Shown here: positions 1 through 64,000 of the stretch, one piece after another
How the letters are laid out: every line of letters starts with the position of its first letter
How positions within the stretch are numbered: the first letter of the stretch is position 1
Source of the DNA: Actinomyces sp. AC-20-1
GTDB lineage: Bacteria; Actinomycetota; Actinomycetes; Actinomycetales; Actinomycetaceae
Assembly (NCBI RefSeq): GCF_023369555.1
Contig: NZ_JACJVC010000007.1
Coordinates: 1 to 64,000 of the forward strand
Length of the DNA stretch: 64,000 nucleotides
Reading direction: 5' to 3'
Notes under the pieces: model-generated
What the model was told of the DNA's origin: nothing
What the model saw: only the letters and a program-made list of their open reading frames with translations
The model's database searches: none
Translations under genes and position numbers: made by a program

Positions 1-82
1 GGCCGGCGTCGTGCCTGGAGCCACCGCCGCCCGCCGCGCCCGCCTGCGCGCCCAGCAGGAGGCCGGCGGCACGCTCTTCTGA
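1..82 (+). CDS. C-terminal tail of an unidentified protein (partial)
   Basis: The window opens inside a reading frame that closes with TGA at 80-82 and ends ...AGGTLF. The 26 visible residues are rich in Ala and Arg and carry no recognisable motif. The frame is followed by a strong stem-loop at 193-242, as expected at the end of a transcription unit. Only codon bias and the following terminator support it, so identity is unknown and confidence low. Confidence 0.35.
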   Translation, partial: AGVVPGATAARRARLRAQQEAGGTLF

Positions 83-192
83 GCCCACACGTCCCTCGGC
101 GCCTGGGCAACCCCGAGCACCACGAAGGCCTGCGTGCCACGTGGGCCGCGCGGCCCCACCGACCGGGGACAGCCCCCCCCGGACCGGGGACA

Positions 193-242
193 GCACGAGC
201 GGCGCCGCCCGCCCCACCAGGGACGGACGGCGCCGCTCGTGC
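193..242. terminator. Bidirectional terminator between the first gene and ackA
   Basis: A perfect 15-bp GC-rich stem (193-207 pairing with 228-242) with a 20-nt loop lies between a plus-strand gene end and the minus-strand ackA end, so it can serve both. A direct repeat of gaccggggacagc (161-173 and 182-194) precedes it. There is no T-tract, which is usual in high-GC actinobacteria. Confidence 0.7.
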
Positions 243-267
243 ACCCGGCCCACGCGGGCCGGCCGGC

Positions 268-1452
268 TCAGATGAGGCTCAGCGCCTGGCGGGCGATGGC
301 CAGCTCCTCGTTCGTCGGCAGCACCGTCACCACGACGGAGGACTCCGGCGTCGAGATCGTCACCGGCTCCTCCGAGCGGCGCGCGTTGGCCTCGGCGTCG
401 ATCCTGACGCCGAGGTAGGCCAGGCGCTCGCACAGGGCCGCGCGCAGGCGCCCGTCGTTCTCGCCGATGCCGGCGGTGAAGGTGATGGCGTCCAGGCCTC
501 CCATGACCGCCGTGTAGGCGCCCACGTACTTGGTCAGGCGGTGCAGGTAGATGTTCATCGCGTCGATGGCGTCCTGGTTGCCCTCGTCCATCATGCGCGT
601 GACCTCGCGCATGTCCGACTCGCCGGTCAGGCCCTTCATGCCGGACTCGCGGTTGAACAGGTGGTCGATCTCGTCGACCGACAAGCCCGCCACGCGCACG
701 AGGTGGAAGACGGCTGCCGGGTCGATGTCCCCGGTGCGCCCGCCCATGACCAGGCCCTCCAGCGGCGTCAGGCCCATGGAGGTCTCCACCGCGTGGGCGC
801 CGACGACGGCGGACACGGAGGCGCCGTTGCCCAGGTGCAGGACGATCTGCTTGAGGTCGTCGCGCCCCAGGCGCTTGGAGATCTCCCCCGAGACGTACTG
901 GTGGCTCGTGCCGTGGGCGCCGTAGCGGCGGATGGAGTAGCGGTCCGCGACCTCGCGGTTGAGACCGTAGCGGGCGGCCTCCTCCGGCAGGTCCTGGAAG
1001 AAGGCGGTGTCGAAGACGGCGACCTGGGGGATGTCGCTCATGAGCTTGCGGGCCACCTCGATGCCCTTGAGGTGCGCCGGGTTGTGCAGCGGGCCGAGCG
1101 GCACCAGCTCCTCGATCGTGGCGACGACCTCGTCGGTGAGCAGGGCCGGGCCGTTGAAGAACTTGCCGCCCTGGACCACGCGGTGGCCCACGGCCACGAT
1201 GTTCGCCTCGGACAGGCGCGGCCCGTGCTCGTCGAAGAGGCGCAGGACCTCGGACAGGCCGAAGCCGTGGTCCGGCACCGGCTCCTCGACGACGTGCTTG
1301 GCGCCGTCGACCTTGTGGACGATCGCGCCCTGGACGTCGCCGATGCGCTCGACGAGGCCGGAGGCGAGCGCCGCACCGGAGTCGGGGTCGACCAGCTGGT
1401 ACTTGATGGAGGAGGAGCCGGAGTTGATGACGAGGACGGTGCGGGAGGTCAT
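268..1452 (-). CDS. ackA: Acetate kinase
   Basis: The enzyme transfers phosphate from acetyl phosphate to ADP, giving acetate and ATP in the cytosol, and is the last step of overflow acetate formation. The 394 residues match the family length (about 400). Visible signatures are the N-terminal nucleotide-fold motif VINSGSSSIKYQL, the central ETSMGLTPLEGLVMGGRTG substrate/phosphate region and the C-terminal GIGEN. It lies about 100 bp downstream of pta on the same strand, the classic pta-ackA order, with a stem-loop in the gap that may tune ackA relative to pta. It is probably fed by acetyl-CoA from the neighbouring inositol pathway. Confidence 0.97.
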   Translation of the reverse strand: MTSRTVLVINSGSSSIKYQLVDPDSGAALASGLVERIGDVQGAIVHKVDGAKHVVEEPVPDHGFGLSEVLRLFDEHGPRLSEANIVAVGHRVVQGGKFFNGPALLTDEVVATIEELVPLGPLHNPAHLKGIEVARKLMSDIPQVAVFDTAFFQDLPEEAARYGLNREVADRYSIRRYGAHGTSHQYVSGEISKRLGRDDLKQIVLHLGNGASVSAVVGAHAVETSMGLTPLEGLVMGGRTGDIDPAAVFHLVRVAGLSVDEIDHLFNRESGMKGLTGESDMREVTRMMDEGNQDAIDAMNIYLHRLTKYVGAYTAVMGGLDAITFTAGIGENDGRLRAALCERLAYLGVRIDAEANARRSEEPVTISTPESSVVVTVLPTNEELAIARQALSLI

Positions 1453-1512
1453 GAGGGTCTTTCTACGAGAGCGTCGGTCAGGGGAGGGGGAACGAGGGCA
1501 CCGGGGCAGGCG

Positions 1513-1548
1513 GCGGGGCGCCGTCGGACACGGCCGACGGCGCCCCGC
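1513..1548 (-). terminator. Stem-loop in the pta-ackA gap
   Basis: A perfect 15-bp stem (1513-1527 with 1534-1548) and 6-nt loop sit between the pta stop and the ackA start. Because both genes read leftwards, it would be partial termination or mRNA processing rather than a full stop. This role is inferred from position only. Confidence 0.5.
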
Positions 1549-1553
1549 GAGCC

Positions 1554-3608
1554 TCAGCCCTGGGCCTGGACGGCCGTGATGGCGACGGTGTTGACGATGT
1601 CCTCGACCAGCGCGCCGCGCGACAGGTCATTGACGGGCTTGTTGAGGCCCTGCAGGACCGGGCCGATGGCGACGGCGCCCGAGGAGCGCTGCACGGCCTT
1701 GTAGCCGATGTTGCCGCTGGACAGGTCCGGGAAGATGAAGACGTTCGCGCGCCCGGCCACGGCCGAGCCCGGGGCCTTCTTCGCGGCCACGGTCGGGTCG
1801 ATGGCGGCGTCGTACTGGATGGGGCCCTCGACGGCGAGCTCGGGGGCCTTGGCGCGCACGAGCTCGGTGGCCTGACGGACCTTGTCCACGTCCGCGCCCT
1901 TGCCGGAGTCGCCGGTGGAGAAGGACAGCATGGCCACGCGCGGCTCGACGCCGAACTGGCGGGCCGTCTGCGCCGAGGAGATCGCGATGTCTGCCAGCTC
2001 CTCCGCGGTGGGCTCGGGGTTGACGGCGCAGTCACCGTAGACGAGCACACGGTCCTCCAGCAGCATGAGGAAGACGGAGGAGACGATGGAGGTGCCTGGG
2101 CGGGTCTTGATGATCTGGAAGGAGGGCACGATCGTGTGGGCGGTGGTGTGGGCCGCGCCGGAGACCATGCCGTCGGCGTCGCCCATGTGGACCATCATCG
2201 TGCCGAAGTAGGACACGTCCTGGACCTTCTCGCGGGCCTGCTCCAGGGTCACGCCCTTCTTGGCGCGCAGGCGGGCGAACTCGGCGGCGTACTTGTCCAG
2301 CAGGTCGGGGTCGTCGGTGGCGACCACGCGCGCGGCGGACACGTCCAGGCCCAGCTCGGCGGCGCGGGCGCGCACGGTGGCCTCGTCACCCAGGAGGACG
2401 ACGTCGGAGATGCCACGGCGCAGGATCGCGTCGGTGGCGTGCAGGATGCGGTCGTCGTCGGGCTCGGGCAGGACGATGGTGCGGCGCTGGGACCGGGCGC
2501 GCTCGACGAGCTCGGCCTGGAACATGACGGGGGTGACCACCTCGCTGGGCTCGACCTCGAGGGCAGCCAGCAGCGCCTCGACGTCGGTCTCCTGCTCGAA
2601 GGTGGTGACGGCGACGTCGATCTTGCGCTGCGAGGCCTTGCCCAGGTCCCCAGTGACCGCGCCGGCCGCCTGGGCGGCCTCGAAGGTGTCCAACGGCGTC
2701 GTGATGACCGGCAGGGCCTGGTCCAGACCCTTCATGAGCGACAGGGCGTAAGGGGCCGGGGTGAAGCCGCCATTGAGGATGAGGGCGGCCAGGGCGGGGA
2801 AGCTCGCCGAGGCGTGGGCGGCCGCCAGGGAGACGACGACGGCGGATCGGTCCGCCGGGACGATGACGGCCTGGCCCTCGGCGAGGCGGTCCACGACGTG
2901 CGAGACGTCCATGGCACCGATGAGCACGCCCTCGGCCTCGCGGTCCATGAGCGCCTCGTCACCCAGGATGAGCGTGCCGCCCAGGGCGTCGGAGATCTCC
3001 CGCACGGTGGGGGCCGACAGCAGGGCCACCTCGGGCATCGTCGTCGAGGTCACCCCCGGGATCCCGGTGAGGGCGGCCGCGACGGCGCCGCGCGTGGCCG
3101 GCTCGCAGCGGTTGGCGACGACGGCGACCGTGCGCGCGTGGTGCTCGGTGACCTCGGCGATGGCCACCTCCACGGAGGAGCGCACGTCCTCCGGGCTCTG
3201 GGCGCCGGAGACGACGAGCATGACGGGCACGCCCATGTTGGCGGCCACGCGGGCGTTGAGGGCCAGCCGGGGGGTGCCCGCCGTGTCCTCGCCGTCGGAG
3301 CCGTCGATGACGACGACGTCGTGCTCGCGGGCGACGGCGCGGTAGGCGTCGACGATGCGCGACAGGGCCTCCTCCGGGTCGGCGTGGAACTCGTCCCAGG
3401 TGACGCCCACGGCCTGCGCGGCCGGCGTCGTGGAGCCGGCGCGGGCCAGCAGGAGGTCCAGGGAGGGGTCGCCGTACCGCGAGACGACGAAGGGCCGGAA
3501 GACACCGACCTTCGCGACGACCTTCGTCAGCGACGAGATGAGACCGAGAGTGATCGTGGACTTGCCGGTTCCGGCAGTGGGTGAGGCGATGTAGATGCTG
3601 CGCGCCAC
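1554..3608 (-). CDS. pta: Phosphate acetyltransferase
   Basis: It converts acetyl-CoA and phosphate to acetyl phosphate and CoA, supplying AckA. The start chosen is the GTG at 3608 (VARSIYIASPTAGTGKST): an AAAGGAAAG ribosome-binding site precedes it and the P-loop-like SPTAGTGKST follows at residues 8-17. The open frame continues about 120 codons upstream but that part has no family similarity. The resulting 684 residues fit the long Pta class: N-terminal BioD-like NTPase domain, middle DRTGG-type regulatory domain (about 210-330) and C-terminal PTA_PTB catalytic domain (about 360-684; FPDLSSGNIGYKAVQRSSGA near the end). It is followed by ackA. Confidence 0.95.
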   Translation of the reverse strand: MARSIYIASPTAGTGKSTITLGLISSLTKVVAKVGVFRPFVVSRYGDPSLDLLLARAGSTTPAAQAVGVTWDEFHADPEEALSRIVDAYRAVAREHDVVVIDGSDGEDTAGTPRLALNARVAANMGVPVMLVVSGAQSPEDVRSSVEVAIAEVTEHHARTVAVVANRCEPATRGAVAAALTGIPGVTSTTMPEVALLSAPTVREISDALGGTLILGDEALMDREAEGVLIGAMDVSHVVDRLAEGQAVIVPADRSAVVVSLAAAHASASFPALAALILNGGFTPAPYALSLMKGLDQALPVITTPLDTFEAAQAAGAVTGDLGKASQRKIDVAVTTFEQETDVEALLAALEVEPSEVVTPVMFQAELVERARSQRRTIVLPEPDDDRILHATDAILRRGISDVVLLGDEATVRARAAELGLDVSAARVVATDDPDLLDKYAAEFARLRAKKGVTLEQAREKVQDVSYFGTMMVHMGDADGMVSGAAHTTAHTIVPSFQIIKTRPGTSIVSSVFLMLLEDRVLVYGDCAVNPEPTAEELADIAISSAQTARQFGVEPRVAMLSFSTGDSGKGADVDKVRQATELVRAKAPELAVEGPIQYDAAIDPTVAAKKAPGSAVAGRANVFIFPDLSSGNIGYKAVQRSSGAVAIGPVLQGLNKPVNDLSRGALVEDIVNTVAITAVQAQG

Positions 3609-3864
3609 GTTGAGCTTTCCTTTGCGGTTCCTCGTTGTCGAGCAGGGCGGCCTGGTCGGGTCGTCGCTCCACGGCGATTCTGCCTTGAAACGGGCCCCGT
3701 ATGCGACCAAAGGCCCGCATGGGGGCCGGAGGGTGCGTGTGGGGACGCGCACAGAGGTGCGCGCAGAGGCGCGCGCTGCGCTTGCCGACCTGGGATAGCG
3801 TGCGACCACGTGCCCGGGCGCCGGCAGCCGCCCGGGGACCGGCAGCCGGCACGAGGGAGGGAAC

Positions 3865-4881
3865 ATGGGGCAGATGGTGACGCAGGCGGACGTGGCGCGC
3901 GCGGCCGGCGTCTCCCGGGGCCTGGTCTCCCTGGCGCTCAACGGCTCGCCCAGTGTGGCCTCCTCCACACGGGAGCGGATCCTCGCGACCGCGGAGCAGC
4001 TCGGCTACCGCCCCAACGCGACGGCCGCCTCCCTGGCCTCGGGGCGCTCGGGACTCATCGGCCTGCTCCTGCCGGACCTGCGCAACCCCTTCTTCGACTT
4101 CGTCGCCCACGCGCTGCAGGAGGCCGTCGCCCAGCGGGGCATGACGCTGCTGGTGACCGTCGGCGCCGGGGCCCGGGCCTCGCGCCGCCCGGTGGACGCC
4201 CTGCTGGCGCTGCGGGTCGAGGGCCTGGTCCTGGTCTCCCCCGCCCTGTCGGACGAGGAGCTGCGGGGGCTGGGCGAGGCCTGCCCGGTCTGCCTCATCG
4301 GGCGCTGCGGCCCGGGCGGGCGCGTGGACACCATCCGCCTGGACGAGAGGGCCGCCGCGGAGGCCGTCATCTCCCACCTGGTGCGGGCCGGCGCCGGGCG
4401 CCTGGTGTACGTGTGCCCGGACCCCGAGGAGGACCCCAACGCCACCGAGCGGGGCCAGGCGCTCGCGGCCGCCGCCCGGCAGCGGGGGCTGCGGCTGGAC
4501 ACGGTGGTGGACGACGTCTCGGGCGTGCCCGGCCTGCGCGAGCAGCTGGTGCTCGCCGGCGCACCGGGTGTCGTGGCCCACAACGACATCGTCGCCCTGG
4601 ACGCGCTCAGCGTCATCCGCTCCAGCGGTCGGGGCGGGCCCTCGGGCGTCGCGCCCCTCGTGTCCTACGACGACACCTACCTGGCCAGCCGTGAGGAGTT
4701 CTCGCTCACGAGCGTGGAGCAGCCGGTCGGGACGATGGCCCGCGACGCGGTGCGCTTCGTGTGCGAGCGCTCGGGCCGTGAGGGCGACGGTGAGGTCGGA
4801 GGGGCCCGCAACGTCACGGTGGCGCCGGTGCTGGCGGTGCGGCGATCCTCCTCGCCCGGGGCGGGCCCGTCCGGGGCCTGA
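3865..4881 (+). CDS. LacI-family transcriptional regulator
   Basis: A 338-residue one-component regulator of sugar or polyol genes. The N-terminal LacI helix-turn-helix is clear (TQADVARAAGVSRGLVSLAL, about residues 6-25), then the hinge helix region and a periplasmic-binding-protein-like effector domain (GLLLPDLRNPFFDFV onward). A ribosome-binding site (gagggagg) precedes the ATG. It is divergent from pta with 256 bp between and convergent with the sugar isomerase at 4993. Its HTH closely resembles that of the LacI protein at 31130 (both GVSRGLVSLAL), so the two may read related operators. Target and effector cannot be told from sequence. Confidence 0.9.
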   Translation: MGQMVTQADVARAAGVSRGLVSLALNGSPSVASSTRERILATAEQLGYRPNATAASLASGRSGLIGLLLPDLRNPFFDFVAHALQEAVAQRGMTLLVTVGAGARASRRPVDALLALRVEGLVLVSPALSDEELRGLGEACPVCLIGRCGPGGRVDTIRLDERAAAEAVISHLVRAGAGRLVYVCPDPEEDPNATERGQALAAAARQRGLRLDTVVDDVSGVPGLREQLVLAGAPGVVAHNDIVALDALSVIRSSGRGGPSGVAPLVSYDDTYLASREEFSLTSVEQPVGTMARDAVRFVCERSGREGDGEVGGARNVTVAPVLAVRRSSSPGAGPSGA

Positions 4882-4910
4882 GACGGCCCCGGCGCCGCCC
4901 TGAGAGCCCG

Positions 4911-4954
4911 GCGGTGCCCTGAGACCGCTCATGGGGGCGTTCTCAGGGCACCGC
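4911..4954. terminator. Terminator between convergent LacI and isomerase genes
   Basis: A perfect 14-bp stem (4911-4924 with 4941-4954) with a 16-nt loop separates two convergent genes; it is likely bidirectional. Confidence 0.7.
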
Positions 4955-4992
4955 GCGGTGCCGGCCCCGGCGTCCGGCCGGGGCGCGGCGCT

Positions 4993-5991
4993 TCACAGCG
5001 CGGCGGCCGCCGCGAGCAGGTTGGTGGCGGAGATGGTCAGGCCCTCGACGTTGCCGTACTCGGCGTCCTCGTGCTCGATGTTGACGTTCATGTCGGGGTC
5101 GGCCTGCTGGATCGCCGCGAGGAACTCGGTCCAGTAGGCGGTGTCGTGCCCCAGGCCGAAGGCGACGAAGCGCCAGGCGGGGTCCTGGGGCCAGGCGTTG
5201 CACCAGTAGCCGTAGGCCACCGGGACCTTGCCCTCGGCCTCGGCCGGGACGTGGCCGAAGTCGGTGTCGAGCACGCCGCGGTAGGCGACGCCCGGGAAGA
5301 TCTTCGTGTCCTTGGCGTGGACGTGGCCGATGAGGCCCCCCAGGCGCTTGGTGGCGGCGATGGGGTCCATCTGCTGCCAGAACAGGTGGGACGGGTCCAT
5401 GTTGACGCGGATGTTGGTCGCGCCGGTCTCCTCCACGAGGCGCTCGAAGGAGGGGATGTTGAAGACGAGGTTGCGCGGGTGCAGCTCGAGGCAGACCTTG
5501 ACGTCGTTGTCGCGGGCGAGGGCGTCGACCTCCTTGAAGAAGGGCACGACGACGCTCCACTGGTAGTCGAGGATCTCCATGTCGATGCCGTTCCAGGGGT
5601 TGACGACCCAGGTGGGGTACTTCGCCGTCGGGTCCGTGCCGGGCGTGCCGGACATCGTGACGATCTCCTTGACGCCGAGCAGGCCGGCCAGCTCGATGGC
5701 CTTGCGGATGTCCTCGGCGTGCTTGAGGCCCTCGTGGGGCAGCGGGGAGGTCGGGTTGCCGGAGGTGTTGAGGCCGGACAGGACCATGCCCTTGTCCTGG
5801 AAGACGCCCAGGTAGTCCTCGCGGGCGGTGGCGGAGGCGAGCAGGGAGTCGACGGGGCAGTGGGGCGAGGGGATGAAGCCGCCGACGTTGACCTCGGCCC
5901 CGGTCAGGCCCGCGGACTTGAGGGTGTCGAGGGCCTGGGGCAGGGTCTGGTCGCCGAGGCAGGCGGTGTAGGCGCCGTAGGTGAGTGCCAT
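4993..5991 (-). CDS. Sugar phosphate isomerase/epimerase (AP endonuclease 2-type TIM barrel)
   Basis: A 332-residue xylose-isomerase-like TIM-barrel protein of the family that includes IolE, IolH and IolI. Conserved barrel and metal-ligand strands are visible: CLELHPRNLVFN (about 162-173), RVNMDPSHLFWQ (about 191-202), GHVHAKDTKIF (about 214-224) and NIEHEDAEYG (about 306-315), giving Glu/Asp/His/Glu ligands. It lies 43 bp downstream of the Gfo/Idh/MocA dehydrogenase and shares its promoter, so dehydrogenase and isomerase probably act in sequence on one polyol or keto-inositol. The exact substrate is not readable. Confidence 0.85.
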   Translation of the reverse strand: MALTYGAYTACLGDQTLPQALDTLKSAGLTGAEVNVGGFIPSPHCPVDSLLASATAREDYLGVFQDKGMVLSGLNTSGNPTSPLPHEGLKHAEDIRKAIELAGLLGVKEIVTMSGTPGTDPTAKYPTWVVNPWNGIDMEILDYQWSVVVPFFKEVDALARDNDVKVCLELHPRNLVFNIPSFERLVEETGATNIRVNMDPSHLFWQQMDPIAATKRLGGLIGHVHAKDTKIFPGVAYRGVLDTDFGHVPAEAEGKVPVAYGYWCNAWPQDPAWRFVAFGLGHDTAYWTEFLAAIQQADPDMNVNIEHEDAEYGNVEGLTISATNLLAAAAAL

Positions 5992-6034
5992 GGTGTTCTC
6001 CTGTGGTTGTGATGGGTGAGGTGGGGGTGGTGGG

Positions 6035-7240
6035 TCAGAAGGTGGACACGTCCACGGTGGCGCCGCCGTTGGCGGCGGACTCGGCGACGGCGGCGGCGAT
6101 GCGCATCTCGCGGTAGCCGTCGGCGAAGGTCGCGCAGCGGGGCAGGGCCTCGGCCTCGCTCACGCCGGCGACCTGCTGGAGGAAGGCGTGGGCCTGGTAG
6201 GTGAACTGCTCGATCTGGGTGGCGCCGACGCCGCCGAAGGCCATGGAGGACCCGCGCTCGAAGTAGGGGAAGGTCGGGTTGACGAGGACCTGGCGGGGGC
6301 CGGCCAGGCCGGCGGGGGCGCTGGCGTCGTCGACGAGGATCTCGCCGGTGCGGGCAAGGTCCCAGTAGGCGCGGCCGCGTGAGCCGTGGATGTCGATCAT
6401 CATGGCGTTGGGCATGTTCCACGCGATGCGGGAGGCGGAGAAGGAGCCGATGGCCCCGTTGGCGAAGTGGCCGGTGAAGGCGGCGACGTCGTCGTTGGTG
6501 ACCTCGGCCATCTCGGCGTCGGCGACGTCGAGGGCGGTGCCGCGGGTGACGTGGCCGGCGGCGACGGGGCGCTGGGTGATGAGGGTGGCCAGGGCGCCGC
6601 CGGAGACGGAGACGAGAGGCCCGCAGATCGTCTCGGCGGTGTCGATGAGGTGGGAGCCGACGTCGCCCAGGGCGCCGGAGCCCATGGGGCCCGAGTAGCG
6701 CCAGGCCATCGGCGTGCTCGGGTCGCAGCCGTAGTCGCACCAGTAGCGGGCGTTGATGTGGCTGACATCGCCCAGGTGGCCGGTCTCGACGAGCTTCTTG
6801 ATCTCGGCGACGGCGGCGTTGCGGCGGTAGGTGAAGCCGGTGGAGGTGACGACGCCGGGGCTGGCGGCCTCGGCCTCGGCCATGGCCCTGGCGTTCTCGA
6901 GGGTGTCGGCCAGGGGCTTCTCGCACAGGACGTGCTTGCCGGCGCGGATCATGGCCTCGGCGATCTCGCGGTGCAGGGCGTTGCCGACGACGATGGAGAC
7001 GATGTCGATGCTCGGGTCGTCGGCGATGTCGCGCCAGTCGGTGACGGCCCTCTCGTAGCCGTAGCGCTCGGCGGCGTCGGTGGCGAAGGGCTCGTAGGCG
7101 TCGGTGATGGCGGCCAGGCGGACCTTGGGCAGGCCGAGGTCGAAGACGGTGCCGACCTGACGCCAGGCGTTGGCGTGGGTGGTGCCGGCCATGCCGGCGC
7201 CGATGACGGCGACTGCCAGGGGTGCGGGGGTGGTGCTCAT
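6035..7240 (-). CDS. Gfo/Idh/MocA-family NAD(P)-dependent sugar or inositol dehydrogenase
   Basis: A 401-residue oxidoreductase. Start at ATG 7240 (MSTTPAPLAVAVIGAGMAG); the longer open frame upstream is not family-like. The N-terminal Rossmann motif is GAGMAGTTHA, the catalytic-lysine motif is CEKPLADT (about 113-120), and the C-terminal domain carries LGDVGSHLIDTAE, where Asp/His are the usual catalytic partners. It is the first gene of a two-gene unit with the isomerase at 4993 and divergent from the LacI gene at 7445. A perfect LacI-type palindrome lies in the shared upstream region. It is one of four paralogous dehydrogenases here; substrate likely an inositol isomer or related polyol (inference). 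Confidence 0.88.
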   Translation of the reverse strand: MSTTPAPLAVAVIGAGMAGTTHANAWRQVGTVFDLGLPKVRLAAITDAYEPFATDAAERYGYERAVTDWRDIADDPSIDIVSIVVGNALHREIAEAMIRAGKHVLCEKPLADTLENARAMAEAEAASPGVVTSTGFTYRRNAAVAEIKKLVETGHLGDVSHINARYWCDYGCDPSTPMAWRYSGPMGSGALGDVGSHLIDTAETICGPLVSVSGGALATLITQRPVAAGHVTRGTALDVADAEMAEVTNDDVAAFTGHFANGAIGSFSASRIAWNMPNAMMIDIHGSRGRAYWDLARTGEILVDDASAPAGLAGPRQVLVNPTFPYFERGSSMAFGGVGATQIEQFTYQAHAFLQQVAGVSEAEALPRCATFADGYREMRIAAAVAESAANGGATVDVSTF

Positions 7241-7278
7241 GGTGGTGTGCTGTCCTGTCCTCGTTGACGTGGATGGCA

Positions 7279-7308
7279 TTGGATTAACGCGCGTTAATCG
7301 CGTATGAG
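7279..7308 (+). promoter_or_regulatory. LacI-type operator ATTAACGCGCGTTAAT inside a candidate promoter
   Basis: A perfect 16-bp palindrome (7283-7298) sits between the divergent dehydrogenase and LacI genes. On the plus strand it fills the spacer between TTGGAT (7279-7284) and TATGAG (7303-7308), so it would autorepress the LacI gene as well as shield the leftward promoter. The same sequence recurs at 25303, 25348 and 30916. Operator identity is inference from symmetry, position and recurrence. Confidence 0.75.
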
Positions 7309-7444
7309 AAGTCTCTCCCCGCCTTCGGCGCATGTCAAGACGTGACGTGCACGATCCTGCCCTCCTCCCGCCGTGTGGGCGCGGCCCCGGTGGACGTGAG
7401 ACGATGCGCCCGCGCCGGCCCTCGCCTGCGCACGAGGACCGAGT

Positions 7445-8500
7445 GTGCGGAGGACGGCGACGGTGGGCTCCCAGGGGCGTGTGACGATCTCGACCGTGGC
7501 GCGCCGCGCCGGCCGCTCCATCTCGACGGTCTCCGCCGCCCTCAACGGCGGCCCCGGCGTCTCCGAGGCCACTCGCGGCGAGATCCTCGCCATCGCCCAC
7601 GAGCTCGGCTACGTCGCCGACCCCGCCGCACGCCTCCTGCGCGCCCGGCGCACCGGGGTCATCGGGGTCAGCTACATGCCCGGCCAGGCCTTCCAGGTCG
7701 CCCTCGTGGACGGCCTCTACGCCGCCGCGGCCCGCCACTCGCACACCCTCAGCCTCGCGGCCGCCACCCCCCGCCACGGGGAGCGCCAGGGCGTCGAGGA
7801 GCTGGTGCGCGGGCGCTGCGAGGGCATCGTCGTCGTCGACTCGCGCATCGGCGTCACCGAGCTCACCCAGGCCTCCGGCGGCCTGCCACTGCTGGCCCTG
7901 TGCCGTGAGTCCCGGGCCCCCGGCGTGGACATCGTGCGCTCGGACGACGCCCACGGCGTCACCGCGCTCGTCGACCACCTGGTGTCGGGGGGCCGCAGCG
8001 ACCTGGTCTACGTCGACGGCGCCGACGCCCCCTCCTCGGACATCCGCGTCGCCGCCTTCCGCCGCGCGGCGGCCGGGCCGGGCGCGGCCGGGCGGGTCGT
8101 GCCCGGCGGCGACGACGAGGCCGCCGGCGTCGCCGCCGTGGAGGGACTGGCCCGGGCCGGGGACCTGCCACAGGCCCTGCTGTGCTTCAACGACCACGTG
8201 GCCATCGGGGCCGTGCTCGAGCTGCGCAGGCGGGGCCTGCGCGTGCCCGAGGACGTCGCCGTCGCGGGCTTCGACGGCATCGCGCTCGCCGGGCTCAGCG
8301 CCCTCGACCTCACCACCGTGCGCCAGGAGGTCGACGTCATCACCGAGCTGGCCGTGCGCCACCTGGCCGGCCGCCTGGCCTGCGGCACCGGGGCCCCCGT
8401 CACCGGGCTGCCGCCGGGCGTGCGCCGCGAGGAGCGCGCCGGCGGCGCCTCGGCCTTCATCGTCCTGCCCCGCCTGGTCGTGCGCGGCTCGACCGCCTGA
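7445..8500 (+). CDS. LacI-family transcriptional regulator (likely reader of TTAACGCGCGTTAA)
   Basis: A 351-residue regulator starting with GTG; a second in-frame GTG six codons later is equally possible. The HTH is VTISTVARRAGRSISTVSAALNGG (about residues 13-36), then hinge and effector-binding domain (GVIGVSYMPGQAFQVALVDGL ... DVAVAGFDGIAL). It is divergent from the 7240-4993 dehydrogenase-isomerase unit with a perfect palindrome in between. LacI regulators usually bind in their own upstream region, so this protein is the best candidate for the motif shared with the porter at 25228 and the operon at 30845. The effector is unknown. Confidence 0.9.
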   Translation: MRRTATVGSQGRVTISTVARRAGRSISTVSAALNGGPGVSEATRGEILAIAHELGYVADPAARLLRARRTGVIGVSYMPGQAFQVALVDGLYAAAARHSHTLSLAAATPRHGERQGVEELVRGRCEGIVVVDSRIGVTELTQASGGLPLLALCRESRAPGVDIVRSDDAHGVTALVDHLVSGGRSDLVYVDGADAPSSDIRVAAFRRAAAGPGAAGRVVPGGDDEAAGVAAVEGLARAGDLPQALLCFNDHVAIGAVLELRRRGLRVPEDVAVAGFDGIALAGLSALDLTTVRQEVDVITELAVRHLAGRLACGTGAPVTGLPPGVRREERAGGASAFIVLPRLVVRGSTA

Positions 8501-8507
8501 CCCGCCA

Positions 8508-8553
8508 CGCGGGCCGCGGCCGGCCCCCGTGGGGAAGCCAGCCGCGGCCCGCG
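8508..8553. terminator. Terminator between convergent LacI and dehydrogenase genes
   Basis: A perfect 13-bp GC stem (8508-8520 with 8541-8553) and a 20-nt loop lie between genes that converge. Confidence 0.65.
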
Positions 8554-8567
8554 CGGCGTGAGCGACG

Positions 8568-9557
8568 TCAGTCGAGCGTGATGACCGCACCCGTCCGGGC
8601 GGACTCGGTGGCCGCCTCGGCGATGCGCAGGGCGGCGACGGCGTCGTCGATCGTCGTCGGGGTGGGGGTGCCCTTCTCGACGGCCTCGATGAAGGCGGAC
8701 AGCTCGATGCGGTAGGCGTCGGCGTAGCGCTCGAGGAAGAAGTCGAGGTAGGGCTCCTGGGCGTCCGTCACCTCGGCGTTGGACAGGCGCACCGTCGTGG
8801 CGCGCACGTTCTCGGCGAACAGCGCCCCGTCGCGGCCGGAGGCCTCCAGGCGCTGGTCGTAGCCGGAGGCGCAGTGACGGTTGTTGATGATCGTGGCGAC
8901 GGCCCCGGAGGCGGCGCGCAGGGTGACGACGGCGGCGTCGAAGTCGCCGGTCTCCTTGATGGCCTCGTCGAGGTTCTGCCCGACGGCGTGGACCTCGACG
9001 ATGTCGCCGAGGAGGAAGCGGGCCGTGTCGAAGTCGTGGATCGTCATGTCGCGGAAGATGCCCCCCGAGACCTTGACGTACTCCACCGGCGGGGCCGCGG
9101 GGTCGCGCGAGATGATCGTCAGCTGCTCCAGGTCGCCGATGCGGCCGGCAGCCACGGCCTCGCGCACGGCGGCGAAGCTGGGGTCGAAGCGGCGGTTGAA
9201 GCCGAACATCACCGGGGTCGTGATCGCGTCGAGCTCGGCCCTGGCGTCCTCGACGTCCCTCATGTCCAGGGCGATGGGCTTCTCGCACAGGACCGCCTTG
9301 CCGGCCTTGGCGGCGGCGAGCAGGTGCGGGATGTGCAGCGGGGTCGGCGAGCCGATGACGACGGCGTCGACCTCGGGGTCGCTGAAGACCTCCTCGGCGT
9401 CCTTGCAGGAGCGGGCGCCGTACTCGGCGGCGAGGCTCTGGGCGGCGTCGCCGAAGGGGTCGCAGACGAGGGCCAGGCGCGCCTGGGGGTGGGCGGCGAC
9501 GGTGCGGGCGTGGACGTGGCCGATGCGGCCGGCGCCGATGATGGCGATGTTGAGCAT
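8568..9557 (-). CDS. Inositol 2-dehydrogenase (IolG-type Gfo/Idh/MocA)
   Basis: It probably oxidises myo-inositol or an isomer to 2-keto-inositol with NAD+. Start ATG 9557, with an AGGAAG site 7 nt upstream; the open frame further upstream belongs to another frame. The 329 residues show the Rossmann GAGRIGHVHA, the CEKPIALD catalytic-lysine motif (about 95-102) and the hallmark IolG segment GGIFRDMTIHDFDTARFLLG (about 167-186) with catalytic Asp and His. It is the second gene after the transaldolase-family gene (68-bp gap). It matches classic IolG proteins better than the other paralogues do, yet lies outside the main iol operon. Confidence 0.88.
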   Translation of the reverse strand: MLNIAIIGAGRIGHVHARTVAAHPQARLALVCDPFGDAAQSLAAEYGARSCKDAEEVFSDPEVDAVVIGSPTPLHIPHLLAAAKAGKAVLCEKPIALDMRDVEDARAELDAITTPVMFGFNRRFDPSFAAVREAVAAGRIGDLEQLTIISRDPAAPPVEYVKVSGGIFRDMTIHDFDTARFLLGDIVEVHAVGQNLDEAIKETGDFDAAVVTLRAASGAVATIINNRHCASGYDQRLEASGRDGALFAENVRATTVRLSNAEVTDAQEPYLDFFLERYADAYRIELSAFIEAVEKGTPTPTTIDDAVAALRIAEAATESARTGAVITLD

Positions 9558-9625
9558 GTGATCGCTTCCTTGCGTGTCGTGGGTGTGCGGTGGTGCCGTG
9601 TGGTTCGACGTCGGTGCCCGGTGCC

Positions 9626-10702
9626 TCAGGGCTGGGGCATGATGACGTCGCGCACGAGGGCGTCGAGGTCGGCGTCGGCCTGCATGAAGCCGCGCAGGGT
9701 GCGGCGCGTGGCGCCGAAGGACTCGAACTCGTCGACGCTCAGGCCGTCGGGCTCGTAGGCGCGCACGAACTCCGGCACGCGCAGCAGCGCGTCCATGACC
9801 TTCTGGTCCACGGGGCGGTCGATCCTCGGCTCGACCTTGTAGCCGGAGTCGTTGATGCGCTTCTGCCAGGCGAAGGGCGGGGAGACGACGAGGTCGCCGC
9901 CGACGAGCTCGGACCAGTGCATGACGTTGCGGAAGGCGGCGGACAGGACGCGGGCGCGCAGGCCGCGGTCCTGGAACTCGCGGTAGGCGCGCTTGAGGGC
10001 GGCCACGCCGGCCCACTCGAAGACGCCCGGGTCGATGAAGAGCCGGTCGCGGGCGGCGACGATCTTGAGCCAGTCGTCCAGGCGCCCGCCCATGAGGGTG
10101 ACGACCGGTCCCATGGTGGAGGTGTCCTTGCCCTCGGCCTCGCGGCGCTTGAGGCCGCGCTCGATGGCCTCGCCGGCGGCGACGGCCTGGGCCACGGTGA
10201 AGGAGACGGTGACGTTGACGGACACGCCCCGCCAGGTGGCGTCCTCGATGGCCTCGATGCCGGTCTTGGTGGCGGGGATCTTGACGATGATGTTCTTGGC
10301 GAGGCGGGAGAACTCCTCGGCCTGGTCGGCCAGGGCCTTGGCGCTGCGGGCCAGGCGCGGGTCGGTCTGGACGGACAGGCGGCCGTTGCGCCCGTGGTGC
10401 TCCTCGAAGACGTCCTCGTAGAGGCGGGCGCCCTCGATGGACAGCTCGCGCACGACCTGCCAGCCGATCTCGGACTCGCTGGCCCCCGGCATCTCCTCGG
10501 CGAGCTCGGCGATGCGGGGCAGCCAGCGCTCCTTCTTCTGGTTGATGCAGGTGTAGGCGATGGTCGGGTTGCAGGTGGCGCCGACGCCGCCGAAGGCGAT
10601 GGACTGGCGGATCTCGTCGGGGTCGGCCGAGTCGTTCCACAGGACGGTGGGGGTGGTCCTGGACGCCTCGAGAAGCGGCCCGGGGGTGTACTCAATGCTC
10701 AT
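9626..10702 (-). CDS. Transaldolase-family protein
   Basis: A 358-residue class I aldolase-fold enzyme. Visible family features are the N-terminal strand and loop GGVGATCNPTIAYTCI (about 39-54; the family usually has SNPT), IIVKIPATKTGIEAI (about 139-153) with the Schiff-base lysine, and SVNVTVSFTVAQA (about 162-174). Transaldolases move a dihydroxyacetone unit between sugar phosphates. Its placement beside IolG and the GntR regulator, with a GntR-type box at its promoter, suggests a role in processing a polyol-derived sugar phosphate rather than the housekeeping pentose pathway. This is inference; the substrate is unknown. Confidence 0.85.
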   Translation of the reverse strand: MSIEYTPGPLLEASRTTPTVLWNDSADPDEIRQSIAFGGVGATCNPTIAYTCINQKKERWLPRIAELAEEMPGASESEIGWQVVRELSIEGARLYEDVFEEHHGRNGRLSVQTDPRLARSAKALADQAEEFSRLAKNIIVKIPATKTGIEAIEDATWRGVSVNVTVSFTVAQAVAAGEAIERGLKRREAEGKDTSTMGPVVTLMGGRLDDWLKIVAARDRLFIDPGVFEWAGVAALKRAYREFQDRGLRARVLSAAFRNVMHWSELVGGDLVVSPPFAWQKRINDSGYKVEPRIDRPVDQKVMDALLRVPEFVRAYEPDGLSVDEFESFGATRRTLRGFMQADADLDALVRDVIMPQP

Positions 10703-10765
10703 CAGCGTGTGCTCCTGGAGTCGGATCAGCCGGGTGGCGCCGTCGCCGCTCGGCCCGTGCCCCTA

Positions 10766-10812
10766 TTGATACGGGGTCACCGGTCCACTGTCAAGCAAAT
10801 GTACGGACAAAG
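10766..10812 (-). promoter_or_regulatory. Promoter of the transaldolase-iolG unit with GntR-type box
   Basis: Reading leftwards, TTGACA (10794-10789), a 17-nt spacer and TATCAA (10771-10766) form a good promoter. Directly upstream is the box TGTACGGACA (10800-10809) flanked by A/T. The same box-then-promoter spacing occurs in front of iolC. Confidence 0.75.
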
Positions 10813-10834
10813 CGCGCCGGAGTGGCGCGCGGCC

Positions 10835-11611
10835 TCAGCCCGCGAAGAGCGTCGTCTCGAAGGAGTAGCGCGAGGCGCGGTAGATGTGCGTGCCGTACTC
10901 GACGACCCGTCCGTTGCCGTCGTAGGCGGTGCGCGTCATCGTCAGCAGGGCGGCACGACGGCTCTCCGACAGGGCCTGCGCCTCCTTCGTCGTCGCGTTG
11001 CGGGCGCCGATGGTCTGGGTGGCGGTGACCGGGACGGTGCCGTGCGCCCGGAGGTGGTCGTACAGGCCGGTGGTCTCGACCTGCTCGCGCGAGGGGGCCA
11101 GGTCCGCGGGCAGGAGGTTGCGCATGAGGGCGATGGGCTCGCCGTCGGCCAGGCGCAGGCGCTCGATGGTCACCGCCTCGCTGCCGGGCTCGACCTCCAG
11201 CCAGGCGGCCTGCTCCGGGGTCGTTGGTGCGCACTCGTAAGCCAGGACCCGGGTCTCGACCTCGTGGCCCGCGTCGGTGAGGTCGGACAGCAGGCTCGAC
11301 AGGTGCATCGGGCGGTGCACGTGCGAGGAGGTGACCACCGTGCCCGCACCGCGGCGCCGGGACAGCAGGCCGCGGTCGACGAGGTGCTGGAGGGCCTGGC
11401 GGGCGGTGGGTCTCGAGACCTTGAGGCGCTTGGCCATGGAGACCTCGTCCTCGAGGCGCGTGCCGGGAGGCAGTGTCCCGTCGAGGATGAGCCCCGCCAG
11501 CGGCGTCGAGATCTGGGTGTGCAGCGGCGTGGGGGAGGAGCGGTCGATCGTCACGTCGAGCCGGTACGGGTCGGACGGGGGAGCGGGGGGCTGGGGGGCG
11601 GAGTCGGCCAT
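10835..11611 (-). CDS. GntR/HutC-family transcriptional regulator (candidate IolR)
   Basis: A 258-residue regulator. The winged-helix domain (about residues 25-95) has PLHTQISTPLAGLILDGTLPPGTRL and the recognition segment LKVSRPTARQALQHLVDRGLL; the rest is a UTRA effector domain (about 110-250; SRRAALLTMTRTAYDGNGRVVEYG). The start at ATG 11611 is preferred over an upstream ATG at 11653 because the only good -10 (TATATC, 11659-11654) abuts that upstream codon. It is divergent from iolC. GntR proteins of this type bind TGT-N4-ACA palindromes, and such boxes flank it on both sides, so it is proposed as the inositol regulator. The effector is presumably an inositol-pathway intermediate (inference). 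Confidence 0.9.
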   Translation of the reverse strand: MADSAPQPPAPPSDPYRLDVTIDRSSPTPLHTQISTPLAGLILDGTLPPGTRLEDEVSMAKRLKVSRPTARQALQHLVDRGLLSRRRGAGTVVTSSHVHRPMHLSSLLSDLTDAGHEVETRVLAYECAPTTPEQAAWLEVEPGSEAVTIERLRLADGEPIALMRNLLPADLAPSREQVETTGLYDHLRAHGTVPVTATQTIGARNATTKEAQALSESRRAALLTMTRTAYDGNGRVVEYGTHIYRASRYSFETTLFAG

Positions 11612-11653
11612 GTCGGAGGTGCTGTCGATTCGTCGAGGGTGGTGGCGCCCCAT

Positions 11654-11659
11654 GATATA
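11654..11659 (-). promoter_or_regulatory. Candidate -10 element of the GntR gene
   Basis: TATATC on the minus strand about 45 nt upstream of the chosen start; no convincing -35. It places the transcript start downstream of the ATG at 11653, supporting the start at 11611. Confidence 0.4.
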
Positions 11660-11728
11660 GGGGAGGCTTGGCCGGTCGGGGCGCACGTGGCGTCACCATC
11701 TGGGCCGGTCGGACGTCGTCGGACACGA

Positions 11729-11774
11729 AATGTTCGGACAAAGACTTGACTGTGCTCCTCCGGTGGGGCAGTCT
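11729..11774 (+). promoter_or_regulatory. iolC operon promoter with GntR-type box
   Basis: TTGACT (11746-11751), 17 nt, then CAGTCT (11769-11774), about 67 nt upstream of iolC. The box TGTTCGGACA (11731-11740) lies just upstream of the -35, the same geometry as at 10.8 kb. Confidence 0.75.
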
Positions 11775-11840
11775 CGTCCCTGTGAGGGCCGCCACGGCCC
11801 CCTGACAGACCCGCCCCGACGACGTGGAAGGGACCCCACG

Positions 11841-12830
11841 ATGACCGCCTCCACCACCCCGCCGCTCGACGTCCTCACCATCGGTCGCTGCGGCATCGAC
11901 GTCTACCCCCTCCAGACCGGCGTCGGCCTCGAGGACGTCGAGACCTTCGGCAAGTTCCTGGGCGGCAGCCCGACGAACGTCGCCGTCGCCGCCGCCCGCT
12001 ACCGCCACCGCTCCGCCGTCATCACCGGCGTCGGCGACGACCCCTTCGGCCGCTTCGTGTGCCGCGAGATGCGCCAGCTGGGCGTCTACGACGACTACGT
12101 CGTCACCAAGCCCGACTTCAACACCCCGCTCACCTTCTGCGAGATCTTCCCCCCGAACAACTTCCCCCTCTACTTCTACCGCGAGCCCTCCGCCCCGGAC
12201 CTGGAGCTCACCGTCGACGACATCCCCATGGACGCCGTCCGCGACGCCCGGATCTTCTGGATCTCCGCCACCGGACTGAGCAAGGACCCCTCGCGCCAGG
12301 CCCACCACGCCGCCCTGGCGGCCCGCGCCCGCAAGCCCTTCACCATCGTCGACCTCGACTACCGGGCCAACTTCTGGGCCGACGAGGAGGAGGCCCACCG
12401 GCACGTGAGCGAGATCCTTCCCCAGGTCACCGTCGCCATCGGCAACCGGGAGGAGTGCCGCGTCGCCGTCGGGGAGACCGAGCCCGAGAGGGCCGCCGAC
12501 GCCCTGCTCGAGGCCGGCGTCGAGATCGCCATCGTCAAGCAGGGCCTGCACGGCACCCTCGCCAAGACCCGCGACGAGCGCGTCGAGCTGCCCGTCACCC
12601 CCGCCACCACCCTCAACGGGCTCGGCGCCGGCGACGCCTTCGGCGGGGCCGTCTGCCACGGCCTGCTGTCGGGCTGGTCCCTGGAGAAGACCATCTACGC
12701 CGCCTCCACCGCCGGCGCCATCGTCTGCGCCCGCCTCGAGTGCTCCACCGCCATGCCGACCGAGCCCGAGCTCCTGGCCGAGATGCGCACCTACCGCGAC
12801 GAGATCGCCCCGAACGTGAAGGACCTCTGA
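11841..12830 (+). CDS. iolC: 5-dehydro-2-deoxygluconokinase
   Basis: It phosphorylates 2-deoxy-5-keto-gluconate with ATP, the fifth step of myo-inositol breakdown. Start ATG 11841, with a ggaaggga ribosome-binding site, giving 329 residues of the PfkB/ribokinase fold. Visible: substrate-binding GGSPTNVAVAAARY (about 39-52), the IolC-typical FCEIFPPNNFPLYFYREPSAPD stretch (split motif, about 101-122), and the C-terminal anion-hole/ATP signature NGLGAGDAFGGA (about 259-270) with catalytic Asp. It is first gene of the iolC-aldolase-iolB-iolD operon, under a promoter with a GntR-type box. Confidence 0.95.
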   Translation: MTASTTPPLDVLTIGRCGIDVYPLQTGVGLEDVETFGKFLGGSPTNVAVAAARYRHRSAVITGVGDDPFGRFVCREMRQLGVYDDYVVTKPDFNTPLTFCEIFPPNNFPLYFYREPSAPDLELTVDDIPMDAVRDARIFWISATGLSKDPSRQAHHAALAARARKPFTIVDLDYRANFWADEEEAHRHVSEILPQVTVAIGNREECRVAVGETEPERAADALLEAGVEIAIVKQGLHGTLAKTRDERVELPVTPATTLNGLGAGDAFGGAVCHGLLSGWSLEKTIYAASTAGAIVCARLECSTAMPTEPELLAEMRTYRDEIAPNVKDL

Positions 12831-12836
12831 GCCACG

Positions 12837-13715
12837 ATGACCGCCACACCCCTGACTGACCGCATCATCGAGACCCGGGTCCACGACCCCGGCCGCATCG
12901 CCGAGGTCCTGGCCGCCCGCCCCCGCGGGACGGTGCCCGAGGGTGACGGCAAGCTCATGATCATCGCCTGCGACCACCCCGCCCGGGGCGCGCTCGCGGC
13001 CGGAAGCGACCCCATGGCCATGGCCTCGCGCGAGGACACCCTCGCCCGCTGCGTCGAGGCCCTCTCGCGCCCCGGCGTCAACGGCTTCCTCGGCACCGCC
13101 GACCTCATCGAGGACCTCGCCCTCCTGGGCGCCCTGGACGGCAAGCTCGTCTACGGCTCGATGAACCGCGGCGGCCTGGCGGGCGCCACCTTCGAGATGA
13201 ACGACCGCATGACCGGCTACGACGCCCGGGGCGTGGCGGACTCCGGCCTCGACGGCGGCAAGATGCTGCTGCGCGTCAACTACGAGGACCCCCGCACCGT
13301 CGACACCCTCGCCGCCTGCGCCGAGGCCGTCAACGAGCTCGCCGAGCGCCGGGTCATGGCCATGGTCGAGCCCTTCATCTCCGCCTGGAGCAAGGGGCGC
13401 GTGGTCAACGACCTCAGCCCCGAGGCCGTCATCGCCTCCATGCACATCGCCTCCGGCCTGGGGCGCACGAGCGCCTACACCTGGCTCAAGCTCCCGGCCG
13501 TGGCCGACATGGAGCGCGTCATGGAGGCATCCACCCTGCCCGCCCTCATCCTCGGCGGCGCCGTGAGCCAGGACGCCGAGGCCGCGCGCGAGTCCTGGGC
13601 CAGGGCCCTGGACCTGCCCACCGTCAAGGGCCTGGTCATCGGCCGGTCCCTGCTCTTCCCGCCCGACGACGACGTCGCCGGGGCCGTCGACCAGACTGTA
13701 GGACTGCTCTCATGA
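12837..13715 (+). CDS. Class I aldolase-like (beta/alpha)8 barrel protein of inositol operons
   Basis: A 292-residue protein related to the DeoC/LacD/FBA class I barrel group and to the corynebacterial Cgl0158-type protein found next to iolC. It likely performs or supports cleavage of 2-deoxy-5-keto-gluconate 6-phosphate to dihydroxyacetone phosphate and malonate semialdehyde, the job of the class II aldolase IolJ in Bacillus; no IolJ-like gene is in the window. Visible: LMIIACDHPARGALAAG (about 40-56), GKMLLRVNYED (about 141-151; a lysine that could form the Schiff base is nearby), and YTWLKLPAVADM (about 215-226). It sits 6 bp after iolC and overlaps iolB by 4 bp, so it is translationally coupled. 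Confidence 0.8.
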   Translation: MTATPLTDRIIETRVHDPGRIAEVLAARPRGTVPEGDGKLMIIACDHPARGALAAGSDPMAMASREDTLARCVEALSRPGVNGFLGTADLIEDLALLGALDGKLVYGSMNRGGLAGATFEMNDRMTGYDARGVADSGLDGGKMLLRVNYEDPRTVDTLAACAEAVNELAERRVMAMVEPFISAWSKGRVVNDLSPEAVIASMHIASGLGRTSAYTWLKLPAVADMERVMEASTLPALILGGAVSQDAEAARESWARALDLPTVKGLVIGRSLLFPPDDDVAGAVDQTVGLLS

Positions 13716-14581
13716 CACTCGACCACTACGTGCCGGCCGGCAGCACCGGCCACGACTGCCTCACCGTCGACATCACGCCCGCCGACGCCGGCTGGGGGTT
13801 CTCCGGCCTGCGCGTGGCGGTCCTCGCCCCCGGCGGGTCGGTGACCCTCGAGACCGGTGACAGCGAGCTGCTCGTCCTGCCGCTCCAGGGCGGCTGCACC
13901 GTCGAGGTCGACGGCCACTCCTACGAGATCGCGGGCCGCACCGGCGTCCTCGAGCAGGTCACCGACTACCTCTACGTCCCGCGCGCCACGACCCTCGCCG
14001 TGACCTCGGCGGCCGGCGGGCGCTTCGCCTTCCCCTCCGCCGTCGCCGAGAAGGACCTGCCCGTGCGCCACCTGGGCCGCGAGCAGGCCACCACCGGTAT
14101 CCGCGGTGCGGGCGACTGCTCGCGCCAGGTGACCAACTACGCCCTCAACAACGGCGTGGAGACCTCCCACCTGCTCGTCACCGAGGTCATCACCCCGGGC
14201 GGCAACTGGTCCTCCTACCCGGCGCACAAGCACGAGGAGAACACCGACGACGAGCGCGAGCTCGAGGAGGTCTACTACTTCGAGATCGCGGCCTCGCCCA
14301 CCGGCGAGCCGGGCTTCGGCCTGCACCGCACCTACGGCTCGACGCCGGACAAGCCCATCAACCTGTGCCTGGAGGTCCACGACGGCGACGTCGTGCTCGT
14401 GCCCCACGGCTACCACGGGCCCTGCGTCGCCGCCCCCGGCTACGACATGTACTACCTCAACGTCATGGCCGGGCCGCAGACGGACCTCGTGTGGCTCGCC
14501 CCCGACGACCCGTCCCACCACTGGATCCGGCAGAGCTGGGAGGGCCAGCTGCCCGACCCGCGCCTGCCCATGGCCTACTGA
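13712..14581 (+). CDS. iolB: 5-deoxy-glucuronate isomerase
   Basis: It isomerises 5-deoxy-glucuronate to 2-deoxy-5-keto-gluconate. The 289 residues match the bicupin family. Metal-binding cupin residues are visible in SSYPAHKHEENTDD (about 169-182), ELEEVYYFEI (about 186-195) and VPHGYHGPC (about 230-238). The ATG overlaps the upstream stop (ATGA), and iolD follows after 109 bp on the same strand. Family assignment is firm from length, cupin signature and neighbours. Confidence 0.95.
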   Translation: MTLDHYVPAGSTGHDCLTVDITPADAGWGFSGLRVAVLAPGGSVTLETGDSELLVLPLQGGCTVEVDGHSYEIAGRTGVLEQVTDYLYVPRATTLAVTSAAGGRFAFPSAVAEKDLPVRHLGREQATTGIRGAGDCSRQVTNYALNNGVETSHLLVTEVITPGGNWSSYPAHKHEENTDDERELEEVYYFEIAASPTGEPGFGLHRTYGSTPDKPINLCLEVHDGDVVLVPHGYHGPCVAAPGYDMYYLNVMAGPQTDLVWLAPDDPSHHWIRQSWEGQLPDPRLPMAY

Positions 14582-14690
14582 CGCCGTCAGCGCCGCCGCC
14601 CGGGCCCCCGCGGTCCCGGGCACCGGCTGCCGGGTCCCTCGGGGCCCGGCGACCGTCCCCCGACCACACCCACGCAGAGAGAAGACACTC

Positions 14691-16598
14691 GTGAGCAACG
14701 AAGCCTACGCGGGCACCATCCGCCTGACCGTCGCCCAGGCGACGATCCGGTTCCTCACCAACCAGTACTCCGAGCGCGACGGCGTCGAGCAGCGGCTCAT
14801 CGAGGGCGCCTTCGGCATCTTCGGGCACGGCAACGTCGCCGGCCTGGGCCAGGCGCTCCTCCAGAACGAGATCGCCCCCGACGAGGGCGAGGGCGAGATG
14901 CCCTACATCATGGCCCGCAACGAGCAGAGCGCCGTCCACGCCTCCGCCGCCTTCGCCAAGGTCAGGAACCGCCTGTCGACCTGGATGACCACGGCCTCCA
15001 TCGGCCCCGGCTCGCTCAACATGGTCACCGGTGCGGCCCTGGCCACCACCAACCGCGTCCCGGTCCTCCTCCTCCCCTCCGACCAGTTCGCCACCCGCGT
15101 TCCGGACCCGGTGCTCCAACAGCTCGAGGACCCGACGACGCTCGACATCACCGTCAACGACGCCTTCCGCCCCGTCTCGCGCTTCTTCGACCGCATCAAC
15201 CGCCCCGAGCAGCTCATCCCCTCGCTGCTGAACGCCATGCGCGTGCTCACCGACCCGGCCGAGACCGGCGCCGTCGTCATCGCGATGCCGCAGGACGTCC
15301 AGGCCGAGGTGCACGACTGGCCGGTCGAGCTCTTCCGCAAGCGCGTGTGGCACGTGCGCCGCCCACCGGCCGAGCCCGCCGCCCTGGCGCGCGCCGTCGC
15401 CATGATCAAGGCGGCCAAGCGCCCGATGGTCATCGCCGGCGGCGGGACCATCTACTCCGAGGCCAGCGAGGAGCTGCGCGCCTTCGCCACCGCCACCGGC
15501 ATCCCCGTGGCGGACACCCAGGCCGGCAAGGGCGCCATCAACTACGACCACCCCTGCGCCATCGGCGGGGTGGGCTCCACCGGCGGCGACTCCGGCAACC
15601 ACATCGCCGACAAGGCGGACCTGGTCATCGGCATCGGTACCCGCTACTCGGACTTCACCACGGCCTCCAAGACCCAGTTCAAGGACCCGGGCGTCACCTT
15701 CGTCAACATCAACGTCTGCGCCTTCGACGCGGCCAAGGAGTCGGCCGAGATGGTCGTCGCCGACGCCCGCGAGGCCCTCGTGGCCCTCACCGAGGCCCTG
15801 GACGGCTACCACGTGAGCGAGGAGTACGCCGCCGAGATCATGGCCGAGCGCGAGGCCTGGCACGAGCGCACCCGCGACTGCTACCACCTGGGCCACGGCC
15901 CGCTGCCCGCCCAGACCGAGGTCTTCGGAGTCCTCAACGAGATGATGGGCGACGAGGACATCGTCATCAACGCCGCCGGCTCCATGCCCGGTGACCTGCA
16001 GGCCCTGTGGCAGGCGCGCACGCCCGTCCAGTACCACGTCGAGTACGCCTTCTCCTGCATGGGCTACGAGGTCCCCGCCGGCCTGGGCTGCAAGCTCGCC
16101 CGTCCGGAGTCGGAGGTCGTGTCCATCATCGGTGACGGCACCTACCAGATGCTGCCCATGGAGCTGGCCACGGTGGTCCAGGAGGGCGTCAAGGTCATCT
16201 ACGTCCTCCTGCAGAACTACGGCTTCGCCTCCATCGGGGCCCTGTCGGAGTCGCGCGGCTCGCAGCGCTTCGGCACGAAGTACCGCCGGCGCGGCGCGGG
16301 CAGCCACCTGGCGGACACCGAGAGGATCCCGGGCGTCGACATCGCCGCGAACGCCGAGTCCTGGGGCCTGAAGGTCTACCGCGTGTCCTCCATCGAGGAG
16401 CTCCGTGAGGCCTACGCCCAGGCGCACGCCGACGACCGCGCCTCGATGATCCACATCGAGACCGACCTCATGGGCCCCAACCCGCCCAGCTCCTCCTGGT
16501 GGGACGTGCCGGTCTCGGGCGTCTCCCGCCTGGAGTCCACGCAGCAGGCCTACGAGCGCTACCTCGAGGACCGCAGGCCGCAGCGTCACTACCTGTGA
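14691..16598 (+). CDS. iolD: 3D-(3,5/4)-trihydroxycyclohexane-1,2-dione acylhydrolase (decyclising)
   Basis: A thiamine-diphosphate enzyme that hydrolytically opens the diketo-inositol ring to 5-deoxy-glucuronate. It starts with GTG and has 635 residues, the family length. Three ThDP-fold domains: PYR (about 1-200, glutamate in RNEQSAVHASAAFAK, about 71-85), central Rossmann-like (about 220-360), and PP domain with the diphosphate motif GDGTYQMLPMELA ending LLQN (about 481-510). It belongs to the acetolactate synthase-like family, but length, ring-opening-enzyme sequence and operon place it as IolD. It is last in the iolC operon; a terminator follows. Confidence 0.95.
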   Translation: MSNEAYAGTIRLTVAQATIRFLTNQYSERDGVEQRLIEGAFGIFGHGNVAGLGQALLQNEIAPDEGEGEMPYIMARNEQSAVHASAAFAKVRNRLSTWMTTASIGPGSLNMVTGAALATTNRVPVLLLPSDQFATRVPDPVLQQLEDPTTLDITVNDAFRPVSRFFDRINRPEQLIPSLLNAMRVLTDPAETGAVVIAMPQDVQAEVHDWPVELFRKRVWHVRRPPAEPAALARAVAMIKAAKRPMVIAGGGTIYSEASEELRAFATATGIPVADTQAGKGAINYDHPCAIGGVGSTGGDSGNHIADKADLVIGIGTRYSDFTTASKTQFKDPGVTFVNINVCAFDAAKESAEMVVADAREALVALTEALDGYHVSEEYAAEIMAEREAWHERTRDCYHLGHGPLPAQTEVFGVLNEMMGDEDIVINAAGSMPGDLQALWQARTPVQYHVEYAFSCMGYEVPAGLGCKLARPESEVVSIIGDGTYQMLPMELATVVQEGVKVIYVLLQNYGFASIGALSESRGSQRFGTKYRRRGAGSHLADTERIPGVDIAANAESWGLKVYRVSSIEELREAYAQAHADDRASMIHIETDLMGPNPPSSSWWDVPVSGVSRLESTQQAYERYLEDRRPQRHYL

Positions 16599-16646
16599 CG
16601 ACGACGGCGCCGGGTCCCGCGGGTACGGGGCCCGGCGACGGTGGTG

Positions 16647-16682
16647 CGACGGGGCCGCAGACGGAGGACTGCGGCCCCGTCG
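16647..16682 (+). terminator. Terminator of the iolC-iolD operon
   Basis: A perfect 14-bp GC stem (16647-16660 with 16669-16682) with 8-nt loop about 50 bp after the iolD stop. Confidence 0.7.
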
Positions 16683-16763
16683 TCGTGCTGCGGGCCGTCC
16701 CGCGGGGCGGACCCCGGCGGTGCGGCGGGCCCCGGTGTCGGGCGCAGCGCAGATCCTTCGATT

Positions 16764-16809
16764 TTTGTATGGACAAATCCCTTGACCGGACGCCGTGTCG
16801 AATTAGAGT
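16764..16809 (+). promoter_or_regulatory. iolA promoter with GntR-type box
   Basis: TTGACC (16782-16787), 16 nt, TAGAGT (16804-16809), with the box TGTATGGACA (16766-16775) immediately upstream. iolA starts about 80 nt further on. Confidence 0.75.
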
Positions 16810-16889
16810 GGGACCTAAGACCAGGGTGCCTCGCCCGAGCGTCCCGGCAGGGGCGCCCGAGGGCCCGTGAGACTCAGGAGTCATCAACG

Positions 16890-18383
16890 ATGAAGACGAT
16901 CCCGCACTGGATTGACGGCCAGGAGTACGAGGGCAGCCCCGTTGGCCGCTTCCCCGTCGAGAACCCGGGCACCGGCGAGGTCGAGGCCGAGCTGCTCCAG
17001 GCCTCGCCCGAGGACCTCGATCACGCCGTCGCCGTCGCCCGCCGGGCCCAGAAGGAGTGGGCGAAGGTCTCCCTGGCCAAGCGCACCGCCATCATGTTCA
17101 GGATGCGCCAGCTCGTCCTCGACCACCAGGACGAGATGGCCCGCCTCATCGTCGCCGAGCACGGCAAGAACTACTCCGACGCCATCGGCGAGATCCAGCG
17201 CGGGCGCGAGACCCTCGACTTCGCCACCTCCATCAACGTTGCCCTTAAGGGCGAGTGCTCCTCCGACATCTCCACCGGGGTCGACATCCACACCCTGCGC
17301 CAGCCGGTCGGCGTCGTCGGCGGCATCTGCCCCTTCAACTTCCCCGCCATGGTGCCGATGTGGATGCACCCCCTGGCCATCGCCACCGGCAACGCCGTGG
17401 TGATGAAGCCGGCCTCGGCCACGCCGTCGGCCATGCTGCTCACCGCCCGCCTCTACAAGGAGGCGGGGCTTCCCGACGGCGTCTTCAACGTCGTCTCCGG
17501 CAACCGCTCCATCGTCTCGGGCATCCTCGAGCACCCCGGCATCGACGCCATCTCCTTCGTCGGCTCCACGCCGGTGGCCCACATCGTCCAGAACATCGGC
17601 GTCACCCACGGCAAGCGCGTCCAGGCGCTGGGCGGGGCGAACAACCACGCCATCGTCATGCCCGACTGCGACCTCGACTTCGCCGCCCAGCATCTGTCCG
17701 CCGCGGCCTTCGGTGCCGCGGGCGAGCGCTGCATGGCCCTGCCGGTCGTCGTCGCGGTCGGCGGCTGCGGGCCCGAGCTCGCCCGCAAGGTCAAGGCCCA
17801 CGCCGAGAGGATCAAGGTCGGCTACGGCATGGATGAGGGCGTCGAGATGGGGCCCGTCATCGACGCCAAGGCCAAGGAGTTCATCGTCGGCCTGGTCAAC
17901 GAGGGTGAGGCCGACGGCGGTGAGGTCGTCCTCGACGGCCGCGGCCTCGTGGTCCCCGGGCACGAGAAGGGCCACTTCGTGGGCCCGACCATCGTCGACA
18001 ACGTCCCGGTGACCTCGCGCCTGTACAGGGAGGAGGTCTTCGGGCCGGTCCTCACCATCGTCCACGCGGACACCTACGAGGAGGCCATCGCCATCGTCAA
18101 CGCCTCCGAGTTCGGCAACGGCTCGGCGATCTTCACCAACGACGGCGGTGTGGCCCGCCGCTTCACCCTCGACGTCGAGGCGGGCATGGTCGGGGTCAAC
18201 GTCCCGATCCCGACGCCGGTGGCCTACTACTCGTTCGGCGGCTGGAAGGAGTCGCTGCTGGGCGACCACCACATCCACGGCCCGGAGGGCGTGCGGTTCT
18301 ACACCAGGGCCAAGGCCGTCACGACCCGCTGGCCGTCCGAGAAGACCTACGCCGCCACCATGTCCTTCCAGCGCGAGGAGTGA
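16890..18383 (+). CDS. iolA: CoA-acylating methylmalonate/malonate-semialdehyde dehydrogenase
   Basis: It converts malonate semialdehyde, NAD+ and CoA to acetyl-CoA, CO2 and NADH, the last step of the pathway. Start ATG 16890, ten nucleotides after an ACTCAGGAG site; the frame extends upstream without family similarity. The 497 residues have the aldehyde dehydrogenase fold: cofactor-binding PFNFPAMVPMWMHPLAIATG (about 147-166), oxyanion/glycine motif VGSTPVAHIV (about 225-234), and catalytic cysteine in FGAAGERCMAL (about 272-282, Cys279). It is monocistronic, with its own box-bearing promoter and a terminator behind. Confidence 0.95.
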   Translation: MKTIPHWIDGQEYEGSPVGRFPVENPGTGEVEAELLQASPEDLDHAVAVARRAQKEWAKVSLAKRTAIMFRMRQLVLDHQDEMARLIVAEHGKNYSDAIGEIQRGRETLDFATSINVALKGECSSDISTGVDIHTLRQPVGVVGGICPFNFPAMVPMWMHPLAIATGNAVVMKPASATPSAMLLTARLYKEAGLPDGVFNVVSGNRSIVSGILEHPGIDAISFVGSTPVAHIVQNIGVTHGKRVQALGGANNHAIVMPDCDLDFAAQHLSAAAFGAAGERCMALPVVVAVGGCGPELARKVKAHAERIKVGYGMDEGVEMGPVIDAKAKEFIVGLVNEGEADGGEVVLDGRGLVVPGHEKGHFVGPTIVDNVPVTSRLYREEVFGPVLTIVHADTYEEAIAIVNASEFGNGSAIFTNDGGVARRFTLDVEAGMVGVNVPIPTPVAYYSFGGWKESLLGDHHIHGPEGVRFYTRAKAVTTRWPSEKTYAATMSFQREE

Positions 18384-18407
18384 GGCGGGTCCCCGCGCCG
18401 CTCCCGA

Positions 18408-18443
18408 GCGTGCCCCCGCACCGGTCCCGGTGCGGGGGCACGC
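18408..18443 (+). terminator. Terminator after iolA
   Basis: A near-continuous palindrome with about 16 paired bases (arms 18408-18424 and 18427-18443) starts 25 bp after the iolA stop. Confidence 0.7.
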
Positions 18444-18483
18444 TGCTGCCCGGGAGCTGAGGGCTCCGAAACTGAAGTCAATT

Positions 18484-18557
18484 TGTTCGCACAAAAGGCT
18501 GGCGTGACGGCTGGAGGGGGCGTATCCTGGAGCGTGAGACCGAAACGATTCGGTCTC
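18484..18557 (+). promoter_or_regulatory. Control region of the IolE-like/iolG unit: GntR-type box, -10 and a second palindrome
   Basis: The box TGTTCGCACA (18484-18493) is followed by TATCCT (18523-18528), a good -10 with only a weak -35. Between the -10 and the start codon is a perfect 9-bp-arm palindrome (18536-18544 and 18549-18557, loop ACGA, centre CGAAACGATTCG). Its CG-centred form is typical of LacI-family operators. Confidence 0.65.
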
Positions 18558-18588
18558 GACAACACTCCGCGACCCAGGAGAGACAACG

Positions 18589-19518
18589 ATGTCCAAGGCT
18601 GTCAACACCCTCGACCCCACCTACTCCAAGCTCACCATCGGCGTGTGCCCCGACCAGTGGGGCGTCTGGTTCCCCGAGGACCCCAAGCAGATGGACCCCC
18701 GCCAGGCCTGGGAGGAGATGGCCGAGGCCGGCTTCGAGGTCATCGAGACCGGCCCCTACGGCTACTTCCCAACTGACCCTAAGGAGCTGCAGAAGTGGTG
18801 CGACGACTACGGCATGCGCGTGGTCGCCGGCACCGGCTGGGGCGTCCTCCACAAGGCCGAGGCCTGGGAGCAGACCCTCGCCACCTTCCGCGCCATCGCC
18901 GAGACCCACGCCGCCGTCGGCGCCGAGTACATCGTCCACCTGCCCCCGCTCTACCGCGACGACAAGACCTGGGAGTGGACGGACGACCGCGTCCTGTCCG
19001 ACGACGCCTGGAAGCTCTACGTCGAGCACGCCAACGCCCTGGGTCAGATGCTCCTCGACGAGTACGGCCTCAAGATGGTCCTGCACCCCCACGGCGACTC
19101 CCACATCGAGACCCCCGAGGAGATCGGGCGCATCTTCGACGCCACCGACCCGACCTACGTCAACCTCTGCCTCGACTCCGGCCACGTCGTCTACGGCGGA
19201 GGCGACCCGGTCGAGCTGTGCAAGAAGTACCCCGAGCGCATCACCTACGTCCACATCAAGGCCTTCGACGAGGACATCACCCGCGAGGCCCACGAGAAGG
19301 ACTGGCCCTTCGGTGAGGCCGTGACCAAGGGCGCCTCCGTCTGCCCGCCCGCCGGGCTGCCCGAGATGCACGAGTTCGTCAACGCCCTGGCCGCGCTCGA
19401 CAAGCCGATCTACTGCATCTGCGAGCAGGACTGCTACCCCTGCGACCCGTCCTTCCCCAAGCAGAACGCCATCAACATGCGCACCTACCTGGCCGAGTGC
19501 GGACTCGGCCTCGCCTGA
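18589..19518 (+). CDS. IolE-like TIM-barrel dehydratase/isomerase of the inositol operon
   Basis: A 309-residue xylose-isomerase-like TIM-barrel protein. Strands with likely metal ligands are GLKMVLHPHGDSHIETPEE (about 156-174), YVNLCLDSGHVVYGGGD (about 187-203), TYVHIKAFDED (about 217-227) and YCICEQDCYPCD (about 277-288). The pattern (HPHGD...LDSGH...E) resembles IolE (myo-inosose-2 dehydratase). A second protein in the window (26854) matches the classic IolE signature better, so this one could instead act on another inosose or be an epimerase. It is first of a two-gene unit with iolG (34-bp gap). Confidence 0.8.
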   Translation: MSKAVNTLDPTYSKLTIGVCPDQWGVWFPEDPKQMDPRQAWEEMAEAGFEVIETGPYGYFPTDPKELQKWCDDYGMRVVAGTGWGVLHKAEAWEQTLATFRAIAETHAAVGAEYIVHLPPLYRDDKTWEWTDDRVLSDDAWKLYVEHANALGQMLLDEYGLKMVLHPHGDSHIETPEEIGRIFDATDPTYVNLCLDSGHVVYGGGDPVELCKKYPERITYVHIKAFDEDITREAHEKDWPFGEAVTKGASVCPPAGLPEMHEFVNALAALDKPIYCICEQDCYPCDPSFPKQNAINMRTYLAECGLGLA

Positions 19519-19552
19519 CCCCCACCCACGCTCTCAAGGAGGAGACACCATC

Positions 19553-20560
19553 ATGACCATCCGTATCGGACTCATCGGCGCCGGCGGCATGGGCCGCGCC
19601 CACCTCGCCCGTATCGCCAATGACCTCTCCGGCGCCGTCATCACGGCGGTGGCCGACATCAACCACGCCGCCGCCGTCTCGGCCGCCGAGCCCTACGGCG
19701 CCAAGGCCTACGACAGCTCCGACGCCCTCATCAACGACCCCGAGGTCGACGCCGTCGTCATCGCCACCTTCGGCAAGGTCCACGCCCCCGACGTCATCAA
19801 GTGCGTCGCGGCCGGCAAGTACGTCCTGTGCGAGAAGCCGTTGGCCACCACGGCCGAGGACTGCCTGCGGATCATGGAGACCGAGCAGAGGGCGGGCAAG
19901 AGGCTCGTCACGGTCGGCTTCATGCGCCGCTTCGACGCCGGCTACCAGGAGATGAAGGCCCTGCTCGACTCCGGCGAGCACGGCTACGCCACCCTGGTGC
20001 ACTGCCGCCACCGCAACCCCTCGGTCCCCGAGAACTACACCACCCGCAACATGATCGACGACACCGCGATCCACGAGATCGACGTCTGCCGCTTCCTGCT
20101 GGGCGAGGAGATCACCTCGGTGCGCGTCGACACCCCGCGTGCGACCTCCCACCGCTTCGAGCACCTGCAGGACCCGCTGGTCCTCGTGGCCAGGACCGCC
20201 TCCGGCGTCCTCATCGACGACGAGGTCAACGTCAACATCCAGTTCGGCTACTCCATCGAGTGCGAGCTGGTCATGGAGACCGGCACCGTGCGCCTGGGGG
20301 ACCAGGAGAAGGTCCACGTCCGCGACCTGAGCGGCAACCGCAACGCCATGTGCCAGTCCCACATCGACCGCTTCCAGACCGCCTTCAACACCGAGTTCCA
20401 GTCCTGGATCAACGCCGTGGCCAGGGATGAGCACACCGGCTCGACCTCCTGGGACGGCTACGCCGCCACCTGCGTCGTCGACGCCGGCCTGGAGTCGCTG
20501 GAGAACGGCGGCCGCGAGGTGGCCGTGTCCATGATCGACAAGCCGGCTTTCTACGCCTGA
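19553..20560 (+). CDS. iolG: Inositol 2-dehydrogenase
   Basis: It oxidises myo-inositol to scyllo-inosose using NAD+, the entry step of the pathway. The 335 residues carry the Rossmann motif GAGGMGRAHLARI at the N-terminus, the catalytic-lysine motif CEKPLATT (about 95-102) and the active-site segment MIDDTAIHEIDVCRFLLGEE (about 166-185) with Asp and His. An AAGGAGGAGAC site precedes the ATG. It is translated from the same unit as the IolE-like protein and followed by a terminator. It is the most likely main IolG because it sits within the iol operon block. Confidence 0.93.
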   Translation: MTIRIGLIGAGGMGRAHLARIANDLSGAVITAVADINHAAAVSAAEPYGAKAYDSSDALINDPEVDAVVIATFGKVHAPDVIKCVAAGKYVLCEKPLATTAEDCLRIMETEQRAGKRLVTVGFMRRFDAGYQEMKALLDSGEHGYATLVHCRHRNPSVPENYTTRNMIDDTAIHEIDVCRFLLGEEITSVRVDTPRATSHRFEHLQDPLVLVARTASGVLIDDEVNVNIQFGYSIECELVMETGTVRLGDQEKVHVRDLSGNRNAMCQSHIDRFQTAFNTEFQSWINAVARDEHTGSTSWDGYAATCVVDAGLESLENGGREVAVSMIDKPAFYA

Positions 20561-20575
20561 GCGGCCCGAGCGTGA

Positions 20576-20609
20576 GGGGCGGCCCGCACTCGCGGGCGCG
20601 GGCCGCCCC
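20576..20609 (+). terminator. Terminator after iolG
   Basis: A 12-bp perfect GC stem (20576-20587 with 20598-20609) begins 15 bp behind the stop codon. Confidence 0.65.
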
Positions 20610-20669
20610 GGCACTCCTGGCGCGCACGAGGGTGCGCGGACCCGGCCCGGCGGACCACCGCAAACGCCT

Positions 20670-20721
20670 TCTGGCGCGCGTCAAAATGTCGTGACATACT
20701 GACTTCCATCGACAATGTCGT
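20670..20721 (+). promoter_or_regulatory. Control region of iolH with GntR-type box
   Basis: TGTCGTGACA (20687-20696) overlaps a candidate -10 CATACT (20695-20700) with a weak -35. A degenerate half of the LacI motif (GCGCGCGTCAA) lies just upstream, and a small palindrome CGACAATGTCG (20711-20721) follows. Positions favour real regulation of iolH, but the promoter is weakly defined. Confidence 0.5.
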
Positions 20722-20743
20722 CGAGCGACCGAGAGGAATCCCC

Positions 20744-21616
20744 ATGGTTGACATCGCCCTCGACCCGAACATGTACTACATGACCATGTCCACCGCGGAC
20801 ACGCTCCGCAAGGCGGCCGAGCTGGGCTTCCGTCACGTGGAGCTCTCACCCAACAACGAGTTCCACCTCTGGCACCACTACCCGAAGGCGGACAGGGCCT
20901 TCATCGACGAGCTCAAGAAGGCCGAGAAGGACACGGGCGTCACGGTCCGCACCCTCAACCCCGTCTTCAACTGGTCCTCGCCCGACGAGACCGAGCGCCA
21001 GGCCCAGGTGCGCAACTGGCGGCGCCTGCTCGAGCTCGCCGACGCCCTCGACGTGCGCGAGATCGTCTCCGAGTTCTCCGGGGACCGCAACCGGGCCTCG
21101 CGCTCCGAGCAGCAGTGGTACAAGTCCATGGAGGAGCTGGCCCCCGACTTCGAGAGGTACGGCATCCGCCTCAACATGGAGGCCCACCCCTACGACTTCG
21201 TCGAGCTGCACGACCGCGCCCTCGAGCTCGTGCGCTCCATCGACAAGGACTGGATCGGCTACGAGTACTGCTGCCCCCACACCTTCCACCTCTCCGACGG
21301 CGCCGGCGACGCCGGGCGCATGATCCGCACCGCCGCCCAGGCCGGCAAGCTGCGCGAGGTCCACGTCTCCGACGGCTTCAACCACCGCGTCAACGACGGC
21401 AACCGCTACATCATCAACCCCCCGGGCGCCGACGTCACCGTGCACCAGCACAACGCCATCGGCCTCGGCGAGGTCCCGTGGGACGAGGTCTTCCAGACCC
21501 TGCGCGACGTCGCCTTCGACGGCGTCCTGTCCGTGTGCATCTTCGGCTGGCACGAGAAGGCCGACGAGTACAACAAGGCCGCGCTCGCCCGGCTCACCGA
21601 GGAGCTGGGCGCCTGA
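20744..21616 (+). CDS. iolH: IolH-type sugar phosphate isomerase/epimerase
   Basis: A 290-residue TIM-barrel protein. It has the pattern known from actinobacterial IolH: start MVDIALDPNMYYM, LSPNNEFHLWHHYPKADRAFI (split, about 32-52), IVSEFSGDRNRASRSEQQWYKSMEEL (split, about 107-132), and INPPGADVTVHQHNAIGLGEV (split, about 224-244). The exact reaction of IolH is unsettled even in model organisms; it probably handles an inosose or pathway intermediate. It has a GAGAGGAAT ribosome-binding site, is preceded by its own box and is followed by the permease 146 bp downstream, likely in the same transcript. Confidence 0.85.
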   Translation: MVDIALDPNMYYMTMSTADTLRKAAELGFRHVELSPNNEFHLWHHYPKADRAFIDELKKAEKDTGVTVRTLNPVFNWSSPDETERQAQVRNWRRLLELADALDVREIVSEFSGDRNRASRSEQQWYKSMEELAPDFERYGIRLNMEAHPYDFVELHDRALELVRSIDKDWIGYEYCCPHTFHLSDGAGDAGRMIRTAAQAGKLREVHVSDGFNHRVNDGNRYIINPPGADVTVHQHNAIGLGEVPWDEVFQTLRDVAFDGVLSVCIFGWHEKADEYNKAALARLTEELGA

Positions 21617-21762
21617 GCCTCCTGGCGCTCCCGCGACGGCCGCCGCAGGAGCGCCCCCCTCACGCCGGCCACCCGCGCTCGCGGGCGGTCAGGACCAGTG
21701 CGGCCACCTCCTCCCGCCCCCGACCACCTGCCAACGGCGGCAGGTGACACAAGGAGACACGA

Positions 21763-23349
21763 ATGTCCTCATCCCCGCAGCCGGCTGCTGACCTCAGCCG
21801 GGACGAGCTCACCGCGCTCGTCGACACCACCCCGCCCTCCGGCAAGAAGAGGTCCCTGGGCCTCATCGCCTTCGTCGCCTGCCTGGGCTCGCTGCTCTTC
21901 GGCTACGACACCGGCGTCATCTCCGGTGCCCTTCCCTACATGTACCTGCCCACCGACGCCCACGGCCTGGCCCTGACCACCGCCGAGGAGGGCTGGATCG
22001 GCGCGCTGCTGGCCCTGGGCGCAGCGGTCGGCGCCTCCGTGGGAGGCAAGCTCTCCGACGTGTACGGCCGCCGCCACAACATCAGCCTCCTGGCCCTCGT
22101 GTTCTTCATCGGCGCGCTCGGCTGCACCCTGTCGCCCAACATCTGGGTGCTGTACATCTTCCGCGTCATCCTGGGCTTCGCCGTCGGCGGCGCCTCCGTG
22201 ACCGTCCCGGTCTTCCTCGGTGAGACCGCGCCCAAGCGCATCCGCGGCACGCTCGTGGCCGTGGACCAGATGATGATCGTCTTCGGCCAGTTCGTCGCCT
22301 TCTCCATGAACGCGGCCCTGGCCCGCATGCACGGCGGCCCGCACGTGGAGTCGGGCGGCGAGGTCATCGAGTGGACCAACAGCGTCGCCCACCAGGTGGC
22401 CAGCGGCGCCCTCATGGTCGACGACGGCAACGGCTTGACCTGGCGCTACATGCTCGTCATCGCCTCGCTGCCCGCCATCGCCCTGTGGATCGGCATCCGC
22501 CTCATGCCCGAGTCCTCGCGCTGGTACATCGCCAACCAGCGCATCCCCGAGGCCGTCGGCGCCCTCAAGCGGATCCGCGACGAGGAGAAGGACGGCCCCA
22601 TCGCCGACGAGATCGACGAGATGCTGGAGAACCAGCGTCAGGAGGCCAGCCAGGAGAAGTGGCGCCTGTCCCAGATCTGGAGCACGCGGTGGACCCGCCG
22701 CCTGCTCATCATCGGCATCATCCTGGGCGTCGCCGACCAGCTCACCGGCATCAACACGGCGATGTACTACACGCCCAAGATCCTCTCCGCCGCGGGCCTG
22801 CCCCTGGACGACGCCATCACCCTCAACGTCATCTCGGGCGGGGTGTCCTTCATCGGCTCGGCCACGGGCCTGTGGCTCGTCCACCGCTTCGCCCGCCGGC
22901 ACGTGGGCATCTACCAGGAGACCTCCATCGTCATCTCCCTGGGCCTGCTCGCCGCGGTGTTCTACTTCCTCATCGAGCCCTTCCAGAACGCCGACGGCGA
23001 CATCATCGGCGCCGCCAGCTGGGCCCCCTACCTCGTGCTGCTCATCGTCAGCATCTTCGTCTTCGCCAAGCAGTCCGGCACGGTGACCTGGGTGCTCGTC
23101 GCCGAGATCTTCCCCAGCAAGATCCGCGGCACCAGCATGGGCCTGGCGGTGGGCGCCCTGTGGATCGCCAACGCCTTCGTGGCCTGGGTCTTCCCCATCA
23201 TCATGAAGAGCCTGGGAGGGTCCCTGACCTACCTCATCTTCGCCCTCATCAACGTCGGGTCGCTGATCTTCTACATCAAGCTCGTCCCCGAGACGAAGTA
23301 CCACTCCCTCGAGGAGCTCGAGCGGCGCTTCGAGAAGGAGTACAGCTGA
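21763..23349 (+). CDS. MFS sugar porter, inositol permease (IolT-type)
   Basis: A 528-residue proton-coupled inner-membrane symporter with 12 predicted transmembrane helices. Sugar-porter signatures are visible: GSLLFGYDTGVISGALPY in TM1, GGKLSDVYGRRHN (loop 2-3), PESSRWYIANQR (after TM6), QLTGINTAMYYTPKI (TM7) and PETKYHSLEELERRF (C-terminal). The N-terminal cytosolic stretch TTPPSGKKRS recurs in the two other porters here. Helix 9-10 and the TM1-TM6 region match IolT-like proteins. It lies after iolH and probably is the main myo-inositol importer. Confidence 0.9.
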   Translation: MSSSPQPAADLSRDELTALVDTTPPSGKKRSLGLIAFVACLGSLLFGYDTGVISGALPYMYLPTDAHGLALTTAEEGWIGALLALGAAVGASVGGKLSDVYGRRHNISLLALVFFIGALGCTLSPNIWVLYIFRVILGFAVGGASVTVPVFLGETAPKRIRGTLVAVDQMMIVFGQFVAFSMNAALARMHGGPHVESGGEVIEWTNSVAHQVASGALMVDDGNGLTWRYMLVIASLPAIALWIGIRLMPESSRWYIANQRIPEAVGALKRIRDEEKDGPIADEIDEMLENQRQEASQEKWRLSQIWSTRWTRRLLIIGIILGVADQLTGINTAMYYTPKILSAAGLPLDDAITLNVISGGVSFIGSATGLWLVHRFARRHVGIYQETSIVISLGLLAAVFYFLIEPFQNADGDIIGAASWAPYLVLLIVSIFVFAKQSGTVTWVLVAEIFPSKIRGTSMGLAVGALWIANAFVAWVFPIIMKSLGGSLTYLIFALINVGSLIFYIKLVPETKYHSLEELERRFEKEYS

Positions 23350-23380
23350 GCTGAGCCCGGCCCCCGGGCCCGACCCGCAC

Positions 23381-23415
23381 GCCCGCCCCGTCGGCGCACC
23401 GCCGACGGGGCGGGC
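23381..23415 (+). terminator. Terminator after the 21763 permease
   Basis: A perfect 15-bp stem (23381-23395 with 23401-23415) with 5-nt loop lies 31 bp after the stop codon. Confidence 0.8.
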
Positions 23416-23470
23416 GCTGTGCCCGGAGGTTGCGCGCCCGCGTGCGCCGCCACCGGTGTTGCTGAGCCCT

Positions 23471-23525
23471 TGAGCCCTCGCGCTGAGACCTGACGCCTGT
23501 GATCAGGTCTCAGCGCGAGGGCTCA
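23471..23525. terminator. Very long bidirectional hairpin between convergent permeases
   Basis: A perfect 23-bp inverted repeat (23471-23493 with 23503-23525) and 9-nt loop sits between two convergent porter genes. It is likely the terminator for the minus-strand gene and a second barrier for the plus-strand one. Confidence 0.75.
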
Positions 23526-23590
23526 GGGGGCGCGCTCGTGGGGCCGCCCTCCGAGCGGAGAGCGGCCCCGCAGCCGGGTGGTGAGGGGGC

Positions 23591-25228
23591 TCAGGAGAAC
23601 TGCTTCTCCAGGCGCTCCTCGAGCTCCTCGAGGGAGTGGTACTTCGTCTCGGGGACCTTGCGCCACATGTAGATGATCGCGATGACGTTGACAACCGCGA
23701 AGATCATGTAGGTGAGGACCGGGCCGAGGGCGCTCATCATCGTCGGGAAGACGAAGGTGATGACGGCGTTCATGATCCACAGGCACAGCACCGCGAAGCC
23801 CATGGCGGCGCCACGGATCTTGGCGGGGAAGAGCTCGCCCATGAGCACCCAGGTCGCCGGGGCGTTGCCGGCCTGCATGAAGAGCATGTAGACGACGATG
23901 ACGACGATGACGAGGTAGGGCACGAGGGCGGGCATGCTCTCCAGGACGTCGCCGCTGGCGCTCAGGTGCGGGTTGATCCCGAAGAGGAAGACGCAGGTCA
24001 TCACCCACAGCATGACCGTCAGGCCGATGGTGCCGCCCAGGAGGACGGCGCGCCGGGAGAACCTCGCCAGGAGCCAGAGGCCGCAGGCGGAGCCGATGAC
24101 GGAGGCCAACCCTGTCAGGACGTTGAGGGTGATGGCGGCCTGGGTGCCGAATCCGGCGGTCTGCAGGACCTTGGGGGCGTAGTACATCATCGTGTTGACC
24201 CCGGTGGTCTGGTTGAAGACGCCGATGAGCACGCCGATGACGAGGATCCTGCGCGTCCACCGGGTCCGGAAGGTCTGGGACAGGGTCCAGCGCTCCGAGG
24301 TGGTCTCACGGCGGTTGACCTCGATCATCTCGTCGATCTCGCCGGCGACGTCGTCGGTGGGCCTGCGGACCCGCTGAAGGTCGGCGACGGCCTCGACGTA
24401 GCGCCTGTTGGCGGCGTGCCAGCGCGAGGACTCCGGCATGGCGCGCATCCCGAGCCACAGCGCGACGGCGGGCAGGGTGCAGATGACGAGCATGTAGCGC
24501 CAGGTGTCGCCGTTGCCGTCGGAGACCATGAGGCCGGCTGTCTCGCTCACGGACCTGAGCACGTCCCAGTCATAGGTCTGACCGGCCTGGACAGCGGTCT
24601 CGACGCCGTCGACGAGCACCGTGGTGCCCTCGGCGACGGAGGTGACGGTCACGTGCGGGCCGCCCTGGATGTTGGCGATGAGGGCGTTCATCGCGAAGGC
24701 GAGGAACTGGCCGGTGACGATCATGAGCTGGTCGATGCCGACGAGCGTTCCCCGGATGGACTTCGGCGCGGTCTCGGCGAGGTAGACCGGTACGGTGGCG
24801 CTGGCCCCGCCGACGGCGCAGCCGAGGATGAAGCGGAAGACGTAGAGGACCCAGATGCTGGGGGAGACGGTGCACCCCAGGGCGCCGAGGAAGAAGATGA
24901 CCGCCAGGAGCATGATGTTGTGACGGCGGCCGTAGCGGTCTGAGAGCTGTCCTCCGAAGAAGGCGCCCAGGGCGCAGCCGATGAGCAGGGTCCCGCCGAC
25001 GAGGCCCTCCTCCAGGGAGTTGAGGTGGAGGCCGCCGCCGTCGTGGGGCAGGTACATGTAGGGCAGGGCCCCGGAGATGACGCCGGTGTCGTAGCCGAAG
25101 AGCAGGGAGCCCAGGGTGGCGACGAGGGCGACGAAGCCGACGGAGCGGCGCTTGCCCGATGGTGGGGTGGTGGCGACGAGGTCGTCGATCTCGGCCCGGG
25201 TGAGCTCGGTGGAGGGGGAGGGTGACAT
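23591..25228 (-). CDS. MFS sugar porter (LacI-controlled polyol permease)
   Basis: A 545-residue sugar-porter MFS permease with 12 predicted helices: GSLLFGYDTGVISGALPYMY (TM1), GGQLSDRYGRRHNIM, MPESSRWHAANRRYVEA, NQTTGVNTMMYYAPKV (TM7) and PETKYHSLEELEERLEKQF. It has a longer extracellular loop between TM5 and TM6 than typical (about residues 195-240, with VTSVAEGTTVLVDGVE). It is a monocistronic minus-strand gene whose promoter is straddled by two copies of the TTAACGCGCGTTAA motif. This ties it to the LacI gene and dehydrogenase-isomerase unit at 5-8.5 kb rather than to the main iol operon. The substrate is probably an inositol isomer or a related polyol. Confidence 0.9.
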   Translation of the reverse strand: MSPSPSTELTRAEIDDLVATTPPSGKRRSVGFVALVATLGSLLFGYDTGVISGALPYMYLPHDGGGLHLNSLEEGLVGGTLLIGCALGAFFGGQLSDRYGRRHNIMLLAVIFFLGALGCTVSPSIWVLYVFRFILGCAVGGASATVPVYLAETAPKSIRGTLVGIDQLMIVTGQFLAFAMNALIANIQGGPHVTVTSVAEGTTVLVDGVETAVQAGQTYDWDVLRSVSETAGLMVSDGNGDTWRYMLVICTLPAVALWLGMRAMPESSRWHAANRRYVEAVADLQRVRRPTDDVAGEIDEMIEVNRRETTSERWTLSQTFRTRWTRRILVIGVLIGVFNQTTGVNTMMYYAPKVLQTAGFGTQAAITLNVLTGLASVIGSACGLWLLARFSRRAVLLGGTIGLTVMLWVMTCVFLFGINPHLSASGDVLESMPALVPYLVIVVIVVYMLFMQAGNAPATWVLMGELFPAKIRGAAMGFAVLCLWIMNAVITFVFPTMMSALGPVLTYMIFAVVNVIAIIYMWRKVPETKYHSLEELEERLEKQFS

Positions 25229-25299
25229 GGGGTTCCCTTCTGGTCCCGGCCGTTGGCGTTGACGGCCGTTGTGTCCGCACGACGATGTGCGGCACCACC

Positions 25300-25361
25300 A
25301 TATTGACGCGCGTTAAATTGAGGTGTCAAGGGTTCTCGGCGAGGAAATTAACGCGCGTTAT
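25300..25361 (-). promoter_or_regulatory. Porter promoter with two LacI-type operators
   Basis: Reading leftwards: TTGACA (25329-25324), 18 nt, CAATAT (25305-25300). Operator O1 (25303-25316, TTGACGCGCGTTAA) fills the spacer and touches the -10; operator O2 (25348-25361, TTAACGCGCGTTAT) lies 45 bp upstream, centre to centre. Both match the perfect palindrome at 7283. Confidence 0.8.
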
Positions 25362-25449
25362 GCCATGTGTGGAGCGGCATGTCCGGTTGTGATGCCGCGA
25401 TGGTGCCTCGGTGGCGGTGTGACGGGCGGTCCTGGATGGCGGCGCTTAT

Positions 25450-25482
25450 TGTCCTGACAAATCAGCCTTCATTCGCTAGGCT
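25450..25482 (+). promoter_or_regulatory. Alcohol dehydrogenase promoter overlapping a GntR-type box
   Basis: CTGACA (25454-25459), 17 nt, TAGGCT (25477-25482). The box TGTCCTGACA (25450-25459) covers the -35 itself, so binding should repress. Confidence 0.7.
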
Positions 25483-25532
25483 GGTGCTGTCAGACGAGTC
25501 AGGGGCGCGCGCCCACTGAGAGAGGTTGAGAC

Positions 25533-26678
25533 ATGACGAGCAACGACGCTTTCCCCATCCCCGAGACCATGCGGGCGGCCGTGCTGCGCGACCACAGCGT
25601 GGGCCTGCAGGTCGAGACCATCCGCACCCCGCACCCCAAGGCCGGCGAGGTCCTCATCAAGGTGGCCGCCTGCGGCCTGTGCCACTCCGACCTGCACGTC
25701 ATCGGCGGCGCCATCGCCTTCCCCCTGCCCGCCGTCCTGGGTCACGAGGTCACCGGCACCATCGTCGAGCTCGGCCCCGGCAACGAGCACACCGGCCTCA
25801 AGGTCGGCGACAACGTCGCGGGCGGCTTCCTCATGCCCTGCGGCCAGTGCGACGCCTGCGCCGCCGGCCGCGACGAGCTGTGCGGCCCCTTCTTCGACCT
25901 CAACCGGCTCAAGGGCGTCCTCTACGACGGCACCACCCGTCTCGCGACCCTCGACGGGGAGCCCGTCTACATGTACTCCATGGGCGGGCTCGCCGAGTAC
26001 GCCGTCGTGCCCGCCACCTCCGTGGCCGTGGCCCCCGCCTCCATCGACCTCGTCCCCGCCGCCATCCTGGGCTGCGCCGCGATGACCGGCTACGGCGCCG
26101 TGCGCCGCGGAGCCGACCTGCGCTTCGGCGAGACCGTCGCCGTCGTCGCCACCGGGGGAGTGGGCACCAACATCGTCCAGATCGCCGCCGCCTTCGGCGC
26201 CTCCCAGGTCATCGCCATCGACGTCTCGGACGACAAGCTCGCCCCCATGCTCGGCTACGGTGCCACCGCCGTCGTCAACTCCGTCACCCAGGACGCCCGC
26301 GAGGAGGTCTTCCGCCTCACCGGCGGCAAGGGCGTCGACGTCGCCTTCGAGGCCCTGGGCATCCCCGCCACGTGGAGGACCGCCCTCGACGTCCTGGCCG
26401 ACGGCGGCCGCATGGTCCCCATCGGCCTGGGCGCAGGCGTCCAGACCGCCGAGGTGGAGATCAACCGCACCGTGCGCCGCTCGCAGTCGATCCTCGGCTC
26501 CTACGGCGCCCGCACCCGCCAGGACCTGCCCGCCGTCGTCGACCTCGCCGCCCGCGGCGTCATCAACTACACGGACGTCGTCTCCCGCCGCTTCCCGCTC
26601 GAGGAGGCCGGCACCGGCTACACCGCGCTCAAGAACCGCGAGATCCAGGGCCGCGCCGTCGTCGACATGAGCCTGTGA
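25533..26678 (+). CDS. Zinc-dependent alcohol dehydrogenase (medium-chain)
   Basis: A 381-residue MDR dehydrogenase using NAD(P)+. The catalytic zinc site is visible as CGLCHSDLH (about 46-54) and GHEVTG (about 71-76). The structural zinc site has four cysteines in CGQCDACAAGRDELC (about 105-119). The Rossmann motif is ATGGVGTNIV (about 205-214). It resembles alcohol dehydrogenases acting on secondary or aryl alcohols and mycothiol/NAD-type enzymes; the substrate is not readable. Its promoter carries the GntR-type box, so it may oxidise a polyol or dispose of an aldehyde from inositol breakdown. It is single in its transcript, with two terminators behind. Confidence 0.88.
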   Translation: MTSNDAFPIPETMRAAVLRDHSVGLQVETIRTPHPKAGEVLIKVAACGLCHSDLHVIGGAIAFPLPAVLGHEVTGTIVELGPGNEHTGLKVGDNVAGGFLMPCGQCDACAAGRDELCGPFFDLNRLKGVLYDGTTRLATLDGEPVYMYSMGGLAEYAVVPATSVAVAPASIDLVPAAILGCAAMTGYGAVRRGADLRFGETVAVVATGGVGTNIVQIAAAFGASQVIAIDVSDDKLAPMLGYGATAVVNSVTQDAREEVFRLTGGKGVDVAFEALGIPATWRTALDVLADGGRMVPIGLGAGVQTAEVEINRTVRRSQSILGSYGARTRQDLPAVVDLAARGVINYTDVVSRRFPLEEAGTGYTALKNREIQGRAVVDMSL

Positions 26679-26726
26679 GACGGTCTGGCTGACGTCGGCG
26701 TCGGGTTTCCCCCGACGCCCATAGCA

Positions 26727-26754
26727 GGGCCCCGGAGCACGTGCTCCGGGGCCC
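26727..26754 (+). terminator. Terminator after the alcohol dehydrogenase
   Basis: A 28-nt perfect palindrome (14-bp arms, no spacer) about 50 bp after the stop codon. Confidence 0.65.
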
Positions 26755-26776
26755 CGTGTGGTGTGGAGCGCGGGCG

Positions 26777-26815
26777 CAGTCGGGCCCCCGGTCCAGGAGG
26801 CCGGGGGCCCGACTG
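26777..26815. terminator. Second terminator, between convergent genes
   Basis: A perfect 15-bp stem (26777-26791 with 26801-26815), 9-nt loop, closing the minus-strand iolE transcript and backing up the previous hairpin. Confidence 0.7.
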
Positions 26816-26853
26816 CCGGAGTCTCGCCGGTGCCGCAGAAGCGGCACCGCGGC

Positions 26854-27780
26854 TCAGATGGTGAACAGCGTCGACTCGATGTAGGCGCGGGCCTTGGCGC
26901 CGTACTCGTGCGGGTTGGCGATGGCCGGGTCCTGCTCGGCCTCCACCAGGACCCACTTGTCGTAGCCGTGCTCGACGAGGAGGCGGTAGGGCTCGGTGAA
27001 GTCGATCATGCCGTCGCCGGGCACGGTGAACATCCCCGCCATGAAGGAGTCGAGGAAGGAGCGCCCCAGCTCCTTGGACTCGGCCAGCTTCTCCGGCCGC
27101 ACGTCCTTGAAGTGGACGTGCTTGACGCGGTCGATCGTCGCCTCGAGCAGGCCCATGACGTCGCCGTCGCCGACGAAGGCGTGGCCCGTGTCGAACAGGA
27201 GGGAGACCTTGGTCGGGTCGGTCAGGTCCATGAGCCTGATTGTCTCCTCCTTGGTCTGGACGACCGTGCCCAGGTGGTGGTGGTAGACGAGGTCGAGGCC
27301 GTGCTCGAGCGCGATCTCGCCCAGGCGGTTGAGGCCCTCGGCCAGCACCGGCCACTGCTCCTCGGTGAGCACCGGCTTGTCCGTGAAGATGCAGATGTCG
27401 CGCACGCCCTGCACCGAGCCGGTCTGCTCCGAGACGACGACGCGGGTCGCGCCCAGGTGCTGCAGGTACTCGCAGGTCTCGGTGAACTCGGGAATGACGG
27501 CCTCGACGCCGTCGCGCACGATGAAGGAGGAGAACCACTGGGCCACGATGGCGATGCCGCGGGCGTCGATGCGCTCCTTGGTGACCTCCTTGGAGGGGAA
27601 CCAGCCGGCCACCTCCGTGCCGTGGTAGCCGAGGTCGGCCAGGTCGAGCAGCATGTCCTCCAGGGTGTTGAAGGCGCCGACCTCCTTGATGTCGTCGTTG
27701 CGCCAGGCGATGGGGTGCATGCCCCAGCTGATGCCGTGCGGGTCGGTGATGGCGGTGGTGGGGTCGAGCCGGAAGGCCAT
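26854..27780 (-). CDS. iolE: myo-Inosose-2 dehydratase
   Basis: It dehydrates 2-keto-myo-inositol to the cyclohexane dione used by IolD. Start ATG 27780 with a strong AAAGGAGAT site. The 308 residues show classic IolE marks: GISWGMHPIAWRNDDIKE (about 17-34), LVYHHHLGTVVQTKEE (about 144-159), SLLFDTGHAFVGDGD (about 171-185) and HVHFKDVRP (about 199-207), giving metal-binding His/Glu/Asp residues. It is isolated from the core operon and lies behind its own GntR-type box (TGTCAGGACT). A three-fold 7-bp tandem repeat (tgatctg, 27794-27814) sits just upstream of its ribosome-binding site. Confidence 0.9.
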   Translation of the reverse strand: MAFRLDPTTAITDPHGISWGMHPIAWRNDDIKEVGAFNTLEDMLLDLADLGYHGTEVAGWFPSKEVTKERIDARGIAIVAQWFSSFIVRDGVEAVIPEFTETCEYLQHLGATRVVVSEQTGSVQGVRDICIFTDKPVLTEEQWPVLAEGLNRLGEIALEHGLDLVYHHHLGTVVQTKEETIRLMDLTDPTKVSLLFDTGHAFVGDGDVMGLLEATIDRVKHVHFKDVRPEKLAESKELGRSFLDSFMAGMFTVPGDGMIDFTEPYRLLVEHGYDKWVLVEAEQDPAIANPHEYGAKARAYIESTLFTI

Positions 27781-27876
27781 GGTCGATCTCCTTTGATCTG
27801 TGATCTGTGATCTGTGCTGATCCGTGGGCGCGCCGTGCCCTCTGCGGGCGGCGTCGCCGTCGAAAATAATGGTAAA

Positions 27877-27886
27877 TGTCAGGACT
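27877..27886 (-). promoter_or_regulatory. GntR-type box upstream of iolE
   Basis: TGTCAGGACT with A/T-rich flanks, one mismatch from TGTNNNNACA, about 100 nt upstream of iolE. No convincing promoter hexamers could be assigned. Confidence 0.5.
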
Positions 27887-27945
27887 AAGTGTGGTCCAGG
27901 GGGGTGTGGGGCCCGGTGAGCGCCACCGGGCCCCACACCGCCGGG

Positions 27946-29601
27946 TCAGGAGAAGCGCTCCTGCATGTCGCGCTCGATCTGCTCCAGGGAGCGGTTGTGC
28001 GTCTCGGGCATGATCTTGAACAGGACCACCGCGATGACGAGGTTGAGCAGGCCGTAGAAGGTGTAGGTGAGCCCGCCGCCCAGGCCCTCCATCATCTTGG
28101 GGAAGGTCCAGGTGATGGCCGCGTTCGCGATCCACATGCAGAAGATGGCCGTGCCGTTCATGACGCCGCGCACGTTGGACGGGAAGATCTCGCCCATCAT
28201 CGTCCACACGACCGTGCCGTTGGAGGACTGCACGATGAGCATGAACACGCCCATGAGGGCGAGGATGAGGTAGGCGGCCCAGGCCGGGGGAGTGGTGCCT
28301 GCGGTGATGTGCGGGGCGATGGTGAAGTGGAAGGTCGCCGCGATGCCCAGCAGGGTCACGCCGACGCCGGTGACGTCGGCGATGAGGATCTGACGACGGC
28401 GGAAGCGCCCGATGAGCCAGATGCCCAGGGCCGATCCGACGACGGAGAAGGCGCCGTTGGCGACCTGCGAGGTGATGGCCGCGGAGGTGCCCATGCCCGC
28501 GTAGGACAGGACCTTCGGGGCGTAGTACATGACGGTGTTGACGCCGGTGGTCTGGTTGATGACCGCCAGGAAGATGCCGACCAGGAGGAGCTTGCGCAGC
28601 CAGGGGACCGACCAGACGTAGGTCAGGCCGCGCTTGCTGGCCTCCTCCTCCAGCTCGTGCTGGCGGGCCTCGACCATCTCCATGAGCTCGTCCTCGACGG
28701 GGCCGTCCTTGGACTCGTCTCGCACCCGCTTGAGCGAGCCGATGGCCTCGTACAGGCGCTCCTTGGCGATGTACCAGCGCGAGGACTCGGGCATGAGGCG
28801 GATGCCGATCCACAGGGCGATGGCGGGCACCGAGCACAGGACGAGCATGTAGCGCCAGGCCTGGCCGTTGCCCGAGCTGACGACGAGCTGGTCGAGGAAG
28901 GCGTGGAAGGCGGCCTCGTCCAGGCTGCCGCCGTTGGCGGCGGACAGGGCGGTGATGTCGTCGTAGGCGTAGGAGCCCGCGGTGAGGGTCCCCGACGGGT
29001 CGGACTCGATGGTGAGGTGGGGCCCGCCGTTGGCGGCGGAGATGGCCGCGTTCATCGTGAAGGCGAGCATCTGGCCGGTGACGATCATGAGCTGGTCGAC
29101 GGCGACGATGGAGCCGCGGATGCGCTTGGGCGCGGACTCCGCCAGGTAGACCGGCACGGTGGCGCTCGCGCCACCGACGGCCAGGCCCAGGATGAAGCGG
29201 AAGGGGTACATCACCCACACGTTCGGCGCGACGGTGGTGCCCAGGGCGCCGATGAGGAAGATGATGGCCAGCATCGTGATGTTGTGGCGGCGTCCGTAGC
29301 GGTCGGACAGGCGGCCGCCGAAGAGCGCGCCGAAGGCGGCGCCGACGAGCAGGAAGCCTCCGACGGCGCCCTCCTCCAGGGCGGTCAGCTGCAGGCCGTC
29401 GGCGCCGTGGGGCATGTACATGTAGGGCAGCGCACCGGAGATGACGCCGGTGTCATAGCCGAAGAGCAGGGAGCCGATGGTGGCGACGGCGGCCACGGCG
29501 ACGATGCCGCGGCGCTTGCCCGAGGGGGGCGTGGCGGCCACGGCCTCCTTCATCTGGGCCGGGGTGATCCCCTTGAGGGAGATCGGGGCAGGGGTGCTCA
29601 T
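27946..29601 (-). CDS. MFS sugar porter (inositol-type)
   Basis: A 551-residue sugar-porter permease with 12 predicted helices. Start ATG 29601 behind AGGAGAC. Signatures: GSLLFGYDTGVISGALPYMY (TM1), GGRLSDRYGRRHNIT, MPESSRWYIAKERLYEA, NQTTGVNTVMYYAPKV (TM7), and PETHNRSLEQIERDM at the C-terminus. It shares the cytosolic TPPSGKRR lead with the other two porters and has a loop insertion between TM5 and TM6 (about 195-250). It lies 47 bp downstream of the dehydrogenase at 29649 and is co-transcribed with it, under combined LacI- and GntR-type sites. Confidence 0.9.
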   Translation of the reverse strand: MSTPAPISLKGITPAQMKEAVAATPPSGKRRGIVAVAAVATIGSLLFGYDTGVISGALPYMYMPHGADGLQLTALEEGAVGGFLLVGAAFGALFGGRLSDRYGRRHNITMLAIIFLIGALGTTVAPNVWVMYPFRFILGLAVGGASATVPVYLAESAPKRIRGSIVAVDQLMIVTGQMLAFTMNAAISAANGGPHLTIESDPSGTLTAGSYAYDDITALSAANGGSLDEAAFHAFLDQLVVSSGNGQAWRYMLVLCSVPAIALWIGIRLMPESSRWYIAKERLYEAIGSLKRVRDESKDGPVEDELMEMVEARQHELEEEASKRGLTYVWSVPWLRKLLLVGIFLAVINQTTGVNTVMYYAPKVLSYAGMGTSAAITSQVANGAFSVVGSALGIWLIGRFRRRQILIADVTGVGVTLLGIAATFHFTIAPHITAGTTPPAWAAYLILALMGVFMLIVQSSNGTVVWTMMGEIFPSNVRGVMNGTAIFCMWIANAAITWTFPKMMEGLGGGLTYTFYGLLNLVIAVVLFKIMPETHNRSLEQIERDMQERFS

Positions 29602-29648
29602 GGTGAGGGTGTCTCCTGAGGGTTGGGATGGATGGACAAGTCTGAGGG

Positions 29649-30845
29649 TCAGGCGTCGAAGGTCGTGGTGCCGGTGACACGGGCGACGTCGTGCCACCGG
29701 CCGTCGGCCGCCGAGGCGACGACCGCCTCGTCGACCTCGGCCGCGCACCAGGCGTCGGCCGCGGAGGGGGCGAGCTGCTCGCCGGTGAGGACGGAGCGGA
29801 TGAGCTGCGCGGCCTCGATGGACTTGAGGTCGTCGAAGCCCATCGAGGTGCCGATGGCCGGCTGGTAGCGCGACCACTCTCCCCAGGAGGGGTTGGCCCA
29901 GGCGCGCTGGTAGCCGTGGGTGGGGCCGCCGTCGACGCTCGTGCAGACCTCGAGCTCGTTGAGGGAGGCGAAGTCCCAGCGGGCCGAGCCCTCGGTGCCG
30001 TAGACCTCGACGACGTACTCGGCGCGGGGGCCGACGCTCGCCCGGGAGGACTCCATGGTGGCCAGGGCCCCGTTGTCGAAGCGCACGAGCATGCCGACGT
30101 AGTCCTCGTTCTCGACCGGGCCGACCTCGTCGCCGATCTCGAAGCCCGAGTGGCCGAAGCCTGTCTTGGTGGGGATGGGCCGCTCGGTGATGAAGGTGCC
30201 GGTCATGGCGGAGACGGAGGCGATGCGGCCGATAATGTACTGGGCGAGGTCCGCGCCGTGGCTCATGAGGTCGGGCACCACCCCGGCGCCGGCCTTGGCG
30301 CGCGAGCTGCGCCAGGTGAGCGGCCCCCGGGGCGAGGAGGCGTAGTCCGCGATGAACCAGACGCGGGCGTTGGTGACGCGCCCGAGCCTGCCGCTGCGCA
30401 CCATCTCGCGCATGTACTCGATGGCGGGGACGTGGCGGTAGTTGAAGCCGACGGCGTTGACGAGCCCGGCGGCTGCGGCGGCCTCGGCGATCTCGCGCGA
30501 CTCGGCGGCGCTGACGCCCATGGGCTTCTCGATCCAGAAGGGCTTGCCGGCGGTGATGGCGGCCAGCGCGATCTCCTTGTGGAGGTAGTTGGGCGAGGCG
30601 ATGGAGACGACCTCGACCTCGGGGTCGGCAAGGAGGTCACGGTAGTCGGCGTAGGCCCGCTCGAAGCCCAGGTCCTCGGTGGCGGCTCGCTGGGCCTGCT
30701 CCACGGGGTCGGCCGCGGCGACGAGGCGGGCCTCGACACCGAGCTCGGGGAAGCGCTCCGACAGGGAGTGGTAGCTGCGGGCGTGCAGGCGGCCCATCCA
30801 CCCCAGGGAGATGACACCGACGCCGATCTGCTTCTTGCTGCTCAT
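29649..30845 (-). CDS. Gfo/Idh/MocA-family dehydrogenase
   Basis: A 398-residue NAD(P)-dependent oxidoreductase. Start ATG 30845 after AAAGGGG. Rossmann-type motif SLGWMGRLHARSYHSL (GxxxxG variant), catalytic-lysine motif IEKPMGVS (about 103-110) and C-domain VPDLMSHGADLAQYIIG (about 191-207), with Asp and His in the usual positions. It is more divergent from IolG than the other three paralogues and may act on another inositol isomer, an inosose or a sugar acid. It is first gene of an operon with the porter at 27946. Confidence 0.86.
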   Translation of the reverse strand: MSSKKQIGVGVISLGWMGRLHARSYHSLSERFPELGVEARLVAAADPVEQAQRAATEDLGFERAYADYRDLLADPEVEVVSIASPNYLHKEIALAAITAGKPFWIEKPMGVSAAESREIAEAAAAAGLVNAVGFNYRHVPAIEYMREMVRSGRLGRVTNARVWFIADYASSPRGPLTWRSSRAKAGAGVVPDLMSHGADLAQYIIGRIASVSAMTGTFITERPIPTKTGFGHSGFEIGDEVGPVENEDYVGMLVRFDNGALATMESSRASVGPRAEYVVEVYGTEGSARWDFASLNELEVCTSVDGGPTHGYQRAWANPSWGEWSRYQPAIGTSMGFDDLKSIEAAQLIRSVLTGEQLAPSAADAWCAAEVDEAVVASAADGRWHDVARVTGTTTFDA

Positions 30846-30915
30846 GGCCCCTTTAGTCTCCTCACGGCCTCCGTCGGCCTGCTGGCGGCGACGGGTCCTC
30901 GTCGGCCCATCGTCG

Positions 30916-30994
30916 GTAACGCGCGTCATCATTGGCGCAGGGGCGACGGTAGAGCATCGCCAGGTCGACGGTCAAGGACCTCATTGTCTGGACT
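30916..30994 (-). promoter_or_regulatory. Promoter of the dehydrogenase-porter operon with both regulatory motifs
   Basis: Reading leftwards: GntR-type box (30994-30985, complement TGTCTGGACT), TTGACC (30975-30970), 18 nt, TACCGT (30951-30946), then a LacI-type site GTAACGCGCGTCAT (30916-30929) near the transcript start. It is the one promoter here that carries both motifs. Confidence 0.7.
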
Positions 30995-31129
30995 TTTCGA
31001 TGGGTGTGCGCGCGACCGAACGGTCGTTTCCAGGGGTTTTGCGCGAGTGGCGCCGGACTCCGTGCGACTCCTCCGGTGTGCCGGATGGCCTGGCGCGGCT
31101 GCGGCCCCCGGACTCGCGGTGGGCCCGTC

Positions 31130-32131
31130 TCAGCCTCGTCGCATGGTGCTGCCCCGGGGGACCAGCCCCGCCGGGACCGTCCGGTCGGCGGGGGCGTCCT
31201 CGGGGCCGAGGGCGGCCGACAGCGCGTAGGCCATGAGCTGCTCCGGGTGCTGGTTGACGCTCGTCACGCGCAGCTCGGAGCGCTCGGCCAGGGCGGAGTC
31301 GTCGTAGGACGACACCCCCAGGTCCTCGGGGACCGCGATCCCCAGCGCCAGCCCCGCCGCGACGACGTCGATGGCGAGCAGGTCGTTGTAGGCGATGACG
31401 CCCAGGGGGCCGCTCCCCTCTCCCGCCGCTGCGGCGAGCGCGTCGCGCACCCCGCCGTCGGCGCTCACCTCGGTCAGGGCCAGCCCCTGACGGGCGGCCT
31501 CCGCGCGGTTGGCCTCGAGCCGCTCGAGGACCAGGGGCTCGCGGCGCGCCCTCGCGGGGGAGAAGAAGGCGAGGCGCTGGTAGCCCTGCTCCCTGAGGTG
31601 GGTGACCGTCAGCCGCGCGGCGTGCGCCTCGTCCAGGCGCACCGTCGGGACCCCCGACTCCCGCGGCAGCGTGCGGTCCACGACGCACAGGGGGACGAGG
31701 CGGTTGAGGTCGACGAGCTCGTCCACCCGCAGCGTCGTGCCCGGGAGGATGAGGCCCGCCGGGCGCAGCGACAGCACGTCGTCAACCGTCGAGTGCTCCG
31801 CCTGGTCCTCCAGGTCGGACAGGAAGGCCACCAGCGTGTACCCGCTCTGGCGCGCACGACGTCGCAGCGCGCGCAGCAGCCGGTCGAAGAAGGGGTTGTC
31901 CAGGTAGGGCACGATGATCGCCACCCGGTGGGAGCGGCGCGCGGCCAGCTCCGCGGCCGCGGCGTTGGTCCGGTAGCCCAGGGCGTGGGCGGCGTCGAGG
32001 ACCCGGCGGCGGGTCTCCTCCGACATCCGCCCCTCGCCCTTGAGCGCCAGGGAGACGAGACCGCGTGAGACGCCGGCGGCGTCGGCCACGTCCTGCTGGG
32101 TGGCAGGGGTGCTGCGGGCTGACCGGGCCAT
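31130..32131 (-). CDS. LacI-family transcriptional regulator
   Basis: A 333-residue regulator starting at ATG 32131. HTH TQQDVADAAGVSRGLVSLALKG (about 11-32), hinge, then effector domain (VAIIVPYLDNPFFDRLLRAL ... GVSSYDDSALAERSELRVTSVNQ). The DNA-recognition helix is nearly the same as in the LacI protein at 3865 and differs from that at 7445. It is transcribed leftwards towards the dehydrogenase-porter operon and divergent from the decayed porter. It might read the CG-centred palindrome at 18536, but no site is seen next to its own gene. Confidence 0.9.
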   Translation of the reverse strand: MARSARSTPATQQDVADAAGVSRGLVSLALKGEGRMSEETRRRVLDAAHALGYRTNAAAAELAARRSHRVAIIVPYLDNPFFDRLLRALRRRARQSGYTLVAFLSDLEDQAEHSTVDDVLSLRPAGLILPGTTLRVDELVDLNRLVPLCVVDRTLPRESGVPTVRLDEAHAARLTVTHLREQGYQRLAFFSPARARREPLVLERLEANRAEAARQGLALTEVSADGGVRDALAAAAGEGSGPLGVIAYNDLLAIDVVAAGLALGIAVPEDLGVSSYDDSALAERSELRVTSVNQHPEQLMAYALSAALGPEDAPADRTVPAGLVPRGSTMRRG

Positions 32132-32327
32132 GCGGTGCTCCTCGGTGCTCCAGAGGGTCAGGCCCGCCCAGGATATCGGCTGCCCGCGCGCCGTACCTGG
32201 CGACGGCGGGCGTCGCGGCCCCGGGCAGCGCGGTCTTGGTGATGCCGGTCGCGGCCGCGGCGATGACGAGGGCCAGCCACGCGGAGGCTGGGGGAGAAGG
32301 GGTGTGGACGAGGCCACTGGACAACAA

Positions 32328-32337
32328 TGTCAGAACA
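32328..32337. promoter_or_regulatory. GntR-type box between divergent LacI and decayed-porter genes
   Basis: TGTCAGAACA followed by AAT, in the 310-bp divergent gap. A candidate -10 TAGTGG (32347-32352) follows for the plus-strand gene, but no good -35 is visible. Confidence 0.5.
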
Positions 32338-32441
32338 AATGCATCCTAGTGGGTACCCGGGGCCCTTGACGGGCCCCTCCGCCCGGGGCGCCGGCCCTGG
32401 GTGCCCTGCGCGCACCGACGCGCCGCACAGGAAGGCCGCCG

Positions 32442-33803
32442 ATGACGCCTGCGCCCCGCCCCGCCGCGCAGCTGCGCCTGCGCGCCCTGCTCGTCTTCGC
32501 CGGATCGGCCCACGGAGCGGCCTGGGGCGCCCTCGGCATGACGCTCCTGGACGACGACGCCGCGCCCGCCCTCCTGGCCCTCGCCGGCCCGCGGACGGCG
32601 ACGGACGCCGACCTGCTCACCTGCCTGCTGCTCGTCGCGGCCCTCCCCCTCGGCTCCCTCATGGGCGCCCCCGCGCTCGACCGCCTCTCCCACGCCCTGG
32701 GACGGCGCCCCGCCGTCATGACCGCGGCCGCCCTCATCGCCGTCGGCGCCCTGCTGCCCGCCCTCGACGGGCCGCTCCCGGCGCTCGCGGGGGCGCTCGC
32801 CGTCGGCCTCGGGCTGGGCGGCCTCACCATCGTCCTGCCCAAGGTCGCCCACGAGCTCGCCGCCCGGGGCCACCGCCGGCTCATGCCGCGCACGTGGGCC
32901 GTGGCCCCGGCAGGTGCCGCCGGGGCCACGGCGGCCGGCGCCCTCGCCTCGCTCGCCGAGCCCCGCGGCGCTGTCACCGGGGCCTGGGCCGTGCCCGCCG
33001 TCCTCGCCCTGCTCGTGCTCCTGCTCGCCACGACACTGCCCGAGACCCCGCACTGGTACGCGGCCCAGAACCGGCTCGAGCCCGCCCACGCCTCACTCAA
33101 GCGCATGCACGGCGCCCTTGAGGCCGCCGTCGGCATCGACTGGGTCGTCCTGGACGCGGGCACCCGTGGCGACCAGGCCCGGCTCGGCCGTTGCGACCTC
33201 GCGATCCGCCGCGTGCGCCAGGTCGTGGTCGCGGGCCTGCTGCTCGAGCTCGTCCAGGCCCTCCCAATGGGGCTGGCGGCCCTCGTGCTCACACCGCTGC
33301 TCCTGGCCGCCCGGGTCCCCGGGGGCCGCTCCGCCGCCGGGCCCCTCATCGTGCTCGCCCTGCTCTGGGGCGCCGTCGGGGCCTGCGGCCTGCTGCGCCG
33401 TCGCACCCACCGCCTCGCCTACGCGTGGATCATGGCCGGGACCGGGGTGTCGGCCTGCGGGAGCGTCCTGCTGGCCCTGCTCGGCTCCTTCGGCCGGGTC
33501 AGCGACGTCGTCGTGCTGCTCCTCGCCTCCACCCTCATGGTCGCCGGGCAGTACCTGGCCGTCGTGCCCGCCTGCGCCGGAGCGGTCGACCCTCTCGTGC
33601 CGCCCTGGCTGCTGCGCTCGCAGAGGCGCGCCGTGGCCGCGCTGCGGCCCCTCGTCCAGCTGCTCTGCGTCGGGGGCGCGGTGCTGCTCCTCGCGCTCGC
33701 GCCGTCGTCGGACGTCATGCTGGGGCTCGTGCTGGGCGGCCAGCTCCTCAGCATGATCCTGGCCCTGCTCGCGCTGCCTCGGGCTGTTGCGGCCCTGCGG
33801 TGA
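32442..33803 (+). CDS. Diverged MFS sugar-porter-like membrane protein
   Basis: A 453-residue protein with about 10-12 hydrophobic helices. It keeps traces of a sugar porter: DRLSHALGRRPAVM (loop 2-3, normally D-R-x-G-R-R) and LPETPHWYAAQNRLEPAHASLKRMHG (split motif, about 195-220), which aligns with PESSRWYIANQR...LKRI of the intact neighbours. The N-terminal FGYDTG motif and the TM7 Q-TG-N motif are missing, and the usual C-terminal PETK tail is absent, so transport of the normal substrates is doubtful. It has no frameshift and keeps strong codon bias, so it is not an obvious pseudogene. It might be a sensor or transceptor; this is speculation. Confidence 0.7.
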   Translation: MTPAPRPAAQLRLRALLVFAGSAHGAAWGALGMTLLDDDAAPALLALAGPRTATDADLLTCLLLVAALPLGSLMGAPALDRLSHALGRRPAVMTAAALIAVGALLPALDGPLPALAGALAVGLGLGGLTIVLPKVAHELAARGHRRLMPRTWAVAPAGAAGATAAGALASLAEPRGAVTGAWAVPAVLALLVLLLATTLPETPHWYAAQNRLEPAHASLKRMHGALEAAVGIDWVVLDAGTRGDQARLGRCDLAIRRVRQVVVAGLLLELVQALPMGLAALVLTPLLLAARVPGGRSAAGPLIVLALLWGAVGACGLLRRRTHRLAYAWIMAGTGVSACGSVLLALLGSFGRVSDVVVLLLASTLMVAGQYLAVVPACAGAVDPLVPPWLLRSQRRAVAALRPLVQLLCVGGAVLLLALAPSSDVMLGLVLGGQLLSMILALLALPRAVAALR

Positions 33804-33847
33804 GGGTGCGGTGAGGGCTGGGGCCGACGGGGCCCGGTGACGCGAAA

Positions 33848-33873
33848 GAGCGCTGACCGCAGGGTCAGCGCTC
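33848..33873. terminator. Terminator between the decayed porter and the small membrane protein
   Basis: An 11-bp perfect stem (33848-33858 with 33863-33873) and 4-nt loop; on the minus strand it is followed by TTTCGC, so it best serves the gene at 33980. Confidence 0.65.
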
Positions 33874-33979
33874 ATGCTGGGTGGCCCCGAGGGCCCGGTG
33901 GCAGCGCGGTCCGCGTTGGCCGCGCTGCGCGGGAGGGTGGGGCGTGTCGCCGTCCTCCGGTTCGTGCCCGACGGGCAGG

Positions 33980-34231
33980 TCAGGCGGCGATGATGTTGAT
34001 GCCGGTGTAGACGCCCACCATCGTGGCGACGCTGCCCGTCAGGCCTGCGGTGACGACCAGGAGCGGGGAGCCGACGACGACGCCCACGACGGCCATGAGG
34101 GTGAGGACGACGGCGACCATGGTCATGCCGACCTTGAAGGTCAGCAGGTCGGCGGCCCTGGCCTCGTCCCTGTCGGAGGCGGCCCGGGCGGGGGCGGTGG
34201 TGGTGACGGTGTCGATGACGGGAGCGCTCAT
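33980..34231 (-). CDS. Small two-helix membrane protein of unknown function
   Basis: An 83-residue protein (MSAPVIDTVTTTAPARAASD...) starting at ATG 34231 behind AGAGGAAC. After a polar, Ala/Thr-rich 30-residue head come two predicted transmembrane segments (about 34-53 and 57-80) ending in GVYTGINIIAA. It is not recognised as a member of a named family. Its promoter overlaps a GntR-type box of the same form as those of the iol operons, so it is probably co-induced with inositol catabolism. It might assist a transporter; nothing in the sequence proves this. Confidence 0.75.
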   Translation of the reverse strand: MSAPVIDTVTTTAPARAASDRDEARAADLLTFKVGMTMVAVVLTLMAVVGVVVGSPLLVVTAGLTGSVATMVGVYTGINIIAA

Positions 34232-34337
34232 GTCGTGTTCCTCTCGGTTCCTGCGCGGAACCGTCCGGAACGGAGAGGCTCCGCACGGCGGTGTGCCCGG
34301 CTCGAGGCCGGTGCCAGCCCGGTGGGCTGACGGGACG

Positions 34338-34371
34338 AGCGTAGGCGCCTCGCCCTCAACATGTCCAGACA
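34338..34371 (-). promoter_or_regulatory. Promoter of the small membrane protein overlapping a GntR-type box
   Basis: Reading leftwards: TGGACA (34367-34362), 18 nt, TACGCT (34343-34338). The box TGTCCAGACA (34362-34371) covers the -35. Confidence 0.65.
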
Positions 34372-34515
34372 AAGAGTCGATAAGTGGGTCACGTTCCGCA
34401 GAACGGGTCCATGAGGTGGCGGTGATGAGTGGAGCGGCGGTGGACCGGACCTCGCAGGCCCCGCCCCGCCGTCGGCCTCAGCCGGGGGACGGACAGGGCG
34501 GGTGCGCGACCCCGC

Positions 34516-34527
34516 TATCCTGTGCCG

Positions 34528-34530
<3 letters not shown>
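34516..34530 (+). promoter_or_regulatory. Candidate leaderless promoter of guaA
   Basis: TATCCT at 34516-34521 is followed six nucleotides later by the GTG start codon at 34528, so the transcript would begin at or next to the start. A weak -35 (GGACAG, 34491-34496) lies 19 nt upstream. No ribosome-binding site is seen. Confidence 0.55.
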
Positions 34531-36147
<1,617 letters not shown>

Positions 36148-36163
36148 GGCCACCGACCCTGGC

Positions 36164-36240
36164 GCACGGATCACATGAGCGCCGACGGATCACCTGTTGT
36201 CGGCACATGGGCGATCCGTCCGAGTGCAGGTGAGCCGGTC
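36164..36240. repeat. 19-bp-period repeat array, collapsed IS-like element
   Basis: Two direct units beginning CGGATCACATG and CGGATCACCTG (19 bp apart, ggatcac at 36168 and 36187) are followed by two inverted units (gatccg at 36213 and gagccg at 36232, again 19 bp apart). The same direct-then-inverted 19-bp pattern occurs at 43291-43391. Such multiple short terminal repeats are known from IS21-family ends; here the two ends are abutted with no transposase gene. Confidence 0.6.
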
Positions 36241-36682
36241 GCGAGCGCGGCTCGTCCGTTACCGAGTACTCGACCATGACGTCCCGCACGTAGCGCTCAA
36301 GGTCGATGAGCGACGACACCAGCCACGCGTGCTGGAACGTCCCGGGGGGGGCGTCGCACAGGGATACATAGGCGCCGATGCCGATGGCGAGCAGACCGAC
36401 CTCGGTCGACTGGCTGTGGGCGATCCGAGCGAGCTCCTTCACCTCACGACTGGCCGCGGCGGCGCTGAACGCTGTGCCGTCCCGGCGCTCGCCGTGGGCG
36501 GGAAGATCGAAGGCGATGAGATGGTCGCCGTGCGAGGCGATGACCTCGGCGCACCGAGACATGACGGGATCCCGCTTGTCGCCGAACTGGCCGTGCACAC
36601 CGATGACCGTGCGCCCGCCCGGCCCTCCCCACCTCAGAGCAGAGACTCCGTTGAGAACAAGAGCCTCAGGCTGGATGCCCAT
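36190..36682 (-). pseudogene. Truncated alpha/beta hydrolase
   Basis: The frame starts at ATG 36682 with a lysophospholipase-like N-terminus: VIGVHGQFGDKRDPVM (oxyanion HG motif, about 25-40) and HLIAFDLPAHGERRDGTAF (about 53-71). The nucleophile elbow, normally GxSxG, reads AIGIGAYVS (about 99-107), so the serine is missing. Family similarity stops at about residue 150, where the frame runs into the repeat array at 36164-36240 and then antisense to guaA. About half of a normal hydrolase is lost. It is judged a broken gene cut by the mobile-element remnant. Confidence 0.65.
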
Positions 36683-36752
36683 GTGCGCCCCCTGATGGTC
36701 GTGCTGGGTGGTTCGCGGCGACGGGGCGGCGACGATGCCGCTTCATGCGGCC

Positions 36753-37601
36753 TCAGCCTCCCAGCGTGTAGCGACCCGCCCCGATGGCGGCGATGACGCC
36801 ACCATCGATGAGCAGATCCGTGCCGGTGATGAAGGAGGCCTCGTCGCTGAGCAGGAAGGCGGCCGCGGCGGCGATCTCGTCCGAGCTGCCGACACGGCGC
36901 GCCGGAGAGGCGTCGATCATCGCCTGGTAGCCCTCGCCGGCCGCCCGGAACTCGTCGTAGGCCAGCGGGGTGACCACGATCCCCGGGCTGATGGAGTTGA
37001 TCCGTGCGCCCCTGTCGCCCCAGGTCGTGGCGGCCGCCGTGCGCACCCGAAGGTGGTTGGCGCGCTTGGACACCATGTAGGCCATGCCGGAGCTCGTCAC
37101 GGCGTCGTGCTTGACGACATCGAGGTCGGCGAGCTCATCGGTGGGGGTGAGCGCCAGCTGCTGCTCGACCTCGTCGCTCAGGCGCATCATGTGACCCGCC
37201 TGACTGGAGATGATGAGCCCGGCACCGCCGGGGGCGATGACCTCGGCGAAGATGTCGATCGCCATGGCCGTGGCAACCAGGTCGAGGGCGACGATGTGCT
37301 CGGGAGAGGACTGGTTGGGGGAGGTCCCCGCCGTGTCGATGAGGTAGCGGACCTCGCCCAGCGAGGCGGCGCGGGCCGCGAAGGCGGTGACGGAGGCGCG
37401 GTCCAGCGCGTCGACCTGCTGGGTCTCGACGGCGTAGCCGGAGGCAGTCAGGTCGCGGGCGGCGCTCTCCAGGCTCGCCTCGGAGATGTCGCCCAGGAGG
37501 ATGCGCTTGCCGTTCGCGATGCGTCGCACGATGGCTGTGCCCATCGAGCCGGCGCCGAGCAGGGCGATGACGGGGAGGTTGTCGTTGCGGTTGAAGATCA
37601 T
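36753..37601 (-). CDS. Short-chain dehydrogenase/reductase
   Basis: A 282-residue NAD(P)H-dependent oxidoreductase. Start ATG 37601. N-terminal cofactor motif ALLGAGSMGTAIVRRIANG (a variant of TGxxxGxG), NAG-equivalent region DTAGTSPNQ (about 89-97), catalytic YMVSK (Tyr and Lys of YxxxK, about 178-182), and SPGIVVTPL after it. The end shows FITGTDLLIDGGV, typical of classical SDRs. It is last gene of a minus-strand operon MFS-AKR-SDR opposite a TetR gene. The substrate is unknown; the operon looks like a detoxification or antibiotic-type export and modification unit. Confidence 0.88.
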   Translation of the reverse strand: MIFNRNDNLPVIALLGAGSMGTAIVRRIANGKRILLGDISEASLESAARDLTASGYAVETQQVDALDRASVTAFAARAASLGEVRYLIDTAGTSPNQSSPEHIVALDLVATAMAIDIFAEVIAPGGAGLIISSQAGHMMRLSDEVEQQLALTPTDELADLDVVKHDAVTSSGMAYMVSKRANHLRVRTAAATTWGDRGARINSISPGIVVTPLAYDEFRAAGEGYQAMIDASPARRVGSSDEIAAAAAFLLSDEASFITGTDLLIDGGVIAAIGAGRYTLGG

Positions 37602-37771
37602 GGTGTGAGCGGTCCTATAAGGTTCGGAATGGTGCGGTTCGGTGGTGCTGCGGTCCGGGCGGTGGCCGGGCGACAGAGCCGGGTGGCAGCCGGATGGTGA
37701 CGGTGTGAGGGGGACGCCGGTGGCGGCGCCGCGCCGCCACCGGCCGGGTGCGCCAGTGCGCAACCCTGCGG

Positions 37772-38644
37772 TCAGTCCTCGGGGGCCCAGGCGCCCAGCC
37801 GCTTCTCCTGGTCGGCCAGCGACAGGGTGTAGAAGCGCCGGCCGCTGGCGAGCCGGGCCACCTCCTGCATCTCCTGGGCGGTGAGGGCGAAGTCGAAGAT
37901 GTCCATGTTGGCGGCGATGTGCTCGTGATTCGACGACTTGGGGAAGATGATGTTGCCCCTCTGGATGTGCCAGCGCAGGATCACCTGGGCGGGCGTCTTG
38001 CCGTAGGCGGCGCCGAGACTGGCGAACAGGGGCTCGTTGAGCAGCCCCGAGTCCCCGTGCCCCAGCGGGTACCAGCTCTCGATGAGCGTGCCATAGGGGG
38101 CGAGGTGCTCGCGCAGCTCGTCCTGAGGGAAGTAGGGGTGGCACTCGACCTGGTTGACCGACGGCTTGATGGTGGCGCGCCCCAGGAGATCCTCAAGATT
38201 GGACGACTCGAAGTTGGACACTCCGATCGAGCGCACGGTTCCGGCGGCGACGGCGCGCTCCATGTCCCTCCAGGCGCCCGTGTAGTCGCCGAACTGCTGG
38301 TGGAGCAGGAGAAGGTCGATGTAGTCGCTGTCCAGTCGTTCGAGCATCCTGTCGATGGCGGCCGCCGTCGTGCCCTCGCCGTACTCGCTGGGCCACAGCT
38401 TGGTGGTGATCCAGACCTCGCTGCGCTCCAGGCTGCTCGCCTTGACCGCTCGCCCCACCGACCGCTCGTTCTGATATGCGTGGGCCGTGTCGATGTGCCG
38501 GTAGCCCTGCCGCAGTGCCTGCGAGACAGCGGCCTCGGTGGGTTCGCCGTCGGGCACGAGGTACACGCCGATGCCGAGCTGGGGAATGCGGTTGCCGTCG
38601 TTGAGCGTGAGATAGCTCTGGTTGCTCACGGGGGAGGAGGTCAT
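37772..38644 (-). CDS. Aldo/keto reductase
   Basis: A 290-residue (beta/alpha)8 NADPH-dependent carbonyl reductase. Start ATG 38644 behind AAAGGACC. The catalytic tetrad is visible: Asp and Tyr in HIDTAHAYQNE, Lys in ITTKLW, His in LLLLHQQFGD. VSNF, VECHPYFPQ and the C-terminal LRWHIQRGNIIFPKSSN cofactor-binding segment are also seen. It is the middle gene of the TetR-divergent operon, preceded by the MFS transporter and followed by the SDR. It resembles the AKR5-type 2,5-diketo-gluconate reductase-like group. Confidence 0.92.
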   Translation of the reverse strand: MTSSPVSNQSYLTLNDGNRIPQLGIGVYLVPDGEPTEAAVSQALRQGYRHIDTAHAYQNERSVGRAVKASSLERSEVWITTKLWPSEYGEGTTAAAIDRMLERLDSDYIDLLLLHQQFGDYTGAWRDMERAVAAGTVRSIGVSNFESSNLEDLLGRATIKPSVNQVECHPYFPQDELREHLAPYGTLIESWYPLGHGDSGLLNEPLFASLGAAYGKTPAQVILRWHIQRGNIIFPKSSNHEHIAANMDIFDFALTAQEMQEVARLASGRRFYTLSLADQEKRLGAWAPED

Positions 38645-38695
38645 GGCAGGTCCTTTCATGGTGCCGTCATGCGCTGTGGTCGGAGTGGTCACGGG

Positions 38696-39901
38696 TCAGA
38701 TGGTCGCCGGTTCCAGAGCCTCGGCCGTCGGCCGGACCAGGGCGGGGCACCGGTTGCCGCCGCGTGTCGCCAGCACGGTGGAGGCGGCGCCGACGGCGAT
38801 GAGGACGATGGCGGCGAGGCACAGGTTGCGGGTGGAGCCCAGGGTGATGACCGCCCCACCGGCACCGGATCCGATCGCGTACGCGAGCTGGGTGAAGGAG
38901 TTGTTGAGGGACAGCATGACATCCGAGGCGTCGGGCGCGGCCTGGATGACAGCCATGTTGATGATGGGGGAGGGGATCCAGGACACGAGGCCCCAGACGA
39001 TGACGCTGGCGATAATGAGCCAGACCGGCCCGTCGAGCAGGAACATCGCGGTGAGCATGACGGCTTGCGCGCCGATGGCGGGAACGATGACCTTGCGGAT
39101 GCCGAAGCGGTCGGCGAGCGCTCCGCCCAGCTTGTTGCCCACCAGCGTGGCCAGGCCGTAGCCGAGGAGCACGCCAGACAGGATGGTGGCGGTCAGTGCC
39201 GCGGAGTCCTGCAGGTACGGCGTGATGTAGGAGTACATCGTCGCGTAGCCACTGGTCCAGAAGAGTGTGATGCCGAAGGTGAACAGGACGCGGGGGCGTG
39301 CCAGCAGCGCCAGCTGACGCGTCAGGGGCAGGGGCTGCACCCCTGTGGCGCGCGACGGCGGGACGGCCAGCCACACGGCGGGGATAAGCAACGCGCTGGC
39401 GGCTCCGACGAACCAGAACACCGCCGTCCACGGCAGCACCTCGGTGAGGAGGCGCCCGATCGGCAGACCGAGCACGAGCGCCCCGTTGAAGCCGAGGGTG
39501 ACGGTTGCGATGGCGCTCGTCTCGCGGCCGGGCCTCGCCAGCCCCGGTGCGGCGGCGAAGGACGAGACGGCGAGGATACCGCAACCGATCGCCATGAGTG
39601 CGCGCGAGACCATCATGAGCGCCAGGCTGCCGACGACCGACACGAATCCGCATCCGACGGCGACGAGGGCGAGGGCGATGGCCATGACGGTGCGCCGCTC
39701 GAAGCGCGACAGGGCCATGACCGTCAGTGGCACGCCGATGCCCCCTGAGAGGGCGAAGGCGGTGAGCAGCTGCCCCGCTGCCGAGATGCTGACTCCCAGG
39801 TCGGCGGCAATGATGTCGACGACTCCGACGATGGCGAACTCGGAGATGCTGGTGGCGAAGCACGCGAAGGTCAGCAGCAGGATCGTGAAGGATCTGGACA
39901 T
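38696..39901 (-). CDS. MFS efflux transporter (DHA1/AraJ-like)
   Basis: A 401-residue, 12-helix major facilitator protein. N-terminal LLTFACFATSISEFAIVGVVDIIAADLG is typical of the DHA1 group that exports drugs, sugars or purines; motif A-like ALSRFERRTVM (loop 2-3) and a second LGGALADRFGIRKVI (loop 8-9) are present. It is first gene of the MFS-AKR-SDR operon and divergent from TetR, the usual set-up for a repressor-controlled efflux pump. The substrate is unknown. Confidence 0.9.
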   Translation of the reverse strand: MSRSFTILLLTFACFATSISEFAIVGVVDIIAADLGVSISAAGQLLTAFALSGGIGVPLTVMALSRFERRTVMAIALALVAVGCGFVSVVGSLALMMVSRALMAIGCGILAVSSFAAAPGLARPGRETSAIATVTLGFNGALVLGLPIGRLLTEVLPWTAVFWFVGAASALLIPAVWLAVPPSRATGVQPLPLTRQLALLARPRVLFTFGITLFWTSGYATMYSYITPYLQDSAALTATILSGVLLGYGLATLVGNKLGGALADRFGIRKVIVPAIGAQAVMLTAMFLLDGPVWLIIASVIVWGLVSWIPSPIINMAVIQAAPDASDVMLSLNNSFTQLAYAIGSGAGGAVITLGSTRNLCLAAIVLIAVGAASTVLATRGGNRCPALVRPTAEALEPATI

Positions 39902-40048
39902 GTGGTTCCTTCCATCGGTTGTTCCTCCTCCACGCTATGAGCGCCCCGGTGCGGCGTCGACGGCCTCTCCTGCCACGAGTGGGGGGATATGCCACCCGGA
40001 GCGCCCTGATGTACCGTTATCCCTCCGACCGGCTGAGAGGTGTGTGCG

Positions 40049-40645
40049 GTGAGTGATCGGCCGAAGGACCTTCGCGTGGTCAAGACCCTCGACGCCATCG
40101 GCGTCGCCTTCAGGACGCTGGTCCTGGAGAGGGGTTTCGCGGGGGTCACCGTCAAGGAGCTGTGCGAGCGGGCCCGTATCAACAAGAAGACCTTCTACCG
40201 CTACTACCCGGCCGTCGAGTACCTGCTGGCCGAGGTGCAGGCTCAGTACTCCCAGCCTTACATCGACAGGATTCGGGGGCTGTCCTTCCCCGGGGACACC
40301 GCGGAGATCACCCGCGCCTTCTTCGAGTTCAGCGTCGCGCAGGACGAGTTCTATGAGGCTGTCACCGTGCGGGGCGCGCATGATGCGATCCGCGAGCCGA
40401 TGATCGCCGAGGTCGAGGGCGCCACCGGCGGCTACGCGGTGCCCGACGGGTGGGACGCGGCCGAGTGGGAGCTGTACCTGGCCCACGTCACCTCCGCCCC
40501 GCTGCACGTCTACCAGGCCTGGGTCGAAGGCGGCAAGACGATGCCCGCCCAGCGGCTGGTGGAGGTCGGTGTCGCGCTGGTGCTGGGGGGAGCCCGTGCT
40601 CTGGAGCCGGAGGCGGTCATGCGCCGGCCCCGGGGCGGAGGCTGA
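40049..40645 (+). CDS. TetR-family transcriptional regulator
   Basis: A 198-residue repressor. The GTG at 40049 is preferred because a GAGAGG site lies 8 nt upstream; another in-frame GTG lies nine bases earlier. The N-terminal HTH is GFAGVTVKELCERARINKKTFYRYYPAVEYLLAEV (split, about 31-65), the standard TetR recognition helix with TFYRYY. The ligand-binding C-terminal part is unremarkable. It is divergent from the MFS operon with a 147-bp gap and probably represses it. No clear palindrome was found in the gap. Confidence 0.9.
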   Translation: MSDRPKDLRVVKTLDAIGVAFRTLVLERGFAGVTVKELCERARINKKTFYRYYPAVEYLLAEVQAQYSQPYIDRIRGLSFPGDTAEITRAFFEFSVAQDEFYEAVTVRGAHDAIREPMIAEVEGATGGYAVPDGWDAAEWELYLAHVTSAPLHVYQAWVEGGKTMPAQRLVEVGVALVLGGARALEPEAVMRRPRGGG

Positions 40646-40918
40646 CGGCAGCGGGACGGGCGGCGACGGATCCGGGGTCGTCGGCGCGGGCGGATGCGGT
40701 TGGGACGGGCGCGTTCGGGTGCGGGACGAGCCGTCGCCCAGCCCGCAACTATTGGTTGCGGCCAACGATTGCAAGGCAAAGGTGGCGGCGCCGGGGCCTT
40801 CGGGCACCCCAGTATGGAGACGCGTCGGGCGTGCTGGGCGACGGGCGGATCCCACGACGGCTCGGCACGGCAAGCCGCACCCACGGTCTGCGAGACCAAC
40901 CAGACGAGAGGAACACAC
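40646..40918. other. Gap before the XRE gene
   Basis: About 270 bp with no supported gene. It holds the small inverted repeat at 40745-40759, a possible operator, but no recognisable promoter hexamer pair, terminator or RNA. Confidence 0.4.
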
Positions 40919-41521
40919 GTGAAGATCGAGATCGCCAAGAGGCTCTACCACTACCGGACGGCGGCCGGACTGTCCCAGGAGCAGGTCGCCGCTCGGGTCG
41001 GGGTCTCGCGCCAGGCCGTCTCCAAGTGGGAGTGCGCCGAGTCCTCACCCGACACCGACAACCTCATCGCGCTCGCCGTCCTCTACGAGGTCACGGTGGA
41101 TGAGCTTCTCTTCGCCGACCCGGAGCAGGGCCCCGGTGCTCGGGGCGCCGCCGGCTCCGGCAGCCATGCCCAGGCGCCGGCTGAATCGGTGACTGAGCGC
41201 GTGGCGGAGAGCACCCGCGAGGCTGTCGACGAGGAGGTCGCCGACGTCCTTGCCGGTGCCGTGCCCGACGCCGCCGCATCGCCCGGCACCGACCGGTTCG
41301 CGCGCTGGGGCGGAGTCGACGGCGACGGTGCCGCCGACGACGGCCGTGACTATGTCAACGTCAGCTTCGAGAACGGCATCCACGTGCACGACAGGAGGAA
41401 GGGCGAGGAGGTGCATGTGGACTGGGACGGCGTCCACGTCGACACCCCGACCGAGCATGTCCGTGTCGACTTCGCGGGCCTCGCGCGAGCGATCCGCGAG
41501 ATGCGCAAGCGGCAGCGCTGA
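40919..41521 (+). CDS. XRE-family regulator with an unusual C-terminal segment
   Basis: A 200-residue protein starting with GTG 40919 after AGAGGAAC. HTH_3 domain at residues 3-60: KRLYHYRTAAGLSQEQVAARVGVSRQAVSKWE. A linker rich in Ala/Glu follows, then a C-terminal piece (about 145-190) with alternating hydrophobic residues and short His/Asp repeats (FENGIHVHD, EEVHVDWDGVHVD), looking like a small beta structure of unknown role. No TM segment. It stands alone between TetR and the repeat-flanked ATPase; a small inverted repeat (GCAAC/GTTGC, 40745-40759) lies upstream. Confidence 0.85.
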   Translation: MKIEIAKRLYHYRTAAGLSQEQVAARVGVSRQAVSKWECAESSPDTDNLIALAVLYEVTVDELLFADPEQGPGARGAAGSGSHAQAPAESVTERVAESTREAVDEEVADVLAGAVPDAAASPGTDRFARWGGVDGDGAADDGRDYVNVSFENGIHVHDRRKGEEVHVDWDGVHVDTPTEHVRVDFAGLARAIREMRKRQR

Positions 41522-41633
41522 GACGAGCCGCCGACGAGGCGGGCCGCGCCCTCGCACGGCCCGCCTCGCTCGCCGTGCCGCCGCCCTCGGCCGGCATTGT
41601 CGGTCCGGGGCCTGCGCCCCCGAGCCGGCGGAC

Positions 41634-41721
41634 GGCGCCAACTGCCGGGTTGGGACGGCGCCACATGACCGGTTGTCATGGCGCCAACTGCCGGGTTAGT
41701 GTGGCGCCACATGACCGGTTG
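41634..41721 (+). repeat. Four-unit 23-bp-period array upstream of the ATPase
   Basis: Four 19-bp units start at 41634, 41657, 41680 and 41703, exactly 23 bp apart. They alternate between GGCGCCAACTGCCGGGTT (1 and 3) and GGCGCCACATGACCGGTT (2 and 4), separated by 4-bp spacers. A mirrored four-unit array follows the ATPase at 43031-43122. The layout resembles multi-repeat ends of IS21-type elements. Confidence 0.7.
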
Positions 41722-41754
41722 GGGCCCTACTGCGTTCGTCGACAGGGGAGAACG

Positions 41755-43017
41755 GTGGGAGTGACGGACTATCGGACTCGCGTCGTCGACGCCCTTGTCG
41801 ACGACGTCCTGGGGTACTCGGGCGGCATCCTCATCGAGGGCGTGCGCGCCTGCGGCAAGACGATGACCGGGCGGCAGCACGCGGCCTCGGAGGTGGCTCT
41901 GGACTCTGGCCTGCCGCAGGTCCGTGCCGCCTTGGACCTCGACCCCGCGCTGCTGCTGGAGGGCGACACCCCCCGGCTGATCGACGAGTGGCAGCTCGCG
42001 CCGGTCCTGTGGAACACGGCTCGCCGGGAGATCGCCGTCAGGCGGCGGCCCGGGCAGTTCATCCTCACTGGCTCCTGCGTGCCCGCCGAGGATGCGACGC
42101 GGCACTCGGGCGCTCACCGTATCTCCAAGGTGCGGATGCGCCCCATGACCTTGTTCGAACGCGGTCTGGGCGACGGGCGCGTCTCGCTGGAGGCACTGTT
42201 CGACGGCGAGGAGCCCGCCGTCGTTCTCGACTCCGGCACGAGTGTCCGTCAGGCCCTGGATGCGCTGGTGCACGGCGGCTGGCCGGGCGACCTCGGCGCG
42301 TCCACGGCTCAAGCGCAGCGGCACCTGCGCGACTACGTCGAGGACATCGCCAGTGTCGACGTAGGGCGGCTGGACGGGGAGCCGCGCCGCGACCCGATGA
42401 GGTTGCATGCGCTGCTGCGCTCACTGGCTCGCCATATCGCCACCGAGGCATCCTTCGCCACCATCGCAAGGGACGTGACGACACGAACACTGAGTGCAGA
42501 GACCGCCGTCGGCTACGTCAACGCGCTCAAGAGGCTCTTCGTCATCGAGGAGCAGCCCGCCTGGGCGCCGCACTTGCGCTCGCGCTACGCCGTGCGCACC
42601 TCATCCAAGCTCCACTTCGTGGACCCCGCCCTGGCGGCGGCCATCACCGCGACCTCGGTGGAGCGCCTCATGCAGGACCTGAACACGGCGGGCCTGTGGT
42701 TCGAGTCCCAGGTCATCCAGCATCTGCGGATCTTCGCCGAGCTGCTGGGCGGACGCGTCTACCACTACCGCGACAAGTCCGGCAAGGAGGTCGACGCCGT
42801 CGTCGAGCTCGACGACGGACGCTGGGCCGCCTTCGAGGTCAAGCTCGGTCAGCGGCAGATCCCGGCGGCTCAGGCATCCCTGTCCGCCTTCGTCGTGGAC
42901 ATCGACGTCGAACGCACCCCGGCGCCGGTCTTTACCGCCGTCGTGACAGCGGACGGGCCGACCATGCGGCTGCCCGACGGCGCCCTGACCTTCCCCCTGA
43001 GCGCGCTGCGCCCCTAG
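41755..43017 (+). CDS. AAA-type ATPase with DUF4143/PD-(D/E)XK-like C-terminus
   Basis: A 420-residue protein; GTG 41755 is chosen because it follows AGGGGAG (a second GTG lies two codons on). N-terminal P-loop ATPase: Walker A GVRACGKTMTG (about 26-36) and Walker B-like PRLIDEWQ (about 72-79). Sensor-like ILTGS is at about 102-106. The C-terminal DUF4143 domain (about 200-400) ends in KSGKEVDAVVELDDGRWAAFEVKLG, a PD-(D/E)XK-nuclease-like D...EVK core. This family is common as orphan accessory genes in bacteria and archaea; its cellular role is not established. It is bracketed by inverted 23-bp arrays, suggesting mobility. Confidence 0.88.
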   Translation: MGVTDYRTRVVDALVDDVLGYSGGILIEGVRACGKTMTGRQHAASEVALDSGLPQVRAALDLDPALLLEGDTPRLIDEWQLAPVLWNTARREIAVRRRPGQFILTGSCVPAEDATRHSGAHRISKVRMRPMTLFERGLGDGRVSLEALFDGEEPAVVLDSGTSVRQALDALVHGGWPGDLGASTAQAQRHLRDYVEDIASVDVGRLDGEPRRDPMRLHALLRSLARHIATEASFATIARDVTTRTLSAETAVGYVNALKRLFVIEEQPAWAPHLRSRYAVRTSSKLHFVDPALAAAITATSVERLMQDLNTAGLWFESQVIQHLRIFAELLGGRVYHYRDKSGKEVDAVVELDDGRWAAFEVKLGQRQIPAAQASLSAFVVDIDVERTPAPVFTAVVTADGPTMRLPDGALTFPLSALRP

Positions 43018-43030
43018 CGGCACCGTCCTC

Positions 43031-43122
43031 CGGTCCAACTGACGCAACGAAACCCGGCCAACTGACGCAACAGATTCGGTCCAACTGACGCAGTGATAAC
43101 CGGTCGACTCGCGCCATTGGCT
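43031..43122 (-). repeat. Four-unit 23-bp-period array downstream of the ATPase
   Basis: The core CCAACTGACGCA occurs at 43035, 43058 and 43081 and in decayed form (TCGACTCGCGCC) at 43104, exactly 23 bp apart. Read on the other strand, units such as GTTGGCCGGGTT resemble the upstream array in reverse, so the two arrays form inverted ends around the ATPase gene. The first unit begins 14 bp after the ATPase stop. Confidence 0.65.
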
Positions 43123-43290
43123 GGACTGCCGCCTCTCCGCAGCCGGCCGACAGCGTCGTCTACATGCCGGTCCCCAGCCGTAGCCATTCCTGCCTCGCGC
43201 TCGTCACCGCCGGGGCCACGGTCGACCGCCGTGACGATGTCGTCCTGGTCATCCCTCTGGGCTGTCTGCGGCACTGAGGGCGTGGCGCCA
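43123..43290 (+). pseudogene. Possible gene fragment between the two repeat arrays
   Basis: A short frame ending ...VTAGATVDRRDDVVLVIPLGCLRH with TGA at 43275-43277 has actinobacterial codon bias but no start signal and no recognised motif. It lies wedged between the 23-bp and 19-bp arrays and may be the tail of a gene lost with the mobile elements. Weak evidence. Confidence 0.25.
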
Positions 43291-43391
43291 GTTGGATCAC
43301 CTGCTGCCGGTTGGATCACTTCCCGCCGGTTGGATCACCTGAGGGACGCATGGAGGTGATCCGTCGGGAGACAGGTGATCCATGTGGCGGC
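43291..43391. repeat. 19-bp-period repeat array before the second guaA
   Basis: Three direct units beginning GTTGGATCAC at 43291, 43310 and 43329, followed by two inverted units beginning AGGTGATCC at 43354 and 43373, all with a 19-bp period. Same architecture as 36164-36240, next to the other guaA. Interpreted as both ends of an IS21-like element joined after internal deletion. Confidence 0.65.
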
Positions 43392-43489
43392 GCCCGCGCC
43401 CCGGCTTCCCGCCGCAAGGCCGAGGCGGCACACTTGCCCCTGGGCAGCGCGGCAGCACCCGCCCGCACCCCACCGACCAAGGAGACCTC

Positions 43490-44473
43490 ATGGACCTCAC
43501 CTCCAACACCCGCCCCGCCGACATGGAGCGCATCACCACCCCCGAGCTCGCCGACGCCTTCATCGCCGAGGCGGTCGAGGCCGTGCGCGCGCAGGTCGGC
43601 GACGGCAAGGTCCTGCTGGCCCTGTCCGGCGGCGTCGACTCCTCCGTCGTCGCCGCCCTGCTCATCAAGGCCATCGGCAAGCAGCTGGTCAACGTCCACG
43701 TCAACCACGGCCTCATGCGCAAGGGCGAGTCCGAGCAGGTCGTCGAGGTCTTCGCCACCGGCATGGACGCCAACCTCGTCTACGTCGACGCCTCCGACCG
43801 CTTCCTCACCCTGCTCGAGGGCGTCGAGGAGCCCGAGACCAAGCGCAAGATCATCGGCGGCGAGTTCGTCGCCGTCTTCGCCGAGGAGGCCGCCAAGCTC
43901 GACGGCGTGAGCTTCCTGGCCCAGGGCACCATCTACCCCGACATCCTCGAGTCCGAGGAGGGCGTCAAGGCCCACCACAACGTCGGCGGCCTGCCCGAGG
44001 ACATGGACTTCGAGCTCGTCGAGCCCGTCAAGCTGCTCTACAAGGACGAGGTGCGCGTCGTCGGCCGCCGGCTCGGCCTGCCCGCCTCCATGGTGGACCG
44101 CCAGCCCTTCCCCGGCCCCGGCCTGGGCGTGCGCTGCCTGGGCGCCATCACCCGCGACCGCCTGACGGCACTGCGCGAGGCCGACGCCATCGTCCGCGAG
44201 GAGATCGAGGCCGCCGGCCTCGACATCTGGCAGTACTTCTGCGTCGTGCCCGACGTGCGCGCCACCGGCGTGCGCGAGGGCAGGCGCGCCTTCGACTGGC
44301 CCGTCATCATCCGCTGCGTCAACACGGTCGACGCCATGACCGCCGAGGTCCCCGACCTCGACTGGCCGCTGCTGAGGCGCATCACCGCCCGGATCCTCGC
44401 CGAGGTCCCCGGCGTGTGCCGCGTCGCCTACGACCTGACCCCCAAGCCCGTCGGCACCATCGAGTGGGAGTGA
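43490..44473 (+). CDS. Stand-alone GMP synthase ATP-pyrophosphatase subunit
   Basis: A 327-residue protein equal to the C-terminal two thirds of GuaA. ATG 43490 follows AAGGAGACCTC. ATP-PPase P-loop LSGGVDSSV (about 44-52), [17 protein letters not shown] (about 160-176), [14 protein letters not shown] (about 205-218) and the C-terminal KPVGTIEWE are intact, but there is no glutamine amidotransferase domain and no GATase gene beside it. Two-subunit GMP synthases are known in archaea and some bacteria. Here it would need free ammonia or the glutaminase half of the full-length GuaA at 34528. It differs clearly from the first copy, so it is not a recent duplicate. Confidence 0.9.
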   Translation: MDLTSNTRPADMERITTPELADAFIAEAVEAVRAQVGDGKVLLALSGGVDSSVVAALLIKAIGKQLVNVHVNHGLMRKGESEQVVEVFATGMDANLVYVDASDRFLTLLEGVEEPETKRKIIGGEFVAVFAEEAAKLDGVSFLAQGTIYPDILESEEGVKAHHNVGGLPEDMDFELVEPVKLLYKDEVRVVGRRLGLPASMVDRQPFPGPGLGVRCLGAITRDRLTALREADAIVREEIEAAGLDIWQYFCVVPDVRATGVREGRRAFDWPVIIRCVNTVDAMTAEVPDLDWPLLRRITARILAEVPGVCRVAYDLTPKPVGTIEWE

Positions 44474-44632
44474 GACCGCCCGGGGCCTGAGTTCGACTCC
44501 GGCCCGCTCCTCCGCCTGTGGCCCACGTACCCGCCGCCGTGCAAGGGCCGGTGGTCCCTGGCTCGCGCCCCGTCGGCGGGCCACCCTGGGCACGGCGACG
44601 GCGCCCCGCCGTCGGAGCACCTCGGAGGAACC

Positions 44633-45607
44633 ATGCAGTACACGACCCTCGGCACCACCGGAATCCGCATCCCGCGCCTGTGCGTGGGAGGCATGAGCTT
44701 CGGCGAGCCCTTCCCGGACTTCCACCAGTGGGTCATCGACCAGCCCGCCACCCAGGCCGTCATCGCCCGGGCCCTCGAGCTCGGCGTCAACTTCATCGAC
44801 ACCGCCAACGTCTACGCCCACGGCACCTCCGAGCAGTTCATCGGCCAGTCGCTGCGCAACCTCGGTGTCCCGCGCGAGGACGTCGTCCTGGCCTCGAAGG
44901 TCTTCTTCAACGAGGGCGGCCTGTCCGCCCAGGCCATCGAGCGGGAGATCACCGGCACCCTGGAGCGTCTGGGAACCGACTACCTCGACCTCTACATCAT
45001 CCACCGCTTCGACTACAACACCCCGGTGGAGGAGACGATGCAGGCCCTGCACCGCCTCGTGGTCGACGGGCGTGTGCGCGCCCTGGGGGCCAGCGCCATG
45101 TACGGATACCAGCTGCACACCATGCAGGTCGTCGCCGACGCGCACGGCTGGACGCGGTTCGCCAGCATGCAGAATCACTACAACCTCCTGTACCGCGAGG
45201 ACGAGCGCGACCTCATCCCCGTGTGCGAGCAGTACGGCATGAGCCTGACGCCCTACAGCCCGCTCGCCTCCGGCCACCTCACCCGCCCCCAGTGGGACTC
45301 CGACTCCGTGCGCTCGACGACGGACAGCACGATGAAGGCCAAGTACGACCACGCCCGCGAGCTCGACATGCCCGTCATCGAGCGGGTCGCGAAGGTCGCC
45401 GCGGACCACGACGTGCCCATGGCGGACGTGGCGCTCGCCTGGCACTGGGCCAAGGGCGTCGCCGCTCCCCTCGTCGGCTGCTCGCGGCCCGGCCGCGTCG
45501 ACGACGCCGTGCGTGCGCTCGACCTGGAGCTGAGCGGTGAGGAGGTTGCCTTCCTCGAGGAGCCCTACCGGGCGCACGACGTCGTCGGGGCACTGCCGCG
45601 CCCCTGA
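44633..45607 (+). CDS. Aldo/keto reductase
   Basis: A 324-residue NADPH-dependent reductase of the larger AKR (YajO/YhdN-like) group. ATG 44633 follows CTCGGAGGAACC. Catalytic tetrad: Asp and Tyr in NFIDTANVYAHGTSE, Lys in LASKVFF, His in LYIIHRFDYNTP. Cofactor-binding SPLASGHLTR and the C-terminal VGCSRPGRVDDAV are also seen. It is a single-gene transcript after the second guaA with 159 bp between; no operator recognised. Substrate unknown, probably a broad-range aldehyde. Confidence 0.92.
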   Translation: MQYTTLGTTGIRIPRLCVGGMSFGEPFPDFHQWVIDQPATQAVIARALELGVNFIDTANVYAHGTSEQFIGQSLRNLGVPREDVVLASKVFFNEGGLSAQAIEREITGTLERLGTDYLDLYIIHRFDYNTPVEETMQALHRLVVDGRVRALGASAMYGYQLHTMQVVADAHGWTRFASMQNHYNLLYREDERDLIPVCEQYGMSLTPYSPLASGHLTRPQWDSDSVRSTTDSTMKAKYDHARELDMPVIERVAKVAADHDVPMADVALAWHWAKGVAAPLVGCSRPGRVDDAVRALDLELSGEEVAFLEEPYRAHDVVGALPRP

Positions 45608-45614
45608 CACGCGC

Positions 45615-45681
45615 GAGCTCGAGGGTTGTGCACCGAGTACGAGGGCTGGATCCTCGAACTCGACACACAACCCTCGAACTC
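45615..45681. repeat. Nested inverted repeat between convergent genes
   Basis: The outer arms (45615-45630 and 45666-45681, 16 bp with one mismatch) enclose inner arms (45634-45644 and 45652-45662, 11 bp with one mismatch). The whole 67-nt segment can fold into one long hairpin. It lies between convergent genes and can act as a bidirectional terminator. Confidence 0.65.
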
Positions 45682-45735
45682 GGTGATGGGGACGTGGCGT
45701 CGCGGGTGCGTGGGGCAGCGGCGTCCGTCCCCGCC

Positions 45736-46920
45736 TCAGATGGTGGCGCGCGCCCTCGTGCGTCCCACCACCATGGCCACGACGGTGATCGCCACCGCGA
45801 ACATCAGGCACAGCCCGCAGTCCGCCAGCAACGGGGCCAGGTGCTCCCGCGACATCGACTCGGCGGTGGCCGCCCCGGTGATCGCCTCCTGCGCCCAGTA
45901 GCCGGGGGTGAGGCGGGCCACCGCGGTCATGGCGTCGGGCAGGAGCGTGAGCGGTACCCACGCGCCGGCGAGGAAGGACATCGCCATGCCTCCGATGTTG
46001 CCGATCGCGTCGGCCCACTGCGTGCTCAGACCGAGCTGGCCGATGAGGAAGCCGATCGAGACCGCCACCGCCGTGTACACCAGCACGGCCAAGGCCACGA
46101 CCGCCAACCGCGGGGCGGCGCCGATGACGTCGTCGGGCGTGAACACGTTCAGCCCCAGGCTCATGATCCACACCCAGTCGAGCAGACCCAGCACGCCGCA
46201 GGCCGCCAGCAGCCCCAGGCTGCGCGAGTGCGAGGGCGTCGGTGACGCCGTCGTGCGCGCCAGCACCGGCCGTGCCCGCAGGGAGGACATGAGGATCGAG
46301 ATGGCGACTACCGCGTACACCAGGATCGGGTAGGTGGAGAACCGGATGAAGAGCGGGAAGCTCTCGGGAAGAGGCGCCGCGGTGGGGGCGATGAGCTCGG
46401 CGGAACCCCGGGCCGTCATCGACTCGGCGGCCAGGGCGACGGCCTCGGCCGGGTCGTCGGCGAGTACCTTGAGGTAGTCCGCCACCTGACCCAGGTACGT
46501 GCCCGTGCGCTCATCCATGAGGGAACCGGCCACCGAGGAGTAGGAGATGACGGTCTCCAGCGTCGGCGGTGCCTCGCCGCTCTCGACAGCCCGCACCAGC
46601 TGGGCCTCGTAGCCCTCGGGGATGATGACGATGTACTCGACCCGGCCGTTAGCGGTGGCGTCCTGGATGGCCCGGCGCGAGTCCTCCACCGAGGTCGGGT
46701 TGCCGACCTGCTCGAGGTAGGCGGTCAGCCCCTCGGAGACGGCGGAGTGGTCCCGGTCGATGACGGCGACCCTGGCGGTGGCCGTCGTCAGCTCGGCCGC
46801 GCTCGGCTGCTGGACCGACAGGCCCGTGATCACGCCGATCATGGACAGCATGATGAGGTAAATGAGGATGTGGAGCCGGTGCCCCAGCACGATCCTCAAC
46901 GCAGTCCTGAACGTGCTCAT
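45736..46920 (-). CDS. ABC-2-type transporter permease
   Basis: A 394-residue integral membrane subunit of an ABC exporter. Start ATG 46920, overlapping the upstream permease stop by 4 bp. N-terminal helix (about 15-36), then a large extracytoplasmic domain (about 40-190, RVAVIDRDHSAVSEGLTAYLEQVGN), then five C-terminal helices with GGMAMSFLAGAWVPLTLLP and TPGYWAQEAI, the ABC2_membrane_3 pattern (YhgE/DrrB-like). It is third in an ATPase-permease-permease operon divergent from a two-component system. The substrate is likely a peptide, lipid or drug; unknown. Confidence 0.9.
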   Translation of the reverse strand: MSTFRTALRIVLGHRLHILIYLIMLSMIGVITGLSVQQPSAAELTTATARVAVIDRDHSAVSEGLTAYLEQVGNPTSVEDSRRAIQDATANGRVEYIVIIPEGYEAQLVRAVESGEAPPTLETVISYSSVAGSLMDERTGTYLGQVADYLKVLADDPAEAVALAAESMTARGSAELIAPTAAPLPESFPLFIRFSTYPILVYAVVAISILMSSLRARPVLARTTASPTPSHSRSLGLLAACGVLGLLDWVWIMSLGLNVFTPDDVIGAAPRLAVVALAVLVYTAVAVSIGFLIGQLGLSTQWADAIGNIGGMAMSFLAGAWVPLTLLPDAMTAVARLTPGYWAQEAITGAATAESMSREHLAPLLADCGLCLMFAVAITVVAMVVGRTRARATI

Positions 46921-48158
46921 GAGCTCATCCTCCTCAGGCGCAGCAGGGCCACGACGCCGAGGACGGCCGCCATGGCGAGCATGGTGAGGCAGCCCTGGAC
47001 GAAGGGTCCGAGAGTGTCGTAGTAGATCAGTGAGTGGAAGGTGCGGGTGCACTGCCACAGCGGGTTGAGCCTGGCCAGCACGGGCACGGTGTCCTCGACC
47101 GCCCGGCTCAGCTCCTGGGTCGCCTGCCCGAACAGCCCGGTGAACAGGGACAGCAGGGCGGTCAGGCCCGCGACGCTGCCCGAGCTCACCTTGGTCGTGC
47201 CCAGCACGGCCCCGCCCATGCACGCCATGAGGGCGCCGACGGCGATGACCACCACCCCGAGTGCGAAACGGGGACCGAAGTTCACCCCGACGACCCAGCG
47301 CATGAAGGCGTAGGCGACCACCAGGCACACGAAGATGCAGACCCAGGCGGCCGCAAGGATGCCGGCCAGGACCCGCCAGCGCGGCAATGCGGCGAGCGTG
47401 CGTCGTGCCCCCAGAGCCCCCGAGGAGACCGTGACGGCGCGGGCGGCCAGCAGGGACAGGTTCATCCCCATGCCGCAGGCGAAGGCCAACAGCGACAGGT
47501 AGTAGGGCGTGTCCAGCGCCCCGGGCACCTGGGACACGACCAGCTCGGTGGTCCAGGTGCGCGACTGGCCCAGCGTGCCCGCGCTGGCGGCCACGTTCTC
47601 CAGGAGGGCCAGATCCTCGGGGTCGGGCTGCTCGCCGGCGCTCGCGGCCGCGGCGACCCGGTCACCAGCGGCGGTCGCCTCCGTCTCGATGGCCCTGCCC
47701 TCGGCCTGGCCCTGCGCGAAGGAGTCCATCACCGCGCGCAGGATGGTGGAGGAGGCGATGGAGGAGGCGTCGGAGCCACCCTTGGCGGTGAGCCTGAGGA
47801 CGGGCTCACCGTCCTGGACGACGATGTAGCCGACGGTGTCGCCGTTGAGGGCAGCGGCCTCGGCCTGGGCCTCCGTGGATGTGGCGACCGGGTCGATGAG
47901 GTGCAGGCCCTCGCCGTCGGAGCGCTCACCGGAGGCGGTGGACACGGAGTCGATGAGCGCGTCGAGCCCGGTGACCTGCTCGTAGGCGGCGTCCTCGACG
48001 ACCCCCAGCCGCAGCGGGTTGATCGCTTCGGAGTTGTGAATGCTGGAGAACATGCCCATGAAGATGAGCGACATGATGACGGGGAAGGCCAGGGTCCACA
48101 GCAGGAGCACGGGGTCGCGCAGGTAGGCCAGGACCTGGTAGCGGAAGACGGAGCCCAT
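46917..48158 (-). CDS. ABC-2-type transporter permease
   Basis: A 413-residue permease paralogous to its neighbour. Start ATG 48158, one base after the ATPase stop. N-terminal helix with LAFPVIMSLIFMGMF (about 18-32), an extracytoplasmic domain of about 190 residues (GVVEDAAYEQVTGLDALID ... VVQDGEPVLRLTAKGG), and five or six C-terminal helices; GLFGQATQELSRAVEDTVPVLARLNPLW is the conserved ABC-2 loop. Likely a heterodimer with the product of 45736. Confidence 0.9.
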   Translation of the reverse strand: MGSVFRYQVLAYLRDPVLLLWTLAFPVIMSLIFMGMFSSIHNSEAINPLRLGVVEDAAYEQVTGLDALIDSVSTASGERSDGEGLHLIDPVATSTEAQAEAAALNGDTVGYIVVQDGEPVLRLTAKGGSDASSIASSTILRAVMDSFAQGQAEGRAIETEATAAGDRVAAAASAGEQPDPEDLALLENVAASAGTLGQSRTWTTELVVSQVPGALDTPYYLSLLAFACGMGMNLSLLAARAVTVSSGALGARRTLAALPRWRVLAGILAAAWVCIFVCLVVAYAFMRWVVGVNFGPRFALGVVVIAVGALMACMGGAVLGTTKVSSGSVAGLTALLSLFTGLFGQATQELSRAVEDTVPVLARLNPLWQCTRTFHSLIYYDTLGPFVQGCLTMLAMAAVLGVVALLRLRRMSS

Positions 48159-48159
48159 C

Positions 48160-49242
48160 TCAGGCCTCGTCCCCGCCCAGGTCGCGCAGCTCGCGGCCGG
48201 TGATCTCCAGGAACACGTCGTTGAGAGTGGGGGGCTGGCTCGTGACGTGCCCGATGGTGACGTCGGCCTCGGCCAGCAGCGCCAGGACGTCGGAGGTGTT
48301 GTGGGCGCCCCTGGTGCACTCGACGGTGAGGACGCCGTCCTCATAGGTGACGGTGCGGGCGTGCTCAAGACACCGCAGGCGCTCAAGCAGCTCCTCGCCC
48401 AGCGCCGGGGCGCCGGTGGAGCCCGCGGCCTTCTGCGCCGCCTCGGCCTCCCCAGTGCCGGCGGCCCCGGGGGCGCCGACGGCGACCACCTGGATGCGGA
48501 TGCGCTCGCCGGTGCCGATCATCGCCTTGAGCTCATCGGCGGTGCCGGCGGCGACCTGCTGCCCGCGGTCGATGATGACGATGCGGTGGCACAGCTGCTC
48601 GACCTCCTCCATGTAGTGGCTCGTGTAGATGATCGTCGTGCCGGCCTCGTTGAGACGGCGGATCCCGTCGAGGATCGAGTCGCGGCTCTGCGGGTCGACG
48701 GCGACCGTCGGCTCGTCGAGGATGAGGATCTCGGGGCGGTGGGCGATGCCGCAGGCGATGTTGAGGCGCCGCAGCAGGCCCCCGGACAGCTTCTTGGGGC
48801 GGAAGCGCCGGAACTTCTCCAGGCCGACGAAGGCGATGGTCTCCTCGACGAGACGGCGTCGCGTCGCACCGTCGGAGACGTACAGGGCGCAGAAGGCGTC
48901 GATGTTCTCGGCCACGGTGAGCTCGTCGTAGACGGCCACCTCCTGGGGGACGATGCCGATGCGGCGCTTGAGACCGTAGGAGGTGGCGGACATCGGCTCG
49001 CCCAGGACCTCGATCTCGCCCTTGTCGTAGGTCAGCAGCTGCAGCAGGCAGTTGATCGTCGTCGTCTTGCCCGAGCCGTTGGGGCCCAGGAGCCCGAGGA
49101 TCTCACCACGGGGGATCGTCAGGCTCAGGCCGTCGACGGCGACGAGCTCGCCGTAGCGCTTGACCAGGCCAGTGATGGCGACGGCGGGCGCGGCGCCGGC
49201 GGGTGGGGACGGGCGGGCCCCGGAGGCAGCGGTGTCAGTCAT
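48160..49242 (-). CDS. ABC transporter ATP-binding protein
   Basis: A 360-residue DrrA/CcmA-type ATPase driving the two permeases. ATG 49242 is chosen (GGGAG 10 nt upstream); an alternative ATG lies three codons earlier. Walker A GPNGSGKTT (about 53-61), Q-loop IVPQEVAVYDEL, signature LSGGLLRRLNIA (about 149-160), Walker B ILILDEPTVAVDPQ (about 169-182) and H-loop YTSHYMEEVE are all intact. A C-terminal extension of about 100 residues, rich in Ala and Gly, is typical of this exporter class. It lies divergent from the sensor kinase gene. Confidence 0.95.
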   Translation of the reverse strand: MTDTAASGARPSPPAGAAPAVAITGLVKRYGELVAVDGLSLTIPRGEILGLLGPNGSGKTTTINCLLQLLTYDKGEIEVLGEPMSATSYGLKRRIGIVPQEVAVYDELTVAENIDAFCALYVSDGATRRRLVEETIAFVGLEKFRRFRPKKLSGGLLRRLNIACGIAHRPEILILDEPTVAVDPQSRDSILDGIRRLNEAGTTIIYTSHYMEEVEQLCHRIVIIDRGQQVAAGTADELKAMIGTGERIRIQVVAVGAPGAAGTGEAEAAQKAAGSTGAPALGEELLERLRCLEHARTVTYEDGVLTVECTRGAHNTSDVLALLAEADVTIGHVTSQPPTLNDVFLEITGRELRDLGGDEA

Positions 49243-49308
49243 GGCAGACATGCTCCCGGCCGGGGCTCGGGCGGCGGAAGTGCCTGCTGTCATGAGCGGG
49301 CGGGACGC

Positions 49309-49330
49309 ACCCATGACGGTTGTCATGGGT
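49309..49330. promoter_or_regulatory. Palindromic operator between ABC exporter and two-component system
   Basis: ACCCATGAC-GGTT-GTCATGGGT is a perfect 9-bp inverted repeat with 4-nt spacer; a third half-site (gtcatga) lies at 49289. It stands in the 159-bp gap between divergent promoters and is a good candidate binding site for the NarL-type response regulator encoded at 50664. Confidence 0.65.
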
Positions 49331-49401
49331 CCCCTCCGACGAGCAGTGCCGCCGGGCGCCGTCGTTGTACCAGCGCGTCCGGATCACGGATCATCGGCCC
49401 C

Positions 49402-50667
49402 GTGAGAGTGCTCGGGGACCAGGCGGTGCTGCTGGCCGTGTGCACCGGCCTCATGCTGCTGGGACACACGGCTGACGCCGACGGCGCTGTGGCCCTGGCC
49501 TGGCTGCTCGCCGCCGTCATCGCCGCCGGGACGCACCGCCTCGTCGAGACGGGGCGCGGCCCGGGGCCGGCTGCGAGCCGGGACGCGGCGGTGGGGGCGC
49601 CAGTGGCGCTGGCCTGGGAGCGGCCCGTGCTCGCCCTGGTGCCCTGTGTGCTGTACCTCCTCGTCGGCTGCCTGAGCCCCGCCTCGCTGGCGGGTGCCTC
49701 GCTGGTCGTCTACGGGCCCGCCCGGGTGCAGGTGAGGGGGCCGGCGGGAACCCGGGGACGCAGGGCCGCGCGCCTCCTCGGGCTGCTGGCCACCGCCTGC
49801 CTCGCCGTCGGCCTGGCCCGTGCGGCTGCCCTCGCGGGCGGCGGGGCCTGGGCGCCTGCCGCCCTCGTCCTCGGGCCGCTCACCACCGCCGTCCTGGCCG
49901 CGCTGCTGGCCGTGCGCACGGCCCAGGCCGATGCCACCCTGTCGGATCTGCACTGCCTGCGCGACGACCTCCTGGAGAAGATCACGGCCCTGTCGACATC
50001 CCGCGCCCGCCTGCGCTCCGCCCAGGACGCCGAGAACCGGGCCGCGGTGCTCGACGAGCGCACCCGCATCGCCCGCGACATCCACGACGGCGTCGGTCAC
50101 CAGCTCACGCGGCTGCTCTTCCAGGTCCGGGCCCTTGAGGTCACCCACCGCGACGAGCCCGCCGTCGTCAGCGAGCTGGAGACCATCGGGGCGGGCGTCG
50201 GGCAGGCCCTGGACACCATGCGCTCCTCCGTCCACGCGCTCGCCGACGACGCCGAGGACCTGGCCACCGGGCTGCACGTGCTGGCCGTGCGCGGCCCGGT
50301 GCCGAATGTCGCGGTGACGTGCCAGGTGGGGCCGGAGCTGCCCGCGCAGGTCTCACGCTGTCTCGTCGCCGTCGTGCGCGAGGCCTTGACGAACGCGGCC
50401 CGGCACGGGCAGGCCCGCCAGGCGATCGTGAGCGTCGTCGAGTACCCGGGGTTCTGGCAGGCCCAGGTCACCAACGACGGCCTGCCGCCCATGCCGTCGG
50501 GCGTGGTCGACGGGCGCGCCCGGGAGGGGATGGGCCTGCGTTCGATGCGTGAGCGCGTCGAGGCCCTGGGCGGCACCCTGCGGATCATCCCCTCCCCACG
50601 CTTCAAGGTCCTGGCCACCGTCCCCAGGCCCAGCAGTTCCGCCACCACCCCGAAGGAGCCCCGTTGA
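49402..50667 (+). CDS. Sensor histidine kinase (HisKA_3, NarL-partner type)
   Basis: A 421-residue membrane kinase. GTG 49402 is chosen; the upstream frame is antisense to the ABC gene. Four or five N-terminal helices (about 5-195) without a large sensor domain suggest membrane or cell-envelope sensing. The phospho-acceptor His is in RIARDIHDGVGHQLTRLLFQVRAL (split; about 222-245). The HATPase domain shows VREALTNAARHG (N-box) and GMGLRSMRERVEALGG (G-box). It overlaps the response regulator start by 4 bp. With the divergent ABC-2 exporter it forms a typical self-protecting sensor-exporter module. Confidence 0.93.
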   Translation: MRVLGDQAVLLAVCTGLMLLGHTADADGAVALAWLLAAVIAAGTHRLVETGRGPGPAASRDAAVGAPVALAWERPVLALVPCVLYLLVGCLSPASLAGASLVVYGPARVQVRGPAGTRGRRAARLLGLLATACLAVGLARAAALAGGGAWAPAALVLGPLTTAVLAALLAVRTAQADATLSDLHCLRDDLLEKITALSTSRARLRSAQDAENRAAVLDERTRIARDIHDGVGHQLTRLLFQVRALEVTHRDEPAVVSELETIGAGVGQALDTMRSSVHALADDAEDLATGLHVLAVRGPVPNVAVTCQVGPELPAQVSRCLVAVVREALTNAARHGQARQAIVSVVEYPGFWQAQVTNDGLPPMPSGVVDGRAREGMGLRSMRERVEALGGTLRIIPSPRFKVLATVPRPSSSATTPKEPR

Positions 50668-51338
50668 AGGTCCTCATCGTCGACGACGACGCCCTCGTCG
50701 CCCAGTCCCTCGCCACGATCCTGTCCGCGGAGCAGGACGTCGACGTCGTCGGGACGGGGTCGAGCGGCCCGCAGGCCGTCGCACGGTACCGCGAGCTCGC
50801 GCCCGACGTGCTCCTCATGGACATCCGGATGCCCGGGGGCGACGGGCTGAGCGCCGCCGAGGAGGTGCTCGGCGAGGACCCCTCCGCCAAGATCGTGTTC
50901 CTCACCACCTTCTCCGACGACGAGTACATCGCCCGGGCCCTGGCCATGGGCGCGCGCGGCTACCTCATCAAGCAGGACATCGCCCAGATCGCCCCGGCGT
51001 TGCGCGGTGTCATGGCGGGCATGAGCGTCCTGGAGGGGCAGGTGCTCGCCCGCGGCGTGGCTGCCCGCGGTGGCGCCGGTGCAGCCGGGAACGCGGGGGC
51101 GGACCCGGCGGCCGCCGTGCGCCACGCGCTGCGCACGGGTGTCTTCGCGGCCCTGACGGAGCGCGAGTTCGAGGTCGTCGAGGCCGTCGCCGAGGGGCTG
51201 GGCAACACCGAGGTCGCCGACCGGCTCGCCATGAGTGAGGGAACCGTGCGCAACCACATCTCCTCGTGCCTGGCGAAGTTGGGGCTGCGCAACCGCACCC
51301 AGCTCGCCGTCGCCTGGTACCGCGCCGGCCGCGCCTGA
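50664..51338 (+). CDS. NarL/LuxR-family response regulator
   Basis: A 224-residue regulator starting with TTG that overlaps the kinase stop (TTGA), with AAGGAG upstream. Receiver domain: acidic pair in LIVDDDALVAQ, phospho-acceptor Asp in DVLLMDIRMPG (about 48-58), Lys in GYLIKQDI (about 104-111). LuxR-type HTH at the C-terminus: LTEREFEVVEAVAEGLGNTEVADRLAMSEGTVRNHISSCLAKLG (split motif, about 165-208). An Ala/Gly-rich linker of about 30 residues joins them. It probably controls the divergent ABC exporter. Confidence 0.95.
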   Translation: MKVLIVDDDALVAQSLATILSAEQDVDVVGTGSSGPQAVARYRELAPDVLLMDIRMPGGDGLSAAEEVLGEDPSAKIVFLTTFSDDEYIARALAMGARGYLIKQDIAQIAPALRGVMAGMSVLEGQVLARGVAARGGAGAAGNAGADPAAAVRHALRTGVFAALTEREFEVVEAVAEGLGNTEVADRLAMSEGTVRNHISSCLAKLGLRNRTQLAVAWYRAGRA

Positions 51339-51383
51339 GCGCCCCGCCCCCTCCGCCGTCGCCCCGCCCCCCCTCCGCCGTCG

Positions 51384-51450
51384 TCGAACTTATCGGGTTG
51401 CGCTCGAAAGTACGGCAGAACGCCGTACGCTCGCGCGCAAAACGATGAGG
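51384..51450. repeat. Hairpin repeat, copy 1
   Basis: A 67-nt segment beginning TCGAACTTATCG and ending AACGATGAGG with an internal stem (GTACGGC/GCCGTAC). It resembles the segments at 54625 and 57614: shared pieces are TCGAACT, CTCGAAAGTACGG and CGTACG.TCG.GNGCAAA. It lies next to the aldo/keto reductase gene remnant. Confidence 0.65.
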
Positions 51451-51485
51451 TGGGCGGGGCGGCGTGGATCGGGCGGGCGGGGGAC

Positions 51486-51589
51486 GACGAGGGCGCCTCC
51501 GGCGAGGTCTGGAACACCCCGTAGCCGAGCACCGGCATCTCGACGCCGGTGGTGAGGGTGCGTGTGGGGACGGTCGGTGCGGTGGACAC
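51486..51589 (-). pseudogene. N-terminal remnant of an aldo/keto reductase
   Basis: Reading leftwards from GTG 51589, the frame gives MSTAPTVPTRTLTTGVEMPVLGYGVFQT, closely matching the start of the intact aldo/keto reductase at 55617 (TTTLNNGVEMPVLGYGVFQT). Similarity stops after about 34 codons, and the hairpin repeat follows about 35 bp downstream. In the intact gene the same repeat follows the stop codon, so an internal deletion fused the gene head to the repeat. Not functional. Confidence 0.65.
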
Positions 51590-51674
51590 GTGCGTTGTGC
51601 TCCCGGCTCGGTGCTGGCTCGAGTGGGTCAGCAGGACATGCCTGAGGACATGCCGGTACCGGAGATGAGGTTGG

Positions 51675-52388
51675 TCAGGGGCGCAGTCCCGCCGCCCAGG
51701 CGGCGACCTCAGAGGCGCTCACGTTCTCAGCGAACCGCTTCCCCTCCTGCCAGTCCCCAGTGCCGGCCAGCTCAGCGAGCTCTGTCGCGCTCGCACCGAT
51801 GGGGGAGGACTGCGACGTGCAGAACGGGATCACGGTCTTTCCCGCGAAGTCGTTGCCGGTCACGAATCCGGTCATGGCCCAGGATGCACCGCCCCACCAG
51901 ATCGGGTAGCCGATGACGACGGTGTCGTAGCTCGCCCAGCTCTCCGGAGTGGTGCGCACCAGTGTGTTGCTGCGCCGGTCGGGGTTGTCATGCTCGGTGG
52001 TGACGCGACTGCTGTCGTTCCTCCAGTCGAGGTCATCCTCGGTGTAGGCACTGGTGGGCGTGATGACGAAGACCTCGGCTCCGAGCGCCTGCGCGATGGC
52101 TTCGGCGACGGTCCGAGTGTGCCCCTGAGCGGAGTAGTAGGCGACCAGGACGGAACCGCCTGGCGAAGCTGCGGTTGTCGCCTCACTGCCGGAGGTCGTG
52201 GGGGATGTCGTCGCTGCGGCCGCCGTCGTGCTGGATGTCGATCCGGCGGAGTCCGAGCGTTCCACGCCGCAGGCAGCGAGCACGGCTCCTGTCACGGTGG
52301 TGGCCAGAGCGCCCGCCGTCACCACGAAGGTCCTTCGAGTGGAGTCCGGCTTGGGCGCGGGGCTCAGGTGTGAAGACTGGTTCAGCAT
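51675..52388 (-). CDS. Tat-exported flavodoxin lipoprotein
   Basis: A 237-residue protein. Start ATG 52388. N-terminal twin-arginine signal STRRTFVVTAG (about 17-27) followed by a hydrophobic stretch and lipobox VLAAC (Cys41). Then a Ser/Thr/Ala-rich linker to about 75. The flavodoxin domain shows FMN-phosphate loop YYSAQGHTRTVAEAI (about 84-98), IGYPIWWGGASWAM (about 157-170) and FCTSQSSPIGASATELAEL near the end. It probably folds with FMN before export and acts as an outer-surface electron carrier. It is last of a minus-strand locus with two lipoprotein hydrolases and two aldo/keto reductases. Confidence 0.9.
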   Translation of the reverse strand: MLNQSSHLSPAPKPDSTRRTFVVTAGALATTVTGAVLAACGVERSDSAGSTSSTTAAAATTSPTTSGSEATTAASPGGSVLVAYYSAQGHTRTVAEAIAQALGAEVFVITPTSAYTEDDLDWRNDSSRVTTEHDNPDRRSNTLVRTTPESWASYDTVVIGYPIWWGGASWAMTGFVTGNDFAGKTVIPFCTSQSSPIGASATELAELAGTGDWQEGKRFAENVSASEVAAWAAGLRP

Positions 52389-52480
52389 GAGGTGTTCTTT
52401 CTCGTTCGCGGATGTTGACAACGTGGGACGCCCCGACGTGCGGTTCAGGTGACGAGGCGGGTGGCACGGCGATACGGGCA

Positions 52481-53482
52481 TCAGACGGCGGACAGGGCCT
52501 CCTGGATGAAGGCGTCGTACTCCTCGACCCAGCCGCCCTCGGCACCGAAACCGTGCGGCCACCCGTCGAGCACACGGGCGTGGATCGTGGTGCCACGTCC
52601 GGCCATGACCTCGACCTGCGCCTCGAACTGGTTGTAGAAGGGGTCGCGGGTGCCGTAGCAGTAGTAGGTCGGCACCGCCCCGGACAGACGCTCCGGGTCG
52701 ACCTCGGCCACCGACAGACGGCCGTAGAAGGAGTAGATCATCGCGGTGGCGGCGACGTCGGCGCTGACCCGGTCCAGCACGTCGGGCGCGTAAGCCGGGT
52801 CCAGGCTGGAGGGGGAGGTGGTGCCCGCCCAGTGCAGGACGGCCTCGCCGCACAGGATGCCTCCGGCCGAGTAACCGCCCAGCGCGATGTGCTCCGGGCT
52901 CGGCAGGCCGTAGCCACTGGCGTGAGCACGCACGAAACGAATGGCGCGGGCCAAGTCTGTGCCCGCCTCGGCCTGCGTGTACGGCCGCACCCGGTAGTCG
53001 ACGACGAAGCACTGGTAGCCGAGCGCCGACAAGCGCTCCGCCGTCGGGAAGCAGTCGGAGTTGTCCCCGCGCAGGGCGAAGGCCCCGCCCGCGCACAGCA
53101 GCACCGCGCCCCTGACCGTGGCGCCGGACGCGGGCACGCTCGTGATGGTCGGGCGGAAACCCGCAGGGTCGTACCCGCTGGACGTCGCCGTCGTGACGGA
53201 TGGAACGTCGCCCTCGTCCCACAGGAAGAGGCACTGGCGCCGTCCGGGGTCCACGTCCGCCGCCGCGACTGTCCCCTCAACCTGCGCGGAGCCGGGGCTG
53301 ACGTGGCGGAAGTCGACGTCGTCGAAGGAGGGGACCTCGAGATCGGTGACCAGCTCGCGCACCCCCGACATGGGGCTCGGGGAGACGACGGTGCTGGTCT
53401 CCGGCCCGTTCGCGCAGGCCCCCAGCGCGCTGGCCGCAGCCCACGCGCCGGCCCCGCGGCCGAGTGCTCGACGGCTCATCAT
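52481..53482 (-). CDS. Alpha/beta hydrolase (esterase-like), exported lipoprotein
   Basis: A 333-residue protein with start ATG 53482. The N-terminus MMSRRALGRGAGAWAAASALGAC gives a possible twin-arginine motif and a lipobox LGAC (Cys22-23). The hydrolase core shows the oxyanion region LLCAGGAFALRGDN, nucleophile elbow ALGGYSAGG (about 195-203), acid Asp in CYGTRDPFYNQFE and His in GWPHGFG. It belongs to the BD-FAE/hormone-sensitive-lipase-like group that removes acetyl or other acyl groups from small molecules or glycans. It lies 16 bp behind its paralogue at 53499 in one operon. Confidence 0.87.
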   Translation of the reverse strand: MMSRRALGRGAGAWAAASALGACANGPETSTVVSPSPMSGVRELVTDLEVPSFDDVDFRHVSPGSAQVEGTVAAADVDPGRRQCLFLWDEGDVPSVTTATSSGYDPAGFRPTITSVPASGATVRGAVLLCAGGAFALRGDNSDCFPTAERLSALGYQCFVVDYRVRPYTQAEAGTDLARAIRFVRAHASGYGLPSPEHIALGGYSAGGILCGEAVLHWAGTTSPSSLDPAYAPDVLDRVSADVAATAMIYSFYGRLSVAEVDPERLSGAVPTYYCYGTRDPFYNQFEAQVEVMAGRGTTIHARVLDGWPHGFGAEGGWVEEYDAFIQEALSAV

Positions 53483-53498
53483 GCGTGTGAGTCCTCTC

Positions 53499-54554
53499 TC
53501 ATCGAGTGCGTCCTGGGTTGTCGATCTGCGCCTGCCAGAATCCGGCGGCGTCCTCGATCCACCCCTGTGCGATGGTTCCGACCCCGAGGCCGAAACCGTG
53601 GGGCAGACCGTCGTAGGCGTGGAACTCGGTGGGTGTGCCCGTCGCTGAGATGGCGTCCATGCGTGCCCGCATGGTCCGCCAGGAGGCGATCCCGTCCGCG
53701 GTCCCGACGCAGGCGTAGGTGGGAGGCTCTGCGCCGGACACGTCCGAGTGCCCCGTGTACTGCAGGACGACGGCGGCGGGGCCGGGCAGGTCGTCGCCCC
53801 CGAACCGGGCGGGACCGTAGGAGCCCAGGTAGGCGGCCAGGCGCGCACCCGCGGACCCGCCCCACAGTGAGTAGTACTCGGGGTCGACACCAAGCTCATC
53901 GGCGCGGGCGTGGATGAAGGACACGGCGCGGGCAAGGTCCTCACAGCCGCTCCGGGCATCAGGCCGGTACTGCAGCGCGAAGGCGGTGTACCCGTGGCGC
54001 GAGAGCCACAGGGCGTGCGGCATGGAGTCGTGGATGGAGGCCACGTAGGCGAATCCGCCACCGGCGCAGCAGATGGCCGCACGCGCCCTGCTGCCCTCCG
54101 GCATGCCCTGGGCGGGGAAGACGAACAGGCCGGTGTCGGCCAGTGCGGGGTACGCGGTCTTCTCAGCGTCGGTGTAGATGGAGTGGAAGACCGTCTGGCC
54201 GGACTCGCGGCGGGCCAGGAGGTCACGGATGATGTCCACCGTGGTGGAGGTGTCGACGTGCGAGTACCACGGGAGCAGGTCGGCGACGTCGGCGAGAGTG
54301 TCGTCCTCGCCGGGCGAACGCATGATGGTGGGGAACAGGAACTGGCCGTAGTCCTCCAGCAGGGGGCTGGCGGCGACGTCGGCGATCAGGGTGTCGGCGC
54401 CGATGCTCTCAGAGCCCATCGTTGTCCTTCCCGTTGTGCGCTCGGACCCGGGGGACGGTGCTGCGGGGCTCGTAGGAGTGGGGGAGCAGCCGAGGACCGC
54501 AAGCGCTGCCACTGGTGCGCAGGCGAGGAGGCTGCGTCTGGTTGGGCGCACCAT
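53499..54554 (-). CDS. Alpha/beta hydrolase (esterase-like), exported lipoprotein
   Basis: A 351-residue paralogue of the next gene. ATG 54554 follows AGAGGAGC. Signal MVRPTRRSLLACAPVAALAVLGC contains a twin-arginine motif and lipobox VLGC (Cys23). A Ser/Pro-rich linker follows. Hydrolase core: ICCAGGGFAYV (oxyanion), LWGGSAGARLAAY (nucleophile Ser, about 221-233), CVGTADGIASW (Asp) and GLPHGFGLG (His). An extra domain of about 100 residues (50-150) precedes the core. It shares with the flavodoxin the export route, suggesting a joint extracytoplasmic function. Confidence 0.87.
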   Translation of the reverse strand: MVRPTRRSLLACAPVAALAVLGCSPTPTSPAAPSPGSERTTGRTTMGSESIGADTLIADVAASPLLEDYGQFLFPTIMRSPGEDDTLADVADLLPWYSHVDTSTTVDIIRDLLARRESGQTVFHSIYTDAEKTAYPALADTGLFVFPAQGMPEGSRARAAICCAGGGFAYVASIHDSMPHALWLSRHGYTAFALQYRPDARSGCEDLARAVSFIHARADELGVDPEYYSLWGGSAGARLAAYLGSYGPARFGGDDLPGPAAVVLQYTGHSDVSGAEPPTYACVGTADGIASWRTMRARMDAISATGTPTEFHAYDGLPHGFGLGVGTIAQGWIEDAAGFWQAQIDNPGRTR

Positions 54555-54624
54555 GGGGCTCCTCTCATCTGCGGTTCTGTTGCGGCGGCGGTGCCTCGCC
54601 GCCGCCCCGCCCGTCCCTGCCCCC

Positions 54625-54690
54625 TCGAACTCATCGTTCTACGCTCGAAAGTACGGTGAAGCACCGTACGTTCGCGCGCAAAACGATGAG
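54625..54690. repeat. Hairpin repeat, copy 2
   Basis: A 66-nt segment beginning TCGAACTCATCGTT and ending AACGATGAG, so its outer arms are complementary; inside is GTACGGTG-AAG-CACCGTAC. It is the best-preserved copy and lies 40 bp downstream of the aldo/keto reductase stop and 70 bp upstream of the hydrolase gene. It might also act as terminator. Confidence 0.7.
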
Positions 54691-54729
54691 ATGGAGGTGA
54701 AGGCGGGCGGGCAGGGGCGGGGCGGGCAC

Positions 54730-55617
54730 TCAGTAGAGCGCGGCACCGCCCAGCTGCTGCTTCTTGACCAGCTCGCCCAGCAGCCACCGGACCGTCGTCG
54801 GGTCGTAGTGGTCAAAGATGCGCGGGAAGGACGGGTCATCGAGCGCGGCGAAGGCTGCCTTGTCGGCGTCCGTCAGCTCGAAGTCGAAGACGTCGAGGTT
54901 CTCCTCCATGCGCTCGCGGCGCACCGTCTTGGGAATGACGATGACGTCCTTGTCCATGAGGGCGCGCAGGATGACCTGACCGGCCGTCTTGCCGTGCCGG
55001 GCGCCGATCTCGGTCAGGACCGGGTTGGCGAAGATGTTGTTCTGGCCCTCGGCGAAGGGTGCCCAGGCCTCGTGTGCGATACCCAGGTCGGACAGGACCC
55101 GGTGCGCCTCGTCCTGCTGCCGGAAGGGGTGCGTCTCGATCTGGTTGACGGCCGGCGGCACCTCGGCCAGCAGGGCGACGTCGATGACCCGCTCGAGGTA
55201 GAAGTTGGACACGCCGATGGCTCGGAGCCTGCCGTCCGCGTAAGCCTCCTCCAGGGCGCGCCAGGCGCCCGGGTAGTCCCCCCAGGCCTGGTGCAGCAGC
55301 ATGAGGTCGAGGTAGTCGGTGCCCAGCAGACGCAGGGACTCGTCGATGGAGGCGCGGGCGCGCTCATAGCTCATGTTTGACACCCAGATCTTGGAGGTGA
55401 TGAACACGTCCTCGCGGGCCACGCCCGAGTCGCGCACGCCCTGACCGACACCCTCCTCATTACCGTAGGCCTGGGCGGTGTCGATGAGCCGGTAGCCGAC
55501 CTCGAGGGCTTCGCGCACGTGGGTGGCGGTCTGCTGGAGCGGGGTCTGGAAGACGCCGTAGCCGAGCACCGGCATCTCGACGCCGTTGTTGAGGGTTGTG
55601 GTGGGGATGGTGGTCAT
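54730..55617 (-). CDS. Aldo/keto reductase
   Basis: A 295-residue AKR5-like reductase. Start ATG 55617. Tetrad: Asp and Tyr in LIDTAQAYGNE, Lys in ITSKIWV, His in LMLLHQAWGDYPGAW. IGVSNF, QIETHPFRQQ and VIVIPKTVRRERMEEN (cofactor phosphate) are present. It lies 44 bp behind the paralogue at 55662 and follows in the same transcript. A truncated relative sits at 51486. Substrate unknown; the LysR gene upstream is the likely regulator. Confidence 0.93.
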   Translation of the reverse strand: MTTIPTTTLNNGVEMPVLGYGVFQTPLQQTATHVREALEVGYRLIDTAQAYGNEEGVGQGVRDSGVAREDVFITSKIWVSNMSYERARASIDESLRLLGTDYLDLMLLHQAWGDYPGAWRALEEAYADGRLRAIGVSNFYLERVIDVALLAEVPPAVNQIETHPFRQQDEAHRVLSDLGIAHEAWAPFAEGQNNIFANPVLTEIGARHGKTAGQVILRALMDKDVIVIPKTVRRERMEENLDVFDFELTDADKAAFAALDDPSFPRIFDHYDPTTVRWLLGELVKKQQLGGAALY

Positions 55618-55661
55618 GGTGCCTCCGGTATGGTCGGTCAGGGGCCGCGACGGCGCGGCGC

Positions 55662-56531
55662 TCAGCGCTGCTGGGAGTAGTCGTTGTGGGTGAGGACGAA
55701 GGCCGGCGCCTCGTCGGGGACCTCGTAGTAGGGGGCCTGCTCGATGGCGCTGATCGCGGCGATCTCCTCGTCGGTCAGCGCGACGTTGAGGGCGGCCAGG
55801 TTCTCGGCCATGTGGGTCGGGTTGAGGGTCTTGGGGAAGACGACGACGCCCTCGGCGACCTCCCACGCGAGCACGACCTGTGCGGGGGACGCGCCCGCGC
55901 GCTCAGCGGCGGCGACGATCGCGGGCTCCTCAAGAAGGGTCTTGTCGCCGTGGCCCAGCGGGTACCAGCCCTCGTAGACGATGCCCGTGTCAGCCAGCTT
56001 GGTGCGGATCTCGTGCTGGTTCTGGCGCGGGTTGATGAGAATCTGGTTGACCGCCGGGGTGATGGTGGCGACGTCGAGGATCTGACGGACCTTGGCGGCG
56101 TTGAAGTTCGACAGGCCGATGGAGCGGACCTTGCCCGCCTCGACGGCCTCCTCCATCGCCCTCCAGCCGGAGACGTACTCGCCGTAGGGCTGGTGGAAGA
56201 GCAGCAGGTCGAGATAGTCCAGGCCCAGGCGCTCCAGGGTGGCGTCGATGTCCGCGCCGCACTGGGCGTAGGGGTAGGACTGGGGGAAGAGCTTGGAGGT
56301 GATGAACAGCTCCTCGCGGGTGACGACGCCGTCGGCGATGGCCTCGCGCACGACCTCGCCGACGGCGACCTCGTTGAAGTAGGCGTTGGCGGTGTCGATG
56401 TGGCGGTAGCCGAGGTCGATGGCCTGGCGCAGGTGGGTACGGACCTCGTCGGAGGTCATCTGGAAGACGCCGTAACCGAGCGCGGGGATCGTCCTGCCGT
56501 TGTTCATGGTGAAGCTGGGAATCGTGGTCAT
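55662..56531 (-). CDS. Aldo/keto reductase
   Basis: A 289-residue AKR5-like reductase and first gene of the LysR-divergent unit. Start ATG 56531 after AGGAGAAGAC. Tetrad: Asp and Tyr in HIDTANAYFNE, Lys in ITSKLFP, His in LLLFHQPYGEY. IGLSNF, GVVVFPKTLNPTHMAEN at the cofactor site. It resembles the protein at 37772 more than its direct neighbour in some segments (WYPLGHGD is shared). Presumably reduces an aldehyde or keto sugar. Confidence 0.93.
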   Translation of the reverse strand: MTTIPSFTMNNGRTIPALGYGVFQMTSDEVRTHLRQAIDLGYRHIDTANAYFNEVAVGEVVREAIADGVVTREELFITSKLFPQSYPYAQCGADIDATLERLGLDYLDLLLFHQPYGEYVSGWRAMEEAVEAGKVRSIGLSNFNAAKVRQILDVATITPAVNQILINPRQNQHEIRTKLADTGIVYEGWYPLGHGDKTLLEEPAIVAAAERAGASPAQVVLAWEVAEGVVVFPKTLNPTHMAENLAALNVALTDEEIAAISAIEQAPYYEVPDEAPAFVLTHNDYSQQR

Positions 56532-56645
56532 GTCTTCTCCTGCGGGTCGGCCGGGCTGCTCATGCACCACCCGGCGTCGGGTGACGCTGTGGAGGTCTAG
56601 TCTGCCGCTGGACCCTGGGCCTGTTAAATGCCAGTATCGACGGCA

Positions 56646-56666
56646 CTTATGCTTCAGGCGCATAAG
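56646..56666. promoter_or_regulatory. LysR-type operator
   Basis: CTTATGC-N7-GCATAAG, a perfect 7-bp inverted repeat containing a T-N11-A core, lies between the divergent AKR operon and the LysR gene, 21 bp upstream of the latter's start. This is where LysR regulators usually bind. Confidence 0.7.
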
Positions 56667-56687
56667 AACGAGCCCGGGGAAGGTGCC

Positions 56688-57530
56688 GTGGACCTGGAGA
56701 GTCTCAGGCTGTTGGAGGCCGTTGCCCGGCTCGGCACCATCACGGCCGCGGCCGCCGAGCTGCACGTGTCCCAGCCGGCGCTCTCGCGCTCGCTCGCCCG
56801 GCTCGAGAGCGAGCTCGGCCACCCGCTCTTCGACCGTCCCGGCAGGCGCCTCGTGCTCAACGCGGCCGGCAGGGCCGCCCTGGTGCACGCCGAGGCGATC
56901 CTGCGCGAGGAGCGGGCCATGCGCCTGGCCGTCGACGACGTCGTGCGCCGCTCCAGCGCGCTCAGGGTCGGCACGGTGGCTCCGGCGCCCCTGTGGCGGT
57001 TGACCGCGCTCACGGTGGAGCGCTTTCCCGGGCGGCTGCTGACCTCCTCGTCGTTGACCGAGCTGGAGGTGGAGTCCGGGGTGCTCGACGGCTCCCTCGA
57101 CCTGGGGATCGCGCTGCGTCCCCACACCTTGCCGACGGTCGGCTCCACCCGGCTCATGGTCGAGAACCTGTCCGTGTGCCTGCCGTCCGGCCACCCACTG
57201 GCCGGACGGGCCGGGCTCAGTGCCCGAGAGCTCGACGGCGAGACCTTCCTCCTGCTCGAGGGCATCGGCTTCTGGCGGGACGTGTGCGACGAGCTCTTCC
57301 CCTCCTCACAGCTCGTGGTCCAGCAGGACCGCAGCGTCTTCGAGCAGCTGGCGGCGACGAGCGACCTCGCCTTCTTCGTCACCGACGCGCCCTCCTTGTC
57401 CCTCGGTGGGGCAGACCGGGCGGTGGTGCCGATCCGGGACGCGGCCGCGCACGCGACCTTCTACCTCCTGTGCCGCGAGGGCGCGCGGGCGCAGGCGCGC
57501 GAGGTCTTCGAGTGGGTGCGCACGCGCTGA
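56688..57530 (+). CDS. LysR-family transcriptional regulator
   Basis: A 280-residue regulator. GTG 56688 (VDLESLRLLEAV) after GGGGAAGG is chosen over the upstream ATG at 56628, which would place the operator inside the gene. HTH at the N-terminus: LGTITAAAAELHVSQPALSRSLARLESELGHPLF (split, about 13-46). The effector domain is a LysR substrate-binding fold (LRVGTVAPAPLWRL ... LDLGIALRPHTLP). It probably activates or represses the divergent aldo/keto reductase operon and, through it, the lipoprotein genes. Confidence 0.92.
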   Translation: MDLESLRLLEAVARLGTITAAAAELHVSQPALSRSLARLESELGHPLFDRPGRRLVLNAAGRAALVHAEAILREERAMRLAVDDVVRRSSALRVGTVAPAPLWRLTALTVERFPGRLLTSSSLTELEVESGVLDGSLDLGIALRPHTLPTVGSTRLMVENLSVCLPSGHPLAGRAGLSARELDGETFLLLEGIGFWRDVCDELFPSSQLVVQQDRSVFEQLAATSDLAFFVTDAPSLSLGGADRAVVPIRDAAAHATFYLLCREGARAQAREVFEWVRTR

Positions 57531-57613
57531 GCGGCACCGTCGTCGCCACTGTCTCCACTCTTGCCACTGTCGCCGCCGTCGTCGCAGCCACCGTCTGGCT
57601 CTTCTCGGGCTCC

Positions 57614-57680
57614 TCGAACTCCTCGGTTTGCGCGCGAGGTCCCTGGGAGTTTGCCGTACGTTCGAGAGCAAACCGAGGAG
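57614..57680. repeat. Hairpin repeat, copy 3
   Basis: A 67-nt segment beginning TCGAACTCCTCGGTTTGC and ending GCAAACCGAGGAG, so its outer arms pair; the interior TTGCCGTACGTTCGAGAGC keeps the shared CGTACGTTCG piece. More diverged than copies 1 and 2. It follows the LysR gene and may terminate it. Confidence 0.6.
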
Positions 57681-57727
57681 GTGGGTGGGAGAGGGGCGGA
57701 GGAGAGGCAGGGGCTGGCGCTTTTTTG

Positions 57728-57746
57728 TACCGGGCGGTAAGATAAT
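57728..57746 (+). promoter_or_regulatory. TetR-like palindrome and -10 upstream of the GH3 gene
   Basis: TACCGGGCGGTA (57728-57739) has perfect 5-bp arms around GG, a form common for TetR-family operators. It overlaps TAAGAT/GATAAT (57738-57746), a good -10 about 80 nt before the GH3 start. No matching regulator gene is adjacent. Confidence 0.5.
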
Positions 57747-57825
57747 CTGCGTCGCCGGTCACAGCGTCCAGCCATACCCCTGTGGCCCGGCAGCACCCGC
57801 AGCAACGACGGCGAAGGAGCCAGAC

Positions 57826-60252
57826 GTGGAACAGTTCGAGATCGACCACCTCGCGACCGTGAGGGCCGCCGCCCCCGAGTCCATGGTCCTGCTCAGGAGC
57901 GACGGCAGCTTCCCGCTCGCCGCCCCCTGCCGCATCGACGCCTACGGCACCGGTGTGCGCCGCACCGTCAAGGGCGGCACTGGCTCCGGCGACGTCAACT
58001 CCCGCCACGTCGTCGGCGTCGAGGAGGGCCTGGCCCGGGCCGGCTTCGAGGTCACCACCGCCGCCTGGCTCGACGCCTACGACGCCCTCGCCGACGCCGA
58101 GTACCAGGCCTTCGTCGCCGACATCAAGACCAGGGCCAAGGCCGCCGGCGTGCCCCCCATCTTCTTCGGCATGGGCGCCGTCGTCCCCGCCCCCACCATC
58201 GACCTGCCCCTCGACGGCGACGGCGACGTCGCCGTCTACGTCGTCTCCCGCGACTCCGGCGAGGGCGCCGACCGCCGGCCCGTGCCCGGCGACGTCATGC
58301 TCACCGACTCCGAGGTCCGCGACATCCTCGCCCTCGAGGCCGCCGACAAGCCCTTCCTCCTCGTCCTCAACGTCGGCGGGCCCGTCGACCTCAGCCCCGT
58401 CAAGGACGTCGCCAACATCCTCGTCCTGTCCCAGCTCGGCGCCGTCACCGGCGACGCCTTCGCCGACGTCCTGCTCGGCAAGGCCTACCCCTCCGGCCAC
58501 CTCGCCACCACCTGGGCCGCCTGGGAGGACTACCCCGCCGTCGGCACCTTCGGCGAGAACGACGACACCGAGTACCGCGAGGGCCTCTACGTCGGCTACC
58601 GCTACCTCGACTCCGTCGGCTCCCAGCCCCTCTTCGCCTTCGGGCACGGCCTGGGCTGGACCACCTTCGCGATCGGCGAGGCCACCGCCGCCATCGAGGC
58701 CTCCACCGTCACCGTCACCGTCCCGGTCACCAACACCGGCACCCACCCCGGCAAGGAGGTCGTCCAGGTCTACGTCTCCGTCCCCGCCGGCGACCTCGAC
58801 CAGCCCTACCAGGCCCTCGCCGGCTTCACCAAGACCGCCGAGCTGGCCCCCGGCGCCGGCGCCGGGGTCTCCGTCTCCTTCGACCTGGCCGATCTCGCCT
58901 CCTACGACGAGGCCACGGCCGCCACCGTCCTCGAGGCCGGCGACTACGTCGTGCGCGTGGGCACCTCCAGCCGCGCCACCCGCCCCGCCGCCGTCGTCAC
59001 CCTCGACGAGACCGCCGTCGTGCGCCGCCTCCACGACGTTCTCGGCGACCCCGGCTTCACCGACTGGCGCCCCGAGGCACCCACCGCCGTCGAGGTCCCC
59101 GCCGGTGCTCCGCGCCTGGCCGTCGCCGCCGCGGACCTGCGCCGCGAGGACACCCAGGACGCCGTCGACCTGAGCGAGGAGCTGGCCTTCGTGCGCGCCT
59201 TGAGCGACGACGACCTCACCTACCTCGTCCTGGGCGACTACGCCGAGGCCGCCGACAAGCAGTCCATCATCGGCCAGGCCGCCTCCAGCCTCATCGGCGC
59301 CGCGGGCCAGTCCACCACCCGCGTCGAGGGCGTGCCGCCCCTCGTCCTGCCCGACGGCCCCGCCGGCCTGCGCCTGACCCCCCAGGTCGGCGTCGACGAG
59401 CGCGGCGCCTTCCCGCTCGGCAACGCCTTCGGCGGGCTCATGGGCGACCTCATGGACGAGGAGTCCCTCGCCGCCCTGGGCGTCGTCGAGGAGCCCCGCA
59501 CCCCGCAGTCCACCTACGAGCAGTACACGACGGCGATCCCGATCGGCACCGCCGTCGCCCAGACCTGGGACCCCGCCCTCGCGGCCGCCTACGGCGACCT
59601 CGTCGGCACCGAGATGGAGCACTTCGGGGCCCACCTGTGGCTCGCCCCCGCCTTCAACCTGCACCGCTCCATCCTGTGCGGACGCAACTTCGAGTACTTC
59701 TCCGAGGACCCGCTGCTCAGCGGCCGCATCGCCGCCGGCATCACCCGCGGCGTCCAGCAGCACCCGGGCCGCGGCGTCACCGTCAAGCACTTCGCCTTCA
59801 ACAACCAGGAGACCAACCGCCTGAACTCCAACAGCAGGGTCTCCAAGCGCGCAGCCCGCGACCTGTACCTGCGCTCCTTCGAGATCTGCGTGCGCGAGGC
59901 CCAGCCGCACGGCCTCATGACCTCCTACAACCTCGTCAACGGCGTCCACACCTCCGAGTCCGCCGACCTGCTCGAGAAGGTCCTGCGCGAGGAGTGGGGC
60001 TACCAGGGGCTCGTCATGACCGACTGGGTCGTGCGCTCCATGACCCGCACCGACCTCAAGCACCCGCGCGCCGCCGCGGGCGCCACCGTCGCCGCCGGCA
60101 ACGAGCTCTACATGCCCGCCTGCGAGGAGGACCGCCAGGACATCCTCGCCGCCCTCGCCGGCGGCTCCGAGTCCGGCGCCGCCCTCACCCGCGAGCGCCT
60201 GGAGCTGCAGGCCGCCCGCGTCGTGCGCATGGCCTGGAGGCTCGCCCGCTGA
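57826..60252 (+). CDS. Glycoside hydrolase family 3 protein with permuted domain order
   Basis: An 808-residue beta-glucosidase-type enzyme starting with GTG 57826 (AAGGAG upstream). No signal peptide, so cytosolic. The domain order is reversed relative to standard GH3: the alpha/beta sandwich domain comes first (about 1-240; VLLRSDGSFPL, YPSGHLATTW), then fibronectin-III-like (about 285-385; NTGTHPGKEVVQVYV), then the catalytic TIM barrel (about 450-808; DGPAGLR, VKHFAFNNQETNR, nucleophile Asp733 in GLVMTDW). Such inverted GH3 enzymes are known from rumen and gut bacteria. It probably splits beta-glucosides or related disaccharides taken up by the cell. Confidence 0.92.
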   Translation: MEQFEIDHLATVRAAAPESMVLLRSDGSFPLAAPCRIDAYGTGVRRTVKGGTGSGDVNSRHVVGVEEGLARAGFEVTTAAWLDAYDALADAEYQAFVADIKTRAKAAGVPPIFFGMGAVVPAPTIDLPLDGDGDVAVYVVSRDSGEGADRRPVPGDVMLTDSEVRDILALEAADKPFLLVLNVGGPVDLSPVKDVANILVLSQLGAVTGDAFADVLLGKAYPSGHLATTWAAWEDYPAVGTFGENDDTEYREGLYVGYRYLDSVGSQPLFAFGHGLGWTTFAIGEATAAIEASTVTVTVPVTNTGTHPGKEVVQVYVSVPAGDLDQPYQALAGFTKTAELAPGAGAGVSVSFDLADLASYDEATAATVLEAGDYVVRVGTSSRATRPAAVVTLDETAVVRRLHDVLGDPGFTDWRPEAPTAVEVPAGAPRLAVAAADLRREDTQDAVDLSEELAFVRALSDDDLTYLVLGDYAEAADKQSIIGQAASSLIGAAGQSTTRVEGVPPLVLPDGPAGLRLTPQVGVDERGAFPLGNAFGGLMGDLMDEESLAALGVVEEPRTPQSTYEQYTTAIPIGTAVAQTWDPALAAAYGDLVGTEMEHFGAHLWLAPAFNLHRSILCGRNFEYFSEDPLLSGRIAAGITRGVQQHPGRGVTVKHFAFNNQETNRLNSNSRVSKRAARDLYLRSFEICVREAQPHGLMTSYNLVNGVHTSESADLLEKVLREEWGYQGLVMTDWVVRSMTRTDLKHPRAAAGATVAAGNELYMPACEEDRQDILAALAGGSESGAALTRERLELQAARVVRMAWRLAR

Positions 60253-60334
60253 GACGCGCACGCGTGCCGCGCACCGTTCGCTTGCCACCCACTGACCGAG
60301 CACCGCTGACCACACACTGCTGACCGGAGACGAC

Positions 60335-61105
60335 ATGCCCCTGACCCCCGCTGCCCGCGAGACCTACTCCCGGCTCTTCGGCGCCGAGCCCGAGCCCAGC
60401 CCCACCGACCCCGAGCTCATGGAGACCCTCCAGAACCACATCTTCGGCGAGGTCTTCTCCGCCGGGGTCCTCACCGACGTCGAGCGCGAGCTGATCACCG
60501 TCACGTGCCTGGCCTCGATGCAGACGCTGCCGCAGCTGCGCGCCCACGTGGGCGCGGCCCTGGGCGCGGGCGCCACGCCCGAGCAGCTGCGCGAGACCCT
60601 CTACCAGTGCCAGCCCTACATCGGCTACCCCAAGACGCTCAACGCCGTCGCGGTCCTCAACGAGGTCCTCACCGAGCGCGGTGTCGCCCTGCCGCTGGAG
60701 CCCGCCGCCACGGTGGCCTACGAGGACCGCGAGGAGGCCGGCGCCGCCATCCAGCGGCCCCTCTACGGGGACGAGGTCAAGGAGGTCTTCGCGGGCCTGC
60801 CGGAGCCCTTCGACACCCAGGTCCCGCACCTGCTCACCGCCGTCGGCTTCGGCGAGGTCGAGTCTCGCGGGGTCCTCGACCTCTCCTTCCGCGAGCTCGT
60901 CAGCCTCGTCGCCATCGCCGCGCTCGGCGCCGCTGTCCAGCTGCGTCCTCACGTGGCCGGGGCGGTGAGGGCCGGCAACACCCTGCAGAAGGTCGCCGCC
61001 GCCCTGGTCCAGGCAATGCCCTACATCGGCGGGCCCTACGCGCTCAGTGGCCTCGTCCTCGTCGCCGGCTACGAGGAGGGGGCGTCCGCCGAGGCCTACC
61101 GCTGA
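60335..61105 (+). CDS. Carboxymuconolactone decarboxylase-fold protein (two tandem CMD domains)
   Basis: A 256-residue protein with two AhpD/CMD-like domains: first about 25-120 (LTDVERELITVTCLASMQTLPQLRAHVGAAL, split), second about 145-250 (LSFRELVSLVAIAALGAAVQLRPHVAGAV, split). The redox-active CxxC of AhpD is absent in both, so it is more like the CMD lactonase/decarboxylase or a binding protein. Its function is not established. ATG 60335 follows CGGAGA. It lies 82 bp behind the GH3 gene, perhaps in its transcript; a terminator follows. Confidence 0.88.
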   Translation: MPLTPAARETYSRLFGAEPEPSPTDPELMETLQNHIFGEVFSAGVLTDVERELITVTCLASMQTLPQLRAHVGAALGAGATPEQLRETLYQCQPYIGYPKTLNAVAVLNEVLTERGVALPLEPAATVAYEDREEAGAAIQRPLYGDEVKEVFAGLPEPFDTQVPHLLTAVGFGEVESRGVLDLSFRELVSLVAIAALGAAVQLRPHVAGAVRAGNTLQKVAAALVQAMPYIGGPYALSGLVLVAGYEEGASAEAYR

Positions 61106-61148
61106 GCAGGGTGGGGCCGCCGCCCCGCGGCTTGCCGGAGAGCCTGAG

Positions 61149-61177
61149 GCCCCTGGTCTCAGTCCCCGACCAGGGGC
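61149..61177 (+). terminator. Terminator after the CMD gene
   Basis: A 10-bp perfect stem (61149-61158 with 61168-61177) and 9-nt loop, 43 bp after the stop. Confidence 0.6.
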
Positions 61178-61225
61178 GCTGACTACCATGGGACACAGCC
61201 CCGAACCCGCCTCCAGGAGGCCCCC

Positions 61226-63829
61226 GTGCTCGCCAAGCTCGCCTCACTCGTCGTCGACCACCGCCGCGTCGTCGTCGCCCTCCTGGCCGTCCTCACGGCC
61301 GCCACCGCCCTGCTCGTCCCGCGCGTCGGCGTCATCACCGATCAGCGCGAGTTCCTGCCCGACGACTCCCAGATGCGCGCCGGCATGCGGGTGATGGAGG
61401 ACGAGTGGGGCCAGGAGGAGGCCACGGCGAGCGTGCGCGTCATGGTCACCGGCCCCGCCACCGAGACGGACCGCGCCGCCGTCGCCGACCAGCTCGCCGC
61501 CATCGATGGGGTCACCGACGTCGACTTCGCCGAGGATGAGCACCACGTCGCCCAGGTCGACGGCGCCACCGCCTCCCTCTACACCCTGAGCATCGACGGG
61601 GACTACGACTCCGAGGCCTACGTCCGGGTCGCCGACGCCCTCGAGGCCCAGGAGGCCTCCGGCCTCGTGTGGAGCACCGACAACCCCTCCAACGCCTCCC
61701 AGGTGCCCCTGTGGATCCTCGTGGCCGCCGTCGCCATGGCCGTCGTCATCCTCATGCTCATGTGCGCCTCCTGGATCGAGCCGCTGCTCTTCCTCGTGAC
61801 CGTCGGGGTCGCCGTCGTCATCAACATGGGCACCAACGTCATCCAGGGGCAGATCTCCGACGTCTCCAGCTCCATCGCCGGCATTCTGCAGATGGTGCTG
61901 TCGATGGACTACTCAATCATCCTCGCCAACCGCTACCGCCAGGAGCGAGCGGCCCAGCGGGCCACCGGCACCGACGCCGAGGCCGGTGCCACCACCACCG
62001 CCATGAAGGCCGCCCTGGCCAAGGCCTTCACCGCCGTGTCCTCGGCCTCGCTCACCACCTTCGTCGGCCTGCTCATGCTCACGCTCATGAGCTTCCGCAT
62101 CGGTGAGGACCTGGGCATCGTGCTCGCCAAGGGCGTGCTCATCTCCCTGCTGTGCGTCCTGACCCTCCTGCCCGCGCTGCTCATCTGGTGCGACGGCCTC
62201 ATCACCCGCACCGCCAAGCCCTTCCTCGAGCCGCACCTGGGCGGCCTCGCCCGGGCCGAGCACCGGGGACGGTGGGCGATCACGGCGGTTTTCGTCGTCC
62301 TGCTCGCCGGTGCCGGCCTCGCCCAGGGCCAGGTCACCACCGCCTACACGCTCGAGCGCGATGACGCCGTCGCCGAGGTCTTCGCCAAGGACAACCAGGT
62401 GGTCCTCGTCTACGCCAACGAGGACGAGGCCGCCGCCACCGCCCTCGGCGAGCAGCTCGCCGCCGACGATGACAGCCGGGTCCGCTCCGTCCAGGGCTAC
62501 GGCACCACCCTCGGCGCCCCGCTCACCGCCCAGCAGATGCAGGCCTCCCTCACCGCCCAGGCGGGCCAGTCCGACGGTGCCCCCGCCCTGGACGCGCAGT
62601 CCCTCGCCCTCATCTACTACCGCTACCACGGCGGCGAGGCCGGCACGATGAGCGTCAATGACCTCGCCGCCTACGTCACCGAGCTGCAAGCCGCCCAGGC
62701 GGAGGGCGCCGCCGGGGGGCAGGCGCCGCCGTCGGCCCTGACGCAGGAGGACGCCGCCGCCCTGGCCGGGCTGTCCCAGCTCGGCGACGCCGCAGCCGCC
62801 GGCCTCATCGACCCCGCCCTGCTCACGGCGCCGCTCACCCCCGAGGAGATGGCCGCCACCCTCACCCGCATCCAGGTCTTGCAGGCCCAGGCCGCCGCGG
62901 CCCAGCAGGGCACGGTCCTGGACGAGGCGAGCGCCGCCGCCACGGTCGGGCCGGGCGTCGACGCCGCCACCCTCGAGATGCTCTACCTCAACCGGGCGGC
63001 CGCCACCTCATCGGACCCCGCCTGGACGATGAGCACCGACGAGCTGCTCACCTACGTCACCTCCACCGTGCTCGCGGACCCCGCCTACGCCGATCTCGTG
63101 AGCCAGGAGCAGGCCGATGCGCTCACCGCGGCCAAGGAGCAGGCCGACGCGGCCCGCGCCGAGCTCGTCGGCCAGAGCCGCTCGCGCATGGTCATCACCA
63201 CCGGGTACCCGGAGGAGAGCCCCGAGACGAGCGCCTTCATCGAGGACCTCACCGCCCGGGCCGACGACGCGCTCAGCGCCCCGCACTGGACCATCGGCTC
63301 CTCCGTCATGGTCCAGGAGATGCGGTCCGGCTTCGCCTCGGAGAACCTGCGCATCGCCCTGCTGACGGCGCTGGCGATCTTCGTCATCGTCGCCCTCACC
63401 TTCCGCTCGCTCGCCGTGCCGGCGATCCTCGTCCTGCTCGTTGAGTGCGGCGTGCTCGTGACCGTCGCCGCCTCCGGCCTGGTGGCGGGCTCCATGTACT
63501 ACCTGGCGATGCTCGTCGTGCAGTGTATCCTCATGGGCGCCACCATCGACTACGCCATCGTGCTGACGACCTACTACCGCCAGCACCGGCGCACTGAGGA
63601 CGTCATCGACTCCCTCAAGGGCGCCTACGACGGGGCCATCCACACGATCCTCACCAGCGGTCTCATCATGGTCCTCGTCACCGGTGTCCTCGGCTGGCTC
63701 TTCGAGAACCCGACCGTCGGCCAGATCTGCCAGACGATCTCCGTCGGCGCGCTCAGCGCGGTCCTGCTCATCGTCCTCGTCCTGCCGGCCCTGCTGGCGG
63801 TCAGCGACCGGTGGGTGAGGGGGCGCTGA
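61226..63829 (+). CDS. MMPL/RND-family transporter
   Basis: An 867-residue membrane exporter starting with GTG 61226 after CCAGGAGG. Two repeats of the RND fold: TM1 (about 13-32), extracytoplasmic domain 1 (about 35-155), TM2-6 (about 155-320, with MDYSIILANRYRQERA), TM7 (about 350), a second, long Ala/Gln-rich extracytoplasmic domain (about 375-705) and TM8-12 (about 705-860, with ATIDYAIVLTTYYRQHRR). The two DYxxxL motifs are the proton-relay sites of MmpL proteins. It likely exports lipids or amphiphiles across the membrane. Monocistronic as far as can be seen. Confidence 0.92.
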   Translation: MLAKLASLVVDHRRVVVALLAVLTAATALLVPRVGVITDQREFLPDDSQMRAGMRVMEDEWGQEEATASVRVMVTGPATETDRAAVADQLAAIDGVTDVDFAEDEHHVAQVDGATASLYTLSIDGDYDSEAYVRVADALEAQEASGLVWSTDNPSNASQVPLWILVAAVAMAVVILMLMCASWIEPLLFLVTVGVAVVINMGTNVIQGQISDVSSSIAGILQMVLSMDYSIILANRYRQERAAQRATGTDAEAGATTTAMKAALAKAFTAVSSASLTTFVGLLMLTLMSFRIGEDLGIVLAKGVLISLLCVLTLLPALLIWCDGLITRTAKPFLEPHLGGLARAEHRGRWAITAVFVVLLAGAGLAQGQVTTAYTLERDDAVAEVFAKDNQVVLVYANEDEAAATALGEQLAADDDSRVRSVQGYGTTLGAPLTAQQMQASLTAQAGQSDGAPALDAQSLALIYYRYHGGEAGTMSVNDLAAYVTELQAAQAEGAAGGQAPPSALTQEDAAALAGLSQLGDAAAAGLIDPALLTAPLTPEEMAATLTRIQVLQAQAAAAQQGTVLDEASAAATVGPGVDAATLEMLYLNRAAATSSDPAWTMSTDELLTYVTSTVLADPAYADLVSQEQADALTAAKEQADAARAELVGQSRSRMVITTGYPEESPETSAFIEDLTARADDALSAPHWTIGSSVMVQEMRSGFASENLRIALLTALAIFVIVALTFRSLAVPAILVLLVECGVLVTVAASGLVAGSMYYLAMLVVQCILMGATIDYAIVLTTYYRQHRRTEDVIDSLKGAYDGAIHTILTSGLIMVLVTGVLGWLFENPTVGQICQTISVGALSAVLLIVLVLPALLAVSDRWVRGR

Positions 63830-63838
63830 GGGCATGGC

Positions 63839-63958
63839 TGTCACGATCCAGGCCATTGCCCCGTCCTGACGCGACGTAGCGCCGAGGCGCCCGCGGAGTC
63901 ACGCGGCATGGCAGCGCGCTGGGCGGGTGGGGCAGCGGCAATGGCCTGGATCGTGACA
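63839..63958. repeat. 120-bp element with 22-bp perfect terminal inverted repeats
   Basis: A 22-bp sequence (63839-63860) is repeated perfectly in inverse orientation at 63937-63958, with a 76-nt GC-rich middle and no coding potential. It lies between the MMPL gene and the converging gene at the window end. It could be a miniature inverted-repeat element or a long terminator hairpin. Confidence 0.65.
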
Positions 63959-63979
63959 CTGACGCAGCAGGCGCGCCGG

Positions 63980-64000
63980 TCAGACCTCGAGGTCGCCCAG
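63980..64000 (-). CDS. C-terminal end of a minus-strand gene (partial)
   Basis: Reading leftwards from the window edge, the frame ends LGDLEV with TGA at 63982-63980. Seven codons cannot identify it. It is supported only by codon bias and the spacing from the inverted-repeat element, which would separate it from the converging MMPL gene. Confidence 0.3.
   Translation of the reverse strand: MGDLEV

Follow-up and report, generated by a model that had tools for sequence, protein, structure and literature searches.

Conserved palindromes as putative operators of a GntR/UTRA regulator of inositol genes in Actinomyces

Inositol regulators of actinobacteria and the Actinomyces cluster

GntR-type repressors of inositol genes are already known in actinobacteria, and by analogy the Actinomyces set described here would be a further case. 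As presented in titles and citing passages, IolR of Corynebacterium glutamicum is a GntR-type repressor of inositol uptake and breakdown genes (Klaffl 2013), and SCO6974 of Streptomyces coelicolor is a GntR-type repressor of inositol catabolism (Yu 2015). For SCO6256, a second S. coelicolor GntR protein, a paper title reports conditional regulation of inositol genes. For the LacI-type regulator IpsA, a passage of PMC3899939 places the sites upstream of the -35 element where genes are activated, and on the core promoter where they are repressed.

The locus analyzed here lies in a 64,000-nt stretch of DNA, hereafter the window, from Actinomyces sp. AC-20-1 (GCF_023369555.1; NZ_JACJVC010000007.1, positions 1-64,000, forward strand). 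The genes of its inositol cluster are as follows:

8568..9575, minus strand: Gfo/Idh-type dehydrogenase (PF01408, PF02894), downstream of the transaldolase-like gene; start approximate
9626..10702, minus strand: divergent transaldolase-like protein (TAL_FSA; PF00923, 128 bits); the NCBI transaldolase model NF002881, whose cut-off is 367, gives it 105 bits
10835..11611, minus strand: GntR/UTRA (HutC-type) regulator, candidate IolR; ATG at 11611, with an upstream GTG at 11686 possible
11841..12830, plus strand: iolC (TIGR04382, above cut-off)
12837..13715, plus strand: Cgl0159-like protein (PF22649), candidate IolJ aldolase by position
13712..14581, plus strand: iolB (TIGR04378, above cut-off)
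14691..16598, plus strand: iolD (TIGR04377, above cut-off)
16890..18383, plus strand: iolA, methylmalonate-semialdehyde dehydrogenase (TIGR01722, above cut-off)
18589..19518, plus strand: IolE-like dehydratase (TIGR04379, 146 bits, below the cut-off of 290)
19553..20560, plus strand: IolG-like inositol dehydrogenase (NF052679, 369 bits, below the cut-off of 540)
20744..21616, plus strand: iolH-type TIM-barrel protein (PF01261), named iolH by position in the sequence-only reading
21763..23349, plus strand: sugar porter of the MFS type (PF00083)
23591..25228, minus strand: sugar porter of the MFS type (PF00083)
25533..26678, plus strand: zinc-binding alcohol dehydrogenase (PF00107, PF08240)
26854..27780, minus strand: TIM-barrel epimerase/isomerase-type protein (PF01261)
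27946..29583, minus strand: sugar porter of the MFS type (PF00083); start approximate
29649..30932, minus strand: Gfo/Idh dehydrogenase, levoglucosan-dehydrogenase-like (NF052479, 270 bits, below the cut-off of 650)
31130..32131, minus strand: LacI-type regulator (PF00356, PF13377), overlooked in the sequence-only reading
32442..33803, plus strand: divergent but intact porter (PF00083, 64 bits)
33980..34231, minus strand: 83-aa membrane protein

The porter at 32442..33803 had been described as decayed; this description does not hold, as its frame is intact and related proteins occur in three other genomes (84% identity in G171; 56-57% over part of the length in G173 and G149). Relatives of the 83-aa membrane protein occur in the same genomes (73% in G171, 52% in G149 and 41% in G173), each with a box of the kind described below nearby.

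The cluster shares with the C. glutamicum system, as known from titles and citing passages, a GntR regulator of inositol genes and also, as the PF22649 family name indicates, a Cgl0159-like gene. The likeness to the SCO6974 system is seen through GntR relatives 49-54% identical in Streptomyces loci other than that of S. coelicolor itself, where, in those read, the gene adjoins iolC, J, B and D, and often A; the box recurs there, in most cases at an unchanged spacing. The Actinomyces cluster differs from that system in also containing genes for a transaldolase-like protein, an alcohol dehydrogenase, porters, a LacI-type regulator and a small membrane protein. The Actinomyces GntR protein exceeds the cut-offs of both PF00392 (47 bits) and PF07702 (127 bits) and has the build of the GntR/HutC-UTRA subfamily, with an N-terminal winged helix and a C-terminal UTRA domain. 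Its nearest solved structures, 2ra5, YvoA and DasR, have the same two-domain build, and the first two align over nearly the whole length of the protein; these HutC/UTRA regulators have other ligands and other central bases.

Sequence and specificity of the ten boxes

Ten TGT-N4-AC(A/T) boxes had been proposed as operators, all in intergenic DNA. A motif scan recovered every one at its claimed coordinate, and by our own gene starts all ten are indeed intergenic, in a region (8568-36147) where intergenic DNA makes up 3313 of 27,580 bases (~12%):

Box 1, 10800..10809: 97 bp upstream of the transaldolase-like gene, with TTGACA 5 bp on
Box 2, 11731..11740: between GntR and iolC; the iolC TTGACT lies 5 bp on
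Box 3, 16766..16775: before iolA; 6 bp before TTGACC
Box 4, 18484..18493: upstream of iolE-iolG; a weak -35 (CTGGCG) 5 bp on, with TATCCT
Box 5, 20687..20696: 47 bp before iolH; in a promoter spacer ending at CATACT (by eye)
Box 6, 25450..25459: between a sugar porter (minus) and the zinc alcohol dehydrogenase (plus); overlaps the -35 CTGACA, with TAGGCT 17 bp on
Box 7, 27877..27886: 99 bp upstream of the TIM-barrel epimerase-type gene (minus)
Box 8, 30985..30994: 52 bp before the Gfo/Idh-porter operon (minus); the weakest of the ten (11.5 bits)
Box 9, 32328..32337: between the LacI gene (minus) and the divergent porter (plus)
Box 10, 34362..34371: 130 bp before the 83-aa membrane protein gene (minus); overlaps the -35 TGGACA, with TACGCT 18 bp on

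Eight of the ten are full TGT-N4-ACA palindromes, while those at 27877 and 30985 end in ACT. The motif of C. glutamicum IolR is reportedly KGWCHTRACA, which by eye fits just one of the ten exactly (25450). A literature search for this string found no paper, one on IolR binding had a Salmonella paper as its sole match, and for a transaldolase in inositol regulons nothing evidently relevant appeared among the matches listed.

The bare core behaves as it would if the boxes were chance A/T-rich palindromes that happen to be intergenic: TGT-N4-ACW matches 23 times in the window against 18.1 expected from shuffles, and TGT-N4-ACA has 61 matches over the 2.70-Mb genome, fewer than the 110 of its reversed control. 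Being enriched in neither, the core was rejected as a signal, and A/T flanks and conservation were therefore needed. With three A/T on each side, WWWTGTNNNNACWWW has eight distinct genome sites, all at 10.8-32.3 kb of the window, and 11 strand matches genome-wide versus 2 for the reversed control. With one mismatch it recovers all ten boxes and seven other genome sites (eight strand matches elsewhere); the reversed control, allowed the same, has 15 strand matches genome-wide.

Because this pattern had been shaped on the window, a matrix was trained on relatives, using 91 distinct boxes, themselves chosen by core and A/T flanks, and leaving out the window and G171 (91% identical in GntR). It gives the ten boxes ranks 1-10 in the 64 kb, with scores from 11.5 to 27.2 bits. 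A palindrome at 36198 with G/C flanks comes directly after them with 2.1 bits and was not counted. In 40 Markov-generated sequences of 64 kb, matches of at least 10 bits arose at 0.175 per sequence, the highest being 17.9. Of the seven one-mismatch sites elsewhere, the best two scored 13.4 and 12.0 bits, above box 30985; both fall inside possible reading frames, and no regulon targets outside the cluster are claimed. When palindromic triplets were counted de novo over 28 relatives' loci, TTT-N8-AAA, which overlaps the box, came first of 886 words and TGT-N4-ACA fourth; in the window alone, TGT-N4-ACA fell outside the top eight, all of them GC-rich words.

The A/T-flanked form is confined to the cluster, and the matrix places the ten first. 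This confinement and ranking, together with counterparts at the same genes in relatives, make a chance origin exceedingly improbable, and conservation contradicts it directly.

Conservation of the boxes and their candidate reader

All ten boxes have counterparts in the closest relative, G171, the iolA one being degenerate. We read 40 kb from each of 10 Actinomyces genomes near the top of the list of 46 with a GntR match: in 10 of 10 stretches, boxes stand at both iolC/GntR and the transaldolase-like gene. A box precedes iolA in six Actinomyces stretches. Among the distal boxes, box 6 has counterparts in G171, G173, G149, G152, G180 and G183, box 7 in G171 and G149, box 8 in G171 (14.9 bits) and, weaker, in G173 (10.5) and G149 (9.1), and box 10 in G171; the porter behind box 9 is also preceded by a box in G171, G173 and G149.

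Across 81 loci from relatives (L002 and 80 named ones), we counted 167 A/T-flanked boxes versus 8 of the reversed control, with at least one box in 73 loci. Five of the eight box-less loci were read, and all five have TGTCCGGACA with GC-richer flanks; the GntR proteins beside it share a recognition-helix consensus identical to that of other Streptomyces proteins. The idea that loci without iol genes lack boxes (L064, L067, L073, L078, L080, L081) was dropped because five of these six (not L078) had the box with GC-richer flanks, missed by the filter. The comparison with relatives supports the proposal of one operator set defining one inositol regulon.

The GntR protein at 10835, between two of the boxes, had been named as their reader, and its co-occurrence with the boxes across lineages lends support to this assignment. 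At E<=1e-40 it has matches in 46 of 49 genus genomes, the window's own included, which carry 2-18 boxes each; the three without a match have 0, 1 and 0, a joint absence that may follow from pathway loss. Three genomes with a match do not exceed the reversed control (G175, 2 vs 4; G159, 5 vs 5; G164, 5 vs 6), and outside the genus box counts are often no higher than control. The box and the GntR gene co-occur in Actinomyces and further Actinomycetaceae as well as in Propionibacterium and Streptomyces, the gene being kept beside or within the iol cluster and the palindrome shared at iol promoters. On this evidence, the GntR/UTRA protein is the best candidate reader.

A different division of labor would have the LacI-type regulator read all boxes, or the distal ones (25450-34362), leaving GntR the iol core. 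Its gene does lie in the distal half with a box in front, and the four proximal boxes start with TGTA or TGTT versus TGTC in the six from 20687 on. However, LacI relatives (E<=1e-60) occur in just 17 of 49 genus genomes, its own included, and many boxes occur without one (11 in G151, 10 in G162, 11 in G168); the alcohol dehydrogenase box is present in G152 and G180, both without a LacI relative. The boxes also lack the fixed central CG that, as a passage of PMC3899939 puts it, LacI-family operators usually carry. Such a palindrome instead precedes iolE separately:

18540..18553, plus strand: second operator CCGAAACGATTCGG, a central-CG palindrome in LacI style, just after the iolE -10

It is kept in relatives, and CCGAANCGNTTCGG has one exact copy in the genome, at this site. 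Since boxes occur without LacI, we rejected it as their reader and consider such a role quite improbable.

Promoter geometry and mode of action

Taken together, these sequence comparisons make it very probable that the ten boxes are operators of the GntR/UTRA regulator (10835-11611), which would be this bacterium's IolR and repress its inositol genes. We infer that a GntR dimer would bind TTTGTC-N2-GACAAA-like palindromes and hold these genes off until it is released by an inositol breakdown product that binds its UTRA domain. Polymerase would be blocked from 5-6 bp upstream of the -35 at iolC, the transaldolase-like gene, iolE and iolA, from on top of the -35 at the alcohol dehydrogenase and small membrane protein genes, and inside the promoter spacer at iolH (by eye). 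The regulator probably also governs its own gene and the LacI-type gene.

Of the boxes said to lie directly upstream of a -35, those at 10800 (5 bp), 11731 (5) and 16766 (6) do so, but 30985 is 9 bp away rather than 5-6; the overlap claimed for 25450 and 34362 was confirmed. Boxes 27877 and 32328 gave no clear promoter fit in the surrounding window sequence. In Actinomycetaceae and Propionibacterium relatives, TTGAC follows 4-6 bp after 91 of 154 boxes, at exactly 5 bp in 63, and in the Streptomyces-type set at exactly 5 bp after 117 of 142. A smaller group of boxes in relatives sits about 11 bp closer to the promoter.

Simple occluding repressors less usually hold so strict a place upstream of the -35, and this position counts against repression by GntR. 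It would suit a GntR activator, or a dual regulator that activates from upstream of the -35 and represses on the core promoter, a rule similar to that described for IpsA in passages of PMC3899939. Several iolA and iolE promoters also have a weak -35, with TANNNT still 28-29 bp from the box. Yet paper titles describe both published GntR inositol regulators of actinobacteria as repressors, and the iolC and transaldolase-like promoters, with good TTGAC -35 hexamers, need no activator by sequence. We regard activation or dual action as unlikely; it is compatible with GntR as the protein that reads the boxes.

Also unlikely is the idea that the regulator, beyond covering the promoter, touches RNA polymerase on one helical face, position encoding the outcome. 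Boxes stand either 4-6 bp ahead of the -35 or roughly one turn nearer, on it, and Actinomycetaceae and Streptomyces share the 4-6 bp spacing. If true, the upstream place would mean activation or a held polymerase and the -35 place occlusion, and one signal would switch the core pathway in one way and peripheral porters and dehydrogenases in another.

With GntR as the probable repressor, the gene neighborhood would become a defined regulon, its candidate reader named and its predicted operators located exactly. Four porters and the alcohol dehydrogenase, transaldolase-like, LacI-type and small membrane protein genes would be tied to inositol use in Actinomyces, and the strict operator-promoter spacing in two lineages raises the question of how GntR/UTRA repressors act.

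Boxes in the window and across the genome

All ten boxes proposed in the sequence-only reading, putative operators with a TGT-N4-AC(A/T) core and A/T flanks that start at 10800, 11731, 16766, 18484, 20687, 25450, 27877, 30985, 32328 and 34362, were found in place, and the observation is confirmed. Eight are complete TGT-N4-ACA palindromes, and boxes 27877 and 30985 have an ACT end. Their intergenic position likewise held for all ten, in a region (8568-36147) where intergenic DNA makes up just 12.0% by our own gene starts. The frequency of the bare TGT-N4-ACW core is not unusual, with 23 matches in the window against 18.1 expected, a count reached by 19 of 100 shuffles. Across the genome (2,695,776 bases in 47 contigs), TGT-N4-ACA occurs 61 times versus 110 for a reversed control of the same pattern. 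When three A/T are required on each side, eight distinct sites are found, all at 10.8-32.3 kb of the window, versus two control matches; with one mismatch allowed, this flanked pattern retrieves all ten boxes and only seven other sites (eight strand matches), versus 15 strand matches for its reversed control.

Since the flanked pattern had been shaped on the window, boxes were gathered instead from relatives' loci, which had been located by their GntR protein, independently of the motif. A symmetric matrix of 91 distinct 18-mers, excluding the window and its nearest relative, genome G171, placed the ten boxes at ranks 1-10 of the 64 kb (27.2 to 11.5 bits), with rank 11, at 36198, scoring 2.1 bits; the training boxes had been selected by the core plus four or more A/T among six flanking bases. 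Forty equally long first-order Markov sequences yielded 0.175 hits per sequence at 10 bits or more (top hit 17.9). A selection-free count of all palindromic triplets with gaps of 0-14 ranked TTT-N8-AAA first and TGT-N4-ACA fourth among 886 words in 28 relatives' loci; when only the window was counted, the latter word fell outside the top eight.

Co-occurrence of boxes and candidate regulators

The following genes and site are relevant here:
9626-10702: transaldolase-like protein, scoring far under NCBI's transaldolase cut-off
10835-11611: GntR regulator, with a GntR winged helix and a UTRA domain
31130-32131: LacI-type regulator inside the cluster, with a box in front, passed over in the sequence-only reading
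18540-18553: palindrome CCGAAACGATTCGG, LacI-like in its central CG, immediately following the iolE -10

The closest named relatives of the GntR gene are from Actinomyces (74% in locus L003, 68-69% in A. ruminicola and A. ruminis), and the bacterium is treated as an Actinomyces on that basis. At E<=1e-40, relatives occur in 150 of 213 family genomes and, by row count, in 46 of 49 genus genomes (counting that of the window). Among these 46, ten high-ranking Actinomyces genomes were examined over the 40 kb around GntR: a box lies between GntR and iolC, and one before the transaldolase-like gene, in every stretch. Some stretches have additional boxes before iolA (6), iolE (4 boxes), iolH (4 boxes, 2 genomes), the alcohol dehydrogenase (3) and a second TIM-barrel gene. 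G171 has counterparts of all ten boxes at the same genes, the iolA counterpart being degenerate (CGTCAGGACA). About 18 kb of other DNA separates iolA from iolD in that genome (L113, L167), with boxes kept in both parts.

Among named relatives (80 loci, 21 inspected in full and the remainder by counts), the association extends to A. ruminicola, A. ruminis, two Actinomycetaceae MAGs, Propionibacterium australiense and many Streptomyces. With locus L002 added, the 81 loci hold 167 A/T-flanked boxes versus 8 matches to the reversed pattern. No A/T-flanked box is present in eight loci; two of them (L037, L053) are contigs starting inside the iol operon or shortly before it. Five of the other six were examined and show a Gfo/Idh gene beside GntR, with no iol match there. 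These five each hold TGTCCGGACA, flanked by GC-richer sequence and placed 5 bp ahead of a TTGACA on the opposite strand, and their GntR recognition-helix consensus equals that of 68 other Streptomyces-type proteins.

Strict boxes number 2 to 18 per genome in the 46 genus genomes with a GntR match and 0, 1 and 0 in the three without, a co-absence that may mirror joint loss of pathway and regulator. Counts do not exceed the control in three GntR-bearing genomes (G175, 2 vs 4; G159, 5 vs 5; G164, 5 vs 6), and often not outside the genus. The recurrence of box and GntR together across Actinomycetaceae, Propionibacterium and Streptomyces supports the earlier proposal that GntR is the candidate reader of the boxes.

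The LacI protein, itself encoded within the cluster, is an unlikely reader, because many boxes lie in genomes without it; relatives at E<=1e-60 occur in just 17 of 49 genus genomes. Its gene is more likely a target of box regulation, with a regulatory cascade possible. The second palindrome, before iolE, has one exact copy of CCGAANCGNTTCGG in the whole genome, which is this site. The palindrome is found at seven loci of relatives (L004, L005 and stretches of G180, G183, G157, G187 and G170), before iolE in all except L005, which has no tabled iolE match and carries it in the same place, and also in G171, G173 and G149; Propionibacterium L042 has an iolE match and no match to the palindrome. 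G180, G187 and G170 keep it although they lack any close relative of the LacI protein of the window, so its reader need not be LacI.

Promoter spacing and mode of action

Relatives' sequences are not independent, so the following counts measure conservation and are no tally of independent events: TTGAC lies exactly 5 bp after the box in 63 of 154 distinct boxes from Actinomycetaceae and Propionibacterium (within 4-6 bp in 91) and in 117 of 142 boxes of the Streptomyces-type set (74 loci), where 101 boxes have a TTGAC at 37 bp because tandem boxes are 32 bp apart. The reversed pentamer gave 16 and 9 matches in all, respectively, the former including a single peak of 7 at -15. Pairs 32 bp apart, about three helical turns, occur in many Streptomyces loci and in L008 (3473 and 3505), where each box lies 5 bp from its own divergent TTGAC. 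Separate promoters offer a stronger argument for the spacing rule than pooled counts: in the ten Actinomyces stretches, TTGAC lies 4-6 bp from the box at two unrelated promoters, iolC (10/10) and the transaldolase-like gene (10/10), and at no other gene.

Among 267 box sides without TTGAC at 4-6 bp, TANNNT stands 28-29 bp off at 21 and 17-18 bp off at 16, two peaks one helical turn apart over a mean of about two per offset, with smaller peaks of nine at +2 and -4. By reading rather than count, the first group would have a weak -35 at about +5 (iolA, iolE), the second a box on the -35 (alcohol dehydrogenase, a porter), and the iolH box would lie inside a promoter spacer ending at CATACT. In the window, boxes 10800 and 11731 are 5 bp from the -35, 16766 is at 6, 18484 is at 5 from a weak -35, and 25450 and 34362 are on it; 27877 and 32328 have no clear promoter fit. 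The geometry first described is right for the other boxes that it covered and needs correction for 30985, which had been put directly upstream of the -35 and lies 9 bp off.

In the most likely mechanism, a GntR dimer would occupy the box and block polymerase, and an inositol intermediate would free it. We infer repression from the iolH box and by analogy with two like regulators, IolR of C. glutamicum and SCO6974 of S. coelicolor, described as repressors in passages of PMC12298647, PMC9603128 and PMC6295645 and in a title cited by PMC6608401. A less likely activating or dual role for GntR would suit the fixed upstream placement and those promoters whose -35 is weak, and passages of PMC3899939 give a position rule of such kind for IpsA, a LacI-type inositol regulator; the rival readings are not mutually exclusive.

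Genes of the inositol cluster

The cluster contains iolC, a Cgl0159-like gene, iolB, iolD and iolA, IolE-like and IolG-like genes scoring under NCBI's cut-offs, and two TIM-barrel genes, one iolH-type. It further holds four sugar porters, one of them divergent, along with a zinc alcohol dehydrogenase, two more dehydrogenases of Gfo/Idh type, the divergent transaldolase-like gene and a small protein:
33980-34231: 83-aa membrane protein, whose relatives in G171, G149 and G173 lie close to a box

Box 34362 overlaps the putative -35 of this last gene. The porter earlier called decayed has an intact frame; it is matched at 84% identity in G171, and in G173 and G149 a part of it is matched at 56-57%. 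In the Actinomyces stretches, the transaldolase-like gene mostly has a Gfo/Idh gene after it.

For inositol genes and GntR regulation in Actinomyces, a library of mostly open-access papers turned up a single survey paper, PMC9430895, with neither "operator" nor "binding site" in its main text. The interpretation of the boxes as a regulon read by GntR is supported; it belongs to a known kind of GntR-type inositol regulon, of which this one is new, and its transaldolase-like protein may represent a new aldolase or transaldolase step in inositol use.
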